Shown: positions 1 to 64,000 of the stretch, in pieces
Position numbering within the stretch: position 1 is the first letter of the stretch
Layout: the number at the start of each line of letters is the position of its first letter
Assembly: GCA_902774155.1 (NCBI GenBank)
Contig: CACYHF010000022.1
Coordinates: 38,519-102,518 of the forward strand
Reading direction: 5' to 3'
DNA length: 64,000 nt
DNA from: an uncultured Bacteroidia bacterium
GTDB taxonomy: Bacteria > Bacteroidota > Bacteroidia > Bacteroidales > UBA932
The notes under the pieces: model-generated
Database searches by the model: none
The model's input: only the letters and a program-made list of their open reading frames with translations
What the model was told of the DNA's origin: nothing
Position numbers and translations under genes: made by a program

Positions 1-2346
1 GCCATCCTGCAGTTCTACCGCCTGCCCGACACGGAAAAGGCCGTGGCCTTCACCACCACCGACGAAAACGGCGCTTTCTCCCATACCTTCACGGTAAAGG
101 GAGATTACGTGCTGGTGTTCGACAACCTGGGCCGAAAGGTGCAGCGTCGCAGCTTCACCGTTCCCGCCGGTACGGACGTGGTGGACCTGGGCGAAATCCT
201 GGCCCAGGACAACGCCGAAATGCTCAAGGCCGGCCAGGTGACGGCCATGCGCACGCTGGTGAAGATGGAAGTGGACAAGATGACCTACAACGTGGAAGAC
301 GATGTGGATTCCAAGACTTCCACCGTGCTGGATATGCTCCGCAAGGTGCCCATGGTGAGCGTGGACGGTCAGGACAACATCAGCGTGAACGGCAGCAGCA
401 GTTTTGTGGTTTACGTGGACGGCAAGCCCAATCAGATGATGAGCCAGAACGCTTCTACTATCTTTAAGGTAATGCCTGCCAGCAGCATCAAGAATATAGA
501 GGTGGTGACCAATCCCGGCGTGAAATACGACGCCGAGGGCGTGGGCGGTGTGCTGAACATTACCACCAACAAGGAAGCTACCGGCGGCGCTTCTGTGGCC
601 GATGGTTTCTACGGCACCGTGATGGCCACGGCTTCCAATCGTGGTGGCGGCGGTGGCGTGTCGGCCAGCATGCAGAAGGGCAAGTTCGCCATGAGCCTCA
701 ATGCCAACGGCATGTACAACTCCATGAACGGTACCGAGAGCGAGACGGAACGCGTGCAGGACAGCGGTTTCACCACCCGCACGGAGACCACCTCCAACAT
801 GAAGATACCCATGGCCATGGTGAACGCCAGCGCCAGTTATGAGATTGACACCCTGAACCTGGTAAGCGCCAGCCTGGGTGTAATGCACTTCGGCATGCAC
901 AACGAAAGCGGCATCACCAACACGTTTTTCACCGTTCCCGGGGCCACGGGCTTCGGCTACACGGGCACCACTTCCGGGGTGAACAACCGCACCAATATCT
1001 CTGCCGGTGCCGACTATCAGCACCTTTGGGCCAATGCCCCTGGCCGCAGCTTCGTGCTCAGCTACCAGTTCAACGGCGCGCCGGGCGTAAACAATACCGT
1101 GAACACCTTCAACGGCATTTCCGTGGCCGGTTTCGACCTCACCGACCGCAAGAGCAACGGCCGCACAGGCTCCTTCGACCACACGGTCCAGGCCGATTTC
1201 ACCACCCCGCTGAGCACCGCACTTACCCTGTCTACCGGTGCCAAGTTCATCGGCCGGCACAATTCCTCCGACCAGACCGACTATCTGTGGAATGGATCGG
1301 CCTTTGTACAGAGCGGAAGCCTGCAGTACGACTTCTACAACCGCATCGGGGCGGCTTATGCCGAATTGGACGGCAAATTCGGGGCCTTTGGCGTGAAGGG
1401 CGGCCTGCGCTATGAACACACCTGGCAGAGTTATGCTTCATCTGCCCTGGCGCAGTCTTACAGCGTGCAGTACGGCAACCTGGTGCCCACGGCCAGTGTG
1501 CAGTGGAGTCCCAGCGCCATCCAGAATATCGGCCTCAGCTACAATATGCGCATCAGCCGGCCGGGCATCTCCTACCTGAACCCTTATGTGGATACCTCCG
1601 ACCCCACGGCCCTCAGTTACGGTAACACCGACCTGGACACCGAACGCGGCCACAACGTCTCCCTGGTGTACAACTACTTCAATCCCAAGGTGATGGTGAG
1701 CGCCACCCTGCGCCACAGCTACACCGGCAACGGCATTTCGGCCTACAGTTTCTACGACGACAACAACCTGCTGAACACCACCTACGGCAACATCGTGCAG
1801 AACAGTAACACGGGGCTGAACGCCTATGTGATGTGGAATCCCACCAACAAGACGCGCATCATGCTGAACGGCGGGGTAGGGTATTCCGACATCCGCAGCG
1901 AGGTGCTGAACCAGCAGAACAGCGGTTGGGACTATCGGATTATGGCTGGCGTGCAGCAGACACTGCCTTGGGACTTGCGGCTCAGCGCAAACGTGATGAC
2001 CATGGGCCGGCGCATCTCCCTGCAGGGTTACTCTACGGGCATGTCCATGGGCATGCTGGGCCTCACCAAGAGCTTCCTGGACGACCGCCTGAGCCTGTCC
2101 CTGAACGGAATGCTGCCCATGGGCAAGGACCTCAAGATGCATATGAATTCCTACACCAAGGGTACCGGCTTCACTTCCACCAGTACCACCACCATTCCCG
2201 CTGCCTCCGTTACCTTCCAGATCAGCTGGAGTTTCGGCAAGCAGGGCAACTACCGCACCAAGAAAGCCCGCCGCGGTATCGAGAACGAGGATCAGCTGAA
2301 CAGCAGCACCACCGCCGAAAGCATGAGTTCTGTGCTAATGCAATAA
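1..2346 (+). CDS. Outer-membrane beta-barrel (TonB-receptor-like) protein, 5'-truncated
   Basis: The frame is open from base 1, so the true start lies outside the window; about 781 codons are visible. The first ~60 residues look like a carboxypeptidase-regulatory-like domain (DENGAFSHTF, YVLVFDNLG). A plug-like domain follows, with LRKVPMVSVDGQ, VVYVDGKPNQM and GVKYDAEGVGGVLNITT, which is the signature I associate with the OMP_b-brl_3 outer-membrane family. The rest alternates aromatic and polar residues like barrel strands and ends with a short charged tail. It is expected in the outer membrane, binding or importing an unknown ligand. It sits just upstream of a LytS/LytTR pair, an arrangement I recall as common in Bacteroidetes. 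The family call is fairly firm; the substrate is unknown. Confidence 0.8.
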   Translation, partial: AILQFYRLPDTEKAVAFTTTDENGAFSHTFTVKGDYVLVFDNLGRKVQRRSFTVPAGTDVVDLGEILAQDNAEMLKAGQVTAMRTLVKMEVDKMTYNVEDDVDSKTSTVLDMLRKVPMVSVDGQDNISVNGSSSFVVYVDGKPNQMMSQNASTIFKVMPASSIKNIEVVTNPGVKYDAEGVGGVLNITTNKEATGGASVADGFYGTVMATASNRGGGGGVSASMQKGKFAMSLNANGMYNSMNGTESETERVQDSGFTTRTETTSNMKIPMAMVNASASYEIDTLNLVSASLGVMHFGMHNESGITNTFFTVPGATGFGYTGTTSGVNNRTNISAGADYQHLWANAPGRSFVLSYQFNGAPGVNNTVNTFNGISVAGFDLTDRKSNGRTGSFDHTVQADFTTPLSTALTLSTGAKFIGRHNSSDQTDYLWNGSAFVQSGSLQYDFYNRIGAAYAELDGKFGAFGVKGGLRYEHTWQSYASSALAQSYSVQYGNLVPTASVQWSPSAIQNIGLSYNMRISRPGISYLNPYVDTSDPTALSYGNTDLDTERGHNVSLVYNYFNPKVMVSATLRHSYTGNGISAYSFYDDNNLLNTTYGNIVQNSNTGLNAYVMWNPTNKTRIMLNGGVGYSDIRSEVLNQQNSGWDYRIMAGVQQTLPWDLRLSANVMTMGRRISLQGYSTGMSMGMLGLTKSFLDDRLSLSLNGMLPMGKDLKMHMNSYTKGTGFTSTSTTTIPAASVTFQISWSFGKQGNYRTKKARRGIENEDQLNSSTTAESMSSVLMQ

Positions 2347-2352
2347 TTTTTC

Positions 2353-2360
2353 TAACTTTG
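2353..2360 (+). promoter_or_regulatory. Bacteroides-type -7 box (TAACTTTG) before the LytS kinase gene
   Basis: A perfect TAnnTTTG match lies in the short gap after the receptor gene. Only four bases separate it from the ATG at 2365, so the transcript would be leaderless or nearly so. Confidence 0.5.
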
Positions 2361-2364
2361 TACC

Positions 2365-3387
2365 ATGATGCAACAGAAGAACCGCAGAAACTTGGTGATC
2401 AATACCACCCAGATTGTCGTCTGGGTGGGTATTTTCCTGGTTCCGGCCCTGGTGACCGCCACCATGACCGGTTCGTTGGAACAGGCACTGAAGGTCTTTA
2501 CGGCTGGGGCTATGCTCCTGCTGCCGCCTTTCATTCTGTACAGCCTGAACTATTACCTGCTGGTCCCCAAGCTGTTGCACGGCGGACGCGCTCCGTGGTT
2601 CTATGTCATAAACGGTGCCATCATCGTGGGATGGCTGCTATGGGATTATCTGGACAAGCGCCCCATCGAGTTTCCCCAGGAGGTGGTGGAACAGTTCGGA
2701 CAGCGGAATATGTGGGCGTGGTACGTGGGCTCCATCCTGGGCCGGGTGTTCATCCAGTTATTGGTGATTACCATCGCCGTGGGTCTGCGCAGCATTATGC
2801 GCGCCAATGAATCTATGACGGCCGAACTCACCTGGCTCAAGCACCAGCTGAATCCGCATTTCCTGTTTAATACCCTGAACAACATCTCCTCGCTCACGCA
2901 GATAGATCCCGATAAGGCGCAGGAGAGCATCGGCCAGCTGAGTGATTTGCTGCGCTATGCGCTTTATGACAGCGAGGCCGAACGTGTGCCGCTGGAGAGC
3001 GAAGTGGAGTTTATGGACAATTACATAGACCTGATGGCCCTTCGCTGCAATGAACTCACTACGGTGACCAAGGAGCTGGAAGCGCCACAGGGGCACGTGG
3101 AGGTGGCGCCGCTGCTGTTCATCTCCCTGGTGGAGAACGCCTTCAAGCACGGCGTGAATGCCCGCTACCCGTCGTTCGTGCGGGTGTCCATGCGTTATCA
3201 GGACGGCCAGTTGCTCTTCCGCTGCCAGAACTCCCTCTTCGAGAAGCAGGGGAGTGACCATATCGGCTCCGGCATCGGCCTGGAGAACATGAAACGCCGC
3301 CTGGAACTGCTCTATCCCGGCCGATACACTTATAAACAGCAGGCCGATGACGGCACTTACACCGTAGAAATCAGTTTGAAGGTATGA
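2365..3387 (+). CDS. LytS/YehU-type sensor histidine kinase
   Basis: A 340-residue membrane sensor kinase. The N-terminal ~150 residues hold about four hydrophobic segments (for example IVVWVGIFLVPALV and LLVITIAVGL). A His_kinase domain follows with the diagnostic LNPHFLFNTLNNISSL, phospho-acceptor His about residue 165. The C-terminal ATPase part has the N box SLVENAFKHGV and a glycine box GSGIGLENMKRRL. It should autophosphorylate and pass phosphate to the LytTR regulator encoded next, with which it overlaps by four bases (ATGA). The stimulus is unknown. A second in-frame ATG follows directly at 2368. Confidence 0.92.
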   Translation: MMQQKNRRNLVINTTQIVVWVGIFLVPALVTATMTGSLEQALKVFTAGAMLLLPPFILYSLNYYLLVPKLLHGGRAPWFYVINGAIIVGWLLWDYLDKRPIEFPQEVVEQFGQRNMWAWYVGSILGRVFIQLLVITIAVGLRSIMRANESMTAELTWLKHQLNPHFLFNTLNNISSLTQIDPDKAQESIGQLSDLLRYALYDSEAERVPLESEVEFMDNYIDLMALRCNELTTVTKELEAPQGHVEVAPLLFISLVENAFKHGVNARYPSFVRVSMRYQDGQLLFRCQNSLFEKQGSDHIGSGIGLENMKRRLELLYPGRYTYKQQADDGTYTVEISLKV

Positions 3388-4103
3388 GGCCCTTGCGATG
3401 CATAGTGGTGGACGACGAGCCCCTGGCAGTGAAAATGCTGGAGGCTTTTGTGGCGCGTACCCCTCAGTTGCATCTGGTGGCCTCTTTCAACGACCCGGTG
3501 GAGGCCCTTTCGGCCATTCGGTCCCAGGCACCGGAATTGGTGTTCCTGGATATCCAGATGCCGGATTTGGATGGGATGGAACTGTCCCGGATGCTCCCGG
3601 CCGATACCCGCGTAGTCTTCACCACGGCCTTCAAGCAGTACGCCTTCGAGAGCTATGAAGTGAGTGCGCTGGACTTTCTACTCAAGCCCATCCGCTACCA
3701 GAAGTTCCTGGAGGCCGTGCAGAAGGCGCAGGAATGGTTTGCGCTCAAAGATGCAGCGGCAAACCAGGCCCCTTCAGAGAAAACCGCAATCTTCCTGAAA
3801 GTGGAAGGCGTGCTCCGCAAAGTGGACCTGGCCGATATCCTCTATGTAGAAGGCATGAAGGACTATGTGATGTTCCACCTTTCATCGGCCCGGGAACCGT
3901 TGGTGACACACATGACCATGAAAGCCGTGGAGGAACTGCTTCCGCCGCAGTCGTTTATGCGCATCCACCGTTCTTACATCGTAGCATTGTCTCATATCAG
4001 CTCCGTAAGTGCCGGAGGAGACCTCAAAGTGGGCCCGGCTCTGCTCCATGTGTCGGATGCTTATCATGAGGCGTTCGATGCCTACTTAGCTGCGTGGAGA
4101 TAA
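3384..4103 (+). CDS. LytTR-family response regulator
   Basis: A 239-residue regulator with an N-terminal receiver domain (VVDDEPLAVKML, then LVFLDIQMPDLDGMEL with phospho-Asp at residue 56, and a conserved Lys in DFLLKPIRYQKF). The C-terminal LytTR DNA-binding domain has ILYVEGMKDYVMFHL and FMRIHRSYIVAL. It is translationally coupled to the kinase gene. It probably regulates the preceding outer-membrane gene or itself, but I see no clear LytTR-type repeat nearby. A strong terminator follows. Confidence 0.93.
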   Translation: MRPLRCIVVDDEPLAVKMLEAFVARTPQLHLVASFNDPVEALSAIRSQAPELVFLDIQMPDLDGMELSRMLPADTRVVFTTAFKQYAFESYEVSALDFLLKPIRYQKFLEAVQKAQEWFALKDAAANQAPSEKTAIFLKVEGVLRKVDLADILYVEGMKDYVMFHLSSAREPLVTHMTMKAVEELLPPQSFMRIHRSYIVALSHISSVSAGGDLKVGPALLHVSDAYHEAFDAYLAAWR

Positions 4104-4126
4104 GTATTTGATTGTAAGAGAGTAAT

Positions 4127-4164
4127 AAAAAATCGATTGGTCTATAATGACCAATCGATTTTTT
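4127..4164. terminator. Bidirectional rho-independent terminator
   Basis: A perfect 16-base inverted repeat (arms 4127-4142 and 4149-4164, loop TATAAT) has A-rich and T-rich flanks, so it gives a U-tract on either strand. It lies between convergent genes, the LytTR regulator (+) and the GH3 gene (-). Confidence 0.93.
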
Positions 4165-4201
4165 GTAATCGGCTGTGAATCAGCCTTTTGTCTCCACGCG
4201 C

Positions 4202-6559
4202 TTATTTCACGGCGATTTCCTTGACGGGCTCGGCGGGCAGGCACACCGGGTTCACGGGCCAGGACTGGGCCTTGGCCTGCTTGAAGGCGGCGGTGGCGCG
4301 GAGATCGGCCACAGAGGCGCCGAAGTGGGCAGTGTAGTTGCCGGCGGCCATTTCCCAGGCGCTGGTACCTTCGTTGAAGGAGGCCAGGGTGTAAGGGCAG
4401 ACCGTCATGGTGAGCGTCTGACTTTCACCGGGGGCCAGTTCCTTGGTCTTGGCGAAGGCCTTGAGTTCGCAGGCGGGTTTCACCAGGCCGCCTTCCGGGG
4501 CGGTGATGTACAGCTGAACGGCTTCCTTGCCGGCCACCTTACCGGTGTTGGTCACGGTGATGCTGGCGGTTACGCTGCCGTCCTTGGCCACTTTCACCAC
4601 AGGCTTGCTATAAGCGAAGGTAGTGTAGCTGAGGCCGTAGCCGAAAGGATAGCTCACGTTCTTGCCGGCGGTGGTGAAGTAGCGGTAACCTACCCAAATG
4701 CCTTCGGCGTAGTCGGTGTAGTCGATATTCTTTCGGAGCACGCGGGGGGTGAAGCCACCGCCCATGAGGGCTGCGAGGTCGATGGAGTTGCCACCCTTAT
4801 AGTCGTACGGGAAGTTGGCGGAGGAGGGGATATCCAGATAAGCTACGGGGAAGGTCATGGGCAGCTTGCCGGAAGGGTTGGCCTTGCCGGTGAGGACGTC
4901 GGCCACTGCGTAACCACCTTCCTGACCGGGAGTCCAGGCCAGCAGGATGGCGTCCGGGATGTTCTTCCAGGAAGCGGTCTCGATGACACCGCCGATGTTC
5001 AGTACCACAACCAGCTTCTTGCCGGCAGCGTGGTAGACGTCGGCCAGAATCTGGAGCATTTCGCGCTCCTGACCGGTGAGGGTCCAGTCACCGTCGGCGG
5101 CTTTGCGGTCGTCGCCTTCGCCGGCGTTGCGGGAAATGGTGAATACGGCAATATCAGTGGCTTTTTCCTTCTTCTGGATGAAGCTGCGGGAAACTTCCAT
5201 CTCCGGGACCACGGGATCTCCCAGGAGGATGCCCAGGCCATTGCCTTCGGTATTGTTGCGGAGCCGGGTCTTGGTGAAGGCGATGTACTGCTGGTACCAG
5301 GTTTCGATATCGCTGTCCACTTCCAGACCGTTTTCGCGCAGGCCCTCGGCCACGTTGCGGGTGTAGGCTTTGTTCACGTTGCCGGAACCGGTGCCGCCGG
5401 CGATGAAGTCATAAGAGCCGGTGCCATAGAGGGCCACCTTCTTGGTGCATTTGCAGAAAGGCAGGGCGCCGTTGTTCTCCAGGAGCACCAGGCCTTCCGG
5501 AGTGGCTTCACGCACCAGCTGGGCATGGCCGGCGAGGTCGGGCTTGTTGCTGTATTTGTAACCTTGGAAGCGAGGGGTGCGGACGATGTATTCCAGCATA
5601 CGGCGCACGTTGCGGTCCAGGTCGGCCACGGGCAGGGAACCGTCCTTAACGGCGGCCACGATGCGGTCGATTTCGTTCTGCATACCGGGTTCCATAAGGT
5701 CGTTGCCGGCGATGACAGCCTTCACGGTGCCTTCCTTGTTGCCCCAGTCGGTCATCACGATACCGCCAAAACCCCATTCATCGCGCAGGATGGTGGTGAG
5801 GAGGCCCTTGCTCTGCTGGGTGAATTCCCCGTTGAGCTTGTTATAGGAGCTCATCACGGTCCAGGGATCGGACTCCTTCACGGAGATCTCGAAGCTCTTG
5901 AGGTACATTTCACGCAGGGCACGTGCGTTCACGCGGCTGTCGTTCTGCATACGGTTCACTTCCTGGTCGTTGGCGGCGAAGTGCTTGATGGAAACGCCCA
6001 CGCCGTTGCTCTGGATACCCCTTACATAGGCGGCGCTCATCTTGCCGGCCAGGAGGGGATCCTCGGAGAAATACTCGAAGTTACGGCCGCAGAGCGGGTT
6101 GCGGTGCAGGTTCTGACCGGGAGCCAGGAGAACGTCGGCGCCGTATTCCTTCACTTCTTCACCCATAGCGGTGGTGAGTTTCTGCACCAGGTCGGTGTTG
6201 AAGGTGGAAGCCAGCACGGTACCTACAGGGAAGCCGGTGCAGTAGAAAGTCTGGTCCGTACCGGGACGGGTGGGGTTGATACGCAGACCGGCAGGGCCGT
6301 CGGCCAGCACGGTGTTGGGAATGCCCAGCCGATCGATGGCGCGGGTGGTACCGGCAGCGCCGGAAACCAGGGAGGCGTCGGAGGCGGTGAGGGAACCGGC
6401 GGTCATGGAGCCCCAGCCGCCGCCTACTACCAGCGTGGCTTTCTCTTCCAGGGTCATGGCCTTGAGGACATCGTCAATGTTGTCCTTGTTCAGTTTGGGC
6501 TGAGCCATCAGGGAAGTAGCGCACAGGGCAGCAATGCTAAACACGAAAAATTTCTTCAT
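4202..6559 (-). CDS. GH3 beta-glycosidase (beta-glucosidase/xylosidase type), secreted
   Basis: A 785-residue GH3 enzyme. It has an SPI signal peptide (MKKFFVFSIAALCATSLMAQ), the N-terminal GH3 barrel with KHFAANDQEVNR, and nucleophile Asp about residue 270 in GGIVMTDWGNK. The C-terminal alpha/beta domain has an acid/base Glu candidate near residue 481 (NAGEGDDRK), and a fibronectin-III-like end starts near SYPFGYGLSYTTF. It is expected in the periplasm, removing terminal beta-linked glucose or xylose from oligosaccharides. It sits beside the hybrid regulator gene and has its own -7 box at 6594-6601. Specificity cannot be read from sequence. Confidence 0.92.
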   Translation of the reverse strand: MKKFFVFSIAALCATSLMAQPKLNKDNIDDVLKAMTLEEKATLVVGGGWGSMTAGSLTASDASLVSGAAGTTRAIDRLGIPNTVLADGPAGLRINPTRPGTDQTFYCTGFPVGTVLASTFNTDLVQKLTTAMGEEVKEYGADVLLAPGQNLHRNPLCGRNFEYFSEDPLLAGKMSAAYVRGIQSNGVGVSIKHFAANDQEVNRMQNDSRVNARALREMYLKSFEISVKESDPWTVMSSYNKLNGEFTQQSKGLLTTILRDEWGFGGIVMTDWGNKEGTVKAVIAGNDLMEPGMQNEIDRIVAAVKDGSLPVADLDRNVRRMLEYIVRTPRFQGYKYSNKPDLAGHAQLVREATPEGLVLLENNGALPFCKCTKKVALYGTGSYDFIAGGTGSGNVNKAYTRNVAEGLRENGLEVDSDIETWYQQYIAFTKTRLRNNTEGNGLGILLGDPVVPEMEVSRSFIQKKEKATDIAVFTISRNAGEGDDRKAADGDWTLTGQEREMLQILADVYHAAGKKLVVVLNIGGVIETASWKNIPDAILLAWTPGQEGGYAVADVLTGKANPSGKLPMTFPVAYLDIPSSANFPYDYKGGNSIDLAALMGGGFTPRVLRKNIDYTDYAEGIWVGYRYFTTAGKNVSYPFGYGLSYTTFAYSKPVVKVAKDGSVTASITVTNTGKVAGKEAVQLYITAPEGGLVKPACELKAFAKTKELAPGESQTLTMTVCPYTLASFNEGTSAWEMAAGNYTAHFGASVADLRATAAFKQAKAQSWPVNPVCLPAEPVKEIAVK

Positions 6560-6593
6560 AAGATATTGAAAATTGGTTATAGTCTCACTACTG

Positions 6594-6601
6594 CAAACTT
6601 A
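6594..6601 (-). promoter_or_regulatory. -7 box (TAAGTTTG) of the GH3 gene
   Basis: On the minus strand this matches TAnnTTTG and lies 34 bases before the GH3 start codon. The GTTCAAA motif at 6640-6655 lies about 40 bases further upstream. Confidence 0.5.
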
Positions 6602-6639
6602 CACAAAACCAGTTTTGCTTCCAAATACATAGTATATTT

Positions 6640-6655
6640 GATAAAACATTTGAAC
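6640..6655 (-). promoter_or_regulatory. Candidate hybrid-regulator site upstream of GH3
   Basis: Read on the minus strand this is GTTCAAATGTTTTATC. It matches 15 of 16 bases at 29290-29305 upstream of the CE1 gene. The second half-site seen in the other copies is only weakly present here. The link to the hybrid regulator is inference. Confidence 0.4.
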
Positions 6656-6671
6656 ATGTGATTAAAATTTA

Positions 6672-6798
6672 GTTGGCAGGAAGGTACTATTTCCCAAACC
6701 TGTGGCCACCCTCGGCCTCATAAGAGGGAGGGGCCCGCCGCGAAGCGGTGGGAGGGGTCGCGAAGCGACGGTTTGGGGAATAGTACCTTCCTGCTAAC
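6672..6798. repeat. MITE/REP-like palindromic element
   Basis: Terminal inverted arms 6676-6700 and 6770-6794 pair over 25 bases with one mismatch, and pairing continues weakly to 6672 and 6798. Inside are two small hairpins with identical GCGAAGC cores (around 6734-6752 and 6758-6769). A central stretch, 6696-6729, recurs within the mtaB gene at 43570-43603. The right arm covers the stop codon of the hybrid regulator (6794-6796). It could act as a terminator or mRNA-end stabiliser, but its size and arms suggest a mobile or dispersed repeat. Confidence 0.75.
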
Positions 6799-9700
6799 CT
6801 ACATATTCGGATGGAGGAACGCCGAACTGTTTTTTGAAGGAGGTGGAGAAGTGGGAGAGGGTGTTGAAGCCCGTCATCCAGGCAATTTCACTCATGTTGT
6901 GCTTGCCTTCTTTCAGAAGGTCGGCGGCGCGGTTCAGTTTGTAACGCTTGAAGAAGACGGAGGGATTCTCGCCGGTGAGACCCTTTACCTTGTAATAGAA
7001 CTTGGTGCGGGAAATCTTCATCATTTCGGTAATCTGGACAATATCCAGATCGGCATTGGCCAGCTCCTTCTCCATAAGTTCGTAGAGTTCCTTCATGAAG
7101 GCGGCATCGCGCGGCGAAAGCGCCTCAGGCTCAATTTCTTCCGTGGTAGTGACGGCACCTAGCTGGCGATGCAGTTTCTCGCGGTTTTCCAGCAGGGACT
7201 TCACCAGGGCCAGGAGGTAGGCGGGCTGGAAGGGCTTGGTGACGTAGGCATCGGCCCCCTTGTCCAGGCCCTGCACCTGGTTCTCCACGGCTACTTTGGC
7301 GGTGACCAGCACAACGGGAATGTGGCTTAGCTGGAGGTCTCCCTTGATGCGGGCGCAGAGTTCGTAGCCGTCCATGCCGGGCATTACTACGTCGCTGATA
7401 ATCAGGTCCGGAATATCCTCCGTCATTCCTTTTAGGGCCGATGTGCCGTCGAAGTACAGGGATACCTTGTACTGCGGCTTCAGGAGCACCTTCAGGTAAT
7501 TGGCGATGTCGATGTCGTCGTCCACCACGGCGATGTGCCGTTTACCGTTCTGGGCATCCGGTTCATCGGCTTCGATGCTCTGGGCCAGGGCGTGGCTGGG
7601 CAGCTGCTGGGGCTGGGCGGTGCTGCGTTCGTCCTCCGTGTAGGAGGTAGCACTCACGGGTACTACCAGTGAGAACACGGCGCCGCCTTCCGGCTGGTTC
7701 CAGGCCTTGATATAGCCGTGGTGCAACTGGGCCAGAGCACGGGCATAATACAGGCCGATACCGGAGCCGGTGACCTTCTTACCGGGCTCGGCCTGGTAGA
7801 AGCGCTCGAAAATCTTCTCCAGTTGGTCTTCCGGGATGCCGGGACCATTGTCGGCCACGCTGATGCAGGCCCATTGGCCGTCCGTGTCTTTTTCGGTGAG
7901 GGGGAAGCGGGCAGCGGCGGCGGAGCGGGAAATGACGTCGAAGCGCAGTGAAACCTTCCCGCCCTGCGGCGTGAACTTGAGCGCGTTGGACAGGAGGTTC
8001 ATCACCACCTTCTGCACTTTGTCTGCATCCACCCACATAGTAAAGGGCTCTTCCAGACCACTGGCCGTGAGCTCGATGCCCTTGGACTGGGCGTTGAAGC
8101 GGAAGAGGCTCACGCTATCCCGCAGGGGTTCTACCAGGTCCATCTTGGCTACTTTGAGCTGCAGCTTGCTGTTGCCGATGCGGTTGAAATCCAGCAGCTG
8201 GTTCACAAGCGAGAGCATCCAAGTGGCGTTGCGGCGGATGATTTCCACCAGCTGGTGGTCCTGTCCCTTCACGCCCTCAGAGGCCGATAACTGCTGCGCC
8301 GGCCCGGCAATCATAGTGAGCGGGGTGCGGAATTCGTGCGCTACGTTGGAGAAGTAGTCCATCTGGATCTTGTTCAGCTCTTTTTCGGCTTTTTCGGCCT
8401 CTTCGGCCTTTTCCCGTTCTTTCCTAACCTGGTGGATGCGGCGGGCGGCTTCCTTGCGCACCTTGCGCACGTGACGGTAATAGGTGTAGGTGATGGCCAG
8501 GAAAATGAGCCCCAGCAGTATCCACAGACAGATGGCCCAAGTGGTTCTGAACCAGGGCGGAAGCACCCGGATGGACAGGCTTTCCTGTGTTTCGGTGATG
8601 GTATGGCTGGCATTGGCTATGCGCACCCTCAGCGTGTAGTCTCCGGCGGGCAGGTTGGCGAAATAGGCGTTGTGGCGGGTGGCGATCCTGACCCAGTCGC
8701 GGTCGAAGCCCTCCAGTTTATAGGCGTAGCGGATTTGCTCGTACGGGCTGTAATCCAACGCGGCAAAGGCAATGTCAAAGGCATTCTGGTTGTGCCGGAT
8801 GGTGACCAGCGGCTTTTGGGTGAGGGGCTCTTCGATGGGACCGCCCGGAGCAGGCTGCACCAGCTGGTTGTGGATGCTCAGGCTCTCGAACACCAGCGGA
8901 ACGGTGCGCTTGGCCGGGGCGTCCAGCGGGTTGAAGGCGGTGACGCCGTGCGTGCCGCCGAACACCAGCGTGCCATCCGGCAGTACGCAGGAGGCCCTGT
9001 CGTTAAACTGGTCTCCGCCGATGCCATCGGCCTCGAAATAATGGACGAAACTGCTGTTGGTCCTGTCGTAGCGGCCCAGGCCGTGGAGGGTGGAGACCCA
9101 AATGTTGCCCTGGCGGTCTTCCTCGATGGATGCAATGTCGGGGCAGGGAGCTCTGTCGATGGGCCGACGGTGGCCGTTTTCACTGAGGATGAGTCCGTTG
9201 GCGTAGGTGCCCAGCCAGAGATTACCGGCGCTGTCTTTGCGTAAACAATTGGGTATCACTACTGAACGGCGGATACAGGCAGCGTGGTCCTCGGCCGTGA
9301 CGGGGTTGGGGGTGGCCTCCAGCGTATAGGTGTTCACCTGAACGGGGAACTGGTTGTAGCAGGCGGCAAGCAGGCGGCCGGGTTCCTGCATGATCAGGTC
9401 CGTGACGAAGGTCCAGCTATCCGTGGCCGCCACAGAAACATCCTGCCGGCTGTGGTCCCTTTTGTCGTAGCGCACCAGCGTGCTGCTGAAGCCGCCGATC
9501 CAGATGGCGCCTCTGTCATCCTCTGTAATGGCTAGGGGATAGGCGGCATAGACCAAGTCTTTGGAGCTGAGGCGTTTGCCGTCCCAAAGGCAGCGCAGGG
9601 CGCGCACCTTGTCCTGGAACAGCAGCCACAGGTCTCCGTCGGAGTCGCAGTACACTTTGGATGCGCGGATATAACCTACCTCGGAGTCCGGAATCAGGTG

Positions 9701-10858
9701 GTCTACGGAAACGGACTGGAGGGTTTTGGCGGCCAGGTCGAAGCGGAACAGGCCCTCGCGCAGGGTGGTGATCCACAGGCCGCCGTCCTGGTCCGGGCAT
9801 AGCGAAGTGACGTTTTTGCCCTTCAGGGCCTCCATGAGCACCTTATTGCCGCTGAAAAGGCCCTGCTCCTGATAGGAAACGTGATAGCCTTGGTCGGTGG
9901 TGCCGAACCACAGGTTGCCGCTGCGGTCGCGGAAGATGCTGCGCACTTCCGAGGCGGGAACGTCGAAGGGGAAGGAAGGATGGCTCTGGTGCAGAAGCGT
10001 TTCCCGCACCCGGTTATAATAGAAGAATCCCTTGCCGATGGCATTGAGCAGGATGCCGTTGTTATCTACAGCGAAAATAAAGTCTATATCGCTCTCCATC
10101 AGGCGTTTATTGGACCGAACAATAGCAGGGAGCTCTTTCCATGCGTTGTTGCGGGTGTCCAGGATGTGGAGTTGTCCCATACCGGAGAGCCAGAGTTCCT
10201 GCTGGCCGAAAGCGCACAGATGGTAGGTCTGGACGGGGAGGGGAATGGCGGCCTGGGGCGAAAAGTCCGGGATGGAATAACTCTTGAGGGAGAAGCCATT
10301 GTCGGACAGGACCCAGAGCCGCTTGTCCAGGATAAGGGCCGATGCCATGAAGCTGTTGAAGTCCCGGATCACGGGCTGCAGACTCTCTGTCTCCCGGTTA
10401 TAGCGGAATAGGATGTTGCCGCTGGAAAACAGGATCTCTCCGGAGGGGGTTTCCAGAATCTGGTTGATATTGAGCCCCTTGCTGGGGAAAGGAATGCGCT
10501 GGAAAGAGCAGTCCCGGCTGCTGCGGAGGGCCACTCCGTTCACGCTGCCCGCCCACAGGTCTCCGTTCTGGGTGGCCAGAATGGCCGTAATCTGATTGTC
10601 CGGGAGGCCTAAGGTGTCGTCGGTGGAGTAATACTGGTAGTATTCGTCTCCGGTAAACTTGTTCAGGCCGCGCTGGGTGGCTATCCAGATATGACCGTCA
10701 CGGTCTTGTGCAAAGCCGTTCACGCGCTGGTTGGACAGGCGCGGGGACAGTATTACGCTTCCTTCCGGAACGGTGGGAAGGTCTCTCCCTTCATATTGTT
10801 TACAGGATACCAGCGCCAGGACGGCGGCAAGAGTCCGGCTGATTCTTTTCCAATTCAT
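6794..10858 (-). CDS. Hybrid two-component system sensor/regulator (HTCS)
   Basis: A 1354-residue one-protein signalling system. A lipoprotein-like signal (MNWKRISRTLAAVLALVSC) is followed by two beta-propellers of Reg_prop repeats (DRDGHIWIATQRGLNKF, DRSGNLWFGTTDQG, DRQGNIWVSTLHGLGRY). Then come a Y_Y_Y domain, a membrane segment near residues 770-795, a histidine-kinase core (VAHEFRTPLTMIAGP, His near 841) and an ATPase with GTGIGL-like glycines. A receiver (IISDVVMPGMDGYEL, Asp near 1155) and an AraC-type HTH end the protein. I place the start at 10858, not 10906, because the signal peptide starts there and a -7 box sits just upstream. Family knowledge: such proteins sense oligosaccharides in the periplasm and activate the neighbouring PUL. 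Confidence 0.95.
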   Translation of the reverse strand: MNWKRISRTLAAVLALVSCKQYEGRDLPTVPEGSVILSPRLSNQRVNGFAQDRDGHIWIATQRGLNKFTGDEYYQYYSTDDTLGLPDNQITAILATQNGDLWAGSVNGVALRSSRDCSFQRIPFPSKGLNINQILETPSGEILFSSGNILFRYNRETESLQPVIRDFNSFMASALILDKRLWVLSDNGFSLKSYSIPDFSPQAAIPLPVQTYHLCAFGQQELWLSGMGQLHILDTRNNAWKELPAIVRSNKRLMESDIDFIFAVDNNGILLNAIGKGFFYYNRVRETLLHQSHPSFPFDVPASEVRSIFRDRSGNLWFGTTDQGYHVSYQEQGLFSGNKVLMEALKGKNVTSLCPDQDGGLWITTLREGLFRFDLAAKTLQSVSVDHLIPDSEVGYIRASKVYCDSDGDLWLLFQDKVRALRCLWDGKRLSSKDLVYAAYPLAITEDDRGAIWIGGFSSTLVRYDKRDHSRQDVSVAATDSWTFVTDLIMQEPGRLLAACYNQFPVQVNTYTLEATPNPVTAEDHAACIRRSVVIPNCLRKDSAGNLWLGTYANGLILSENGHRRPIDRAPCPDIASIEEDRQGNIWVSTLHGLGRYDRTNSSFVHYFEADGIGGDQFNDRASCVLPDGTLVFGGTHGVTAFNPLDAPAKRTVPLVFESLSIHNQLVQPAPGGPIEEPLTQKPLVTIRHNQNAFDIAFAALDYSPYEQIRYAYKLEGFDRDWVRIATRHNAYFANLPAGDYTLRVRIANASHTITETQESLSIRVLPPWFRTTWAICLWILLGLIFLAITYTYYRHVRKVRKEAARRIHQVRKEREKAEEAEKAEKELNKIQMDYFSNVAHEFRTPLTMIAGPAQQLSASEGVKGQDHQLVEIIRRNATWMLSLVNQLLDFNRIGNSKLQLKVAKMDLVEPLRDSVSLFRFNAQSKGIELTASGLEEPFTMWVDADKVQKVVMNLLSNALKFTPQGGKVSLRFDVISRSAAAARFPLTEKDTDGQWACISVADNGPGIPEDQLEKIFERFYQAEPGKKVTGSGIGLYYARALAQLHHGYIKAWNQPEGGAVFSLVVPVSATSYTEDERSTAQPQQLPSHALAQSIEADEPDAQNGKRHIAVVDDDIDIANYLKVLLKPQYKVSLYFDGTSALKGMTEDIPDLIISDVVMPGMDGYELCARIKGDLQLSHIPVVLVTAKVAVENQVQGLDKGADAYVTKPFQPAYLLALVKSLLENREKLHRQLGAVTTTEEIEPEALSPRDAAFMKELYELMEKELANADLDIVQITEMMKISRTKFYYKVKGLTGENPSVFFKRYKLNRAADLLKEGKHNMSEIAWMTGFNTLSHFSTSFKKQFGVPPSEYVG

Positions 10859-10862
10859 ATTG

Positions 10863-10870
10863 CAAATATA
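10863..10870 (-). promoter_or_regulatory. -7 box (TATATTTG) of the HTCS gene
   Basis: A TAnnTTTG match on the minus strand ends four bases before the preferred HTCS start codon at 10858. This supports that start and suggests a very short or absent leader. Confidence 0.5.
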
Positions 10871-10897
10871 TCTCATTTTCCAGACTATAGAAGGGGT

Positions 10898-10924
10898 TTT
10901 GAACAAGAAGAAAGGTTTTTGAAC
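10898..10924. promoter_or_regulatory. Direct repeat of TTTGAAC, candidate HTCS operator
   Basis: TTTGAAC occurs at 10898-10904 and 10918-10924, exactly 20 bases apart, in the divergent gap between the HTCS gene and the esterase-SusC-SusD operon. A pair with the same 20-base period lies at 29290-29316. Position and direct-repeat form suit an AraC-type HTCS output domain; binding itself is inferred. Confidence 0.5.
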
Positions 10925-10997
10925 AAATAAAATATTTTAATAAAACGCGCAAGAAAGCATTTGAAAGAGCGGAAAAAGGGAGGCCGATTATTCTTCG

Positions 10998-11005
10998 CAA
11001 CTTTG
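10998..11005 (+). promoter_or_regulatory. Possible -7 box (CAACTTTG) for the SusC/SusD operon
   Basis: A one-mismatch TAnnTTTG match lies 22 bases before the ATG at 11028. It is the best candidate for the promoter of the eight-gene plus-strand operon. Confidence 0.35.
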
Positions 11006-11027
11006 CATAGGTTAAAAACCACAGAAC

Positions 11028-12491
11028 ATGACACTGAAAACCCTTTCTGCTTTTCTGACGCTTTCGTTGCTGCTCACTGCCTGCGGACAGCCCGCTCGCC
11101 GCAGCTCTCAGTGCGTCATGGCCCTGGAAACATCGGCCAAAGTATCCACCGTCAACACGCTTTCCGGCCCGGTCGCCGGTTATGTGGATGACGGCGTTTT
11201 CATTTACAAAGGCATCCCTTACGGCCAGGCCGAACGTTTCATGCCGCCCACCGATCCCGAACCCTGGAAGGAGGTTCGTGCCAGCCGCGCTTACGGCCCG
11301 GTTTCTCCCCACGGAGAACGCATGGGTTGGCGCGACGACAACCAGGCCTTCGCCATGCACTGGGACGACGGCTACCCCGGCGAAGACTGCCTGCGGGTGA
11401 ATGTCTGGACCTCGGCCATCAAGGCCGATGCCAAGATGCCCGTGATGGTGTGGTTGCACGGCGGCGGCTTCAGCGAAGGTTCCAGCCAGGAGCAGATTGG
11501 TTACGACGGCACCAACCTGGCCCGCGACCACGGGGTGGTGGTGGTTTCCCTGAACCATCGGCTCAATGCCCTGGGTTTCCTGGACCTGAGCGCATACGGT
11601 GCCAAGTATGCTTTCAGTGGCAATGTGGGCATGATGGATATTGTGAAGGCCCTGGAATGGGTGAAGGGTAATATCGCCAATTTCGGCGGCGACCCTTCCA
11701 ATGTGACCATCTTCGGCCAGAGCGGCGGTGGCGGCAAAGTGAGCACCGTCATGGCCATGCCCAGCGCCAAAGGCCTGTACCACAAGGCCATCGTGCAGAG
11801 CGGTTCCATCACCACGCTCATGAATCCCAAGTATTCCCGTCGCATCGGCGCCGCCACGGTGTCGCATCTGGGCATTTCTCCCGCCAAGATCGACGAGATG
11901 GCCTCCGTTCCCTATGAAAAACTGCTGGCCGCTTATCGGAAAGCTGTGGAAGACGTACGGGCCGAAGCCCAGCAGGACGGTGCCCTTCCCACCAATTTCC
12001 TGGATATGATCCTTTTCGGCCAGCTTCCCGTAGCCGACGGTGAGGTGATCCCTTTCCAGCCCGCTACGCCGGAAGCCCTGGCGCTTTCCAAAGACATCCC
12101 TGTTATTATAGGTACGGTATATAACGAATTCACACCTAACCAGGAAGACCCTATCTTTCGTCCGCTGGCCCTCCAGCAGGCCGCCGACCGCACGGCTGCC
12201 GGCTGCGCGCTCGTATACCTCTATCGCTTCGACTGGGCCACCCCCGTCCTGGACGGAGTAATGGGCAGCACTCACTGTTTGGAAATTCCTTTCGTCTTCG
12301 ATAACGTCCTCCTGCACAGGACCTTCACCGGCGGGGCCGATGATGCCGTGCAACTGGGTCACCGCATGAGCAGTGCCTGGGCCGCCTTTGCCAAAACCGG
12401 CACGCCCGCTGCGGAAGGTCTCCCGGAATGGACGCCCTATCCTGCCAATATGAATTTCAATATAGAATCTACAATCAACAATATTAATTAA
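11028..12491 (+). CDS. Type-B carboxylesterase lipoprotein
   Basis: A 487-residue carboxylesterase of the PF00135 type. It has a lipoprotein signal ending LLLTAC, a GIPYGQAERF region, the oxyanion segment WLHGGGFSEGS, nucleophile Ser232 in FGQSGGGG, and a His in STHCLEIPFVF typical of the catalytic His. It probably hydrolyses acyl or aryl esters on plant polysaccharide fragments at the cell surface or in the periplasm. It is the first gene of the plus-strand operon, 17 bases before the SusC homologue. A second type-B carboxylesterase sits at 31676-32992. Confidence 0.9.
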   Translation: MTLKTLSAFLTLSLLLTACGQPARRSSQCVMALETSAKVSTVNTLSGPVAGYVDDGVFIYKGIPYGQAERFMPPTDPEPWKEVRASRAYGPVSPHGERMGWRDDNQAFAMHWDDGYPGEDCLRVNVWTSAIKADAKMPVMVWLHGGGFSEGSSQEQIGYDGTNLARDHGVVVVSLNHRLNALGFLDLSAYGAKYAFSGNVGMMDIVKALEWVKGNIANFGGDPSNVTIFGQSGGGGKVSTVMAMPSAKGLYHKAIVQSGSITTLMNPKYSRRIGAATVSHLGISPAKIDEMASVPYEKLLAAYRKAVEDVRAEAQQDGALPTNFLDMILFGQLPVADGEVIPFQPATPEALALSKDIPVIIGTVYNEFTPNQEDPIFRPLALQQAADRTAAGCALVYLYRFDWATPVLDGVMGSTHCLEIPFVFDNVLLHRTFTGGADDAVQLGHRMSSAWAAFAKTGTPAAEGLPEWTPYPANMNFNIESTINNIN

Positions 12492-12508
12492 CCATTAAAA
12501 CTGATCGC

Positions 12509-13966
12509 ATGAGAAAATCTCTGTTCAGAAGGATGGCAGCCTTGGCGCTGTCTCTCCTTGTGGGAGTGTCCCTTTCTGCCCAGCAGAAGGTGACGATCTC
12601 CGGTGTAGTTACCGACGACCAGAACGAGCCGATGATTGCCGCCGGTGTTGTCCAGAAGGGCACCACCAACGGTACCGTCACCGACTTGGACGGTAACTTC
12701 ACCCTCACGGTTCCGGCCGGTTCCATCATCGAATTCTCCTCTGTGGGCTATGTGTCCCAGGAGTATGTGGCAACCAAGACCGCAACCATCACCATCAAGA
12801 TGGAAACCGACACCCAGATGATTGAAGAAACCGTCGTGGTGGGTTACGGTGTCCAGAAGAAATCCGATGTTACGGGCGCCATCTCCCAGGTGAAGTCCGA
12901 GGACATCCAGAACCGTACCATCACCAGCCCGGTACAGGCCCTCGGCGGTAAGACCGCCGGTGTGCAGACCTTCGCATCATCGGCCCGTCCGGGTGCTTCG
13001 CCTGCTATCCGCGTCCGTGGTATCTCCTCCAACAACGACGCCAACCCGCTGTATGTGGTGGACGGCCGTATCACCTCCGACATCTCCGGTATCGACCCTA
13101 ACGATATCGAGTCCATGGAAGTGCTGAAGGACGGTGCCTCCGCCGCTATCTACGGTGCAGAAGCCGGTAACGGTGTGGTGATGATCACCACCCGCAAGGG
13201 TAAGGGCGACGGCAAGATCAGTTACAGCTACCAGCTCTCTTCCCAGAGCCTGGGCAAGACCCCGAAAGTGATGAACTCCGAGGAATTCATCCAGTTCTAT
13301 ATGGAAAAGGGCAACATCACCCTGAAGGACGTGTACAGCAAGTGGGACCAGAAGACCAACACCGACTGGCTCAAGGAATCCTATGAGAACTCCCTGATGC
13401 ACCACCACAACCTCACCTTCAGCGCCGGCAACGACCGCGGTAACCTCTACATCTCCGGCTCCTATCTGTCCAACGACGGTATGTTCAAGGGCAAGGCCGA
13501 TGTGTACGACCGTATCACCGGTATGGTGAACGGCAGCTGGAAGTTCAAACCCTGGCTGGAAGTGACCACCAACAACCAGGTGGAATACTACAAGGCCCGC
13601 AGCGTTTCCGAAGGCTCCGACTACGGCTCCGCCGTGCTGGCTGCCCTGCAGCTGGACCCGATGACGCCCGCTTACTACACGCCTGAGAACCTGCCCACCT
13701 TCATGCAGGATTACCTGGACGAGGGCAAGGTGCTCCTCCAGGACGAAAAAGGCAACTACTACGGTATTTCCCAGTTCAACATCTCCGAGAACGTACACCC
13801 GCTGGTACAGCGCGACCGCGCCTATTCCATCTCCAAGGGCTTCAACCTGAACGGTTCCACCGCCATCTCACCTCCCGTCTGGGTTATCGCTTCAGTTCCG
13901 GCGACACCTACGGCTATACCCACGATTATTATTATAATGAAGGTTACGCCAAGCAGTACTATATGA
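12509..13966 (+). CDS. SusC-like TonB-dependent receptor, N-terminal part (frameshifted)
   Basis: The SPI signal (LALSLLVGVSLSAQQ) is followed by a carboxypeptidase-like domain (VTISGVVTDDQNEPMIAAGV) and a TonB-box/plug region (EETVVVGYGVQKKSDVTGAI, VRVRGISSNNDANPLYVVDG-type motifs). The barrel then begins. Homology stops near residue 453 (FNLNGSTAIS); the remaining ~32 residues, including IIIIMK, are out-of-frame noise. The rest of the receptor continues in another frame from about 13870. It should pair with SusD to import oligosaccharide through the outer membrane. As written it is not functional unless the frameshift is an assembly error. Confidence 0.88.
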   Translation: MRKSLFRRMAALALSLLVGVSLSAQQKVTISGVVTDDQNEPMIAAGVVQKGTTNGTVTDLDGNFTLTVPAGSIIEFSSVGYVSQEYVATKTATITIKMETDTQMIEETVVVGYGVQKKSDVTGAISQVKSEDIQNRTITSPVQALGGKTAGVQTFASSARPGASPAIRVRGISSNNDANPLYVVDGRITSDISGIDPNDIESMEVLKDGASAAIYGAEAGNGVVMITTRKGKGDGKISYSYQLSSQSLGKTPKVMNSEEFIQFYMEKGNITLKDVYSKWDQKTNTDWLKESYENSLMHHHNLTFSAGNDRGNLYISGSYLSNDGMFKGKADVYDRITGMVNGSWKFKPWLEVTTNNQVEYYKARSVSEGSDYGSAVLAALQLDPMTPAYYTPENLPTFMQDYLDEGKVLLQDEKGNYYGISQFNISENVHPLVQRDRAYSISKGFNLNGSTAISPPVWVIASVPATPTAIPTIIIIMKVTPSSTI

Positions 13967-15600
13967 GCGTGAGCGCCAGCGCCAGCAATGGTATTTACTA
14001 CCAGTGGGAAAACTTTGTGAACTGGATGCACCAGTTCGGCAAGCACAACGTGAGCGCCATGGCCGGTGTCTCCTTCTCCCAGAACCGCAGCTACAGTGCC
14101 AATTCCGGCGTGAGCGGTTCCGATGCCAACGGCGTGATCGACTTCGGTCTCAAGCGTGACGATCCTCTGTTCTACTACATCAGCCAGGCCACTCCTACCG
14201 CCACCAAGAGCGTGGGCGGCGGCGTGGAAACCTTCAGCTACAAGTATTCCTACTTCGGCCGTGTGGGTTGGAGCTATTTGAACAGGTACAATGTGCAAGC
14301 CACCTTCCGTGCCGATGCAGCCGACCTCTCCATCCTTCCCAAGCCTATGCGTTGGGGCTTCTTCCCCTCCGTATCGGCCGGTTGGACCATTTCCGAGGAA
14401 AAATTCTTCTCCGGAATCAAGAATGCCGTGAACTTCGCAAAGCTGCGCGTAAGCTGGGGCCAGAATGGTTCCATCGCCGGTCTGGGCAACTACTCCTATG
14501 CCAATGACATCGCCAGCACGGGCCAGTATCCTACCGGCCAGCAAAACGCCGACGGTTCCTGGCAGTACATCATCGGTTACGCACCTTCCATGGCCGGTAA
14601 CCAGGAACTGAAATGGGAGACCTCCGAGCAGTTCAACGTGGGTCTGGATCTGCGCTTCCTGCGCGACCGCCTGAGCGTGAACTTCGACTGGTTCGACAAG
14701 GCCACCAAGGACCTCATCGTGACCGGTATCACCACCTCCACCATCGTGGGTGTGAGCGCTTCTCCTATGAACGCCGGTAACGTGGACAACCAGGGTATTG
14801 AACTGGAACTCCGCTGGAAAGACCAGGTGGGCGACTTCTACTACAGCATCGCCGGTAATTTCTCCACCCTGCGCAACCGCGTAACCTACCTGCACCCCAC
14901 GCTGAAGGACGGTCTGGCCGGTGTAAGCGTACGTAACTACGGCACCGTCACCCGTTTCGAGAAAGGCTATCCGGCCTGGCACCTCTACGGTTATGAGTTC
15001 GCCGGTATCGAAAGCACCACCGGTGAAGCCCTCTTCAACCACTACGACGAAAATGGCAATCTGGCCGGTACCACCACGGCTCCCGCCGATTCCGACAAGC
15101 GTCACCTGGGTTCCGGTATCCCTACCTACAACTATGGTCTCACCTTCAACGCCGGTTGGAAGGGTATCGATCTCACCCTCTTCCTCACCGGTGCCGGCGG
15201 CAACCAGATCCTCAATGCCCTCAACAACATTGACTACACCTCCAACCGCCTCACCTACCTGACCGCCGACCGCTGGACGCCTACCCATACCAATGGTACC
15301 ATGCCGGCCGCCAGCGCTTCCAACTATGCTCAGTTCCTCACCTCCAGCGGTGTGGTGATGGATGCCAGCTATATGAAGATCAAGCAGATCCAGCTGGGTT
15401 ACAACCTGCCCCACAATCTTCTGAAGAAGATCTTCATCGACCAGCTCCGCATCTACGCCTCCATGGACGACTGGTTCACCTTCACCAAGTACCCGGGCTT
15501 CGACCCTGAAATCATCGGCCAAGGTGCCTCCATGGGTGTGGACAAGGGTAACTATCCTACCTCCAAGAAGGTTGTCTTCGGTGTCAACATCACTTTCTAA
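13963..15600 (+). CDS. SusC-like TonB-dependent receptor, C-terminal barrel part (frameshifted)
   Basis: This is the C-terminal half of the same receptor in a shifted frame. The listed start is the first ATG, but homologous reading begins upstream at 13870 (TSRLGYRFSSGDTYGYTH), joined directly to the first fragment. Barrel features include FGRVGWSYLNRYNVQATFRAD, GFFPSVSAGWTISEEKFF, KWETSEQFNVGLDL and the C-terminal KKVVFGVNITF. It ends 12 bases before susD. The phase change needs a loss of 3n+1 bases. The join also seems to lack about ten residues that usually precede TSRLGY in this family, so a small deletion may be involved. Confidence 0.85.
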   Translation: MSVSASASNGIYYQWENFVNWMHQFGKHNVSAMAGVSFSQNRSYSANSGVSGSDANGVIDFGLKRDDPLFYYISQATPTATKSVGGGVETFSYKYSYFGRVGWSYLNRYNVQATFRADAADLSILPKPMRWGFFPSVSAGWTISEEKFFSGIKNAVNFAKLRVSWGQNGSIAGLGNYSYANDIASTGQYPTGQQNADGSWQYIIGYAPSMAGNQELKWETSEQFNVGLDLRFLRDRLSVNFDWFDKATKDLIVTGITTSTIVGVSASPMNAGNVDNQGIELELRWKDQVGDFYYSIAGNFSTLRNRVTYLHPTLKDGLAGVSVRNYGTVTRFEKGYPAWHLYGYEFAGIESTTGEALFNHYDENGNLAGTTTAPADSDKRHLGSGIPTYNYGLTFNAGWKGIDLTLFLTGAGGNQILNALNNIDYTSNRLTYLTADRWTPTHTNGTMPAASASNYAQFLTSSGVVMDASYMKIKQIQLGYNLPHNLLKKIFIDQLRIYASMDDWFTFTKYPGFDPEIIGQGASMGVDKGNYPTSKKVVFGVNITF

Positions 15601-15612
15601 TCGGATTGCCCT

Positions 15613-17178
15613 ATGAAAACAAGATATATCATCCTGACAGTCCTCGCCGCCCTGGCTTTCTCCTCCTGCGACAAATTCCTGGACGTGCCGCGTAAGGGCG
15701 TTATCGACTACAATACTTACTATAAGACCGACGACGAGATTGAATCGGCCGGTATCACTATGTACAGCGACGTCCGTGGCTGGTACTACAATGTGATGCT
15801 GGTGAAGAACATCATCTCCGACGACTACTATGCCGGCGGCGCCGCCCACGGTGACAACGTGGATATGGACGCCCTGGGCGAGTTCGGCTTCAACTCCGAA
15901 ACCGGCCAGATCGAAAGTTCTTTCACCGGTTATTATAACCTCATCTATCACGCCAACGTAATTATCGGCCATATCGATCCTGGGCAGAGCGCTGCGGCAG
16001 CCCAGGCAGTGGCTGAAGCACATCTGTTCCGTGGCTGGGCCTATTTCGAACTCACCACCCTCTGGGGCAACCCGCCCATCGTGGACCACGAACTGGCTCC
16101 GTCCGAGTACAAGCAGCCCAACGCCGCTACCGAGGACCTCTGGGCTCTGGTGGAATCCGACCTTACCTACGCCGTCAATTCCAACGCCCTGGCCCGCAAG
16201 AGCAGCCTGAACGACAACACCACTTGGCGCGTGACCAAGGAATTCGGTCAGGCCCTCCTGGGCAAGGCCTATCTGTGGATGGCCTGGGAACTGGGTGACA
16301 GCTCCTATTATAAGAAGGCGGCCGACATGCTCAAGAACGTGATCAATTCCGGCCTGTACGACCTGTGGACCGACGGCCCTTACGGCGACATGCGCCACTC
16401 TGCTTACAAGATGAACTGCGAAGACCTGTTCGAGAGCATCCGCGTGAACGACCTGGACAACCAGTTCGATAACTTCGACTTCTACGGCGCTATGGTTTCC
16501 TGGCGTAGCTCCGGCTCCGAAATGACCATCCCTGCCGAAGTGAGCTGCACCGGCGGTTGGGGCTTTATGGTTCCCACCAACGACCTGCTTTCCACCTTCG
16601 AGAGCTATGAAGGCAAGGACAGCTACCGCCGTACCGAAACCCTCAAGACCTACGATGAACTCAAGGCTATGGGTGTGGTCTGGAATATGAACACCCTCTC
16701 CACCGGTATCTTCAACTGGAAGGGTCGCTTTATGGCCGATGAGATTGCCTACTACGCGATGGTGAACACCAAGAACCCGCTGTGGATGCGCTTCTCCGAG
16801 GTTCTCCTTCTGGCTGCCGAAGCCTGCGTCCAGTCCAATGATTCTGCATCGGCCCTTACCTATGTGAACCGTGTGCGCACCCGCGCCCAGCTTCCCGCCC
16901 TCTCTTCCGTGGATCTGAACACCATCAAGACCGAGAAGCGTCTGGAACTCTGCGGCGAAGGCCAGCGTTTCCAGGATCTGCTCCGCTGGGGTGAAGCCGA
17001 AGCCCGTCTCAAGGATATGGGCAATGTCTATCCCAAGATGGATCCTAACGGCGCCGTGAGCTGGGTCCCTACCGGCCGTAGCGTCTATGGCTTCAAGAAG
17101 GGCAAGCACGAGCATCTCCCTTATCCTTACACGGAGGTTATGCTGAATGAAAACGTCATTCAGAATCCCGGTTATTGA
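15613..17178 (+). CDS. SusD/RagB-family glycan-binding lipoprotein
   Basis: A 521-residue SusD homologue with a lipoprotein signal ending LAALAFSSC, then DKFLDVPRKGVIDYNTYY. TPR-like motifs follow (AEAHLFRGWAYFELTTLWGNPPIV) and the usual C-terminal RLELCGEGQRFQDLLRWGEA. It is expected on the cell surface as the lid of the SusC barrel. It lies 12 bases after the SusC gene. Ligand unknown; the surrounding esterases point to a decorated hemicellulose. Confidence 0.95.
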   Translation: MKTRYIILTVLAALAFSSCDKFLDVPRKGVIDYNTYYKTDDEIESAGITMYSDVRGWYYNVMLVKNIISDDYYAGGAAHGDNVDMDALGEFGFNSETGQIESSFTGYYNLIYHANVIIGHIDPGQSAAAAQAVAEAHLFRGWAYFELTTLWGNPPIVDHELAPSEYKQPNAATEDLWALVESDLTYAVNSNALARKSSLNDNTTWRVTKEFGQALLGKAYLWMAWELGDSSYYKKAADMLKNVINSGLYDLWTDGPYGDMRHSAYKMNCEDLFESIRVNDLDNQFDNFDFYGAMVSWRSSGSEMTIPAEVSCTGGWGFMVPTNDLLSTFESYEGKDSYRRTETLKTYDELKAMGVVWNMNTLSTGIFNWKGRFMADEIAYYAMVNTKNPLWMRFSEVLLLAAEACVQSNDSASALTYVNRVRTRAQLPALSSVDLNTIKTEKRLELCGEGQRFQDLLRWGEAEARLKDMGNVYPKMDPNGAVSWVPTGRSVYGFKKGKHEHLPYPYTEVMLNENVIQNPGY

Positions 17179-17199
17179 TTCTAAAAAAGGAACAAAGCA

Positions 17200-18861
17200 A
17201 TGAAAAGATCATTCATATATGCTATGATGGTGGCCGCCGCGGCCCTCGTCTCCTGCACCAAAACCGAGCTTGCTCCGCTGAAGGGTATCTTCCCGGCAGC
17301 TACGGAGCCCGTACTTACTACGCTCACGTCTTCTTCTGTGGAGAAGACGGATGCCAACCGCTATTTTACCGTTTCCTTCTCCGGTGAGTCCGGTGCCGCC
17401 GTCAAGACCACCCTGGTGGGCGCCCGCAACCAGTATTATCTGGAGCCCGGCGTTTACGGTCCCGGCGAAAAGAACCTCTGCTTCATGGTGGACGGTGCCA
17501 CCACCGTCAACGGCCAGCCTGCAGTAGACGGTCAGATTTCCGTGAAGAAAGACGCGGATACCTACCGTTTCATCTTCGTCCTCTTCGACGCCGCTGGTAA
17601 AGCTTACCGCTGCCAGTGGAAGGGCCAACTGGTCTATGAACCCGATCCGGAACCGGTGAAGCTCACCGAGCTCCTGTTGGCCCAGAAGAACGACGGCTCC
17701 GTTACCGTGAAGCTCGGTACCGTGGGCATGAGCATTGACGCCATGGGTACGCCCGTCGGTGACGGTTGCGCCCTGACGGCCGACCTGTACAGTGCCGACG
17801 GCGTCCTCCACGAGGGCGTTTACACCGCCGGTGACGGCACTGTCCTGAATCCCGGCGAGTTCGCTCCCGGTTATGAGTTTGACGCCAGCTCCTGGGGTAT
17901 GGGTATCTTCCACTGGGGTACCTGCTGGTGGGTCGGCGAAAATGTCACCGACATCAAATCCGGTTCTATCGAGGTGGCCAAGAAGGGTGCCAAGTATTTG
18001 ATTACCTGGGGCAGCGAAGCCACCTATCCCAACTGGGCCGTGTTCGAGGGCTCCATCCCCGAACTTGAACCCGCTGATGTTCCCACCCCGGACTATACCT
18101 ATACTGAGGAACTCGCCGGTGCCGTGGATGAGACCTTCGCTCCCGTGGAAGGTGTCACTACCCACAAGCTCACCTTCTATGATGCCGCCGGCAACGAGGC
18201 TGCCTGGTTCGACCTGGTGCTTCCGGACGGTGTCACCGACTACTCCGGCGACTACCTGTGCAAGGAGTACGCCCACGAAGATCACACCTGCGGCAACGGT
18301 TACGACCTGAGCTCCTGGGGTATGGGCATGGGCGGCAGCCGTTACATCAAGAACGGCGCCGTGGTCATGATCAACCCGGGTGAAACCGTGAGCGTGGCCA
18401 AGTTGGGTGACGATGTCTGGGAGTTCAGCGGTGACGGCTTCGACTTCATCGTCGGCAACGGCGGCGGCGGTTCCGACGCCCCTATTTACATCATCACCGA
18501 CGAGACCGGCGGTGCCGTGGATGAGACCTTCGCTCCTGTGGAAGGTGTTACCACCCATAACCTCACCCTTAAGACCGAGGCCGGCGAAGAGGTCGCCTAT
18601 TTCCAGCTGGTGCTCACGGAAGGCTCTACTGCCTTCGAAGGTGAGTATGTGTGCAAGGAATATGCACACGAGGACCACAGCTTCGGCAACGGCTACGACT
18701 TGAGCATGTACGGTATGGGCATGGGTGGCACCCGCTATGTCGGTGCCGACGGCTCCATTGTCCTGGTGAATCCCGGTGAAACCCTCACCGTCACTGTATC
18801 CGGCGGTGTTTACAAGTTCACCGGTTCCACCGGTTACGAGTTCCAAGGCATCTTCGAATAA
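17200..18861 (+). CDS. SusE-position surface lipoprotein with internal repeats
   Basis: A 553-residue lipoprotein (signal ending AAAALVSC) in the SusE/SusF position after SusD. Residues ~30-150 form a beta-rich N-terminal domain. Three related modules then appear at about 155-300, 307-437 and 438-553. The last two share VDETFAPVEGVTTH and EYAHEDH, and a Trp- or Tyr-containing motif such as GYDLSSWGMGMGGSRY; the first has a diverged FDASSWGMGIFHWGTCWW. The modules look like carbohydrate-binding units, but I do not recognise a named family. The high DNA identity of the last two suggests recent duplication. The stop overlaps the next ATG by one base (TAATG). Confidence 0.75.
   Translation: MKRSFIYAMMVAAAALVSCTKTELAPLKGIFPAATEPVLTTLTSSSVEKTDANRYFTVSFSGESGAAVKTTLVGARNQYYLEPGVYGPGEKNLCFMVDGATTVNGQPAVDGQISVKKDADTYRFIFVLFDAAGKAYRCQWKGQLVYEPDPEPVKLTELLLAQKNDGSVTVKLGTVGMSIDAMGTPVGDGCALTADLYSADGVLHEGVYTAGDGTVLNPGEFAPGYEFDASSWGMGIFHWGTCWWVGENVTDIKSGSIEVAKKGAKYLITWGSEATYPNWAVFEGSIPELEPADVPTPDYTYTEELAGAVDETFAPVEGVTTHKLTFYDAAGNEAAWFDLVLPDGVTDYSGDYLCKEYAHEDHTCGNGYDLSSWGMGMGGSRYIKNGAVVMINPGETVSVAKLGDDVWEFSGDGFDFIVGNGGGGSDAPIYIITDETGGAVDETFAPVEGVTTHNLTLKTEAGEEVAYFQLVLTEGSTAFEGEYVCKEYAHEDHSFGNGYDLSMYGMGMGGTRYVGADGSIVLVNPGETLTVTVSGGVYKFTGSTGYEFQGIFE
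18118..18567 (+). repeat. In-gene direct repeat, 393-base period
   Basis: Bases 18118-18174 recur at 18511-18567 with about six differences, mostly synonymous, in the same reading frame. They mark the starts of the last two modules of the SusE-position protein. Confidence 0.8.
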
Positions 18862-19676
18862 TGAAGAAACACCTGATTCTTATTGCTGCACTGGCATTGG
18901 GGGTCCTGACCCTCAGTGCCTGCGGCAATAAGGACAATCCGCAGGAAGAAGAGCCGCAGGACCTGATAGACCTGCTGTATCCCAACGGACAGGATAAGAA
19001 GGATTTAGAGATCAAGAGTACGGCTATGAAGCAGACTATGAAATACAGTGTCTGGCTCCCGCCCAAGTTCGACGCCAACAAGGCCTATCCCATCCTTTAC
19101 CTCCTGCACGGCTACGGGGATGACAACAATTCCTGGTTGTCCAATACCACCCAGTACGGTATGACGCACGGCGGAAACGCCGCGGAAATCGCCGCCCGGT
19201 ACGTCAAGACCGGCGGCACGCCTATGATCATCGTGATGCCGGACGGTCTTGTGTCTTTCTACAGGGGGGACTATGAGACTTATCTGCACGAAGAGCTTAT
19301 GCCCAAGGTGGAGAAAGATTATAAGTTCAGCGGGAAAAGGGCCGTGGCCGGCCTTTCGATGGGCGGCTTCGGCACGCTCTACCACGCGCTCAAATATCCT
19401 TCCAAGTTCACCTATGCTTATGCTATGAGTCCGGCCTGCGATGCCAGTATGGCCGAAATGGTGACGGATCCCAAGATTCTGCCCGGCATCACGGTGGAAA
19501 CCGGTGAGGCCGATACCACCACGCCTATGTCGGGGATTACCCCTTTTGTGGAGGCGATGCGTGCAAAAGGCGTGAATATGGAATATATTACCGTTCCCAA
19601 ATACGGACACGAATGGACCTTCTGGCGCGCCTGCCTTCCCCACGCTCTCCAAAAAGCAGGGGAGTCCTTTAAATAG
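18861..19676 (+). CDS. CE1-type esterase lipoprotein
   Basis: A 271-residue alpha/beta-hydrolase of the putative-esterase (PF00756) type. It has a lipoprotein signal ending LTLSAC, an acidic linker (PQEEEPQD), the opening strand YPILYLLHGYGDDNNSW, nucleophile Ser166 in AGLSMGGFG, and a C-terminal HEWTFW carrying the probable catalytic His. Unlike the two CE1 genes that follow it has no N-terminal Ig-like domain. Expected role: removing feruloyl, acetyl or similar groups from xylan fragments. It is translationally coupled to the preceding gene. Confidence 0.88.
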   Translation: MKKHLILIAALALGVLTLSACGNKDNPQEEEPQDLIDLLYPNGQDKKDLEIKSTAMKQTMKYSVWLPPKFDANKAYPILYLLHGYGDDNNSWLSNTTQYGMTHGGNAAEIAARYVKTGGTPMIIVMPDGLVSFYRGDYETYLHEELMPKVEKDYKFSGKRAVAGLSMGGFGTLYHALKYPSKFTYAYAMSPACDASMAEMVTDPKILPGITVETGEADTTTPMSGITPFVEAMRAKGVNMEYITVPKYGHEWTFWRACLPHALQKAGESFK

Positions 19677-19701
19677 CTTAGAATAAACACAAAACACTGC
19701 A

Positions 19702-22088
<2,387 letters not shown>

Positions 22089-22099
22089 TCTACGCAATG

Positions 22100-22131
22100 A
22101 ACTCCCGGCCAAACTGACCGGGAGTTTTTTT
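22100..22131. terminator. Rho-independent terminator
   Basis: The inverted repeat AACTCCCGG / CCGGGAGTT (22100-22108 and 22118-22126) is followed by a T-tract. It ends the plus-strand PUL operon and faces the convergent outer-membrane gene. Confidence 0.9.
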
Positions 22132-22144
22132 CAGAACCCGTAAG

Positions 22145-24571
22145 TCATCGTTTCTTGCCACCGCTGTTATTGAAGCGGTAAGTGATATCAATCAGGAAAT
22201 ATCGGCCGTAGACCGGGGTCCATGTGCGCGTCCTTCTGGATGCGGAAATCATCTCGTGGTACAGGGATCCACTCTCCAGAAGGTCCACGCCGGTAATGGC
22301 CACCTTCAATTGCCGGTCTCTGAGCAGTTTGACGCCCAGAGAAAGATAAAGCCGGTGTATATCTTGGGACATTTCCTTGTCCAGCAAGTCTCTGTAGCCG
22401 TCCCAAATGTATTCTCCTACGATGAAGAACCGCTTCAGGACATCGGCATTCACTTGAGTGCCCAATGTGCTCCGGAGGGAACGGACATCCATGACATGGA
22501 CATCGTTCCAGCCCCGGACAAAAGTCACGTTGCTGTTGAAGCCTACCTTTACATTCCGGGTAAAGGGGAAGAAGGAAGTACTGGCCGTCAAGGAAGGAGT
22601 CAGGTCTGATGACCGCACAAGGGCATTGGCGGAGAAATGCGGCAGATCCCTGAACTGAAGGGAGGCCCCTACACGCGTAGAGAAGCCCCAGGGGCCGCCC
22701 CATTGGCTCATCAGAAAGATATCCCCATAGGAATTCCACGAGTATCTTGCATTGAAGGGCTCCGTCAGCAAGGTTCCGGCCTTCACGGGATAGTTGTCAA
22801 ACGCTACAAGAACCGTGTCTTTCTGAAACAGGGTCATCTTTTGCACGATGGAATTCACTTCATACTGCGCCCGCAGGTTCCAGGTTAAGAAATGTTTGGA
22901 GATTGGGCTTCCGGTGCGTTTTCCCAGGGTCAGACTGTAGGCGATGGACTGCTTCAGTTCCGGATTGCCGGCTATGAGCGAGAGGGGATTGGTATCATCG
23001 ATCCGGTGGCGAAGCTCCTCCACGGATGGCGTATGGGCCGTAGTACTGAAATTCAGGCTATAGTCCCGGTAGTCCATGGACAGTCCGGGCCGAAGCCGGA
23101 AATAAGCGCCGTTCTTCTTATGGTCATAGGGGACCCTTTCCTTATCCACAACGTTCTCCAACTCGGTGGCCAAGGTGGCGCGAAGGTTGAAGGTTCCCTT
23201 CTCGCCGGAACGGGAATGACTGTACGTCAGGTTCAAGGAATTGAGCAGATGGGTAAAAGTAAAGTCAAAGGTGTTGGCCAGATTGGGGAGGGGCACCAAC
23301 TGTTGATAATGGTCCCAGGCTTTCTGCTCTTTGACCTGGTTCGCATAGGAAATGGTAAAATCGGCATTGAATGAATGCGTACGGACTACCTGGGGGCGGG
23401 CCAGGTCCGTATTTCTTATGTCCAGGATTTTTTGGGCTACTCGGGCCGAATACTGCTGCGAAAGACCTTTCCCGTCTTTGGTAAGCCAGCGGTTGCGGAA
23501 GGATGAAGCAAGGGTATCCAGGTCCCATGCATCCAAACGGTTCTGCCCCAGCGTCATTTCCAGATTCAAGGTGGGCAACTTCCTGTTGCCTGCGTTCGCA
23601 AAGCCCAGTTCCACAGCCTCCTGCAGATTCCAGGACCGGTCCTGGGAATACAACTCCTGGGTACGCTGCATCTTAGGGATGTAGTTAATGTCCAGCTCGG
23701 TGTAGGTCAGGTTGTCGCGCATGTCATAGGAAATGCGGAGGTCCTGGTTCCAGGTGGCCCGGATATGCTTGCCACGACGATAGGCAAAAGAGCTTTGGAT
23801 GTCGTGGGTACGCACATGGCTGATCTGAAGGTCCTGTTCATCAATTGCCATCTGAGGTAGAAACCAGGTTTTGAAGAGCTCGCTATGCAAGCGTGAACGG
23901 GTGCGGTCTCTCTCGTGACCAAACGAATAGGAAAGCTGAAGCGCGTTGCCGGAAAGAGGGTTGTCCCAATAGCGGTTGTAACCTACCGATACGTCGATAT
24001 TCTCTCCCAGCGAGGTCAGCGGCGCCGGAGTTAGGGAGACCTGGCTGGAATGGATGTCCAGATTGCTGGCCACCACATCGGCCCACACCTGCTGCAGTTC
24101 CGTGAAATAATGCATGTTGGCCCCTGTATGGAAGCGGAGCGGGCGCTTCCCGGTCTCATCGGGGAGTTCGTCCATTCCTGCCATTGCACGGGCTTGCACG
24201 TCTAGGACGCGGTCAACCGGATCCCGGGTTTCAATATTGATATTCAGATTGGGCTGTCCGGGCGAAAGGACGCTTATGGTTACCACCTGCCGGGCTTTCA
24301 GATAATTCAGGGCCGATAGGGGATTGAGGCCGAAAACCAATTTTCCATTCACATAGACAAGCTTCACCGGCTTTCCGGAAACGGTAATCTGGTCCTCCAT
24401 GATTTCTACGCCGGGAAGCTGCGCAAACAGGTCTATCGCGTAATCTCCATTCCGCACGAGGACATCACTGGCGTAAAAGACCACCGTATCCGCAGCCGTA
24501 TTCTGCGCCATACCGTGGAAGCATACCAGCAACAGGCCGATGACCCATAAAATCCGTAACTTCCCAATCAT
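22145..24571 (-). CDS. Outer-membrane beta-barrel protein with small plug-like domain
   Basis: An 808-residue protein; the start is set at 24571 by the signal peptide (MIGKLRILWVIGLLLVCFHG, then MAQ). Residues ~25-110 resemble a reduced TonB plug (LFAQLPGVEIMEDQITVSG, KLVYVNGKLVFGLNPLSALN). The remainder is barrel-like with many aromatic/polar alternations (SLNFSTTAHTPSVEELRHRI, LSLIAGNPELKQSIAYSLTL) and ends RYFLIDITYRFNNSGGKKR. It resembles the OMP_b-brl group, like the gene at 1-2346, not SusC. It is last in the minus-strand operon and has no SusD partner. The start codon sits inside a perfect hairpin loop. Confidence 0.8.
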   Translation of the reverse strand: MIGKLRILWVIGLLLVCFHGMAQNTAADTVVFYASDVLVRNGDYAIDLFAQLPGVEIMEDQITVSGKPVKLVYVNGKLVFGLNPLSALNYLKARQVVTISVLSPGQPNLNINIETRDPVDRVLDVQARAMAGMDELPDETGKRPLRFHTGANMHYFTELQQVWADVVASNLDIHSSQVSLTPAPLTSLGENIDVSVGYNRYWDNPLSGNALQLSYSFGHERDRTRSRLHSELFKTWFLPQMAIDEQDLQISHVRTHDIQSSFAYRRGKHIRATWNQDLRISYDMRDNLTYTELDINYIPKMQRTQELYSQDRSWNLQEAVELGFANAGNRKLPTLNLEMTLGQNRLDAWDLDTLASSFRNRWLTKDGKGLSQQYSARVAQKILDIRNTDLARPQVVRTHSFNADFTISYANQVKEQKAWDHYQQLVPLPNLANTFDFTFTHLLNSLNLTYSHSRSGEKGTFNLRATLATELENVVDKERVPYDHKKNGAYFRLRPGLSMDYRDYSLNFSTTAHTPSVEELRHRIDDTNPLSLIAGNPELKQSIAYSLTLGKRTGSPISKHFLTWNLRAQYEVNSIVQKMTLFQKDTVLVAFDNYPVKAGTLLTEPFNARYSWNSYGDIFLMSQWGGPWGFSTRVGASLQFRDLPHFSANALVRSSDLTPSLTASTSFFPFTRNVKVGFNSNVTFVRGWNDVHVMDVRSLRSTLGTQVNADVLKRFFIVGEYIWDGYRDLLDKEMSQDIHRLYLSLGVKLLRDRQLKVAITGVDLLESGSLYHEMISASRRTRTWTPVYGRYFLIDITYRFNNSGGKKR

Positions 24572-24588
24572 ACGGCAAGTTACGGATT
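24551..24588 (-). promoter_or_regulatory. Perfect hairpin holding the start codon in its loop
   Basis: The arms AATCCGTAACTT (24551-24562) and AAGTTACGGATT (24577-24588) are exact complements across a 14-base loop that contains the ATG at 24569-24571. In mRNA this would place the start codon in a stem-loop. It could control translation or be a protein-binding site. There is no U-tract, so it is not a standard terminator. Confidence 0.55.
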
Positions 24589-24608
24589 CTTTAGGAATAT
24601 TCAAATAT

Positions 24609-25886
24609 TTAGAACTGGGCAATCATCCAACTCATCGGGCTGCCTTCGGAGTAGTCGTCCAGGAGGGGAACCCAGGAGAAGTGGGCCATCATAGGCGCTA
24701 CGCCCCAGCTGATGAGATCTTCGTCGCTGTAAATCAGAACCATGTCGGAAGTGGCACCCAGGCGTTTGCGGGCCTCGGAGTAGGCGTAGGTGCTGGCTAC
24801 CTTGCAGGTCTTGTCGGTTTCGGCATGTACAAAGTACATGGGGAGTTTCACGAAAGCCTCCACGTCCATCGGCCCTAAAACCATATTGGAACCGTCCCAT
24901 TTGTACACGGCCTTGTCGCTGGTCCAAACCTTTTCCACATCGTCCGTGAACTGGCCGGGATACTTTTCGTCCACCTTATGGATGGGGACGATGGGATCCA
25001 TGGCGCAGCAGGGGATAGCGGCCTTGAAGCGGTCTGCAAACTGCATCATGAAGCGCATGGTGCAACCGCCACCGGAAGAGGCGCCGGCGCAGAACAGGCG
25101 GCTGTCGTCCACGGTGCCGTCGGCAATCAGCGTGTCGATGAAGGCCATCTGGAGGGCGTTGTTGCGGTCGATGAGCTCGATCTTCTCCGGATAGAGGGAA
25201 GCGCTGTAACTGTAATTGGGGTTGGCCAGGGCGAAGACCAGGGCGGCGCAAGGGACTCCTTCCTTGGCAAGGGAAACCAGGCAGCGGTTGGCCGTGGCCA
25301 CGGTCATCATATCCTTATTGTATTCGCCGCCGCCAATCTGCCAGACCAACAGGGGAACATTCTTGATCACGTTGCCGTTGGCATCCTTGGGCAGATGCAG
25401 CATGTATTCGCGCGTGAGGCCGCCGAAACTGAACTCTCCGTGGATACAGTCGTCCAGCACGGCGATGTGTTCGGCCGAAACCTGCTCCGGTTTCACGTTC
25501 AAGGCCGAATCGGCTGCGCAATGCAGTTCCCAGGGCACGCGTTTGAAAAAGCCTTCCATACGGCCGTCTTTGCCGAAAGGCGTGGCCTCGATACGCAGGA
25601 CGTTCTTCTTGCGGGACAGGACGATCCCGTCTTCGGCGTAAACTTCGGCGGGTTTGCCGGTAGCGGCGTCGATGAAGGCGCCGGAGGTGTTGTTCACCAG
25701 GTCGAAATCGGCCGCGGTGAGACCTTTCAGGGAACGGGGATTGGCAACGGTGATTTCAATGGCGTCCACCAGCAGGCCGTAATCGCCCACTTCGGTGCAG
25801 ATTTCCACCTTCTCCACCTGGGCAGAAGGTTTGGGGCCGCAGGCTGCAGCGAGCACAACGGCCCCAATAATAATAAATCGCTTCAT
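24609..25886 (-). CDS. Alpha/beta-hydrolase esterase lipoprotein (GASSG serine)
   Basis: A 425-residue lipoprotein (signal ending VVLAAAC). An N-terminal beta-rich domain (~residues 25-150) precedes an alpha/beta-hydrolase domain. The latter has YMLHLPKDANG, VPLLVWQIGGGEYNKD, nucleophile candidate Ser270 in CAGASSGGGCTMRF, and a late HFSW carrying a possible His. It resembles the PHB-depolymerase/feruloyl-esterase-like group but I cannot assign a CE family. It lies between a GH3 gene (one-base gap) and an outer-membrane gene in one operon, so action on the same carbohydrate is likely. Confidence 0.75.
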   Translation of the reverse strand: MKRFIIIGAVVLAAACGPKPSAQVEKVEICTEVGDYGLLVDAIEITVANPRSLKGLTAADFDLVNNTSGAFIDAATGKPAEVYAEDGIVLSRKKNVLRIEATPFGKDGRMEGFFKRVPWELHCAADSALNVKPEQVSAEHIAVLDDCIHGEFSFGGLTREYMLHLPKDANGNVIKNVPLLVWQIGGGEYNKDMMTVATANRCLVSLAKEGVPCAALVFALANPNYSYSASLYPEKIELIDRNNALQMAFIDTLIADGTVDDSRLFCAGASSGGGCTMRFMMQFADRFKAAIPCCAMDPIVPIHKVDEKYPGQFTDDVEKVWTSDKAVYKWDGSNMVLGPMDVEAFVKLPMYFVHAETDKTCKVASTYAYSEARKRLGATSDMVLIYSDEDLISWGVAPMMAHFSWVPLLDDYSEGSPMSWMIAQF

Positions 25887-25887
25887 C

Positions 25888-26925
25888 TTAGATGGTTACT
25901 TCGGTTGTTTCGCGGATGTCGTCGGAGGCGGAACCTACCAGGAGCAGCAGTTTGCCGTTCTCCAGCGTCCAGGCATTGTCGGCCTCGTTCCAGTAACGCA
26001 GGTCCTTCAGGGGGATTTCCAGGGTGACGGTCTTGGTTTCGCCGGCGTTTAGGGAAACGCGCTTGAAAGCCTTGAGCTCCTTCACGGGCCATTCCACCTT
26101 GGATTCCGGACGGTTCACATACACCTGGACCACTTCATCGGCCGGCATAGAGCCTTCGTTCTCTACCTTAACAGTTACTTTGATGGCATCCTTGCCCACT
26201 TTGGCCGTCAGGTCTTCGTAGTCGAAGTCTACATAGGAAAGGCCGTGGCCGAAAGCGTACATGGGGGCGATTTCCTTGGTGTCGAACCAGCGGTAACCCA
26301 CGTAGAAGCGCTCGGTGTACTTGGAAACGGGCTTGGGGAGGGAATCGAGGAACTTCTGACGCTCCTCGGGTGTCATCTTCAGAACGTCGGGACGGAACAT
26401 CAGGCTGAAGAGGTCTCCACCGGCGCCGTTGGGATCCGGGAAGTTACCCATGGCAAAGGCGGGGGAGTCTTCCAGTTTCCTGGGGAAAGTGAAGGGCAGT
26501 TTGCCGGAGGGGGCGATGTCGCCGAAGAGGACCTCGGCCAGGGCGGTGCCGCCCTCGGTGCCGTTCCACCAGCCCTGCACGATGGCCGGGGAGGCGGGCT
26601 CCAGGACCTGGAGGTCGGTGGGACCGCCGCTGATGAGCACGGTGGCCAGGTTCGGATTGGCCTCATAGAGGGCCTGGATCAGTTCTTCCTGTCCGCAGGG
26701 GAGTTTGATATCCTTGCGGTCGCTGCCTTCGGTCTCGATGCTCTTGTTGGTGCCGCCGAAGAAGATAACGAGGTCGGCATTCGCGGCAGCCTCGCATGCT
26801 TCGGACACCAGGAAGGGATCGGCAGGTTCATCGTTGGAACGGGCTTCCAGCGGATCCAGCACTTCGGGTGCCGGTCCCCAGCGGAACGCGATGGTCTTGT
26901 ACCCGGGGGCATAACTTACTTCCAC
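25888..26925 (-). CDS. GH3 beta-glycosidase, C-terminal part (frameshifted)
   Basis: Continues the GH3 gene of 26828-28132 in another frame. It begins in the alpha/beta-sandwich domain (ADLVIFFGGTNKSIETEGSD, with Glu/Asp candidates for the acid/base), passes through WNGTEGGTALAEVLFGDI and SGKLPFTFPRKL, and ends in a fibronectin-III-like domain (GHGLSYVDFDYED, then VQVYVNRPESKVEWPVKEL). The first in-frame ATG is at 26925, but readable homology (AGEGVEVSYAPG) begins about 15 bases earlier in the gene, right at the frameshift. Confidence 0.85.
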   Translation of the reverse strand: MEVSYAPGYKTIAFRWGPAPEVLDPLEARSNDEPADPFLVSEACEAAANADLVIFFGGTNKSIETEGSDRKDIKLPCGQEELIQALYEANPNLATVLISGGPTDLQVLEPASPAIVQGWWNGTEGGTALAEVLFGDIAPSGKLPFTFPRKLEDSPAFAMGNFPDPNGAGGDLFSLMFRPDVLKMTPEERQKFLDSLPKPVSKYTERFYVGYRWFDTKEIAPMYAFGHGLSYVDFDYEDLTAKVGKDAIKVTVKVENEGSMPADEVVQVYVNRPESKVEWPVKELKAFKRVSLNAGETKTVTLEIPLKDLRYWNEADNAWTLENGKLLLLVGSASDDIRETTEVTI

Positions 26926-28132
26926 GCCTTCGCCGGCGCGCTTGCAGCGGAGTTACCTCATAAAGGGCCTTCACACCGGCACCCATACCGCCGCTCTGGG
27001 TCTTCAGGACGGCATTCTGGCCGATGACGGCGATCTTCTTCACGCCAGACTTGATGGGCAGGATGCCTTCGTTCTTCAGGAGGACGATGCTCTTTTCGGC
27101 CACCTCGCGGGCGATTTTCTGGCTCTCGGGCTGGGAGGTCTGGACGGTGTTGGCTACATCGGCCGGAACGGCCTCGATGGCCATGCGTACGCGCAGGATC
27201 TGGCGCACTTTCTCATCCACCAGGTCTTCGGTGAGGGCGCCGGTCGCGATGGAGTCGATTACGGGTTGACCCAGGTAGTTGTCGCCGGTCATCTGCACGT
27301 TCAGGCCATGGAGCATAGCGCCCATGGTGCTGTGCGTGCCGCCCCAGTCGCTCACGGTGAAGCCCTTGAAACCCCATTCGCCGCGGAGGATTTCGTTCAA
27401 GAGGTGCTCGTTCTCTGAGCAGTAGTCGCCGTTCACTTTGTTGTAGGCGGGCATCACGCTCATGGCGCCGCCTTCGATGACGGCGCGCTCGAAGGGCTTG
27501 AGGTAGATCTCACGCAGGGTGCGTTCGTCCAGCTGGGCGTCCACGCTGCCGCGGTTGGTCTCCTGGTTGTTCACGGCGAAGTGCTTGATACACACGGCGG
27601 TACCTTGGTCCTGCACACCCTTGGTGTACTCCAGGGCCAGGGCAGCGCTCAGGATCGGATCCTCGCTCAGGTACTCGTAGGTACGGCCACCCACAGGCAG
27701 GCGCTGGATGTTCACGGCCGGGCCCAGGATCACGTCCTTGCCACGCAGGCGGGCTTCCTTGCCCATGCCGGTGCCGTATTTATAGGCCAGTTCTTCACTC
27801 CAGGTGGCGGCCAGGGCGCTGCCGGTGGGGAAGTAGGTGGCGCTGTCCAGGGTCCAGCCGGCGCTCTGGAAGCTATGGGGCTGGCCTTCTTCGCGGATGC
27901 CAAAGGGACCGTCGGCGTAGTTCATGTCGGCAATACCCAGGCGCTCTACACCGGCCGATGACATATTGGTCTTGCTGTGGAGCATATTCACTTTCTCCTC
28001 CAGCGTCATCTGGGCGATGAGTTCGTTGATCTTCTGGTCATTCGCGGTGAGGCGGTCCTGCGGGGATACCGGGCCGTTGCAGGCCGATGCCACCAGCACG
28101 GCCGATGCAATAAACAAAAATACTTTCTTCAT
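26828..28132 (-). CDS. GH3 beta-glycosidase, N-terminal part (frameshifted)
   Basis: The N-terminal half of a secreted GH3 enzyme. It has a lipoprotein signal (ASAVLVASAC), MTLEEKVNMLH, DGPFGIREEG, KHFAVNNQETNR and nucleophile Asp near residue 261 in GFTVSDWGGTH. Homology runs to about residue 400 (ALYEVTPLQA) and then degenerates into Arg-rich noise. Restoring one GC dinucleotide in the GCGCGCC run near 26935-26942 would join it to the 25888-26925 frame as a ~748-residue enzyme. This pattern fits slippage or sequencing error. It follows the CE1 gene in the same operon. Confidence 0.88.
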   Translation of the reverse strand: MKKVFLFIASAVLVASACNGPVSPQDRLTANDQKINELIAQMTLEEKVNMLHSKTNMSSAGVERLGIADMNYADGPFGIREEGQPHSFQSAGWTLDSATYFPTGSALAATWSEELAYKYGTGMGKEARLRGKDVILGPAVNIQRLPVGGRTYEYLSEDPILSAALALEYTKGVQDQGTAVCIKHFAVNNQETNRGSVDAQLDERTLREIYLKPFERAVIEGGAMSVMPAYNKVNGDYCSENEHLLNEILRGEWGFKGFTVSDWGGTHSTMGAMLHGLNVQMTGDNYLGQPVIDSIATGALTEDLVDEKVRQILRVRMAIEAVPADVANTVQTSQPESQKIAREVAEKSIVLLKNEGILPIKSGVKKIAVIGQNAVLKTQSGGMGAGVKALYEVTPLQARRRRRGSKLCPRVQDHRVPLGTGTRSAGSAGSPFQR

Positions 28133-28141
28133 ATGCTTGGT

Positions 28142-29233
28142 TTATTTAAAGAGCGTGGGAACGAGGGTCTGGAGGTCGGCGCGCCAGGTGGTCCAGCTGT
28201 GGCCGGCCTGGGCGTTTTCCAGATAAATGTATTGGATGCCGGCTTCTTTCAGGTAGCCCAGGGCTTCCTGGCAGTTCTTATAGGCGATGTCGGCGGGACC
28301 GCCCTGGGTGAAATACAGGGCCTTGAAGTTCTTGTTCAGGGCCGGAGCAATCTTGTTCAACTGAATCTCGGCCACATATTCCTTCTGCTTGCCGGGGGCG
28401 AAGCTGGAGCTGAGCACCCACACGTGGGAGAAGAGCTCCGGATGCTTGAAGGCAGTTTCGATGGTCTCCATACCGCCCATCGAGAGGCCGGCCATGGCGC
28501 GGTGGGCTTGATCGGCCAGGACGGGATAATTGGCTTCGATGAAGGGGATGATGCTGCGTACCATATCCTGGCCGAAAAGCGGCACTTCGCCCATCATGTC
28601 GGGGGTCTGGATGGTGCCGTTGGGCATTACCACGACCATAGGAACCATCTTGCCTTCGGCGAGCAGGTTGTCCAGAATCCATCCTGCGGCGCCTACGCCG
28701 GGCCAGGAGGCGTCGTTGTCGCCGCCACCGTGGATCAGGTAGAGCACAGGAAGTTTTTCCCGGGACTGCTCAAAGCCGGCGGGTGTCCAGACGTGCAGGC
28801 GACGCATCTCTCCCAGGGTTTCGGACCAATACCAGCGCTGGGCTACGGCGCCGTGGGGAACGTCCTTCACATACCCTTCACCTACCGTGAGGATGGATGC
28901 TTGTTCGGCGCTTAGCGGGGCCTTGGGGTCCTGCACCCGTACGCCGTCCACCAGGAAGCTGTAACGGAAGCAGCCTTCGCCCAGGCCTTCGCAGAGACCT
29001 TTCCATACGCCGTTATCGGCCTTGACAAACTGCACGGGCTTGTCCCAGGGGAGGTCGCCGGTCACGGCCACCTGGGTGGCCTGGGGGGCGTAAATCTGGA
29101 ACAGGACCTTGCCGTCTGGCAGAACGCGGGTGCTCTTAAGGGTGTCATTGGGGGTGGGCTGACGGAACCAGCCCTGGGCCGATGCGGCCACACCGAGGGT
29201 CAGAAGGAAGACCAGGGAAAGGATTTTTTTCAT
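28142..29233 (-). CDS. CE1-type esterase with N-terminal Ig-like domain
   Basis: A 363-residue secreted esterase with signal MKKILSLVFLLTLGVAASAQ. The Ig-like N-domain has VLFQIYAPQATQVAVTGDL and FRYSFLVDGVRVQDPK. The catalytic part has LHVWTPAGFEQS, LPVLYLIHGGGDNDASW, Ser251 in AGLSMGGME, and a terminal AGHSWTTW. It leads the minus-strand operon CE1 - GH3 - esterase - outer-membrane protein and faces another CE1 gene across a shared regulatory gap. Confidence 0.9.
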   Translation of the reverse strand: MKKILSLVFLLTLGVAASAQGWFRQPTPNDTLKSTRVLPDGKVLFQIYAPQATQVAVTGDLPWDKPVQFVKADNGVWKGLCEGLGEGCFRYSFLVDGVRVQDPKAPLSAEQASILTVGEGYVKDVPHGAVAQRWYWSETLGEMRRLHVWTPAGFEQSREKLPVLYLIHGGGDNDASWPGVGAAGWILDNLLAEGKMVPMVVVMPNGTIQTPDMMGEVPLFGQDMVRSIIPFIEANYPVLADQAHRAMAGLSMGGMETIETAFKHPELFSHVWVLSSSFAPGKQKEYVAEIQLNKIAPALNKNFKALYFTQGGPADIAYKNCQEALGYLKEAGIQYIYLENAQAGHSWTTWRADLQTLVPTLFK

Positions 29234-29248
29234 GGCTGTTAGCTTTGT

Positions 29249-29256
29249 ACAAAGGT
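29249..29256 (-). promoter_or_regulatory. -7 box (TACCTTTG) of the minus-strand CE1 operon
   Basis: A TAnnTTTG match on the minus strand, 15 bases before the start codon at 29233. Confidence 0.5.
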
Positions 29257-29289
29257 ACGCTTTTCCCCGCTCGAATACCTGCCTCTGAG

Positions 29290-29326
29290 GTTCAAATGTT
29301 TTTTCTTTTGTTCAAAGTATTTGAAC
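29290..29326. promoter_or_regulatory. GTTCAAA direct repeat plus palindrome, candidate HTCS operator
   Basis: GTTCAAA occurs at 29290-29296 and 29310-29316, 20 bases apart as at 10898-10924. The second copy also forms a perfect inverted repeat with TTTGAAC at 29320-29326 (three-base spacer). It lies between two divergent CE1 promoters and could control both. Confidence 0.55.
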
Positions 29327-29342
29327 ATCGGAGGGAAATGCT

Positions 29343-29350
29343 TATTTTTG
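29343..29350 (+). promoter_or_regulatory. -7 box (TATTTTTG) of the plus-strand CE1 gene
   Basis: A TAnnTTTG match 20 bases before the ATG at 29371 and just downstream of the candidate operator. Confidence 0.5.
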
Positions 29351-29370
29351 AGGAAACAACACTTCTGATT

Positions 29371-30615
29371 ATGAAACGTTTCCTTCCTGTCATCCTGTTC
29401 CTGGGCCTGTCCCTGGCAGCATCGGCCCAGCAGGCCCTGGGCCCCGGCTCCGGCCTTGTTTCCTCGGAAATCAACCCGGACCATAGCGTAACCTTCCGTT
29501 ATCAGAACCCCAAAGCCAAGGTGGTGCAGGTCACCGGCGACTTCCTGCCCACCCGGCCCATCGAAATCGATTTGGGCGAAAGAGTCATCATCTATGACGC
29601 CCCCGGCGTGGCAGATCTCAAAGAAGGCCCGGACGGCGTATGGACCTATACTTCGGCCCCGCTGGAAGGGGAACTGTATTCCTATAGTTTCCTGGTGGAT
29701 GGCAAGAAGGCCATGGATCCTTCCAATGTGCATCAGAACCGGGATGTGGCCACCTGGACCAATATTTTCATCCTGAGTGCCCAACCCGGTGACAAAGGCT
29801 GGTACTACGGCGTACACAATGTGCCGCACGGCACCGTATCCCACGTGTGGTACGAAAGCGCCACCCTCAACAGCCAGCGCCGTATGACCGTCTACACCCC
29901 TGCCGGATACGAAAACGGCACCCAGTCCTATCCTGTCCTGTATCTGCTGCACGGTTCCGGCGGCGACGAAGATGCTTGGAGTGACTTAGGCCGCACCGCC
30001 CAGATTATGGACAACCTCATTGCAGAGGGCAAGGCCAAACCTATGATTGTGGTTATGCCCAACGGAGTCTGGTTCAACCAGGCCGCTCCCGGTGCCGCCG
30101 TGGACAACTTCCAGCCCACCATGGCCAACAGCCGCAGCCAGAGCACCATTGAAATCGAAGAGAGCTTCCCGGATGTGATGCAATTTGTGGAGAAGCACTA
30201 CCGCGTGTCCAAGGGCTATGCCCATACGGCGGTGGCCGGCCTGTCCATGGGCGGCCGCCAGAGCTGTATGCTCTCGCTGCACTATCCCGATACCTTCGGC
30301 TATGTGGGTCTGTTCTCCGGCGTGGGCACCATTGAGGGCAACGAACAAGCCTTCGCCAAGGTTTTCGCTTATGAACCCAAGCTATACTGGATTGGCTGCG
30401 GCAAGGCCGATGGCATTATGGAAAACTCCCGCCGCCTGAAAGAATGGTTCGACTTCCAGGGTTTCCCCGCCACGCTCTATGAAAGCGAGGGCGGCCACAT
30501 CTGGCGCAACTGGCGCGAATATCTTACTATTTTCGCCCAGCAGCTCTTCCGGGCTCCCCAGCAGCGCAAGCAGCCCGTCCGTCGTTACACCTCCGCCGTC
30601 TCGGAAGTGGATTAA
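29371..30615 (+). CDS. CE1-type esterase with N-terminal Ig-like domain
   Basis: A 414-residue secreted esterase. The start at 29371 opens the signal peptide (MKRFLPVILFLGLSLAASAQ); the longer frame upstream has no homology. The Ig-like N-domain has VTFRYQNPKAKVVQVTGDF and YSYSFLVDGKKAMDPSN. The catalytic domain has YPVLYLLHGSGGDEDAW, Ser292 in AGLSMGGRQ, and GGHIWRNW. A C-terminal ~20-residue basic tail (PQQRKQPVRR) is unlike its paralogues. It is transcribed alone and meets a convergent gene two bases after its stop. Confidence 0.9.
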   Translation: MKRFLPVILFLGLSLAASAQQALGPGSGLVSSEINPDHSVTFRYQNPKAKVVQVTGDFLPTRPIEIDLGERVIIYDAPGVADLKEGPDGVWTYTSAPLEGELYSYSFLVDGKKAMDPSNVHQNRDVATWTNIFILSAQPGDKGWYYGVHNVPHGTVSHVWYESATLNSQRRMTVYTPAGYENGTQSYPVLYLLHGSGGDEDAWSDLGRTAQIMDNLIAEGKAKPMIVVMPNGVWFNQAAPGAAVDNFQPTMANSRSQSTIEIEESFPDVMQFVEKHYRVSKGYAHTAVAGLSMGGRQSCMLSLHYPDTFGYVGLFSGVGTIEGNEQAFAKVFAYEPKLYWIGCGKADGIMENSRRLKEWFDFQGFPATLYESEGGHIWRNWREYLTIFAQQLFRAPQQRKQPVRRYTSAVSEVD

Positions 30616-30617
30616 GC

Positions 30618-31673
30618 TTATTGCATCTGCCGCAGGCGGACATCTATTCCAGGCAGGGCGGCGGGCAGGCCGGAGATATCCGTCTGGCCGAAGTGATAGG
30701 GAATGAGCACTTTGGGGTTCACCACTTTTGCAGCGTTGATACACTGCTCCGGCGTCATAGTGTAAGGCTGGTTGCAAGGCAGGAACGCGATGTCTATGTC
30801 CTTGATTTCAGCCATTTCCGGAATGTCTTCCGTGTCTCCGGCAATGTAGATGCGTAGGCCGTCCAGGTTCAGTATGTAGCCGTTGTCGCGGCCCTTAGGG
30901 TGGAACTGCAGATGGCCCTCAGTGGTATTGTAGGCCGGAAGGGCCTCTACCGTGAATAGTTCTCGGGAACCAGTGGCTCTATCTTCGGTGAAGGTGGCCG
31001 ATTGGCCGTTTTCCAGCACCGTGCCACGGCCCAGCATCTCCGCGCAGCGAGCGTTGGTCACTACGAATCCACCCAGGATGGCCAGTGCTTCCTTGTCAAA
31101 GTGGTCTCCGTGTTCGTGGGTTACCAACACATAATCAGCCGAAGGAAAATCGGCTGCGTAGTCGATGGTTTTGCCCAGCTTCACAACCGGATCCACCTGG
31201 ATGGAGAGCCCTTTGTAGGCGATGGCCAGGCTGGCGTGCTGGATGAGCCAAATTTCCACAGGTGCACCGCCGGGCGTGCAGAATCGCTCTACTTCATAGG
31301 TAGTTACAGGCATGCTGGCCTCCTGCCAGGCCAGCATGCCGCCCAGCAGGTTGCTTACTCGGAAGCCGACCTTGGTGAGGGCTTCTGCAGCTTCTGCGCT
31401 GCGCCGCCCGCTGCGACAGTACACCAGCACGGGGCGGTTGGGATCCAGGGTTGCCTGGGCCGCCGCCACGAAGCCATCGGCCTTCCAATCTATATTGAGA
31501 GCACCGGGAATCCGGCCTTCGGCATATTCCGCAGGCGTGCGGACATCCAGCAACTGCACCGTCCCGTCGTCGGAAAGCTTTTGCCGGAAGGCCTCAACGG
31601 AAAGGTTGTCATAGCCTTTGCAGGAAAACAGGCTAAGGAGGGAGAACAACGCCATAATGGATATTTTCTTCAT
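30618..31673 (-). CDS. Rhodanese - UlaG-like metallohydrolase fusion lipoprotein
   Basis: A 351-residue fusion with a lipoprotein signal (MALFSLLSLFSC). Residues ~22-120 form a rhodanese domain with LLDVRTPAEYAEGRIPGA and active-site Cys86 in VYCRSGRRS. Residues ~135-345 form a metallo-beta-lactamase-fold domain of the UlaG-like type, with VLVTHEHGDHFD (His186, His188, Asp190, His191) and IAGDTEDIPEM. Rhodaneses move sulfane sulfur or recognise sulfur/arsenate-like anions; the hydrolase substrate is unknown. It is three bases after a carboxylesterase gene in one operon, so a link to carbohydrate or lactone breakdown is possible but unproven. Confidence 0.85.
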   Translation of the reverse strand: MKKISIMALFSLLSLFSCKGYDNLSVEAFRQKLSDDGTVQLLDVRTPAEYAEGRIPGALNIDWKADGFVAAAQATLDPNRPVLVYCRSGRRSAEAAEALTKVGFRVSNLLGGMLAWQEASMPVTTYEVERFCTPGGAPVEIWLIQHASLAIAYKGLSIQVDPVVKLGKTIDYAADFPSADYVLVTHEHGDHFDKEALAILGGFVVTNARCAEMLGRGTVLENGQSATFTEDRATGSRELFTVEALPAYNTTEGHLQFHPKGRDNGYILNLDGLRIYIAGDTEDIPEMAEIKDIDIAFLPCNQPYTMTPEQCINAAKVVNPKVLIPYHFGQTDISGLPAALPGIDVRLRQMQ

Positions 31674-31675
31674 AT

Positions 31676-32992
31676 TTATTCTACGTTAAAACATTCTTTG
31701 TACGGTTTTTCCTGCTTGTAGGCAGGCCAGCCGGGGTTGCCGGATTTGCAGAAATCTGTCCAGGCGTCCAGCATACGGACGCTGAGGGCGTGGTCTGCCT
31801 CTGTGAAAGGGCGCCAGCTGCGGTCCAGCGTGCCGAACATGTACCAGAGTTCGGCCGAATGAAAGGCTCCGGCAGCCGATGCAGGATGCGCCTCATCGGT
31901 GGGGAGTTCCCGAAGGAATTCGTACTCGTATACGGTACAGCCCAGGGAGTCGCGCAAGGCGCAGAAGCGGTCCACTACTTCGCCGCCCAGGGCACCCATG
32001 TCGTCCTTGTTATAGCCGATGAGAATGGGAACCTGCGCGATGGAGCCGTCGAAAAACGCCTCTTCAAAGCTTCCGGTGACCACTTTGCCGTCCGGATGCG
32101 GCATAAACCAACCTTGGACAGTGCGAATCTGTTCCGTGGTAGCCGCCCGCATATCAGCCAGATTCGTGAGCCCGGCGTTGTCCATGGCTGCCTTGCCCAC
32201 TGCGTCAAACTGCTCCTGCGAGCCGTCCGGGGACAGGCCGCGTGTATTGAGTCCGCCGCCGCTCTGGATGATGGCGCCGGCCATCAAGTCCCGAGATAAC
32301 GGCGAAACCAGCAGCGTCTTCACGCTCATGGCACCCGCACTCTGGCCAAAGATGGTAATGCGGGACGGGTCACCGCCAAACTGGCCGATGTTGTCGTGCA
32401 CCCACTGAAGGGCCGCCGCCTGGTCCATGGTGCCGTAGTTGCCGCTCTGGCCCTGCTGGGCCGTGAGTTCCGGATGGCTCAGGAAACCCAGCGTGCCCAA
32501 GCGGTAGTTGATGGTAACCAGAATCACACCCCGCTTTGCCCATTCATCTCCGTCCATGGTTATTTCATAGCCGTATCCGTTCATATAGGCGCCGCCGTGG
32601 ATCCACAGGGCTACAGGCAAATCGGCCTTTTTCCCAACTGTCTTGCTGGGGGCCCATACATTCAGGTACAGGCAGTCCTCACTTTCTTCCGGCGTACCCT
32701 GCCAGTAGAATTCGTCTCCGTAGAATGTGCCGGGCTTGTTGCCGGGCTGCGGCGCAATGGGGCCGAAGCTGTCACAGACCTTAACCCCCTCCCAGGGTAC
32801 CACCGGCTGTGACGCCTGCCAGCGAAGTTCGCCCACCGGCGGAGCGGCATAGGGGATGCCTCTGAAAACCGTCACACCAGGCGCCTCAGAGGGCACACCT
32901 TGTATTTGCCCGCCGCTCACCGTGAGCACCGGTTGTTGGGCGCAGCCCGCCATGAGTACGGCGGCTGCAGTTATGATGGCTATTGTTCTCAT
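31676..32992 (-). CDS. Type-B carboxylesterase lipoprotein
   Basis: A 438-residue type-B carboxylesterase. The start at 32992 is chosen for the lipoprotein signal (AAAVLMAGC); the frame extends further upstream without homology. Motifs are TVFRGIPYAAPPVGELRW, LWIHGGAYMNGYGYE, nucleophile Ser218 in FGQSAGAM, and a His in AFHSAELWYMFG. It is shorter than many family members, with a compact C-terminal part. It is probably a second enzyme for acyl or aryl esters in this locus. Confidence 0.9.
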   Translation of the reverse strand: MRTIAIITAAAVLMAGCAQQPVLTVSGGQIQGVPSEAPGVTVFRGIPYAAPPVGELRWQASQPVVPWEGVKVCDSFGPIAPQPGNKPGTFYGDEFYWQGTPEESEDCLYLNVWAPSKTVGKKADLPVALWIHGGAYMNGYGYEITMDGDEWAKRGVILVTINYRLGTLGFLSHPELTAQQGQSGNYGTMDQAAALQWVHDNIGQFGGDPSRITIFGQSAGAMSVKTLLVSPLSRDLMAGAIIQSGGGLNTRGLSPDGSQEQFDAVGKAAMDNAGLTNLADMRAATTEQIRTVQGWFMPHPDGKVVTGSFEEAFFDGSIAQVPILIGYNKDDMGALGGEVVDRFCALRDSLGCTVYEYEFLRELPTDEAHPASAAGAFHSAELWYMFGTLDRSWRPFTEADHALSVRMLDAWTDFCKSGNPGWPAYKQEKPYKECFNVE

Positions 32993-33002
32993 ATGACGAT
33001 AA

Positions 33003-35270
33003 TTATTTGCCGTAGCGCTGGGTGCGGGCGTCCTGGATAGGACCGGACCAGTTGAGGCCGAAGGCAAAGTCCCAGACATGGCCTTCGGTATCTTTCAGGC
33101 AACGCATATCCTGGGGAACGTCTTCGTATTGTTCCTCCACGGTGCGCATGTCGGCCGGCATCTGCATGGGCAGGAGGCCGGAAGGTTCGGCCGCTCCGCT
33201 CACCAGATCCAGCACGGCCTGGTTCTGTACGCCGAAAGAAAGGAGGATGGCATCGGCATAGGGCTCCAGTTCCGAGAGCACGGCAGGGCGGGTGAGGTTC
33301 ACCACCACCACTACGGGCTTGTCTCCCATTTCCTTGCGGGTTTTCAGCACCAGGTCCAGGTCGCTTTCGTTGTAGGTGGTCACCGTCTTTCCTTTATAGG
33401 AACGGTTGGTGAAGGCTTCCTTCGGGTCTCCGCCGGCCAGGGATTCCGCGCGCGCGTACACGGCTTTATAAGGCCGATACTGCAGGCTGATGGGCACATA
33501 GCCGTTGCCACCTTTCTGGCGGTCTTTTACGTCATAGCCGGTACCGGGATAGGGCTCCTGAATCAGCAGAAGGGCGAAATCGGCCTCTTCGGGCGTGTTG
33601 GCCCAGTCATAGTATTTCTCTACCAGGGTACGGTCTATGGGATAGTCCCAATGGGCCGGGGCGCCCATAAACAGGCCGAACATGCCGGGCGTCTGGGGAT
33701 AGAGACGCTGGGGTACATAAACCTTTGCGCGCTGGCGGGGCAGGGTAGAGGCGTGATTCTTCACCATCACCACGGATTTGAGCTGGGCATCGTAGCCGGC
33801 TTGCATAAAGGAGGGATTGCCCACTACCTCGGCCGCCACGGCGGGATCCGTGTACGGGTTTTCGAACAGGCCGGTGCGGAAGGAGTTCATGAGCAGGCGT
33901 ACGGCCGATGCCTCAAAACGCTCCCGGGCGGCAGCTTCGCCGAAATCGGCCACCCACATCCGGTAGGCTTCCAGCACGGGGCCTTTGTCGTTGTTGCCGC
34001 CGAACTGGTCTACGCCGGAGAGGAGCACCTGATAGTGCCGCTGGGCCACCGTGAGCTCTTCCACGCCCCAGCATTTGCCGTCGAAGGATTCGATGGTAGC
34101 GTTGTCGTAGGTGATGTTCCAGTCTGTGCACACCACGCCGTCGTAGCCATATTCTCCGCGAAGCAAGTCGCTGATAATGTACTTGTTATAACTGTTTCCC
34201 ACATTCTTTCCGGAAGGATCCACGCCGTAGGAGATGGTGTAGTAAGGCATCACGGCCGATGCCTTCCCGGTGCCGCCTTCCAGCTGGAAAGCGCCCTCAG
34301 TGAAGGCTTTCAGGTGGTCTTTCAGGTTCTTTCCGGGATAGACGGCGTACTTACCATAGTTGAAGTGGGCGTCGCGGCCGCCTTCTTCCGGGCCACCGGA
34401 GGGCCAGTGCTTTACCATAGCGTTCACGCTCTGCAGGCCCCAGCCGCCTTCGGGCGATGTCTGGAAACCGTCCACATAGGCGCGGGCCATGTCCGTATCC
34501 AGGGCGGGATTCTCGCCGAAAGTGCCGCCGAAGCGGCTCCAGCGGGGTTCCGTGGCCAGGTCAATCTGCGGGCTCAGGGCCGTAGCGATACCCAGTGCAC
34601 GGTATTCCTGCGAGGCAATCTCGCCGAACTGCCGTACCAGTGCAGGGTTGAAGCTGGCAGCCAGGCCCAGCGGGGTGGGCCAGAGGGAAATCTGCCCGCC
34701 GGCTCCCATATTGAATTCGGCCGTGGCAGCGGTCTCATTGCGGGGATCGGAGGAATTGTTGGCCGGAATGCCCAGGCCGATACCTTCCACGAAGGCCTGC
34801 ACGTTGTTATTCCAGCGGGCGGCCACTTCCGGGCTCTCCACACTGGTTACCAGCACGGCGCGGAGGTTATCTTCCTCCAGGAACTTCTTCTGCTGATCCG
34901 TTAGATCCCAAGATTTGTGATTCGCATCACTGTAGGTGGCTGCACCAAATCCGTAGGCGCTGCCCGGGATGGCCTGATGGCTGCTGTACAGCATAAGACC
35001 GGCAATCTGCTCTATGCTCATTTGGGTAGCTAAATCCTTGGCCCGGTCCAGTGCCGGCAGGCGCCAGTCCTCGTAAGGGTCCAGGCCGCCATTCCGGTTT
35101 AAATCCTTGAAAGCAAAACCTTTGTCTTCAAGGATGGGGGCGGTGGTATAGCCCAGCGTGGGTCCGCCTTTTTGCGTAATGCGGGTGAAGCCATCGGCTT
35201 CAGAGGCCTGCCATTTGGGGCCACAGGCCACGGCCATCGTCAGGGCCAGGAGGGGAAGGATACGTTTCAT
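33003..35270 (-). CDS. GH3 beta-glycosidase lipoprotein, no fibronectin-III end
   Basis: A 755-residue GH3 enzyme with a lipoprotein signal (MKRILPLLALTMAVAC). The start at 35270 follows that signal. It opens with GFAFKDLNRNGGLDPYEDWR, typical of one GH3 subgroup. It has MVKHWPSGGPEEGGRD, nucleophile Asp near residue 382 in GVVCTDWNITYD, and a C-terminal sandwich domain (PVVVVVNLTRPAVLSELEPY, SGLLPMQMP). It ends soon after without the fibronectin-III-like domain of the other two GH3 proteins, so it belongs to a different GH3 branch. It starts the minus-strand trio with the carboxylesterase and the rhodanese fusion. Confidence 0.9.
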   Translation of the reverse strand: MKRILPLLALTMAVACGPKWQASEADGFTRITQKGGPTLGYTTAPILEDKGFAFKDLNRNGGLDPYEDWRLPALDRAKDLATQMSIEQIAGLMLYSSHQAIPGSAYGFGAATYSDANHKSWDLTDQQKKFLEEDNLRAVLVTSVESPEVAARWNNNVQAFVEGIGLGIPANNSSDPRNETAATAEFNMGAGGQISLWPTPLGLAASFNPALVRQFGEIASQEYRALGIATALSPQIDLATEPRWSRFGGTFGENPALDTDMARAYVDGFQTSPEGGWGLQSVNAMVKHWPSGGPEEGGRDAHFNYGKYAVYPGKNLKDHLKAFTEGAFQLEGGTGKASAVMPYYTISYGVDPSGKNVGNSYNKYIISDLLRGEYGYDGVVCTDWNITYDNATIESFDGKCWGVEELTVAQRHYQVLLSGVDQFGGNNDKGPVLEAYRMWVADFGEAAARERFEASAVRLLMNSFRTGLFENPYTDPAVAAEVVGNPSFMQAGYDAQLKSVVMVKNHASTLPRQRAKVYVPQRLYPQTPGMFGLFMGAPAHWDYPIDRTLVEKYYDWANTPEEADFALLLIQEPYPGTGYDVKDRQKGGNGYVPISLQYRPYKAVYARAESLAGGDPKEAFTNRSYKGKTVTTYNESDLDLVLKTRKEMGDKPVVVVVNLTRPAVLSELEPYADAILLSFGVQNQAVLDLVSGAAEPSGLLPMQMPADMRTVEEQYEDVPQDMRCLKDTEGHVWDFAFGLNWSGPIQDARTQRYGK

Positions 35271-35343
35271 GGCAATCGGAAATTTTGCTCTAAGATACAT
35301 TTTTTCAATGATTACCACAAAAAACGTTATTTGCTCCCGAGTT

Positions 35344-35378
35344 GTCATCCTGAGGAGCCGAAAGCGATGAAGGATCTG
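35344..35378. repeat. REP-like GTCATCCTGAG... element
   Basis: The sequence starts GTCATCCTGAGGAGCCG and ends GATGAAGGATCTG, with ATCCT/AGGAT arms. I recall this kind of word as a dispersed extragenic repeat in many Bacteroidetes genomes. Only one copy is in this window, so dispersal is prior knowledge, not seen here. Confidence 0.5.
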
Positions 35379-35396
35379 TGGGGGAGTAATGGATTC

Positions 35397-35530
35397 AGTG
35401 TGCTTTTAGTTTTTAAAGCACAGTTTTGTCTCTGGAAGGTTTATTATGCGCCTGAGACGGGGTGTGTTCCACCAGCTAAAGCGCACGATCTGCCCCTCAG
35501 TACGCAAAGTGTGCTTCAAGTTTTTAAGGT
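35397..35530. repeat. Imperfect direct repeat, 23 bases, 111-base period
   Basis: Bases 35397-35419 and 35508-35530 agree at 19 of 23 positions. Both begin AGTGTGCTT and contain AGTTTTTAA. They flank a GC-richer stretch with no gene. They may be a remnant of a duplication or excised element. Confidence 0.4.
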
Positions 35531-35574
35531 TAGCGGGTTGGATAATATGGTCTTACACGTACTTTATCGGATGC

Positions 35575-36741
35575 TTACTTCCTATTCTCCACCAATATTG
35601 CAGCGGAAGCCAGGACGTAATAAACGACCGTCTGGAGGGTCATGGCCCAGAGTTCGGGGGCGATGGCGCTCAGGTTTCCGGTTTGGCTTAGCGTCATATA
35701 GGCCCGGCAGCCGAAGGTGGTAGGGAACACATAGGAAACGATTCTCCAGAATATGGGGAAATTCTCCGTGGGCCAGGTGAAACCTGTGAGGAACACGGCG
35801 ATGGGGGAGACGAACAGCAGCAATACCAGCACCGTTTCACGCTTGTAGATGCCCGACGACCAGGTGAAGCTGAATACGATGATATCGGCCACGAAGAAAG
35901 CCAGGAAAAGCATCATATCCCACCAGGCGGCGTGCATGGGCAGGTGAAAGAGGTGGGGAACCAGCACAGCTCCGTAGGCTCCCAGGAAGAGGAATACCAG
36001 GAAGTAGGCGGCGCCTCGGCCCAGTACGATACGGCCCATTCCGTGGCCACCTTCCACCAGTTGGGCAAAGCTTCGGCCCTCTTCCCGCAGCGTACCCGCC
36101 AGGGTGCTGGAGCCGTAGAACATCACCTGCTGCAGAATCATCATCAGCGCCATATAAATGAAGAACATCGTGAAGGAGATGTTGGGGTTGTAGAGGCGGG
36201 CGTCGTCGTACTGCACCGGTTCTATGAGCTGTACAGCATCCTGCCCGGTGAAGCCCTTGGCGGCGTAGTGTTCGGCCTGAATCTGATGCACCTCGTCCAG
36301 CATCACCAGGTTGGAGGCGATGGTCATGTTCTTGTAATAGAGGAACGTGGACATATCGGCATAGGTGGAGAGGAAAGCCTGCTCTCCCAGCGCCAGACGG
36401 CTGTCAAAGTCGGAGGGAATGTACAGGATGCCATGCACCTTCTGCTCTTTCATCAGTTCCTCGGCCTCGGCCATTGACACGCAGTCGTAGGCGATGGCGC
36501 ACTCGCGGGTGGCGTCGAACTTCTGCACATAGCGGTGGCTGTAGCTGCCCCGGGAATTGTCCACCACGGCTACGGGCATTTCGTCCACCACGCCGTCGTG
36601 ATAGATCCAATTGTACAGCAGCGGGTACACCAGGCCGGCGAAACAGAAGATGAGCATGACGCCGTTGTCCCGGCCGATGAGCCTCAATTCCCGGGTGAAG
36701 ATGTTCCACACATCGTGGAACCATTTGCTAATATAGGACAT
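35575..36741 (-). CDS. ABC-2-type transporter permease (YhhJ-like)
   Basis: A 388-residue membrane protein; the start at 36741 is three bases after the upstream stop (the frame extends further without homology). A first membrane segment (MLIFCFAGLVYPLLYNWIY) is followed by a large external domain (VAVVDNSRGSYSHRYVQKF) and five C-terminal membrane segments (IYMALMMILQQVMFY, FLVFLFLGAYGAVLV, FLAFFVADIIVFSF, LLFVSPIAVFLTGFTW, VVYYVLASAAILV). This is the ABC2_membrane_3 architecture of drug or heavy-compound exporters. It is the last gene of a TolC-HlyD-permease-permease operon with no ATPase gene. Confidence 0.9.
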   Translation of the reverse strand: MSYISKWFHDVWNIFTRELRLIGRDNGVMLIFCFAGLVYPLLYNWIYHDGVVDEMPVAVVDNSRGSYSHRYVQKFDATRECAIAYDCVSMAEAEELMKEQKVHGILYIPSDFDSRLALGEQAFLSTYADMSTFLYYKNMTIASNLVMLDEVHQIQAEHYAAKGFTGQDAVQLIEPVQYDDARLYNPNISFTMFFIYMALMMILQQVMFYGSSTLAGTLREEGRSFAQLVEGGHGMGRIVLGRGAAYFLVFLFLGAYGAVLVPHLFHLPMHAAWWDMMLFLAFFVADIIVFSFTWSSGIYKRETVLVLLLFVSPIAVFLTGFTWPTENFPIFWRIVSYVFPTTFGCRAYMTLSQTGNLSAIAPELWAMTLQTVVYYVLASAAILVENRK

Positions 36742-36743
36742 AG

Positions 36744-37916
36744 TTAGTTGCGGGGATAATTCTGGTAGCGGTAGGCATTGTGCAGCCGTTTGGCTCCCAG
36801 GAAGGGAATGAGTAGGAAGAGCAGCATATACACCAGGTAGCACCACCAGCCGGTGAAACCGGTGCCATACAGCACTTCACGCACATACAGTTGATAGTAA
36901 AAACGCAGCGGGAAGATGACGCTCATGCCCTGGAGGGCGGCGGGCAGCGAGCTCACCGGCAGGGTAAAACCCGCGAAGGAGAAGCCCAACACGCTGTACA
37001 GTGCGCTGATGCAAACGCCCAGACGCAGGGTGGGTACCAAGGACACAATGAACACGCCCACGGCCTCATAGGCCATCACAAACACCAGTGTGGCCAGAAT
37101 GAGCCAGCCTATGCTGCCATTCATGGGGTAGTGCAGCGGACCATACAGTAGCAGCTGCAGCACCACGGCCAGTACCTCGAACAGGAGGGTATAGGGGGCC
37201 AGCTTGCCCAGGATGGCGGTGAAGATGGAGTCTCCTGAGGTTTCCAGCAAGTGCTTGGAAGTGCCATACTTGAGTTCGGAGCCCACGGAATAGGCTGTAA
37301 TGAGGGTGATGCACATGGCCAACACGCCCATCAGGATCATATTCACCAGATAATAGCTGTAGTTGGTGGGCGCATTGCCGATGGTGTGGGCGTCTATGTT
37401 CACGGGCTGGATGGAGGCCATAATCTCGTGGTCGTTCATCCCTTTGGCCCGCAGCACCTCGCGCTGCACGGCACCGTTGGTCAGGTTCACCATATACAGG
37501 ATGTCCTTGTAGGCCAGGGCACCGCCGATTACCGGATACAACGTGTTCACATATACTTGCATCTTGGGGCTGCGGAAGCTCTGCACATCCTCGTCAAAAT
37601 GACGGGGAATCACCACATATCCATAGATGCGGCCGGTTTCCAGTTCGCGGCTGGCGTCGCTCACGGACGCAAAATCCACCACGCTGCCCAGCTGGGTGGC
37701 ATCCAGCTGCTCCCGGAAGGTCCGGGATGTAGAAGTCTGGTCCAGGTCCACTACGCCCACGCGCAGCTTCTGGGGGAGCCCCTCTCCCAGAAAAGTAAGG
37801 AAGAAAAGGGCCGATACCGCCATCACACCCACCGACCCCAGCAGATAGATGGGCCGGCTGTGCATAATGCGCACTTCGCGGCGGACAACCTGGTACCACT
37901 GATTGATCCAACTCAT
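36744..37916 (-). CDS. ABC-2-type transporter permease
   Basis: A 390-residue paralogue of the next permease in the operon. An N-terminal membrane segment (IYLLGSVGVMAVSALFFLTF) precedes a periplasmic domain (LRVGVVDLDQTSTSRTFREQ) and C-terminal membrane segments (YYLVNMILMGVLAMCITLI, LLFEVLAVVLQLLLYG, LYSVLGFSFAGFTLPV, LVYMLLFLLIPFLGA). The two permeases likely form a heterodimer. It overlaps the HlyD gene by four bases (ATGA). Confidence 0.9.
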   Translation of the reverse strand: MSWINQWYQVVRREVRIMHSRPIYLLGSVGVMAVSALFFLTFLGEGLPQKLRVGVVDLDQTSTSRTFREQLDATQLGSVVDFASVSDASRELETGRIYGYVVIPRHFDEDVQSFRSPKMQVYVNTLYPVIGGALAYKDILYMVNLTNGAVQREVLRAKGMNDHEIMASIQPVNIDAHTIGNAPTNYSYYLVNMILMGVLAMCITLITAYSVGSELKYGTSKHLLETSGDSIFTAILGKLAPYTLLFEVLAVVLQLLLYGPLHYPMNGSIGWLILATLVFVMAYEAVGVFIVSLVPTLRLGVCISALYSVLGFSFAGFTLPVSSLPAALQGMSVIFPLRFYYQLYVREVLYGTGFTGWWCYLVYMLLFLLIPFLGAKRLHNAYRYQNYPRN

Positions 37917-38905
37917 TTTTCCTTGGAAATAAGAATCACACTCATACCGGGACGGAGACGTTCAACGCGGGTGTCGGGTCGGGCGCGAACCTCGAAGGTG
38001 CGGGTGTCAAATTCGCCCATTTCCTTGGTGGCCCGCCAGGTGGCGTAAGACTCACGCACGGCTATGTAATATACGGTAGCGGTAACCTGGGCATTGTCCA
38101 GGGCGGGAATGGTGAGGGTTATCTTGTCTCCCTGCTCCATCTTGTGCAGACGGTCTTCCCGGATATTGAAAGTGAACCACATATCGTCCAGGTCCTGGAT
38201 AGTCATAATGGGGGAGCCCTGTCCTACCAGTTCGCCCACCTTGGGATAACGGGCCGATATGATACCGTCGGCCGGGGCGGTGAGGGTGATCTCGTCCAGG
38301 TAGGAGTTTACCAGCTCCACGGCGGCGTTGGCGCGTTCCACCAGGGCTACGGCGGCATCCTTGTCTTCCTGACGGGCGCCCTTCACGGCCAGGTCGTACT
38401 GGCTCTTGGCGGCCTTGGCGGTGGCTACGGCTGCGTTGTATTGGGCCTCTACCTCATCGAATTTCTGGTCGGACACCACTTTCTGCTCGTGCAGTTTTTG
38501 CATACGCTCGTAGCTCTTGCGCATTACATCTTCGCCCACCAGGGCTTTCTGCCACATCTCGTAGGCGCCGGTTATCTGTTCCTGCCGGGCACCGTTGTAG
38601 GCCTTGTTGCGCTGGGCCACGGCAGCAGCCTTGGCGGCGTTGGCCTCGGCAATCTTGGAGCGGATTTCCGGGGAATCGATGAGGACCAGGGTGTCGCCCT
38701 TGCGCACCTTGTCGCCTTCTTCGGCGCAGAACGCTTCAATTCGGCCCGGCACCTTGCCGGAAACGCGATATTCGGTAGCCTCGGCTTCGCCCTGGATCAC
38801 GATATCCTTGGGGCGGGAAACCACATAGCCAATGATGGATACACTGAGGATAATGCCTACTAGGGCCATCACTCCAATGAGGAGGTTGTAATTCTTCTTT
38901 GCCAT
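37913..38905 (-). CDS. HlyD-family periplasmic adaptor
   Basis: A 330-residue membrane-fusion protein with one N-terminal anchor (LLIGVMALVGIILSVSIIGY). The lipoyl/barrel-sandwich halves (VSGKVPGRIEAFCAEEGDKV and ITLTAPADGIISARYPKVGE) flank a coiled-coil hairpin rich in Ala, Lys and Glu (~residues 75-200). A C-terminal beta-barrel includes LRPGMSVILISKEK. It would bridge the inner-membrane permeases and the TolC-like channel. It lies 23 bases after the TolC gene. Confidence 0.92.
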   Translation of the reverse strand: MAKKNYNLLIGVMALVGIILSVSIIGYVVSRPKDIVIQGEAEATEYRVSGKVPGRIEAFCAEEGDKVRKGDTLVLIDSPEIRSKIAEANAAKAAAVAQRNKAYNGARQEQITGAYEMWQKALVGEDVMRKSYERMQKLHEQKVVSDQKFDEVEAQYNAAVATAKAAKSQYDLAVKGARQEDKDAAVALVERANAAVELVNSYLDEITLTAPADGIISARYPKVGELVGQGSPIMTIQDLDDMWFTFNIREDRLHKMEQGDKITLTIPALDNAQVTATVYYIAVRESYATWRATKEMGEFDTRTFEVRARPDTRVERLRPGMSVILISKEK

Positions 38906-38928
38906 AATATTTACTTTTTTACAATTTC

Positions 38929-40521
38929 TTAGTTCAGACCTTCTGCTTTATTCAGGTTGGCGGCGGCCATCTGGAGTTCGATGCCGGCGTCTATGTATTC
39001 ACTGTGGGCGCTGAGCCAGGCGGTCTGGGCACCCAGTACGGTGTTGGTGGAGACCACGCCCGCTTCAAAGCCTACGGTAGCCTTGCGCAGGTTTTCCTCT
39101 GCGCTTTCCAGATTGGATTCGGTCATGGAAAGCTTCTCCTGGGCTTCTCCGAAGAGCTTGCGCTGCTGGGTTACCTGCAGGTCGATCAGTTCCTTTGCAT
39201 CGGCCAGCTGGCTCTGGTAGAGCGTGGCTTCGGCCTTGGCCTTCTTGTAGCGGTTCAAAGTCTCCAGTCCGTGGAAGATGGGAACGTTCACCATCACGCC
39301 GGCGGTGAACATGCCGCCGTTCCAGGTGTTCTGGATGCCGTTGAAGGCATTGGGGTTGGAGACCAGGTAGTTGGCCGTGAGGGCCACCTTGGGCATCATA
39401 TCGGCCCTTACCACTTTGGCCTTCTTGTCGTAAATCTGGGAGGCGAGGGTGAGGCTTCTGGTTTCGGGACGGGAGGCGTAGATGTCTTCCATGCTCTTGG
39501 TGGCCGGGCACATGGGCTCGGGAATCACTTCCAGGTTCTCATCGGCCAGGGTGATTTCGCTTTCCAGGGGCAGGCCGATGCGTTTGCAAAGCAGCATTTT
39601 GGCCAGGACAAGGCCGTTGGAAGCCTTGGTGAGCATCATCTCGGCCTCGTTGGCCTTTACCTTCACCTGCAGGGCGTCACTCTCGGTGGCCACGCCGGCA
39701 GCAATGGCGGCCTCTACGTCCCGTTCCATCTGGTGCAGGAGGTCTACGTAGCTTTCGGCCAGTTTCTTCTTATTGGCAATGGAGATGATCTGCCAGTAGG
39801 CCTGGTCGACGTCCACCACCACGTCGGCATACTTCAAATCATACCTGGACTGAGCCAAGTCCTGGGCCAGGGCGGCCATCTGGTTGGAGTAGATAATCTT
39901 TCCGCCCACGAACAGCGGCTGCTGCACGGTAACGGCACCCACCCAGATATTGTGCAGGTCCGGGTGCAGGGACTTGTCAATGTCGGCCCCGATGGCGTTC
40001 ACCGGATCGGCGATGTTCGGAACCAGACCCGCCAAGGAAGACGGATCCACGCCCTGAAGCATCCCCAGGACGGTTTGCCACATAGGGCTGCCCATATATT
40101 CGGCAGCCAGGGCCGGATTGGTCTGGATGGCTGTCATCAGCTGGGTCATTTTCTGCTGCATAGCGGTACTCACCTGCTGGGAGACACCCGCCGTATAGGC
40201 ATTCATCTGTCCCTGAACCAGGGTACCTGCGTTTTGAAGGATCGCACTTTGCTCATTGCTGATGAGGGCAATGTCTCTATTATTGTATAGGTACGCGCCC
40301 GTAGCGCTTACGGACGGGAAATAATTGGCCAGGGCAATCTTGCGGTCGTAAGAGGCCATTTCAATCTGGGTGCGGGCCTGCTGGAGCTCGTTGCTCTGCT
40401 GGATGGCCATCTGGCGGCAGTCGTCCAGCGTAAGGGCTTGCCCGTTGTAAGAAGCGTTCTCCTGGGCTGCGGCCGTCAAAGTGCCCATGGCCAGGATACT
40501 GAGAAGGATGATTTTTTTCAT
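38929..40521 (-). CDS. TolC-family outer-membrane efflux protein
   Basis: A 530-residue outer-membrane factor. The start at 40521 is set by the signal MKKIILLSILAMGTLTAAAQ. It has two TolC repeats rich in Ala, Gln and Leu (LTLDDCRQMAIQQSNELQQA, and AESYVDLLHQMERDVEAAIA as start of coiled coil). A segment of ~130 residues between them (MNAYTAGVSQQVSTAMQQKM, then IADPVNAIGADID) is longer than usual. It is the first gene of the export operon and faces the AraC regulator. Confidence 0.92.
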   Translation of the reverse strand: MKKIILLSILAMGTLTAAAQENASYNGQALTLDDCRQMAIQQSNELQQARTQIEMASYDRKIALANYFPSVSATGAYLYNNRDIALISNEQSAILQNAGTLVQGQMNAYTAGVSQQVSTAMQQKMTQLMTAIQTNPALAAEYMGSPMWQTVLGMLQGVDPSSLAGLVPNIADPVNAIGADIDKSLHPDLHNIWVGAVTVQQPLFVGGKIIYSNQMAALAQDLAQSRYDLKYADVVVDVDQAYWQIISIANKKKLAESYVDLLHQMERDVEAAIAAGVATESDALQVKVKANEAEMMLTKASNGLVLAKMLLCKRIGLPLESEITLADENLEVIPEPMCPATKSMEDIYASRPETRSLTLASQIYDKKAKVVRADMMPKVALTANYLVSNPNAFNGIQNTWNGGMFTAGVMVNVPIFHGLETLNRYKKAKAEATLYQSQLADAKELIDLQVTQQRKLFGEAQEKLSMTESNLESAEENLRKATVGFEAGVVSTNTVLGAQTAWLSAHSEYIDAGIELQMAAANLNKAEGLN

Positions 40522-40583
40522 ATGGTCGAATTTTGTCATATTGTCATTTGTTCCCTTTGGGTGGGGTTCTCCGTTTGGGGTTG

Positions 40584-40591
40584 CAAAATTA
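40584..40591 (-). promoter_or_regulatory. -7 box (TAATTTTG) of the efflux operon
   Basis: A TAnnTTTG match on the minus strand 62 bases before the TolC start, in the 191-base divergent gap. Confidence 0.45.
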
Positions 40592-40684
40592 CTGCCAATT
40601 TTTCACTCGTACGATAGCTTATCGGCCTTGAAATTGTTCAAAAGGTCGAAATTTGCGAAAAATTGCGAATTCTTGGAAAAAAGA

Positions 40685-40692
40685 GTTACCTT
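40685..40692 (+). promoter_or_regulatory. -7 box (TACCTTTG) of the AraC regulator gene
   Basis: A TAnnTTTG match 20 bases before the ATG at 40713. Just upstream, TTGCGAAAAATTGCGAA at 40649-40665 is a short direct repeat that could be an operator. A TATCGGCC word at 40619-40626 lies in the middle of this gap. Confidence 0.45.
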
Positions 40693-40712
40693 TGTCAAAA
40701 ATTCGCATCCTT

Positions 40713-41645
40713 ATGGGGAATGAAGCTTTGCAAACCATAGATATCCGGCGCATTCTGGCGCTGGCACCGGTCATTGACGAGTATTCCCTGGGCACAGATT
40801 TTATCCTGGGAGAAGTAAGCGGTAAGCGGGTAGAAAAGAGCCAGGCCATCCTGTCTATGCTCAAATACCCCCTCCGTTTTGACGGCTATATTATCTTTTT
40901 CCTCCGCAGCGGCCACTTTACCATAGACCTGAACCTGAATTCCTATGAGGTAAAGCCTCAGTCCCTGCTGGTGAACGTGCCGGGAAACATCATCAAGCTC
41001 ACTTCGTATGCAGAGGATCACATAGGAGATGCCCAGCTATACTTCGTGCTGGCCTCCAGGGCGTTTATGAGTGGCATCCGCTTCGACTTCAACAAAGTGT
41101 TCCAGGAGAGCCTGAGCCTCCTGAAAAACCCCTGTATTACCTTAAATGAGGCCGATTTGGCCCTGGCCGAGAACTATTTCACCCTGGCCCGCGAGGTGGT
41201 GCTGAGCGACAAGGAAAACAAAAAGGAGATGCTGGGCTCGTTGGTTACCTCCTTCACCTATATGGTCATGGACGTATGCACGCGCGCCCTCAATGAAGCC
41301 CGCAAGACGCAGACGCCTTCGTCGGCCCGGGTTAACCAGCTCTTTGAGCGTTTCATCGCGCTGGTTACCGAGTACCATAATACAGAGCGGGGCGTGGCGT
41401 TTTATGCCGATAAGCTCTGCCTTACGCCCAAGTATCTGTCCAAGCTGGTAAAACAGGCAAGCGGACGCAGTGCGCCCGCCTGGATTGATTCATTCGTTAT
41501 TCTGGAGGCTAAGAATATGCTCAAATATTCCGACAAAACCATTAAGGAAATCGTGTACGCGCTGCATTTCCCCAACCAGTCGGTCTTCTACAAGTTCTTC
41601 AAGGCCCATACGGGCATGACCCCCTCGGAGTACCGGAAAGGCTAA
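40713..41645 (+). CDS. AraC-family transcriptional regulator
   Basis: A 310-residue regulator. The start at 40713 is preferred because of the -7 box just upstream. The N-terminal ~190 residues form a cupin-like sensor domain (YIIFFLRSGHFTIDLNLNSY, PQSLLVNVPGNII). The C-terminal ~100 residues form a double HTH (YADKLCLTPKYLSKLVKQAS, IKEIVYALHFPNQSVFYKFF, TPSEYRKG). It is divergent from the TolC/HlyD/permease operon and probably controls it in response to an effector bound by the cupin domain. Confidence 0.93.
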   Translation: MGNEALQTIDIRRILALAPVIDEYSLGTDFILGEVSGKRVEKSQAILSMLKYPLRFDGYIIFFLRSGHFTIDLNLNSYEVKPQSLLVNVPGNIIKLTSYAEDHIGDAQLYFVLASRAFMSGIRFDFNKVFQESLSLLKNPCITLNEADLALAENYFTLAREVVLSDKENKKEMLGSLVTSFTYMVMDVCTRALNEARKTQTPSSARVNQLFERFIALVTEYHNTERGVAFYADKLCLTPKYLSKLVKQASGRSAPAWIDSFVILEAKNMLKYSDKTIKEIVYALHFPNQSVFYKFFKAHTGMTPSEYRKG

Positions 41646-41789
41646 TCCAAGACCTTCTTCCAGGGAACCGAAGAGGGCTTTTCTTATTTGTGAGCACATC
41701 CGCCCGTTTAAAACGAGTAAGAAATGCGTGAAATCTTTGGGGTCGACGTGAATGATTTCTTATTGAGTGAGGATATGGTCTGACCTGTT

Positions 41790-42668
41790 TCACCCCTCTA
41801 TCACCAGGCCGTCGTAGGCGGGCTGGACGGTGGGGGGCAGTTCGCGGCAGAATTGGGGGTGAGTAGGGAAGGCGTGGCTCAGGTGGGTGAGCCAGGTGTG
41901 GCGGGCACCGATGCGGGCCGCCAGGTCCAGCGCCTCCTGCAGGGAGAAGTGCGAGTGGTGCGGATGGTAACTTACCGTATTGAGTGTCAGGTGCTCCAGG
42001 CCCTGCAGCTTGTCCAGTTCAGTCTCCGGCAGGGTGCTCATGTCCGTGATATAGGCAATGTTGCCGAAGCGGAAGCCCAGCACCGGCATCTGCCCGTGCA
42101 GGCCACGGATGGGAATCACGTTGGGGGCCTCGTGCGGCGCTTCCAACACTGCATTGTCCGAAGGCAGCAGGGAGCCGTCGGGCTGCCGGTAAAAATAGCC
42201 GATATCGTGCACCCACTCCAGCTCCCCGGTGTTTTGGAGGGAATCTACGCGGAAAGGCCGGTCATCGATCAGGTGCACGTGCCACTCCGGTGCGCCGGGG
42301 TATTTGTGATCGGCGAAGGCATAGGCATAATCGTTCCGAAGCGTCTTGAGTACCCGTTCCTCGCAATAGATTTCGGCGGCCTTGCGGTCGATATAATTCA
42401 ACGCACGGACATCGTCCAGGCCGCCCGTATGGTCTTTGTGGTTGTGCGTAAGGAGAATGGCATCCAGGTGCCGCACCCCGTGGGCGAGCATCTGGGAACG
42501 GAAATCCGGTCCGGCGTCCACCAGGATGGTAAGGCCGTCCATTTCCACCAGGGCCGATGAACGGAAGCGCTTGTCCCGCGCGTCCGTGCTCCGGCACACG
42601 GGGCACTGGCAGCCAATGATGGGCACTCCTTGCGAAGTTCCGGTTCCCAGAAAAGTCAAGCGCGTCAT
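41790..42668 (-). CDS. Metallo-beta-lactamase-fold hydrolase (PhnP-like)
   Basis: A 292-residue cytoplasmic hydrolase with FLGTGTSQGVPIIGCQCPVC (a Cys-rich PhnP-type start), the zinc motif LLTHNHKDHTGGLDD, YITDMSTLPETEL and a late LTHLSHAFP. The family cleaves phosphodiesters or cyclic nucleotides/ribose phosphates; the exact substrate is unclear. It overlaps mtaB by four bases, closing a four-gene chain that begins at tamB. Confidence 0.9.
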   Translation of the reverse strand: MTRLTFLGTGTSQGVPIIGCQCPVCRSTDARDKRFRSSALVEMDGLTILVDAGPDFRSQMLAHGVRHLDAILLTHNHKDHTGGLDDVRALNYIDRKAAEIYCEERVLKTLRNDYAYAFADHKYPGAPEWHVHLIDDRPFRVDSLQNTGELEWVHDIGYFYRQPDGSLLPSDNAVLEAPHEAPNVIPIRGLHGQMPVLGFRFGNIAYITDMSTLPETELDKLQGLEHLTLNTVSYHPHHSHFSLQEALDLAARIGARHTWLTHLSHAFPTHPQFCRELPPTVQPAYDGLVIEG

Positions 42669-43918
42669 AACACAATCTCCTCCAACTGATTCACGCGCGC
42701 AGGGTCAAAAGGCCGCTCCACGCGGATGTAATTGCCGGTATAGCCGCCCATGAGGCCGTTTTTGACCGAGGACTCCCACAGCACCGTTCCCCGCATTCCC
42801 TGATGGGCCGATACAAATGCGCTGTGCAGCTCTTCGCAAAGGGCCTCCAGGCGAGCCACCCTTTCCGTCTTGAGGCTGTCCTGCACCTGGTCCTTCCACT
42901 CTGCCGCCCGGGTGCCGGGCCGGCGGGAATAAGGAAATACGTGGATGAACGCCGGACGGATACGCTCCTTGAGGAAGGTATAGGTCTCCTGGAACAACTC
43001 TTCCGTTTCGCCGGGAAGGCCCACAATCACGTCGATGCCGAAGAACACCTTGGGCTCTCCGGGCCGTTCCATAGCCTGACGGATATAGTCGATGCGGGAA
43101 GCAAACAGGGCAGTATCGTAACGCCGGCCCACCCGCCGGAGCAGGGTGTCGCTCCCGCTCTGCAGCGGAATGTGGAAATGCCGCTGGAACTTGGTTCCGG
43201 AAGCAATCCAGTCCACAATTTCCGGCGTAATCAGATTTGGTTCAATGGAAGAAATCCGGTAGCGTTCAATGCCTTCCACGGCATTTAGCGCCTTGAGTAA
43301 ATCCAGAAAACTTTCACCGGACGTCCGGCCGAAATCCCCGGTATTCACCCCTGTAAGTACAATTTCCTTGACGCCCTGGGCAGCGATGTCCCGGGCCATC
43401 TCCACCACTTCACAAATGGGAATATTCCGGCTCCTGCCGCGTGCATAAGGCACCGTGCAGTAGGCACAGAAATTATCGCATCCGTCCTGCACCTTCAAAA
43501 ACGCCCGCGTCCGCTCCTCACCGGAACTATAGGCACCAAATACAGAAGTGGAAGGAGGCATAGGTTCTGAAACCTCTGGCCACCCTCGGCCTGATAAGAG
43601 GGATACTATACCCTTTTTTTCATCGGCACCGAAGACTTTCCAGACGCCGTCCAGGGCCAGGAGCTGTTCCTTGCGAAGCTGGGCGTAGCAGCCGGTAACC
43701 ACGATGCGGGCTTCCGGGGCGGTTTTGTGCGCCCTGCGGATGAGGTTCCGGGACTTCTTTTCGGCGGTTTCTGTGACGGCGCAGGTGTTGATCAGGTACA
43801 CATCTGCCTGCGCGGTCCAGGGAACCACCTCCCAGCCGGCGGAGAGGAAGCCCCGCTCGTAAGTGGCTGTTTCTGCGTAGTTTAACTTGCAGCCTAATGT
43901 GGTGAGTGCAATTTTCAT
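42665..43918 (-). CDS. mtaB: tRNA-t6A37 methylthiotransferase MtaB
   Basis: A 417-residue radical-SAM enzyme that adds a methylthio group to t6A37 of ANN-decoding tRNAs. The start at 43918 overlaps the upstream stop (ATGA) and opens MKIALTTLGCKLNYAETATY. The MTTase cluster cysteines are in TLGCKLN, INTCAVTETA and VTGCYAQL, and the radical-SAM CxxxCxxC is in GCDNFCAYC. A TRAM-like end is short. The linker between the two domains (SLLSGRGWPEV) is encoded by a 34-base repeat shared with the palindromic element at 6696-6729. The repeat preserves the frame and lies where the family is normally variable. Confidence 0.93.
   Translation of the reverse strand: MKIALTTLGCKLNYAETATYERGFLSAGWEVVPWTAQADVYLINTCAVTETAEKKSRNLIRRAHKTAPEARIVVTGCYAQLRKEQLLALDGVWKVFGADEKKGIVSLLSGRGWPEVSEPMPPSTSVFGAYSSGEERTRAFLKVQDGCDNFCAYCTVPYARGRSRNIPICEVVEMARDIAAQGVKEIVLTGVNTGDFGRTSGESFLDLLKALNAVEGIERYRISSIEPNLITPEIVDWIASGTKFQRHFHIPLQSGSDTLLRRVGRRYDTALFASRIDYIRQAMERPGEPKVFFGIDVIVGLPGETEELFQETYTFLKERIRPAFIHVFPYSRRPGTRAAEWKDQVQDSLKTERVARLEALCEELHSAFVSAHQGMRGTVLWESSVKNGLMGGYTGNYIRVERPFDPARVNQLEEIVL
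43570..43603. repeat. 34-base repeat inside mtaB, shared with 6696-6729
   Basis: It is identical to the intergenic element core at 32 of 34 positions in the same plus-strand orientation. The long terminal arms of the 6672-6798 element are absent. It encodes about 11 in-frame residues of MtaB. Confidence 0.8.
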
Positions 43919-44622
43919 GACAGCAGGAGGAATACGCAGGGACGTTTGCCGATGGTGATGGGATGCTGCTTCCACTCGGCCACCGTCCGGGTGCGGATAA
44001 AGGCGTCCGGGCAGGTGAGGTTGGCGGCGATGCAGAGACGTACGCTGCCGCTCAGGCACTGCAGCATATCGGCCAGCAGGGAGTCGTTGCGGTAGGGCGT
44101 TTCGATGAGGATTTGCGTCTGATGGGCGGCTGATGAGCGCCTTTCCAGGTTCTTGAGGGCGCTGCGACGCTCTTCCGTTTTGGCGGGAATGTAGCCCACG
44201 AAGGCGAAGGACTGGCCGTTAAGGCCGGAGGCCATAAGCGCCAGCATAAGGGAGGAGGGACCCACCAGCGGTACCACTTCAATGCCGTGCCGGTGACAGA
44301 GGCCCACCAGCAGTGCGCCGGGATCGGCCACGGCCGGCAAGCCGGCTTCGGACAGCAGCCCCACGGACTGGCCATCGGCAAACAGGGACAGATAACTTTC
44401 CACCTGGGCGGGGGTGGTATGTTCGTTCAGTTCGTGGAACTCCAGTTCTGCGATATGCCCTTTCAGGCCGGCGGCCGACAGGAAACGCCGGGCCGTGCGC
44501 ACCTCCTCCACCACAAAGCGGTGCAGGGTGGGCAGCACGTCAAAGACCGGCGCAGGCAGCACGTCGGCGGGATTTCCGTCCCCAAGTGGGGTGGGTATCA
44601 AGTAGAGTTTTCCGTAGCTCAT
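43915..44622 (-). CDS. SAM-dependent tetrapyrrole-methylase-fold methyltransferase (RsmI-related)
   Basis: A 235-residue protein with the RsmI-like opening GKLYLIPTPLGDGNPADVLP. SAM-site features are GLLSEAGLPAVADPGALLV and VVPLVGPSSLMLALMASGL, with the LIETPYRNDSLLADML motif. RsmI methylates the 2'-O of 16S rRNA C1402. This shorter Bacteroidetes version may be RsmI itself or a paralogue, so I give no symbol. It overlaps its neighbours by four bases on both sides. Confidence 0.85.
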   Translation of the reverse strand: MSYGKLYLIPTPLGDGNPADVLPAPVFDVLPTLHRFVVEEVRTARRFLSAAGLKGHIAELEFHELNEHTTPAQVESYLSLFADGQSVGLLSEAGLPAVADPGALLVGLCHRHGIEVVPLVGPSSLMLALMASGLNGQSFAFVGYIPAKTEERRSALKNLERRSSAAHQTQILIETPYRNDSLLADMLQCLSGSVRLCIAANLTCPDAFIRTRTVAEWKQHPITIGKRPCVFLLLS

Positions 44623-47600
44623 TCCTTGCTGATTTTTCCTTGTTCATCTACGTTCAGTACCACGGTGCGGGCACTTTGCAGGATTTCCTGGCTCATCATA
44701 TTTTCCCGTTCTTCCCGCTTGGCCAGTATCATCTGGAACAACTGGCGGAAGGAGTTGAAGTCCCGTTGGTAGGAGATACCGCCGCCGTGGCGTTGGCTGT
44801 TGTCCAGGAAGGAGGTGTATTGGTCGGCCGAATGGGTAAACAGTTTCACTCGCAGCGAACCGCTCCGGTTCAGCTTGATTTCGATATCAATGTCGCCCAC
44901 CACCTCGTTGGTGGAGGTGCCGCCCAGCATTTGCTTGTTGCCCACCGTGCCGTTCACGAGGACGCGGTTGTTGAAGAGCTGGGTGCTCAGAGCTACGTCG
45001 AAGATGTTGCTGCCGGTCTGGGTGGTCTGGTAATTCAGGCCCATGTCCAGCGGAATGTTCAGTTTCTCGAAGATGTTGTTGATCTGCCCGGACATGATAC
45101 TGGACATATTGGAGAAGAGGGCATCGGTTCCGCTGGTGGTGATGCCCGATTCTTCGGCCGGCAGGAAGTTGCCGGCGATGAGCAGGTACACAAACTGCTT
45201 CTGCACCTTGTCCACCGTGTTCAGGGCGCCTTCCACCTGCGCCTGCGTGGCAGGATTCAGGTCCGGGATATCGATGCTGAAATTGATTTCCGGGTTGCTC
45301 AGGCGGCCGGTGATGTTGATGCCGCAGTTCACGGTGCGGCGGCTCACGGACGATTCATCGGCGATGAGGGTGGACAGGCTGGCCTTGGTAGTGTACAGGC
45401 CCTTCACGTCCAGGTCGGTGTCCCAGACGTCGCCGTTGAAGCGGATGGTACTGCCGTCCTGGATGGTGAAACGGCGGCTTACCAGGTTCATGGCCGAGAA
45501 GAGGAAGCTTCCCTGGGTGATGTTGTAATCGCCGTTCAGGCCGAAACTGCCCGTGGCCGAGCGGCTGGTAAGTTCCACGGTACCGTTGCCCTGCGCATTA
45601 AGTGACGATTCGCTTACGTCCATATGCAGCTGCATCTGCGGCGTGGCGCGGACGCGCAGCTTGATCTGGAAGTCACTGCTCTTCTTTTTCTCCCGGGAAC
45701 GGGCCGCCATCATAACCTCGTACGGGTCTTCTTCTCCCTCGTTGGGCGCTTCCTTGAAGCTGAGCATTTCCTTGGATCGGCCGCTCCCTCCGGAGTTCAG
45801 GCCGATATGCAGTTCTCCGCTCCGGGAAGTGGTGGCATCCACGTCCAGCAGCAGGCGGTTGATGGGACCGGTGATATCGGCCCGGCCGGTGGCGGTGGCG
45901 GTGCCCCAGAGCATAGGATTCACGCCCTGCGGCAAATCCAGCACCTTCATGTCCGTGATTTGCACGTGCGTATCCATGGCGAAATCCTTGAATCCGCCCA
46001 GAAGGATGCTGCCGCTGAGTTTTCCTTTTCCGGAAAGGCCGTCGCTCAGTTTGACGTTGCGGAAGAAAAGGCCTTCGTCGTTCAGTTCCACGTCGCCGGC
46101 CATGTCGTAGGGAACGCGGGTGTAGTCCAGTTCCAGGGTGCCGTCCTCAATGCGCAGGTTCCGGCTGGACAGATGGGGTTTATCCAGCGTGCCGTCCACG
46201 CCTACCTCGCCGCTCAGATAGCCGCCGAACTGGCTGAAGAGGCTGTTCAGCAGCGGCGCGGCATAGCCCATATTGAAGTGGTCCAGCTTCACGTCGGCGT
46301 GCATGGCGCGGGTGCCGGGCTGAATAGAACCTTCACCCTGGATATTCTGACGTCCGTTGAGCTGATTCTCCACGCGGGCGACGAAGCGGCCGTTTTCCTC
46401 GTCCCAGACGCTGGAAAGGTACAGCTGGCCCATCCGGTGGCCGGCTACATACGTGGAGTCACAGGTGATGGACGACAGCAGCCCCAACGTGGGGGAGGAA
46501 GGCGAAATGATGGTGGCCTGTCCGGTGGCGTATCCTTCCAGGGAAGGCAGCGTTCCGCTGATGGTATTCACCAGGCCGATATCAAATTTATCCATCTGGA
46601 TGGAAAGGGTATCGGCCTTATGGGGAGAAATGCCTCCGTGGATGAGCAGGGTTTCGTCGTCGTGCCGGGCGGTGAGCCGCTGGATGTCCAGGTTGCCGCC
46701 GCTATAGGTGATTTCTTCCGAGGAAAGACCCCAGCCTTTGCCCTTGTAGTAGATGTTGGAGGGCAGGGCCCTGGCGGCGATGGCCAGTCCTCCTTCATCG
46801 CGCATCACATCGGCCGATAAATAGACCTGGGCCCGCGTCTGTTCCTCCTCGCCGTTGTCGAAGGTGTATCCGATACCCAGTTGATTATCATCGGCAAAGA
46901 GGGAAATCTGGTTGTTCAGGATATGGGCGCCGGACAGGGAAATCTGCTTGCCGGTGATGGTGGCGGTCTGTACCAGGTTGCCGTTGTCGAAGGACAGCAG
47001 GAAATCCTTGACGAATTTGTCGTCGTAGGCCAGGCGGCCGGACTTGATGGTGGCGGTCACCAGGCCTTCATCGTTCACCTGCAGGCGGGCACTGGTGCTC
47101 TTTTCAATGTACAGGCCGGGCACCAGGAAAGTGAGCAGTCCCTGGGCCGATTTCACATTCAGCGAAAGGTCGTAGGTGGCGCCGTTCCAGGGCTTCGGTT
47201 TCTTCTCTATCAGGGCGGGAACGTCGCGCTCCAGCACCAGGTAACGGAGATCGTTCAAGAAGGTTCCGGGGCCTTCGTCGCCCACGTAAGTGCCATCCAG
47301 GAAGCCGGACTGCAGCCGGATGCGGTTCACATTGTCGTTGGCGTGGGCCTGGAGGGTGATGTCGCCGATATCATATCGGCCGGTGCTGCTGTCCAGCGAG
47401 ATGTCGCTGATGGTCATATCGCCCAGGAAGTCTCCCTTCCGGGTGCGCAGGATGTTGGACATGGCCTGGAAGCTGATGGTGGAGCGTTCCCGCTTGTCCA
47501 GATGCAGGGCGTGGAGGTTGGCATAACCCAGCGAGGCGTAGAAACGGTAGGCGGCGTTCCGGGTGTCCGTAGACAGGTTGAACATACCCTGGAACAGGAG

Positions 47601-49184
47601 GTTCAGGTTGGGATCTGAGGCGATGATACGGCCGTCGAAGGCCTTCTGGCTATAAGTGCCCACGGCCGAGATTCCACTGTAATCGTAGCCCAGGGCGTGG
47701 AGCCGGCTGATGGACAGGGAGTCAATTCGCACCTGCATATCTCCACCACGGGGGAAAGTGGCTTCCAGCCCGCTGCACAGGCTCAGAGGGCCCAGGGAAG
47801 GGGAGCCGATGATGCGTCCCAGGTCCAGGTTCTCCGTTTCCAGTTTTCCGCCAATCCGGATAGGCTGCCGGTGTGACACGGCCCCTTGCAAAGTAATGTT
47901 GGCCGATGCCTCTCCGATGTTGGAATCCAGGTCCCCGTTGATGTACAGGCGGTTCAGCGGGCCGGTGAGACGTCCGTGGAAGTTGAAGCGTTCGCCCTGG
48001 GCCATACGGGACAGGTCCATTTGGGTGTCCGGCGCCCAGGCCTTCACGAAGCCGCCCAGTTTGTCCAGCCCGAATTCCAGCTTCTGGAGTTTGAAATCCA
48101 AACGGGTGTCTTCGGTATCCGGAAGCCCCCACATACGGCCGTGCACTTGAATCTGGACCTTGTTCTCCGGGTCTTCCAGAATCAGGTTCTCCAGATTGAA
48201 GTCGTTGACGTAGCCTTGCATCTGTCCTTCGATAGAAGCGGAAAAGCTGATGTCATTTATGCCTTGGGAGAAGTAACGGATGGTGGGCATAGACAGGAAG
48301 GAGCCGGGCTCAATATCGGCCTCCAGCCAGATGCGGTCGATGAATTCGGAATAATCGTCCAGGTGACCGTCCATGACGAACTTGTCCAAGGACAGGTCCG
48401 TTTCGTCGGCGTGCAGGCGAAGTCCGTCGATACTCACCAGGGCTTCTCCCACGTCCACGTGCCGGGCCGATGCTTCGTCCAGGGAAAAGCCGGTGTACAG
48501 TTCCCTCACTTGCAGGCGTTCCATCGTGCCGGTAACGTGATTGTCGGCCACCTCTACCTGCGTGGCCAGGAGGCCGTTTACATAGGCGGCGAAATTGTTC
48601 CAGTCAATCACGCCTTCCCCGTAACTGCGTCCTTCCTCCAGCATCTCGACCTGCTTGACGGGATTGAACATATGGAAGGTGAAATCTTTCACTTCCACGG
48701 CTTTGGCACTGATGAGCCGGCCCCAGGAAGGCGGTTCTTTGTCGGAGTCCGATTTGAGCTTATAGTCCAGTACCCGGTATAGGTTCATGGTTAATCCGTT
48801 CCGCGCCGTGGAATCCGGCTCATAGACCAGGTTGAACTGGCCTCCGTCCAGTTTCAGCCGTTTTACGTGGGCCATCTTGCCGCGCAGGAGACCTCCCAGG
48901 GAGAATTTGGCCGTGAGGTTCTTCACGTAGATGACGGTGTCCAAGTCTGCGGCAATGGGATTCGGGTCTTTCAGCAGGATATCCTCCAGCACCAGAGCGT
49001 CGAAAGGCCGAAGGGTGAGGTTGCCGATTTCCACCTGGGCGGGGAGACGGTCCTCCAGTTTTTCCGCTACCCAGCGGGCCAGTGTGGTCTGGATCTTGGG
49101 CGACTGAATGGCTACCAATCCCGCCAGAAACAGCAGGATGACGAAGCCCAGCAGCCAGGCCAATATTTTGAGGAGTCGTCTCAT
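44619..49184 (-). CDS. tamB: TamB-like translocation/assembly module (DUF490)
   Basis: A 1521-residue AsmA/TamB-type protein. The start at 49184 precedes a single N-terminal membrane anchor (ILAWLLGFVILLFLAGLVAI), then QSPKIQTTLARWVAEKLEDR. The long middle is repetitive beta structure (lipid-transport groove type). The C-terminal DUF490 domain has SLNAQGNGTVELTSRSATG, INFSIDIPDLNPATQAQVEG and VGDIDIEIKLNRSGSLRVKL. It is expected to span the periplasm and assist outer-membrane biogenesis or phospholipid transport. It heads a tightly overlapping operon with a methyltransferase and mtaB. Confidence 0.9.
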   Translation of the reverse strand: MRRLLKILAWLLGFVILLFLAGLVAIQSPKIQTTLARWVAEKLEDRLPAQVEIGNLTLRPFDALVLEDILLKDPNPIAADLDTVIYVKNLTAKFSLGGLLRGKMAHVKRLKLDGGQFNLVYEPDSTARNGLTMNLYRVLDYKLKSDSDKEPPSWGRLISAKAVEVKDFTFHMFNPVKQVEMLEEGRSYGEGVIDWNNFAAYVNGLLATQVEVADNHVTGTMERLQVRELYTGFSLDEASARHVDVGEALVSIDGLRLHADETDLSLDKFVMDGHLDDYSEFIDRIWLEADIEPGSFLSMPTIRYFSQGINDISFSASIEGQMQGYVNDFNLENLILEDPENKVQIQVHGRMWGLPDTEDTRLDFKLQKLEFGLDKLGGFVKAWAPDTQMDLSRMAQGERFNFHGRLTGPLNRLYINGDLDSNIGEASANITLQGAVSHRQPIRIGGKLETENLDLGRIIGSPSLGPLSLCSGLEATFPRGGDMQVRIDSLSISRLHALGYDYSGISAVGTYSQKAFDGRIIASDPNLNLLFQGMFNLSTDTRNAAYRFYASLGYANLHALHLDKRERSTISFQAMSNILRTRKGDFLGDMTISDISLDSSTGRYDIGDITLQAHANDNVNRIRLQSGFLDGTYVGDEGPGTFLNDLRYLVLERDVPALIEKKPKPWNGATYDLSLNVKSAQGLLTFLVPGLYIEKSTSARLQVNDEGLVTATIKSGRLAYDDKFVKDFLLSFDNGNLVQTATITGKQISLSGAHILNNQISLFADDNQLGIGYTFDNGEEEQTRAQVYLSADVMRDEGGLAIAARALPSNIYYKGKGWGLSSEEITYSGGNLDIQRLTARHDDETLLIHGGISPHKADTLSIQMDKFDIGLVNTISGTLPSLEGYATGQATIISPSSPTLGLLSSITCDSTYVAGHRMGQLYLSSVWDEENGRFVARVENQLNGRQNIQGEGSIQPGTRAMHADVKLDHFNMGYAAPLLNSLFSQFGGYLSGEVGVDGTLDKPHLSSRNLRIEDGTLELDYTRVPYDMAGDVELNDEGLFFRNVKLSDGLSGKGKLSGSILLGGFKDFAMDTHVQITDMKVLDLPQGVNPMLWGTATATGRADITGPINRLLLDVDATTSRSGELHIGLNSGGSGRSKEMLSFKEAPNEGEEDPYEVMMAARSREKKKSSDFQIKLRVRATPQMQLHMDVSESSLNAQGNGTVELTSRSATGSFGLNGDYNITQGSFLFSAMNLVSRRFTIQDGSTIRFNGDVWDTDLDVKGLYTTKASLSTLIADESSVSRRTVNCGINITGRLSNPEINFSIDIPDLNPATQAQVEGALNTVDKVQKQFVYLLIAGNFLPAEESGITTSGTDALFSNMSSIMSGQINNIFEKLNIPLDMGLNYQTTQTGSNIFDVALSTQLFNNRVLVNGTVGNKQMLGGTSTNEVVGDIDIEIKLNRSGSLRVKLFTHSADQYTSFLDNSQRHGGGISYQRDFNSFRQLFQMILAKREERENMMSQEILQSARTVVLNVDEQGKISKE

Positions 49185-49191
49185 TAACCTA

Positions 49192-49199
49192 CAAAAATA
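49192..49199 (-). promoter_or_regulatory. -7 box (TATTTTTG) of the tamB operon
   Basis: A TAnnTTTG match ending seven bases before the tamB ATG, facing the tsaD box at 49212-49219. Confidence 0.5.
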
Positions 49200-49211
49200 G
49201 TAATTTATTAC

Positions 49212-49219
49212 TATCTTTG
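49212..49219 (+). promoter_or_regulatory. -7 box (TATCTTTG) of tsaD
   Basis: A TAnnTTTG match in the short divergent gap between tamB and tsaD. Confidence 0.5.
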
Positions 49220-49245
49220 CAATCGGTTTTTTGATGGCATCCAGC

Positions 49246-50268
49246 ATGGCAGACCTTATTCTTGGCATAGAATCTTCCTGTGACGATACATCGGCTGCAG
49301 TTGTGGCCGACAACGTGCTGTTGTCCAATGTGATTGCCTCTCAGCAGGTTCACAAGGACTTTGGCGGCGTGGTGCCGGAGTTGGCTTCCCGGGCGCACGA
49401 GCAGAATATCGTACCCGTGGTGTCGGAGGCGCTCCGCCGGGCCGGCGTCCGTGCTTCGGACTTATCGGCCATTGCTTTCACCCGCGGCCCAGGCCTTCTG
49501 GGTTCGCTGTTGGTGGGCACTTCCTTTGCCAAGGCGCTGGCCCTTTCCCTGGATATTCCGCTGGTGATGGTGAACCATTTGCAGGGGCATATCCTGGCCA
49601 GTTTCATCCGGCAGCCGGATGTTCCCGTGCGGGAGCCTACCTTCCCGTATCTGTGCCTGCTGGTTTCCGGAGGCAATTCCCAGATTGTGCGGGTAGACAG
49701 TCCGCTGGAGTATACCATCCTGGGCCAGACCATCGACGATGCCGTAGGCGAGGCCTTCGACAAGTGCTCCAAGATGCTGGGCCTGGGCTATCCCGGCGGC
49801 CCGGTGATCGACCGTCTGGCCAAGCAGGGGAATCCGGACCGCTTTCAGTTTGCCAAACCCAATATCCCCGGCCTGGACTACAGCTTTTCCGGCGTGAAAA
49901 CATCCCTGCTGTATTTTGTGCGGGACCAGATGGCGCTGGATCCATCTTTCCTGGAGAACAACAAGGAAGACCTCTGCGCCAGTTTCCAGAAAACGCTCAT
50001 CGACGTTCTCATGGGCAAACTGATCCGCGCCGCCAAGGAAACCCGTATCCGGGAAATCACCATCGGCGGCGGTGTATCGGCCAACAGCGGCCTGCGGGCG
50101 CGCATGCTGGAGGAAGGCGCAAAGCGGCACTGGAACGTGTATTTGCCCGAGTTTAAGTTCACCACAGACAATGCGGCTATGATTGCCGTGGCCGGCTGGT
50201 TCCAGTACAAAGCCGGTGTACGCACTCCGCTGGACGTAGCTCCCGTCTCCCGCCTGGCCGATTTCTAG
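49246..50268 (+). CDS. tsaD: tRNA N6-adenosine threonylcarbamoyltransferase TsaD
   Basis: A 340-residue TsaD, which transfers the threonylcarbamoyl group to A37 of tRNA. It has ILGIESSCDDTSAAVV, the metal-binding VNHLQGH, YLCLLVSGGNSQIVRV, the DDAVGEAFDKC loop and a late VSANSGLR / TTDNAAMIA. I prefer the ATG at 49246 (MADLILG); 49234 is an alternative that would add four residues. Its product t6A is the substrate modified by MtaB, encoded nearby. Its stop overlaps that of the convergent FAD gene within CTAG. Confidence 0.96.
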   Translation: MADLILGIESSCDDTSAAVVADNVLLSNVIASQQVHKDFGGVVPELASRAHEQNIVPVVSEALRRAGVRASDLSAIAFTRGPGLLGSLLVGTSFAKALALSLDIPLVMVNHLQGHILASFIRQPDVPVREPTFPYLCLLVSGGNSQIVRVDSPLEYTILGQTIDDAVGEAFDKCSKMLGLGYPGGPVIDRLAKQGNPDRFQFAKPNIPGLDYSFSGVKTSLLYFVRDQMALDPSFLENNKEDLCASFQKTLIDVLMGKLIRAAKETRIREITIGGGVSANSGLRARMLEEGAKRHWNVYLPEFKFTTDNAAMIAVAGWFQYKAGVRTPLDVAPVSRLADF

Positions 50269-51809
50269 CTGCCAGCGGCCACGGCGCAGTTGATGCCGTC
50301 CAGGGCCGAGGAGACGATGCCGCCGGCGTAACCGGCACCTTCCCCGCAGGGGTAGAGGCCGGGAACGTCTATGTGCTCCAGCGTTTCGGGATTCCGGGGC
50401 AGGCGTACCGGCGAAGAGGTGCGGGATTCCACACCCAGCAGCAGGGCGTCGTTGGTGTAATACCCGCGCATGGAACGTTCTACCACGGGGAACACTTTCC
50501 GCAGGCGGGAGGCCACGTGCTCCGGCAGCAATTCATGCAGGGGGGCCGATAAAGCCCCGGGGTGGTAGGATGTCTTGGGTAAATCTTTGGAAATGAGGCC
50601 CCTGCAGAAGTCTTTCATGCGTTGGGCAGGAGCGGTATAAGGATGCCGCGCTCCATGCTCCTTCGCGTAGCGGTACATAGCCCGTTCCACATCCCGCTGG
50701 AAATCCATAAGGGCGAAGGGGCCAACATACTGGGCCGGCTGGTCGCCGGGTTCTATCTGCACCACCACGCCGGCGTTGGCCCACTTGGAGTTACGGGCGG
50801 CGTTGGACATACCGTTTAACACCACGGTTTCCTCCTCTGTGGAAGAAGGCACCAGAATGCCGCCGGGACACATGCAGAAAGAGAAAACGCCCCGACCATC
50901 CACCTGCTGGACGAAAGCATATTCTGCCGTGGGCATAAACGGCTGATACTTGCCGTGATAGCGAATCTGGTTAATGAGCCACTGCGGGTGCTCAACCCGT
51001 ACGCCCAGGGCAAATCCCTTGGCCTCCAGCGTCCATCCTTTGGCCTGGAACAGTTCATAGATATCCCTGGCCGAATGACCGGTGGCCAGAATAATTTTCT
51101 GAGCTGTGAACTGCCGGGAACCGGCCTTCACGGCGAAGCTGCCATCGGCCTGCCGGACGATGTCCGTGACCCGGCTGTCGAAATGGTATTCCCCGCCATG
51201 GTCTTCGATGCACTGGCGGATGTTTTTCACCACTTCCGGCAAACGGTCCGTGCCGATGTGCGGATGCGCATCGATGAGGATGTCCGGATGCGCCCCAAAA
51301 GCCACCAGCTGGTACAGTACTTCCCGGATGTCGCCGCGTTTGGAGGAGCGGGTATAGAGCTTTCCGTCGCTGAATGCGCCCGCGCCGCCTTCCCCGTAGC
51401 AATAATTGGAATCCGGGTCCAGCACGCCTTGCACCGAGAGTTTGGCCATGTCCACCTTACGGCGTTCCACGTCCTTTCCCCGTTCCAGCACGATGGGCTT
51501 CAGGCCCAGCTGCAGCAGTTTCAAAGCGGCGAACATACCCGCGGGACCGGCCCCCACCACAATCACCGGCGGGGCATCGTGCACGTCCAGATAAGGCGCT
51601 ACTTTATACGGTTCATAGGGCTCGTTATCCCGGTAAGCCTGCACCTGGTAACGATACAGGATCTCCTGCCGGGCATCCACGCTGCGGCGCACCACTTCTA
51701 CGTGCCCCACCTTCTCCGGCCGTACGCCTAAAGCTTTGGCGGCCGCCTCCTGTAACTGGGCGGCCGTCAATTCCTTACCGATTTTCTGGGCTAGTTCGAA
51801 TGATTTCAT
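50265..51809 (-). CDS. FAD-dependent oxidoreductase (uncharacterised dehydrogenase family)
   Basis: A 514-residue flavoprotein. The N-terminal ~75 residues form a small alpha/beta domain (LTAAQLQEAAAKALGVRPEK). A Rossmann FAD motif follows (VIVVGAGPAGMFAALKLLQL), then ERGKDVERR, GEGGAGAFSDGKLYTR and IILATGHSARDIYELF. The C-terminal end YPCGEGAGYAGGIVSSALDG is the second FAD contact. It matches a conserved bacterial family annotated only as FAD-dependent protein; its substrate is not known. The start at 51809 overlaps the ROK gene stop by four bases. Confidence 0.88.
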   Translation of the reverse strand: MKSFELAQKIGKELTAAQLQEAAAKALGVRPEKVGHVEVVRRSVDARQEILYRYQVQAYRDNEPYEPYKVAPYLDVHDAPPVIVVGAGPAGMFAALKLLQLGLKPIVLERGKDVERRKVDMAKLSVQGVLDPDSNYCYGEGGAGAFSDGKLYTRSSKRGDIREVLYQLVAFGAHPDILIDAHPHIGTDRLPEVVKNIRQCIEDHGGEYHFDSRVTDIVRQADGSFAVKAGSRQFTAQKIILATGHSARDIYELFQAKGWTLEAKGFALGVRVEHPQWLINQIRYHGKYQPFMPTAEYAFVQQVDGRGVFSFCMCPGGILVPSSTEEETVVLNGMSNAARNSKWANAGVVVQIEPGDQPAQYVGPFALMDFQRDVERAMYRYAKEHGARHPYTAPAQRMKDFCRGLISKDLPKTSYHPGALSAPLHELLPEHVASRLRKVFPVVERSMRGYYTNDALLLGVESRTSSPVRLPRNPETLEHIDVPGLYPCGEGAGYAGGIVSSALDGINCAVAAGS

Positions 51810-52912
51810 GCGTCCAGCTGGGCCAGGGCGAAGTCGTACGCGCCTACGGAGATGGCGGTAGAGGTGCCGATCTTGTCGATGCAAATACCGATACGCTTCT
51901 GGGGATCGTAGGTGACGGTCTTCTCCGTGCCGTAAATCTTCAGCTCGCGGGCTTCACCCTTCGCGAAAGCAGCGAATTCGGCTTCGTCGTCCAGATTGTA
52001 CACTTTCATCTGCACACGCTGCAGGACGTCTCCGGAAAGGGTGCGGACCGTGCCGCGCATCTCTTCCAGAAGGCTGGGCATGAAGAACTTGGCCGATGCG
52101 GAGATGCCGCCACCAATGACCACGATACCGTCCATCAGCTGGGCAGCGGTGGCAATGGCCAGGCCGGCCACGTGACCCAGTTCCGCAAAAGCGGCCAGGG
52201 CGGCCTTCTGGTTGCCGGGACGCTTTCCATCGGCGATGTCGTAGATGTCCTTGGGCGTGAGACTGGCATCCTGTACGCCGGATTGTTCCGCGTACACGCG
52301 CTTGACGGCCCGGATGGCTACGCTGTCTTCCAGAATAACGCCGCCGATATGCGGGTTGGGCAGGCAGTAAGTTTCCACGCAGGAATTGTCGCCGCGGTTC
52401 AGCTGGCCGTTAATCACGCAGCCGATGCCGAAACCAGTGCCGAACGTGTAGCCGATCAGATTATTGAAACGCTTGGAGCTGCCGGCGGCAGCCAGTTTAT
52501 CGTTTACCTCGGGAAGGGCGCCGCTCAAGGCCTCACCAAAGGCGAAAAGGTCACCGTCATTGTTGATAAACACCGGAATACCAAACACTTCCTTCAGGTA
52601 CGGACCCAGCGCCACACCGTCACGGAACGAGGGAAAATTGGGCAGGAAACCGCCGATGATGCCAGCCGGATAATCGGCCGGACCGGGGAAGGCGAAGCTG
52701 ATGGCTTCCGGCTTTACATCTCCCAGCAGGTTGATGATGGTCTTGAAGCCGGTGACCATGGTTTCCAGGCAAAGGTCCAGGTTATTGGCGTTGGAAGGAA
52801 GGGTAATGGTGTCCAGGATGAACTCTTCTCCCTTCATAGCGTTGAAACGCAACGAGTTGCCGCCCGCATCCAGGGTCAGGACCACCCGCTTGTCATTTTT
52901 GTATTTTCCCAT
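51806..52912 (-). CDS. ROK-family sugar kinase / regulator-like protein
   Basis: A 368-residue ROK-fold protein. The start at 52912 (MGKYKNDKRVVLTLDAGG) is favoured over an upstream ATG that adds unrelated residues. The phosphate loop is LTLDAGGNSLRF, followed by AFPGPADYPAGIIGG, FINNDGDLFAFGEAL (catalytic-type Asp in NND) and YTFGTGFGIGCVING. The CxCGxxGC zinc motif of classic ROK glucokinases is not seen near CVETYCLPNPHIGG. No HTH precedes the kinase domain, so a kinase is more likely than a repressor. It is coupled to the FAD gene. Confidence 0.82.
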   Translation of the reverse strand: MGKYKNDKRVVLTLDAGGNSLRFNAMKGEEFILDTITLPSNANNLDLCLETMVTGFKTIINLLGDVKPEAISFAFPGPADYPAGIIGGFLPNFPSFRDGVALGPYLKEVFGIPVFINNDGDLFAFGEALSGALPEVNDKLAAAGSSKRFNNLIGYTFGTGFGIGCVINGQLNRGDNSCVETYCLPNPHIGGVILEDSVAIRAVKRVYAEQSGVQDASLTPKDIYDIADGKRPGNQKAALAAFAELGHVAGLAIATAAQLMDGIVVIGGGISASAKFFMPSLLEEMRGTVRTLSGDVLQRVQMKVYNLDDEAEFAAFAKGEARELKIYGTEKTVTYDPQKRIGICIDKIGTSTAISVGAYDFALAQLDA

Positions 52913-52975
52913 AGGTATGTATTGGTTATTATTGTTCCAGTTTCCAAATATCGGAAAAAATGCCGATAAATGCAA

Positions 52976-55885
52976 TTACAGTTTTACCAGGGCGCGGCCG
53001 GTGCGGCCGTCGATGCAGGCGGTGAGGGGAGCTTCCAGGCGGACATGCCGGAGCCAGGAGGTTTCCGTAATTGCAGGAAGGGCATCCAGGGCGCTCAGGT
53101 CCAGCTTGTCACCGGGACGGGAGTAAGGATCCACGTTCACGTAACCGGCATTGAAGGAGGTGAGGTTCTGGAAGAAATGCGAGCCCTGGCTGGGATCTAC
53201 GCGGAAATCCGGCAGGGCGCATTCCACCAGCACGCGGGCTTCGGAGATGTCACTCCAGGTTACGGGAACGCCCAGGGTGGGGATGCTGGATCCCCATCGG
53301 CCATAGCCGATCAGGACATACTGCCTTCCTTCGGCCCGCATCTGGGCATTGAGTTCCCGGAGTTCATCGGCCATTTCCTGCGTTTTCATCTTGTCGAAAG
53401 CATCGGCCTTCAGGTACACGATGTCCCTCAGGCCTATTTGCCAACCGGTTCCCAGTGCGCTCTCCGAAAGCACCAGGGCATCCGAGCAGTCAATGGTGCG
53501 CCAGTCCACTTCCGTCTGCAGGCTGTCGGAGGAGACGGGACGGATTTGCAGCGCCTTGAACGAGCCAGTGGAGAGTTCGGCGGCGAATTCCAGTTCCACG
53601 CTGCCCTGCATCTCTTGCGTGCCGATTTCCAGCAGGCGCTGGAGGATGGGTGCCAGCGGGAAGGTGCCGTAGCGCAGTATGTGGGAGAAAGTGACGGCCT
53701 TGGGACCCTGTGCAAAGGGCGAATCCACCATACGCTGGTTTTGGTAATCGTAGGTGGAAACCACGCGCGAAAATGCCTGGAAGCGACCGCATTCGCTGAT
53801 GGGGATGCGATCCAGGTTTACGGCGTCGTCTACGGAAGTCTTGAACTTCTCCGGCTGCAGGTTCAGGGCATACATCACCTGCTGGGTGTCACGTAGGGCT
53901 AATTCTGGCGTGGAGGTCTGCAAGACGTGCTTGGGATAGGCGGGGCAGAAGCGGAGCACTTGCTCGCCGTCCACCACGGCCTTGCCAAGGCCAAATGCCA
54001 GTTTCACAATGCCATCCTCAGCTTTTTCATGGCCGATGGGATAGAAGTTCACGCTGCGGGCCACACCCGACAGGGTAGGGAAGAAGTAGCCTTGATCGGC
54101 CGCACCGCACACCTCCTGCAGGATGATGGCCATCTTCTCTTCCGAAATCACATTGGCCGTGGCAGTGATGTAAGCGCGGGAGGCTGAGAAATACACGGAT
54201 GCGTACACGCTCTTGATGGCCTTGGCCAACAGACGCAGCTGCTGGTCTTCGTTCTCTACCGCCGGAATCATATAGGTGGAGTAAACACCCGCAAACGGCT
54301 GGTAATAAGAGTCTTCCAGTTTGGAGGAAGAACGGACGGCCAGCGGAGTGCGCACTACGCGGATGAAGGCACGTAGGGCTTCGACCAGCTCACCCGGCAG
54401 GGTGGAGGACACGAATTCCGACAGCAGTTCGGCGTCGGAGACTTCGGCGTTAATGACATATTGCAGACCGTTTTCCAGGATGAAGCGGTCGAAGTATTCG
54501 GTGGCGATGACCAGCGTGCGCGGCACGCTCACTCGGGCTCCTTCCCAGGCGTTGTACAGCTGGTACTTGTACAGGATGTGGTTCAGGAAGGCCAGGCCGC
54601 GCGCTTTGCCGCCCAGAGAACCTTCGCCGATGCGGGAGAACCAGATGGTGTCGTTGTAGGTGGCGGGGTCGAACTGGGCCACCACGCCCAGACTTTGCCG
54701 GATGCGGTATTCGTGGATGCTCTTCACGGCGGCCTGCCGGAAGGCTTCCGTATTCTCGAACGTGACGTTCTTGATGGCGTTGCCTTCCTCGAAGATACCG
54801 CGGGCCAGCATCCAGCGGGAGACGTAATTCTTGCTCCGGAGCTTTTCCAGCTGGCTTTCCGGCAGGGTGGCGATGATTTCCTCGGCCCCCTTCAGGTCCT
54901 TGGCGCGTGCCGTCTCCCTTCCGCGGGCGTCGGTGGCCACAAAGTCGCCGAAACCGAATTCCCGGCCGATATATTCCGACACGTCGTGGATGAGGGTCTT
55001 GGAGCGTTTCATCAGGAAACCCGCCTTCAGGCTTTCGGCCACCGAACGCATACTCTCCTGGGAACTCTGCATAAGGATGGGCATCTTGGGGATTTCCTTG
55101 CGGATGAGTTTGCAGAAATTCACGCCGGCATCCAGTTTTTCCTTGGAGGGTTTGTCGTGCTTGTGCAGGACGAAACCTACGTCCGAAATCACGCCCAGCA
55201 GGTGCTCCTTATAGCGGTTATAAAGGGCTACTGCGTCGTCGTAGTTGGTGGCGTGGAGCACTTTGGGCCGCGCCCTGCGACGGAAAATCTGCTGGTCTTC
55301 GTTCAGGGCATCCCGCGCTGCGTCAGTATTCTGCTGCAGCATGAGCTTGTACAGCAGGGAGAGGTAGGTGGAATAGTAGCGCACGGAATCTTCCACCAGC
55401 AGGATGCACTGCACGCCGGCGCCCAGGATATCGGCCGGGGCATTCAGGCTGTCTTCCAGCAGTTTGATGATGGCGATGATCAGGTCCGTGTTGCCGTTCC
55501 AGTTGAATATATGGTCGATATTGCTCAGGTCCCTGTCTTCCAGCTGACGATACACCTCCTTGGAGAAGGCGGTGAGGAGCACGATAGGGGTTTCGGCCTG
55601 GCAGGCCTTCATGTGGGCGGCGAAGTCGAATACGTCCACCTCGCCCACATTGTACAGGGTGATAACCAGGTCCCATCGTTCACCCGCATGGGCCCGTTCC
55701 AGGGCCTCGCGGGTGCTGGAAACGCGCTCGATTACCGGCGGGCCGCTCAGATTGAGTTCTGCGTACTCCCGGGCAATACGGCCGTCCAGCCGTCCTTCCT
55801 CTTCCAGTGAAAAGTTGTCGTAGTTGTTACAGACCAGCAGAATCCGCCGGATTCGCCGGGCCATGAGCGTTTTGCTATCGATCAT
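52976..55885 (-). CDS. PEP-synthase-like protein with N-terminal receiver domains
   Basis: A 969-residue protein. Residues ~10-150 and ~155-320 look like two response-regulator-like domains (RILLVCNNYDNFSLE and CILLVEDSVRYYSTYLSLLY). A PPDK/PEP-synthase ATP-grasp domain starts near residue 430 (GSLGGKARGLAFLN, TPLAVRSSSKLEDSYYQPFA, AIILQEVCG, VELEFAAELSTG, LQIRP). I see neither the swivelling phospho-His motif nor the PEP/pyruvate-binding barrel, so it is not a complete PEP synthase. It overlaps gdhA by four bases. Family proteins are widespread in Bacteroidetes but, to my knowledge, without a set function. Confidence 0.75.
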   Translation of the reverse strand: MIDSKTLMARRIRRILLVCNNYDNFSLEEEGRLDGRIAREYAELNLSGPPVIERVSSTREALERAHAGERWDLVITLYNVGEVDVFDFAAHMKACQAETPIVLLTAFSKEVYRQLEDRDLSNIDHIFNWNGNTDLIIAIIKLLEDSLNAPADILGAGVQCILLVEDSVRYYSTYLSLLYKLMLQQNTDAARDALNEDQQIFRRRARPKVLHATNYDDAVALYNRYKEHLLGVISDVGFVLHKHDKPSKEKLDAGVNFCKLIRKEIPKMPILMQSSQESMRSVAESLKAGFLMKRSKTLIHDVSEYIGREFGFGDFVATDARGRETARAKDLKGAEEIIATLPESQLEKLRSKNYVSRWMLARGIFEEGNAIKNVTFENTEAFRQAAVKSIHEYRIRQSLGVVAQFDPATYNDTIWFSRIGEGSLGGKARGLAFLNHILYKYQLYNAWEGARVSVPRTLVIATEYFDRFILENGLQYVINAEVSDAELLSEFVSSTLPGELVEALRAFIRVVRTPLAVRSSSKLEDSYYQPFAGVYSTYMIPAVENEDQQLRLLAKAIKSVYASVYFSASRAYITATANVISEEKMAIILQEVCGAADQGYFFPTLSGVARSVNFYPIGHEKAEDGIVKLAFGLGKAVVDGEQVLRFCPAYPKHVLQTSTPELALRDTQQVMYALNLQPEKFKTSVDDAVNLDRIPISECGRFQAFSRVVSTYDYQNQRMVDSPFAQGPKAVTFSHILRYGTFPLAPILQRLLEIGTQEMQGSVELEFAAELSTGSFKALQIRPVSSDSLQTEVDWRTIDCSDALVLSESALGTGWQIGLRDIVYLKADAFDKMKTQEMADELRELNAQMRAEGRQYVLIGYGRWGSSIPTLGVPVTWSDISEARVLVECALPDFRVDPSQGSHFFQNLTSFNAGYVNVDPYSRPGDKLDLSALDALPAITETSWLRHVRLEAPLTACIDGRTGRALVKL

Positions 55886-57237
55886 ACAAGTCCTTGGTCA
55901 TACATGGCGGCGGCTACCTGGATAAAACCGGCCAGGTTGGCGCCTTTTACATAATTGACGCTGCCGTCCGGGTTCGTTCCGTAGCGGAGGCAGGCGGAGT
56001 GGATATCTGACATGATGCGGCGCAGCTGGGCGTCCACTTCTTCGGCGCTCCAGTGCTGACGCATGGAATTCTGGCTCATTTCCAGGCCGCTGGTGGCCAC
56101 GCCACCTGCATTGGAAGCCTTGCCGGGCGAATAAAGCAGTCCGGCGCCCTGGATCACACGGATAGCCTCCGGTGTAGAGGGCATGTTGGCGCCTTCGGCA
56201 ACGCAGATGCAGCCGCCGGCCACCAGTTTTTCGGCATCGGCCTTTTCAATTTCGTTCTGCGTGGCGCAGGGGAGGGCAATGTCGCAGGGAATGCCCCAGG
56301 GACGCTCTCCGGGCGTATAAGTGACGCCGGGGAAATGGGTGGCGTACTCCTTGATGCGTCCGCGGCGGATGTTCTTCAGCTCAAAAACGTAGTTCATTTT
56401 CTCCTCGGTGAGACCGGCGGGGTCGTAAATGAATCCGTCAGAATCCGACAGGGTCTGCACCACGGCGCCCAGACGCATGGCCTTCTGAGCCGCATACTGG
56501 GCCACGTTGCCGGCACCGGAGATGTTCACGCGCTTGCCCTCGAAACTCTGGCCGCGCGTTTCCAGCATCTGGCTGGCGAAATAGCACAGGCCGTAACCGG
56601 TGGCCTCCGGACGCAGCAGGGAACCGCCCCAACCAAGGCCTTTACCGGTAAGGGTGCCGGAAAATTCGTCTTTCAGGCGTTTGTACTGGCCAAAGAGAAA
56701 GCCGATTTCGCGCCCTCCCACGCCGATATCGCCGGCAGGGACATCCACATTCGGTCCGATATGGCGGTACAGTTCCGTCATGAAGCTTTGGCAGAAGCGC
56801 ATGACCTCTGCATCTGATTTTCCGCGGGGATTGAAGTCGCTGCCGCCTTTGGCTCCGCCCATGGGGAGGGTGGTGAGGGCATTTTTGAAGGTTTGCTCGA
56901 AAGCCAGGAACTTCATGATGGACAGATTCACGCTGGGGTGAAAGCGCAGACCACCTTTGTAAGGGCCGATGGCACTGCTGGCCTGCACGCGGAAACCCCG
57001 GTTGATGCGAACCTCGCCGTAGTCATCCATCCAGGGGACACGGAAGATGACGATGCGTTCCGGTTCTACCATCCGTTCCAGGATTTTCTGGTCCATCAGG
57101 TGGGGATTGGCAGTAACATAGGGAGCCACGCTTTCCACCACTTCGCGTACGGCCTGGTGGAATTCGGGCTCACCGGGGTTTCGGGCCAGGACATCGCCCA
57201 TGAAACCCTCGATGTACTTTTGGGTAAAAGGATCCAT
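55882..57237 (-). CDS. gdhA: NADP-type glutamate dehydrogenase
   Basis: A 451-residue hexameric-type glutamate dehydrogenase that interconverts 2-oxoglutarate plus ammonia and glutamate. It has GPYKGGLRFHPSVNLSIMKF (substrate-binding Lys), LPMGGAKGGSDFNPRGKSD (catalytic Lys), VDVPAGDIGVGGREIGFLFG, VNISGAGNVAQYAAQKAM (dinucleotide fold) and AEGANMPST. Length fits the 440-450-residue bacterial class. It has its own -7 box and leads a two-gene operon with the PEP-synthase-like gene. Confidence 0.97.
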   Translation of the reverse strand: MDPFTQKYIEGFMGDVLARNPGEPEFHQAVREVVESVAPYVTANPHLMDQKILERMVEPERIVIFRVPWMDDYGEVRINRGFRVQASSAIGPYKGGLRFHPSVNLSIMKFLAFEQTFKNALTTLPMGGAKGGSDFNPRGKSDAEVMRFCQSFMTELYRHIGPNVDVPAGDIGVGGREIGFLFGQYKRLKDEFSGTLTGKGLGWGGSLLRPEATGYGLCYFASQMLETRGQSFEGKRVNISGAGNVAQYAAQKAMRLGAVVQTLSDSDGFIYDPAGLTEEKMNYVFELKNIRRGRIKEYATHFPGVTYTPGERPWGIPCDIALPCATQNEIEKADAEKLVAGGCICVAEGANMPSTPEAIRVIQGAGLLYSPGKASNAGGVATSGLEMSQNSMRQHWSAEEVDAQLRRIMSDIHSACLRYGTNPDGSVNYVKGANLAGFIQVAAAMYDQGLV

Positions 57238-57272
57238 TCGTTCGTTTTAATTGTGATACACTACTATACGTA

Positions 57273-57280
57273 CAAAAGTA
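57273..57280 (-). promoter_or_regulatory. -7 box (TACTTTTG) of gdhA
   Basis: A TAnnTTTG match on the minus strand, 35 bases before the gdhA ATG, in the 70-base divergent gap with the WYL gene. Confidence 0.5.
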
Positions 57281-57293
57281 CGCATTTTTTTAT

Positions 57294-57301
57294 TAACTTT
57301 G
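57294..57301 (+). promoter_or_regulatory. -7 box (TAACTTTG) of the WYL regulator gene
   Basis: A perfect TAnnTTTG match ending six bases before the ATG at 57308. Confidence 0.5.
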
Positions 57302-57307
57302 TAAAAT

Positions 57308-58163
57308 ATGGTCCAAGAACTGGTTGGGAAATATATCTTTCTGGTGCAGACCTTCGTGGAAGCGGGGGAGCAGGGCCTTTCCTGGCAACAGGTGGCCCGC
57401 CACTGGGAAGACCGTTACGGGGAAGCCTATCCCCGCCGCTCGTTCGTGAACCATCGGGCAGCCGTGGAGGAAGTGTTCGGCATCGCCATCCGCTGCGACA
57501 GGCACACCAACCGCTACAAGATTGATAAGGGGGAAAGCGCTGTGGATCAGCGGGAAGCGGTGGATTACCTCATCAATACCTTCACGGTAAACAGTCTCCT
57601 AACCTTAAGCAAGGAACGCTTGAGCGGCCGGGTGGCGGTGGAGGATGTCCCCTCCGGTCATCAGTATCTTACCACGCTCATGCAGGCCATGCTGGAGGGC
57701 GATATCCTGCGCATCCGCTACCGCAAGTATATGAGTGAGGAGGCCGATGAAAGGGTGCTCCATCCCTATGCCCTGAAAGAATTCGCCAAGCGCTGGTATC
57801 TGGTGGCCTTCAGCGAGGAAGCCGATGCCCTGCGTGTATACGCTTTGGACCGGATAATCGGCCTGGATCGAAGCCAGTTACGGCATCTATCTGCCGGAGC
57901 CCGGTCAGGTGCCCGTCCTGGTAAAACTGCGCACCACGCTGCGGGAATCGGCCTATCTTCAGGACCTGCCGCTGCACCCCAGCCAGACCCTGGTGGAACA
58001 GGCATCCGACCATTGTATCTTTGCCCTGCGCATCATTCCCAATCCCAACCTGGTGATGGACCTTTGCAAGCACGGGGACCGGCTGGAAGTGCTGGAACCC
58101 GCCAGTCTTCGCGCGGCGGTGCAAGAAGCCTTGAACAAAGCTATCCAACTATATGAAACGTAA
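57308..58163 (+). CDS. WYL-domain transcriptional regulator (frameshifted)
   Basis: An N-terminal winged-helix-like segment (YPRRSFVNHRAAVEEVFGIA) is followed by the WYL core (LEGDILRIRYRKY, LHPYALKEFAKRWYLVAF, LRVYALDRIIGL). At about 57858-57868 the frame changes. Frame one then reads noise to 58156. The true C-terminus continues in another frame (IEASYGIYLPEPGQVPVLVK, PLHPSQTLVEQA) to the stop at 58161-58163. Besides the shift, the join seems to lack the ~17 residues that normally separate these motifs in WYL proteins. WYL domains often sense nucleotides or other ligands. The gene overlaps the S9 peptidase start by 11 bases. Confidence 0.8.
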
Positions 58164-60346
58164 ACTATTTGCCATGACGGCCATTGTAATGGCCCTCGTT
58201 GCCTGTAAAGAAAGCGTATATCGGCCCGTCCAACCTCCAGGTGGAAGACGGCCACATGACCCCGGAGCTGCTGCTGTCGCTGGGACGCCTGAGCGACCCC
58301 CAGCTCTCTCCGGACAGCAAAACCATCCTGTATGGCGTGAGCTACACCAGCATCGCGGAAAACCGCAGCGTGCGCAACCTGTTCACCATTCCGGTGGAAG
58401 GCGGGGAACCCACGCAGCTTACTATGGACGGGAAAAGCATTTCCGGAGCCCGCTGGAGCCCGGACGGCAGCGCCATCTTCTTCCTTCAGGGCGGCCAGCT
58501 GTACAAGGCGCCCTATAAGAATGGCCGGCTGGGCAAGCGTGAGCAGTTAACGGACGTTCCTTCCGGCATTGATGACTATCAGCTGTCCCCGGATGCCGCC
58601 CTGTTTATGTACGTGTCCAATGTGCACAGCGCCGTGGAGGTACCCTCCGACACGGACCCCCTGCTGGACAAGGCCGAGGCCTATGCCACTGAAGACCTGA
58701 TGTACCGCCACTGGGACCACTGGCTCACGGAAATCCCGCACACCTACGTGGCCACGCTGGGCAACGGTGTGGTGAAGGAAGGGATGGATATCCTGGGCGG
58801 GGCCGATGTCCTGTTCCAACTGCCCAACGGCCCTTTCCCGGACATAGCCGACCTTTGCTGGAGCCCGGACGGCCGCTACATCGCCTATGCCTGTAAGAAA
58901 CTGGAAGGCAAGCAGTACGCCTTCTCCACCAACACCTGCATCTACCTCTACTGCCCGCTTACGGGGGAGACTTCCCAGGTCACTTTCCAGGGCGGTTATG
59001 ACACGCATCCCGTGTGGAGCCCGGACGGCTCGCAGCTGGCCTGGTTGTCCATGGCACGCGACGGCTATGAGGCCGATAAAGTGCGCCTGATGGTGGCCGA
59101 CATAATTTATGATGAGGCTTCCGAAGGCCAGAGTGCCAACCCGGAGGTGACGAACATCCGTGACCTCACCGCCGCCTTCAAGTATAATGCAGACGCTCCT
59201 GTCTGGGCCGTCGACGGCAAGTCCCTGTATTTCTCGGCCCTTGCCGAAGGTCTGGAAGGCATCTTTAACGTGGTCCCGGAGGAGGAACCGGTGATCGTGC
59301 GCCTCACGGCCGACAACCTGTGGTTCGATTTCGGCTCTCCTTTCGGCGTGCTGCAGGACGGAACGCTGCTTACCACCTTCGCTTCCATGGATTTCCCCAT
59401 GGAACTGGTGGCCGTGACGGGCAATGCCATCCGGCAGATTACTTTCGAGAACCAGCACCTGCTGGAGCAGCTGGACAAGCATGAGACCGAGGCCCGCTGG
59501 CTGGACACCGTGGACGGACAGAAGATGCTCACCTGGGTGCTGTTCCCGCCGCAGTTCGATCCTTCCAAGACCTATCCCGCCATTGAAATCTGCCTGGGAG
59601 GCCCCCAGGGCACGCTTTCCCAGGGCTGGAGCTATCGCTGGAACTATCTTCTTATGTGCCACCAGGGCTATGTGGTGGTGCTGCCCAACCGGCGCGGCAC
59701 CACGGCCTTCGGCCAGGAGTGGTGTGAGGAAATCTCCGGCGACTATATCGGCCTGAATATGCAGGATTACCTCACCGCGGCGCGCAACATCAAGGCCGAA
59801 CCTTATGTGAGCGGCGTGGCGGCCTGCGGCGCTTCCTATGGCGGCTACAGCGTGTATTATCTGGCCGGTATCCACGGCGATATGTACGACTGCTTCATTG
59901 CCCACGCCGGTATCTTCAACGAGGAACATATGTATATGAGCACCGAGGAAATGTGGTTCCCCAACTGGGACAACGGCGGCATCCCCCTGGAATATGCCTA
60001 TGAAGAAGGCCAGGTGGGTCCTGCCGGCGACGGCATTACCTTCGGCGGTCTGCAGCAGGCCGGCTCTCCCTGGAGCAAGAAGGCCGAGGCCATCCGCCAC
60101 TATGCCAACTCCCCGCACAAGCTGGTCCAGAACTGGCATACGCCTATCCTTTGTATCCACGGCGGATCGGACTTCCGCGTTCCGTCCGAGGAAGGGATGG
60201 CAGCCTTCAACGCCGCTCAGATGATGGGCGTCCCCTCCAAACTGATTGTGTTCCCCGGCGAAAACCACTGGATCCTGAAGCCGCAGAACGCCCTCTACTG
60301 GCACCGCAGCTACTTCGACTGGCTGGACCGCTGGATGAAGAATTAA
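58153..60346 (+). CDS. S9-family prolyl-oligopeptidase-type peptidase (frameshift in signal region)
   Basis: The ATG at 58153 opens a lipoprotein signal (FAMTAIVMALVAC) that fits the family. The body, from IGPSNLQVEDGHMTPELLL, is one frame away and runs to 60346. One extra A in the AAAGAAAG run near 58206-58214 would explain the shift. The protein has a WD40-like/PD40 propeller (LSPDSKTILYG, WSPDGSAIFFL, WSPDGRYIAYA), then a catalytic domain with nucleophile Ser near residue 546 of the long frame (CGASYGGYS), Asp in HGGSDFRVP and His in GENHW. It should cleave peptides in the periplasm. Without correction, translation could begin only at an internal ATG lacking the signal. Confidence 0.88.
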
Positions 60347-62472
60347 GAGATCTGGGAGAAATCCTTCGTAAGATATTTGTCCCGCTGCAGCTCTTGGGCC
60401 AGCGGGGCATTTTTTTGTTCCGAGAGGGTGGGATCCTGATTCAGAACGTGCTGGGCATAGGCGCGGGCATCGTTCAGGATGAGCCCGTCCTTGGCCAGGG
60501 AGGCAATGTTCAGGGAGATGGGCAGGCCGCTTTGCATAGTGCCTTCCAAGTCTCCGGGACCGCGGAGTTTGAGGTCTTCTTCGGCCAGTTCGAAGCCGTT
60601 CTCGGTGGCGCATAACAGGTCCAGTCGCTTCTGGCTTTCCTTGGACACTTTGGTCCCTTTCATCAGGATGCAATAGGAGCGTTCGGCGCCCCGGCCCACG
60701 CGGCCGCGCAGCTGGTGCAACTGGCTCAGGCCGAAGCGTTCGGCACTTTCGATTACCATCACGGAGGCATTGGGCACATCTACGCCCACCTCAATTACTG
60801 TTGTGGATACCAGGATGTGGGCCCGGCCTGCCACGAAGGCGTCCATATTGAAGGCTTTTTCCTGCGGCGTCTGCCGGCCGTGGACGATGGCCACTTTGTA
60901 CTGGGGCAGGGGAAAGGCCTTCACAATTTCTTCATAGCCCAGCTCCAGGTTCTTGTAGTCTAATTTTTCGCTCTCGAAGATGAGCGGATACACGATGAAG
61001 GCCTGCCGGCCTTTGGCAATCTCGTCGCGGATGAAGTTGTGCATAGCGTGGCGCTTGCTCTCGCCCACGCAGAGGGTGGTAACGGGTTTTCGGCCCGGGG
61101 GCATCTCGTCAATCACGGAAACGTCCAAGTCTCCGTACAGGGTCATAGCCAGGGTGCGGGGGATGGGCGTAGCTGTCATGACCAGCACGTGCGGCGGCAC
61201 GCTGTTCCAGCCTTTGTTCCAGAGCCGGGAACGCTGCTCTACGCCAAAGCGGTGCTGCTCGTCAATGACCGCCAGCCCAAGCGCCCGGAACTGCACCGTA
61301 TCTTCTATGAGGGCATGCGTGCCGATCAGGATGCCGATACTCCCGTCCTGCAGCCCGGCGTGGATTTCCCGCCGTTCCCGCACGCCGGTGTTGCCAGTGA
61401 GCAGGGCGCAGCGTACTCCTGTGGGTATCAGGTACTTGGAGACGTTGGCGTAATGCTGCTGGGCCAGGACTTCCGTGGGGGCCATAATGCAGGCCTGGTA
61501 GCCGTTTCCAACAGCGATGAGGGCGCTCAGGACCGCCACCATGGTTTTTCCGGAACCTACATCGCCCTGCAGCAAGCGGTTCATCTGGTGACCGCTCATC
61601 AGGTCGGCCCTGATCTCCCGGATGACGCGTTTCTGGGCGCCCGTGAGTTCATAGGGCAAAGCGTTGAAGCAGGCGTTGAAAGCATCGCCCACGGCCGGCA
61701 TTTTGAGCCCCACCGCATTGTGGCTGCGGATGTATTTCTGTTTCAGGAGCGAAAGCTGCAACAGAAACAGTTCCTCAAATTTGAGCCGATAGGACGCTTT
61801 CCCCAGGGCAGCCTGGTCCACGGGAAAGTGGATTTGCCGAAGGGCGAAGGTAAGCGGCACCAGGCCTTTTTCCTTGAGGACGTAGTCCGGCAAGGTCTCC
61901 TGCAGCGTGGGCAGGACACCCTCCAGGGCCGTTCCGATTAGCTTGAGCATGGTCCGGCCGGTAATGCCGGCGTTCTTGAGTTTTTCCGTGGACGGATAGA
62001 TTCCCGTGAGCACACCCGTATTGGCTGTGTCGGGGGCGTCCACTTCCGGATGCACCATGTTCAGGTGAGAGCCGAATACCGCCGGCTTGCCGAAAAAGAT
62101 GAAGGTGGAACCCGGTATCAAACGGCTGTGCATCCACTTTACACCTTTGAAAAAAACCACTTCCATCTCGCCGCTTTCATCGGCCACGATGGCGCTTAAA
62201 CGGCTCACCAGGTTATATTTGAGTTTGTCGGGCGGCAGTTCCGCGCCGTTTTTGGCATACAGGCGCACTTTCTGCACGGTGGCGCGCACTTGGACCTGTG
62301 CCAGATCCGGCTGTACATCGGCTATGCGCACGATGCTGCTGCGGTCTATGTAGCGGAAGGGATACAGGTGCAGCAGGTCTCCTACGGTGACAATCCCCAG
62401 CTCCGACTCCAGCAGTGCAGCCCGTTTGGGCCCCACGCCGGGAAGGTACTGTATGGATGTCTCCGTATTCAT
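60343..62472 (-). CDS. recG: ATP-dependent DNA helicase RecG
   Basis: A 709-residue branch-migration helicase acting on replication forks and Holliday junctions. The N-terminal wedge (OB) domain contains YLPGVGPKRAALLESELGI and LYPFRYIDRS. The helicase core has Walker A LLQGDVGSGKTMVAVLSAL, ATGVRC-region motif Ia MAPTEVLAQQHYAN, motif II in VIDEQHRFGVEQR (DEQH), motif III VMTATPIPRTLAM, and RGRVGRG. Length fits the family. Its stop overlaps that of the convergent S9 peptidase, and its ATG abuts the stop of the upstream serine hydrolase. Confidence 0.97.
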   Translation of the reverse strand: MNTETSIQYLPGVGPKRAALLESELGIVTVGDLLHLYPFRYIDRSSIVRIADVQPDLAQVQVRATVQKVRLYAKNGAELPPDKLKYNLVSRLSAIVADESGEMEVVFFKGVKWMHSRLIPGSTFIFFGKPAVFGSHLNMVHPEVDAPDTANTGVLTGIYPSTEKLKNAGITGRTMLKLIGTALEGVLPTLQETLPDYVLKEKGLVPLTFALRQIHFPVDQAALGKASYRLKFEELFLLQLSLLKQKYIRSHNAVGLKMPAVGDAFNACFNALPYELTGAQKRVIREIRADLMSGHQMNRLLQGDVGSGKTMVAVLSALIAVGNGYQACIMAPTEVLAQQHYANVSKYLIPTGVRCALLTGNTGVRERREIHAGLQDGSIGILIGTHALIEDTVQFRALGLAVIDEQHRFGVEQRSRLWNKGWNSVPPHVLVMTATPIPRTLAMTLYGDLDVSVIDEMPPGRKPVTTLCVGESKRHAMHNFIRDEIAKGRQAFIVYPLIFESEKLDYKNLELGYEEIVKAFPLPQYKVAIVHGRQTPQEKAFNMDAFVAGRAHILVSTTVIEVGVDVPNASVMVIESAERFGLSQLHQLRGRVGRGAERSYCILMKGTKVSKESQKRLDLLCATENGFELAEEDLKLRGPGDLEGTMQSGLPISLNIASLAKDGLILNDARAYAQHVLNQDPTLSEQKNAPLAQELQRDKYLTKDFSQIS

Positions 62473-63702
62473 TTATTTCGTTCTGCCGGTATAGGCATCA
62501 ATGCCGGAGGTGTCGTACTTTTGGGAGAAGAATTTATCGGCCGCCGTTCCCAGGTCTTTTTTCCAAGGGTCGGGGCCGCCGGCGCTCTGTACCACCCACA
62601 TCCGCAGCTGCTTCTTGTGCCAGTTAACCGTGCACTGAGTGCCCCAGGCGCCGCCGTGGCCGAACCAGGCGTCCTCACTGTCTTCCTTGGGGGTGTTCAG
62701 GCCCAGGGAATAGCCTTCCATCCCCGCGGGACGGGTGCTCTGGGCCAGGATGGACTTGACGGTTTCTTCCTTCAGGATACGGACGCCGTTGTCTCCTACG
62801 CCCAGATTCATAAGCATCTTGTAGAATTTGATCTGGTCGCGGGCGGTGGTCCACAGTCCGGCGCCGGCCGATGCAAATACGTGGGAATCGTTGTACGGAC
62901 GCTGCTGGTTGTCCATTTCCTCGCGCCACTGAGCCGGTGCATCCTGCACGTAGCGGTACAGTTCAATCTTGTTCGCAATCTGCTCGTCGGTGGGCCAGAA
63001 CCAGGTGGCTTTCATACCCAGCGGGTCCAGGACGGTCTGTTTCAAGTAATCTTCCCATTTCATACCGGTAACCACCTGCACGATGGCGGCGCCGATGTCA
63101 ATGCCGGTGTTGGAATACAGAACCGCGGTACCGGGTTCGAACATAATGGGCGAAGCGGCGGCGATGGATGCCACCTGGCGGATGGGTGCTCCGCCGGACC
63201 AGCCGCCACCGCGTACATCGGGCCGTTTGGCGCTTACCTCAAAGGGGAAGCCGCCTGTGTGGTTGAGGACCATCCGGACCGTGAGCGTATTCTTGGCTTT
63301 GTGCAGGGTCTGGGTGCTGTCGTTCTTCTGGTCCAGAACCCAGAGTTCGGCAAACTCCGGCAGGTATTTGGACACCGGGTCGTCCAGGGAAATCTTCCCT
63401 TCCTCCACCAGCTTGGCGATGGTAACGCCGCAGAAACCCTTTGTCTGCGAGCACTGCATATACGCGTTGTCCAGGCCGATCTTCCGGCCCGCCGCCACGT
63501 CGGCATAACCGATGCAGCAGGTTTCCTGCACGCCGTCATTGTAGAAGATACTGATGGCCCCGGGCAACTGGCCGCTCTCCACATAGGGGGTCAGGACTTC
63601 CCGGGCATATTGGGTCTTGGATTCGACAACTTTCTTCTGGGCCTGAGCCGTGGTGCCGGACAAAAGCACCAACGCCACTATAGCATACAGGATTCTTTTC
63701 AT
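62473..63702 (-). CDS. Serine hydrolase of the beta-lactamase/DD-peptidase (class C) fold
   Basis: A 409-residue secreted protein (signal LYAIVALVLLSGTTAQAQ) of the PF00144 type. The SxxK motif is in MQCSQTKGFCG, the Tyr motif in LYSNTGIDIG, and a late HGGAWGTQ replaces the KTG motif. Such proteins act as esterases, D-aminopeptidases or peptidoglycan enzymes as well as beta-lactamases, so resistance should not be assumed. It lies directly upstream of recG with no gap and has its own -7 box. Confidence 0.9.
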   Translation of the reverse strand: MKRILYAIVALVLLSGTTAQAQKKVVESKTQYAREVLTPYVESGQLPGAISIFYNDGVQETCCIGYADVAAGRKIGLDNAYMQCSQTKGFCGVTIAKLVEEGKISLDDPVSKYLPEFAELWVLDQKNDSTQTLHKAKNTLTVRMVLNHTGGFPFEVSAKRPDVRGGGWSGGAPIRQVASIAAASPIMFEPGTAVLYSNTGIDIGAAIVQVVTGMKWEDYLKQTVLDPLGMKATWFWPTDEQIANKIELYRYVQDAPAQWREEMDNQQRPYNDSHVFASAGAGLWTTARDQIKFYKMLMNLGVGDNGVRILKEETVKSILAQSTRPAGMEGYSLGLNTPKEDSEDAWFGHGGAWGTQCTVNWHKKQLRMWVVQSAGGPDPWKKDLGTAADKFFSQKYDTSGIDAYTGRTK

Positions 63703-64000
63703 ATCAAGTTCATTTTAGTGTTTCAGAAGCAAACATACGCAAAAAACGCGAGTTTTCAAACAGTTCGCTACCCCGGCCCGCCGTGAGGACTGAAAACGTA
63801 GAAATCCTGTCTTGACGTGATGCTATAGCCTATGGTCAGGACCAAAAGTACACGATTCCAGGCTTGTCGCATAGCCGGAAAAACTTTGTCCAAAATTATT
63901 ACTAACTTTCCTCTATAAATCAAGATATGACCGCTGTCCTTTGTTGGCGAGTGGGCATCGCTGTGCGTAGGGATCCGCGAAAGTCCTGCATCCGTCTCGG
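63703..64000. other. Terminal 298-base stretch without a supported gene
   Basis: It contains the serine-hydrolase promoter at its left end. An ATG at 63927 opens 24 codons to the window edge, but the peptide shows no recognisable motif, so I do not call a gene. The rest shows nothing I can identify. Confidence 0.5.
63730..63737 (-). promoter_or_regulatory. -7 box (TATGTTTG) of the serine hydrolase gene
   Basis: A TAnnTTTG match on the minus strand, 27 bases before the ATG at 63702. Confidence 0.5.

Follow-up and report, generated by a model that had tools for sequence, protein, structure and literature searches.

A dispersed YATCGGCC word in Candidatus Cryptobacteroides genomes, its excess and its candidate readers

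Known genome-wide words and the YATCGGCC word

KOPS and AIMS are dispersed words of about 8 bases and are strand-biased. The cyanobacterial word HIP1 (GCGATCGC) and the alternate HIPs are palindromes that usually have a matching methyltransferase (PMC4390886). Among the DNA uptake sequences of Neisseriaceae (DUS) and Pasteurellaceae (USS), kingDUS is present in 5918 copies in 2.4 Mb (PMC3630211). The Chi sequence of Escherichia coli has an observed/expected ratio of 2.29 at 0.2 copies per kb and is almost confined to the leading strand (PMC3784561 and PMC8022716, respectively).

The YATCGGCC word of Candidatus Cryptobacteroides, a genus of mostly uncultured rumen and gut bacteria, shares with the HIPs its genome-wide dispersal at about one copy per kb, its presence in coding and non-coding DNA and a strength that depends on lineage, but it is asymmetric, and neither a methyltransferase shared by the nine genomes with a strong word (five families searched) nor a matching orphan enzyme was found. 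With DUS and USS it has in common density, absence of polarity and one-letter lineage dialects (PMC3630211), but DUS has 10 to 12 bases and is read by the pilin ComP, whereas the word described here has 7 to 8 and no pilus ATPase passes its cut-off in the strong genomes. Like Chi of RecBCD/AddAB it is a short, asymmetric, over-represented word in genomes that encode an AddAB-type enzyme, but it reaches 6.3 by a comparable order-2 model, at 1.1 to 1.8 copies per kb, and shows no chromosomal polarity. It likewise lacks the strand bias of KOPS and AIMS. The word is similar to HIP1, to uptake sequences and to Chi, and fits the full definition of none; dispersed words of the HIP1 and uptake kinds, to which the original prediction likened it, are the closest look-alikes. 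We found no prior description of the exact words as whole words, in a search that covered few subscription papers, and none of the papers listed by topic searches dealt with the word or the genus.

Excess of the word in the window and the genome

In the window, the whole stretch of 64,000 nt that was analysed, exact counting gives 114 dispersed copies of ATCGGCC/GGCCGAT, 59 on the plus strand and 55 on the minus strand, the first at 597-603 and the last at 63474-63480 (both minus). The octamer YATCGGCC accounts for 93, as CATCGGCC (26+29 copies on the two strands) and TATCGGCC (19+19). The original prediction of about 110 heptamers, about 93 octamers and a compositional expectation of about a dozen was thus accurate, the computed expectation being 11.5. 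Markov models of orders 1, 2 and 3 expect 13.7, 18.1 and 29.4 copies, and in all three the heptamer ranks first in over-representation among the 7-mers of the window. Orders 4 and 5 expect 48.7 and 99.5, absorbing the excess because hexamers within the word are themselves raised, and the codon-aware null is therefore the main test. The first 17 kb contain 31 ATCGGCC (26 YATCGGCC) and 8 GTCGGCC; the original prediction gave about 28 and about 6. GAC had been said to be at least as common as GAT, and the called genes of the window have 793 and 343, respectively. All six frame and strand classes are seen, as predicted, but they are unequal (48, 32, 22, 5, 1 and 1).

Five window copies lie outside called genes, three of them (42806, 57742 and 57857) within listed open reading frames. 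Genes were called with a simple codon-usage caller built for this analysis, so some bases classed as intergenic may be coding. A copy of TATCGGCC at 40620-40627 (plus strand) lies in the gap between called genes 38929-40539 (minus) and 40653-41645 (plus), outside any listed ORF of at least 200 aa; this is the non-coding copy that had been placed, incorrectly, at 40619-40626. ATCGGCC at 10982-10988 (minus) lies between called genes 6794-10906 (minus) and 11028-12491 (plus), in a gap overlapped by an ORF at 10800-12362 (minus) that was not called as a gene. The two overlapping copies predicted at 46804-46815 exist at 46808-46818, where CATCGGCC at 46808-46815 (plus) and ATCGGCC at 46812-46818 (minus) form an inverted pair. 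The heptamer itself is no palindrome; the pair contains the 10-base palindrome ATCGGCCGAT (46809-46818), which occurs once in the window, and 11 overlapping pairs were found among 771 copies.

The original prediction was to be refuted if the enrichment vanished outside this contig, but the excess spans the genome: the 2.43-Mb genome of the window (G000) has 2699 copies of YATCGGCC, 1.11 per kb, and 288 of the reversed word. The reversed-word control is sensitive to composition, giving 4.4-fold in G074 where codon shuffling gives 1.7-fold. By this control seven genomes of other genera (G118, G238, G261, G269, G356, G375 and G380) appear 6- to 14-fold enriched only because they contain few copies of the reversed word; the word itself has a density of about 0.02 to 0.11 per kb in them.

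Codon use accounts for part of the raw excess, since the codon-aware null itself yields 153 copies across the 425 kb of coding sequence analysed. Over the same 425 kb, however, 721 copies were observed against 152.8 ± 10.2 expected, a 4.7-fold excess and the highest of all 7-mers, and 4.5- to 4.9-fold remains after codon shuffling and neighbour-keeping shuffling. In the frame NNA|TCG|GCC there are 187 copies against 7.6 under the codon null, between called genes 48 against 7.6 expected (6-fold), and sense (344) and antisense (377) copies in genes are about alike. Shuffling and the counts between called genes refute codon preference, to which we assign a negligible probability, and the claim that codon use alone is insufficient is borne out; similar counts under codon-aware shuffling, the other refutation named beforehand, did not result. 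The excess of the word is real, as confirmed by exact counts and nulls.

Occupancy of silent sites, letters held and distribution among relatives

The word fills 57% of silently available X-Ala-Asp sites and 86% of Ile-Gly-(C) sites; occupancies in four silent-site classes are 0.565 vs 0.106, 0.284 vs 0.012, 0.859 vs 0.357 and 0.148 vs 0.012. All seven letters are held, with odds ratios of 4.0 to 17.4 per position, against 0.5 to 1.9 in three pooled word-less genomes. Beyond them, strong deviation is found only at −1, −2 and +8 (χ2 116, 37 and 82), with weaker deviation at −3 and −24 (χ2 27 and 26); a longer motif is rejected, and the compact word carries no long flanking sequence. Counts per gene are Poisson (n = 345 genes), with one poor island (L016), and distances between copies are exponential, that is, randomly spaced. 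Occupancy is independent of the distance to the nearest copy (slope −0.018, −0.115 to 0.081), and the lack of effect of neighbouring copies rules out a strongly range-limited function.

No strand polarity was detected along 24 segments of the genome (χ2 13.0, df 24; origin position not located), and among six other genomes only G028 reaches p 0.04. The absence of polarity weighs against Chi- and KOPS-like roles, as had been argued, but excludes only strongly oriented forms. A same-strand run suggested by the list of copies is not borne out by the sequence. Ala-Asp pairs occur at 1.12 of expectation in G000 and 1.24 in G019, against 0.93 to 1.32 in five word-less genomes, and Ser-Ala pairs at 1.10 and 1.27, against 0.95 to 1.15; on these comparisons a protein-level drive was rejected.

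The word may have no function: it could act as a sink for mutations or be where a sequence-specific bias of repair ends up, for instance through a bound factor that lowers mutation. The copies, intergenic ones included, behave alike and independently, and proteins are little changed, which this explanation would accommodate, but it would need a several-fold lower mutation rate across seven bases, and we regard it as very improbable. A repair bias acting on one letter was rejected as insufficient, given that every one of the seven is held.

One clade from the rumen has a strong word, as do several further species, and relatives carry the one-letter dialects ATCGGCA and ATCGTCC. The nine strong genomes, metagenome assemblies that are 80 to 96% complete, form one clade in the RecG tree (support 100/100). 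In eight sampled relatives (G034, G067, G068, G053, G078, G082, G088 and G095) the word is near the codon null (0.7 to 1.3). Single sites are modestly conserved: of 809 words compared, 27 show a higher conservation ratio, and in sampled stretches, which are not random draws, three of seven pairs examined show little or none (L061/L066, 10/21 vs 0.41; L064/L065, 2/9 vs 0.38; L068/L072, 2/12 vs 0.30). Phages of a word host were sought through the CRISPR array of G073 (L214), which has 28 complete spacers; four of these, used as 22-mers against viral contigs, gave no match.

Candidate readers and a proposed explanation

The suggested methylation mark found no support: the window genome (92% complete) has no match to the methyltransferase profiles PF00145, PF01555, PF07669, PF02384 and PF02086, and none of these five families is common to the nine strong genomes; G077 has none over cut-off, G019 only PF07669 and G037 only PF00145. 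The search covered these five families in the 80 to 96% of each strong genome that the assemblies contain. In a ratchet of the HIP type, all or part of the word would be marked by a methyltransferase, and mismatch repair directed to one strand would then let copies build up; Elhai proposed this for HIP1 (PMC4390886), and the density is HIP1-like. Against it stand the methyltransferase results, limited to five families in incomplete genomes, and the non-palindromic word, and we judge it quite improbable.

Slightly less improbable, though still unlikely, is an uptake watermark, whereby non-pilus uptake would prefer DNA that bears the word and the imported DNA would spread it by recombining into the genome, as for the Neisseria DUS. 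DUS-like density and one-letter dialects (PMC3630211), the absence of polarity, ComEC in 20 of 20 genomes tested and the word-poor stretch L016, which looks like recently arrived DNA, are consistent with it. However, the pilus-borne form of the suggested uptake is unsupported, with no match to the type IV pilus/secretion ATPase PF00437 over cut-off in any of the nine strong genomes; the word lacks long flanks, and near copies are held as well as lone ones, though one per fragment should suffice.

We somewhat favor reading YATCGGCC as a dispersed recognition word whose copies are each slightly and uniformly favored in fixation by a resident DNA-reading protein. Every copy would have about the same small advantage, with inferred log-odds of about 2 for the window genome and about 3 for the L062 group, through weak selection or biased replacement during recombination; the protein would be conserved in the genus, its drifting preference giving rise to dialects. 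The codon-aware and intergenic excess, silent occupancy, seven held letters, Poisson and exponential layout, distance independence, dialects, RecG clade and the AddAB-type family PF12705, which passes its cut-off in all 40 genomes searched, were counted for this class of explanation, and the modest single-site conservation against it.

As lead candidate for the reader we tentatively name AddAB, although the identification is more doubtful than the class itself; this end-processing helicase-nuclease would take the word as a Chi-type signal sparing self DNA. AddB and AddA proteins were recovered. The absence of polarity and of diminishing returns, the eight word-less relatives that possess AddAB or close kin (PF12705 was searched in G034, G067, G068, G082 and G095, with G053, G078 and G088 left out) and the AddB trees were counted against AddAB. 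In these trees G073 and G076 are unlinked to the main clade, and transfer of addB as the source of their word is unsupported.

The word is held at a large share of silently possible sites, and searches of the strongest genomes for the usual causes turned up neither a shared methyltransferase of the five families nor a pilus ATPase over cut-off. It could, with less than even probability, belong to another class of genome-wide words, distinct from palindromes tied to methylation, from uptake sequences read by a pilus and from polar Chi, in which an unknown Bacteroidota protein reads the word, each copy has an equal and independent advantage, silent sites approach saturation and dialects differ by single letters. 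Only a few of the dispersed words of bacteria are understood, and each time the key was the reader (a pilin, a methyltransferase or RecBCD/AddAB). With an effect size of about 2 log-odds units per copy, the question whether such a word is selected or merely driven can be posed cleanly here. The genus is large, lives in gut and rumen and is mostly uncultured; because it includes strong-word, dialect and word-less species, comparative genomics can be used to look for the reader and binding assays to test it.

Excess and distribution of the word in the window genome

The excess of ATCGGCC is real, genome-wide and not due to codon use. An exact count of the window gave 59 copies on the plus strand and 55 on the minus strand, of which 93 carry the 8-letter form YATCGGCC. 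The over-representation claimed in the original prediction from the sequence alone therefore stands at 114 copies, although two of its coordinates were wrong, one by a single base and the other by four. The expected numbers are 13.7, 18.1 and 29.4 copies under Markov models of order 1, 2 and 3; the order 4 and 5 expectations, 48.7 and 99.5, are high because hexamers within the word are raised along with it. Counting across the whole assembly of the window genome, G000 (2,428,135 bases, 88 contigs, 92% complete), as the prediction had proposed, found 2699 copies of YATCGGCC against 288 of the same word read backwards, the control word. The window also contains a polysaccharide-utilisation region at 4202-35348, with SusC-type plug and SusD genes, a hybrid two-component regulator, three GH3-type genes, two carboxylesterases and five PF00756 esterases.

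Codon use as the cause was rejected, in agreement with the prediction, by two shuffles of the window plus 400 kb of further G000 stretches (348 genes from a simple codon-usage caller; 425 kb). The called genes contain 721 copies, compared with 152.8 ± 10.2 when synonymous codons were shuffled within genes and 161.4 ± 6.5 when the shuffle also kept neighbouring bases. ATCGGCC is the top 7-mer under both codon nulls, and the frame NNA TCG GCC alone has 187 copies against 7.6 expected. Copies had also been reported from a non-coding gap, and the 40.3 kb between called genes, which may include some uncalled coding DNA, carry 48 copies where an order-2 model built on this sequence predicts 7.6. The corresponding observed and expected numbers are 17 and 2.1 in G019, 5 and 1.3 in G028, 5 and 1.9 in G037, and 1 and 0.6 in G057, all word-rich relatives, and 1, 1 and 0 versus 1.3, 1.1 and 1.0 in three genomes without the word.

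The predicted lack of strand polarity held as well: the strand split over 24 segments has no excess variance (χ2 13.0, df 24) and does not correlate significantly with GC skew (rho 0.20, p 0.35), gene orientation is even (344 sense, 377 antisense), and no blocks of equal orientation occur among copies in the G000 sample. For six other genomes with the word, the strand split gave p values from 0.04 (G028) to 0.91 with three dialect words pooled. Spacing between copies is near exponential (variance/mean squared 1.06, 753 gaps) and copies per gene are Poisson (χ2/n 0.985, 345 genes). When genes are ranked by GC3, the bottom sixth carries 1.13 copies per kb versus 0.21 expected, and the top sixth 1.96 versus 0.41. 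Among the sampled 20-kb stretches, L016 (G000:C13:1-20000) has the fewest copies, at 0.70 per kb; its GC-poor region, from about 5.7 to 20 kb, encodes two PD-(D/E)XK transposase-type genes, one HipA-like gene and two large collagen-repeat/DUF4988 proteins without any word copy. This single case fits recently arrived DNA that lacks the word.

Site occupancy, independence and turnover

Available sites were defined as protein positions that could carry the word through synonymous choice alone, with four codon arrangements considered. The word is present in G000 at 350 of 620 X-Ala-Asp sites (0.565, where codon usage predicts 0.106), 187 of 659 X-Ser-Ala sites (0.284; 0.012), 140 of 163 Ile-Gly-(C) sites (0.859; 0.357) and 24 of 162 Gly-Arg-(T) sites (0.148; 0.012). 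Occupancy is also far over expectation in G019, G028 and the L062 group of sampled stretches, near expectation in G082 and G068, and slightly raised in G034. Where six letters match and the seventh is silently variable, the odds ratios for the word letter at positions 0 to 6 are 8.2, 4.6, 4.0, 17.4, 7.9, 11.6 and 7.0 in G000, 7 to 46 in the L062 group (4 to 69 cases each), and 0.5 to 1.9 in three pooled word-less genomes. The logarithms of these ratios, about 2 in G000 and about 3 in the L062 group, are the values that a scaled advantage of the same magnitude would produce, a reading that is inferred.

Occupancy does not depend on distance to the nearest copy, with slopes on ln distance of -0.018 in G000 (bootstrap -0.115 to 0.081, 1516 sites) and -0.060 in G019 plus G028 (-0.179 to 0.076, 618 sites). 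If the word acted over hundreds of bases with strongly diminishing returns, redundant sites would be expected to stand empty, and the flat slopes reject such a function; mild diminishing returns among neighbouring copies may be compatible with them.

Word sites are weakly held and turning over. Third codon positions within the word are unchanged in 0.691 of 6071 cases, drawn from sequence pairs that are not independent, versus 0.570 for the same codons outside. The suggested comparison of relatives gave conservation in part. The closest strong pair, L062/L067, keeps 40 of 42 words intact versus 0.60 for all 7-mers; the figures are 10 of 11 versus 0.48 for G000 and L082, and 22 of 40 versus 0.30 for L063/L065, while L076/L077, of the G057 dialect, kept ATCGGCA at 30 of 38 and ATCGGCC at 18 of 27 versus 0.57. 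On the other side, 27 of 809 words have a higher conservation ratio, and three pairs show little or no conservation (L061/L066, 10 of 21 versus 0.41; L064/L065, 2 of 9 versus 0.38; L068/L072, 2 of 12 versus 0.30).

Taxonomic spread and dialects

Relatives were found by a scan with the window's RecG, taking the best 80 loci of named records. The closest among these are rumen Bacteroidales assemblies, and four are named Candidatus Cryptobacteroides, including L105 (C. avicola), which can be tied to G068:C63, and L119 (C. caccocaballi), which shares its match position with G088:C153, both handles within the genus of G000. The enrichment is not confined to the contig or to G000: all 22 loci with RecG identity of at least 84% have ATCGGCC at 2.3-16.8 times the order-2 expectation, and the remaining 58 of the best 80 at 0-2.0 times. 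Whole-genome counts covered 101 genomes of the genus, an even sampling of a larger group, and in 14 of these YATCGGCC stands at four times the control word or more. Outside the genus, all 293 genomes of the order that were counted stay at or below about 0.3 copies per kb, versus 1.11 in G000 (sizes rounded); a few of the 293 reach 6-14 times the control word owing to the rarity of that control.

The nine strong close genomes form one clade in a RecG tree of 50 genomes (support 100/100). G003, G064 and G069, with the word about 3-fold, lie near it, and G073, G076, G036 and the pair G063/G074 are placed elsewhere. Codon shuffling, in a sample that left out G005, G036 and G063, confirms G073 (3.8) and G076 (4.2), with just 1.7 in G074. 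Against the codon null, ATCGGCC is at 0.7-1.3 both in G034, G082 and G095, just outside the clade, and in the more distant G067, G068, G053, G078 and G088. Two repeat arrays were seen in the sampled DNA: a CRISPR array of 29 identical 36-base repeats at about 6239-8109 of G073:C3 (L214), for which the four spacers searched, of 28, had no match in viral_contigs, and a tandem array at 8272-8998 of L046 (G053:C2:20001-40000), with a 20-base seed repeated 10 times at exact 78-base spacing.

The motif is compact. G is scarce at flank -1 (0.45 of expectation), C is scarce at -2 (0.61) and G is frequent at +8 (1.54); other flanking positions deviate less. Near-words are also raised in coding sequence (TTCGGCC 2.3-fold, ATCGGCA 1.6, ATCGGCT 1.3). 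Under the codon null, G057 prefers ATCGGCA (107 vs 26) over ATCGGCC (78 vs 24.5), and given the first six letters its last letter has an odds ratio of 7.9 for A and 1.1 for C. G073 uses ATCGGCC (3.8) and ATCGGCA (3.5) alike, and ATCGTCC is raised 3.7-, 3.5- and 3.8-fold in G037, G054 and G076. The word family, dialects included, can be written as YATCGKCM. In the G037 stretches L036-L040, the palindrome CCTGCAGG has 50 copies, counting both strands, versus 9.8 under an order-2 model; it is absent from the top words against the codon null for G037, so codon use probably explains its excess.

Candidate readers and known systems

Five DNA methyltransferase families (PF07669, PF00145, PF01555, PF02384 and PF02086) were searched, and none is common to the nine strong genomes. 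None has a match in the 92% complete G000 assembly, which therefore seems almost free of classical restriction-modification, and none is over cut-off in G077; G019 has PF07669 only, G037 PF00145 only, and the other five strong genomes one to three families each. The pilus or type II secretion ATPase family PF00437 is over cut-off in none of the nine, and in two of 18 genomes searched, G016 and G068, both without the word. ComEC was found in 20 of 20 genomes. Its match runs across one stop codon in 16 of them (e.g., G000:C19:8157-8909) and the open frames are just 356-477 aa, perhaps because this ComEC is short and the profile extends past its end.

AddAB-type PDDEXK_1 is present in 40 of 40 genomes, and addB loci were obtained from 31. 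The addA gene adjoins addB in 21 of 22 genomes outside the nine strong ones (in G063 the contig ends nearby), whereas the two are separated in all nine, by about 19-28 kb in G028, G037, G038 and G077 and on different contigs in G000, G005, G019, G054 and G057. The separated addB and addA loci of G000 lie on G000:C2 (L231) and G000:C19 (L251). The nine again form one group in AddB and AddA trees, with G073 and G076 apart from them; the split therefore marks the clade and proves no role. For general reasons AddAB is the best-placed candidate reader, but the absence of polarity counts against it.

The word has features of Chi, HIP1 and DUS, but lacks one or more of the traits that define each. 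E. coli Chi is 2.29 times as frequent as expected, and its density in phages and host is about 0.2 per kb (PMC3784561); Chi is described as almost confined to the leading strand (PMC8022716), and several groups as having AddAB in place of RecBCD (PMC1193525). HIP1 is characterized as palindromic, usually with matching methyltransferases alongside, and a mismatch-repair ratchet has been proposed for it (PMC4390886). DUS dialects are reported to lie one letter apart, with ComP as the reader (PMC3630211), and models have treated biased uptake as a source of drive (PMC1939737). Overall, the word behaves like a recognition sequence dispersed through the genome, as if each copy were retained through a small advantage, equal for all copies and independent of the others.
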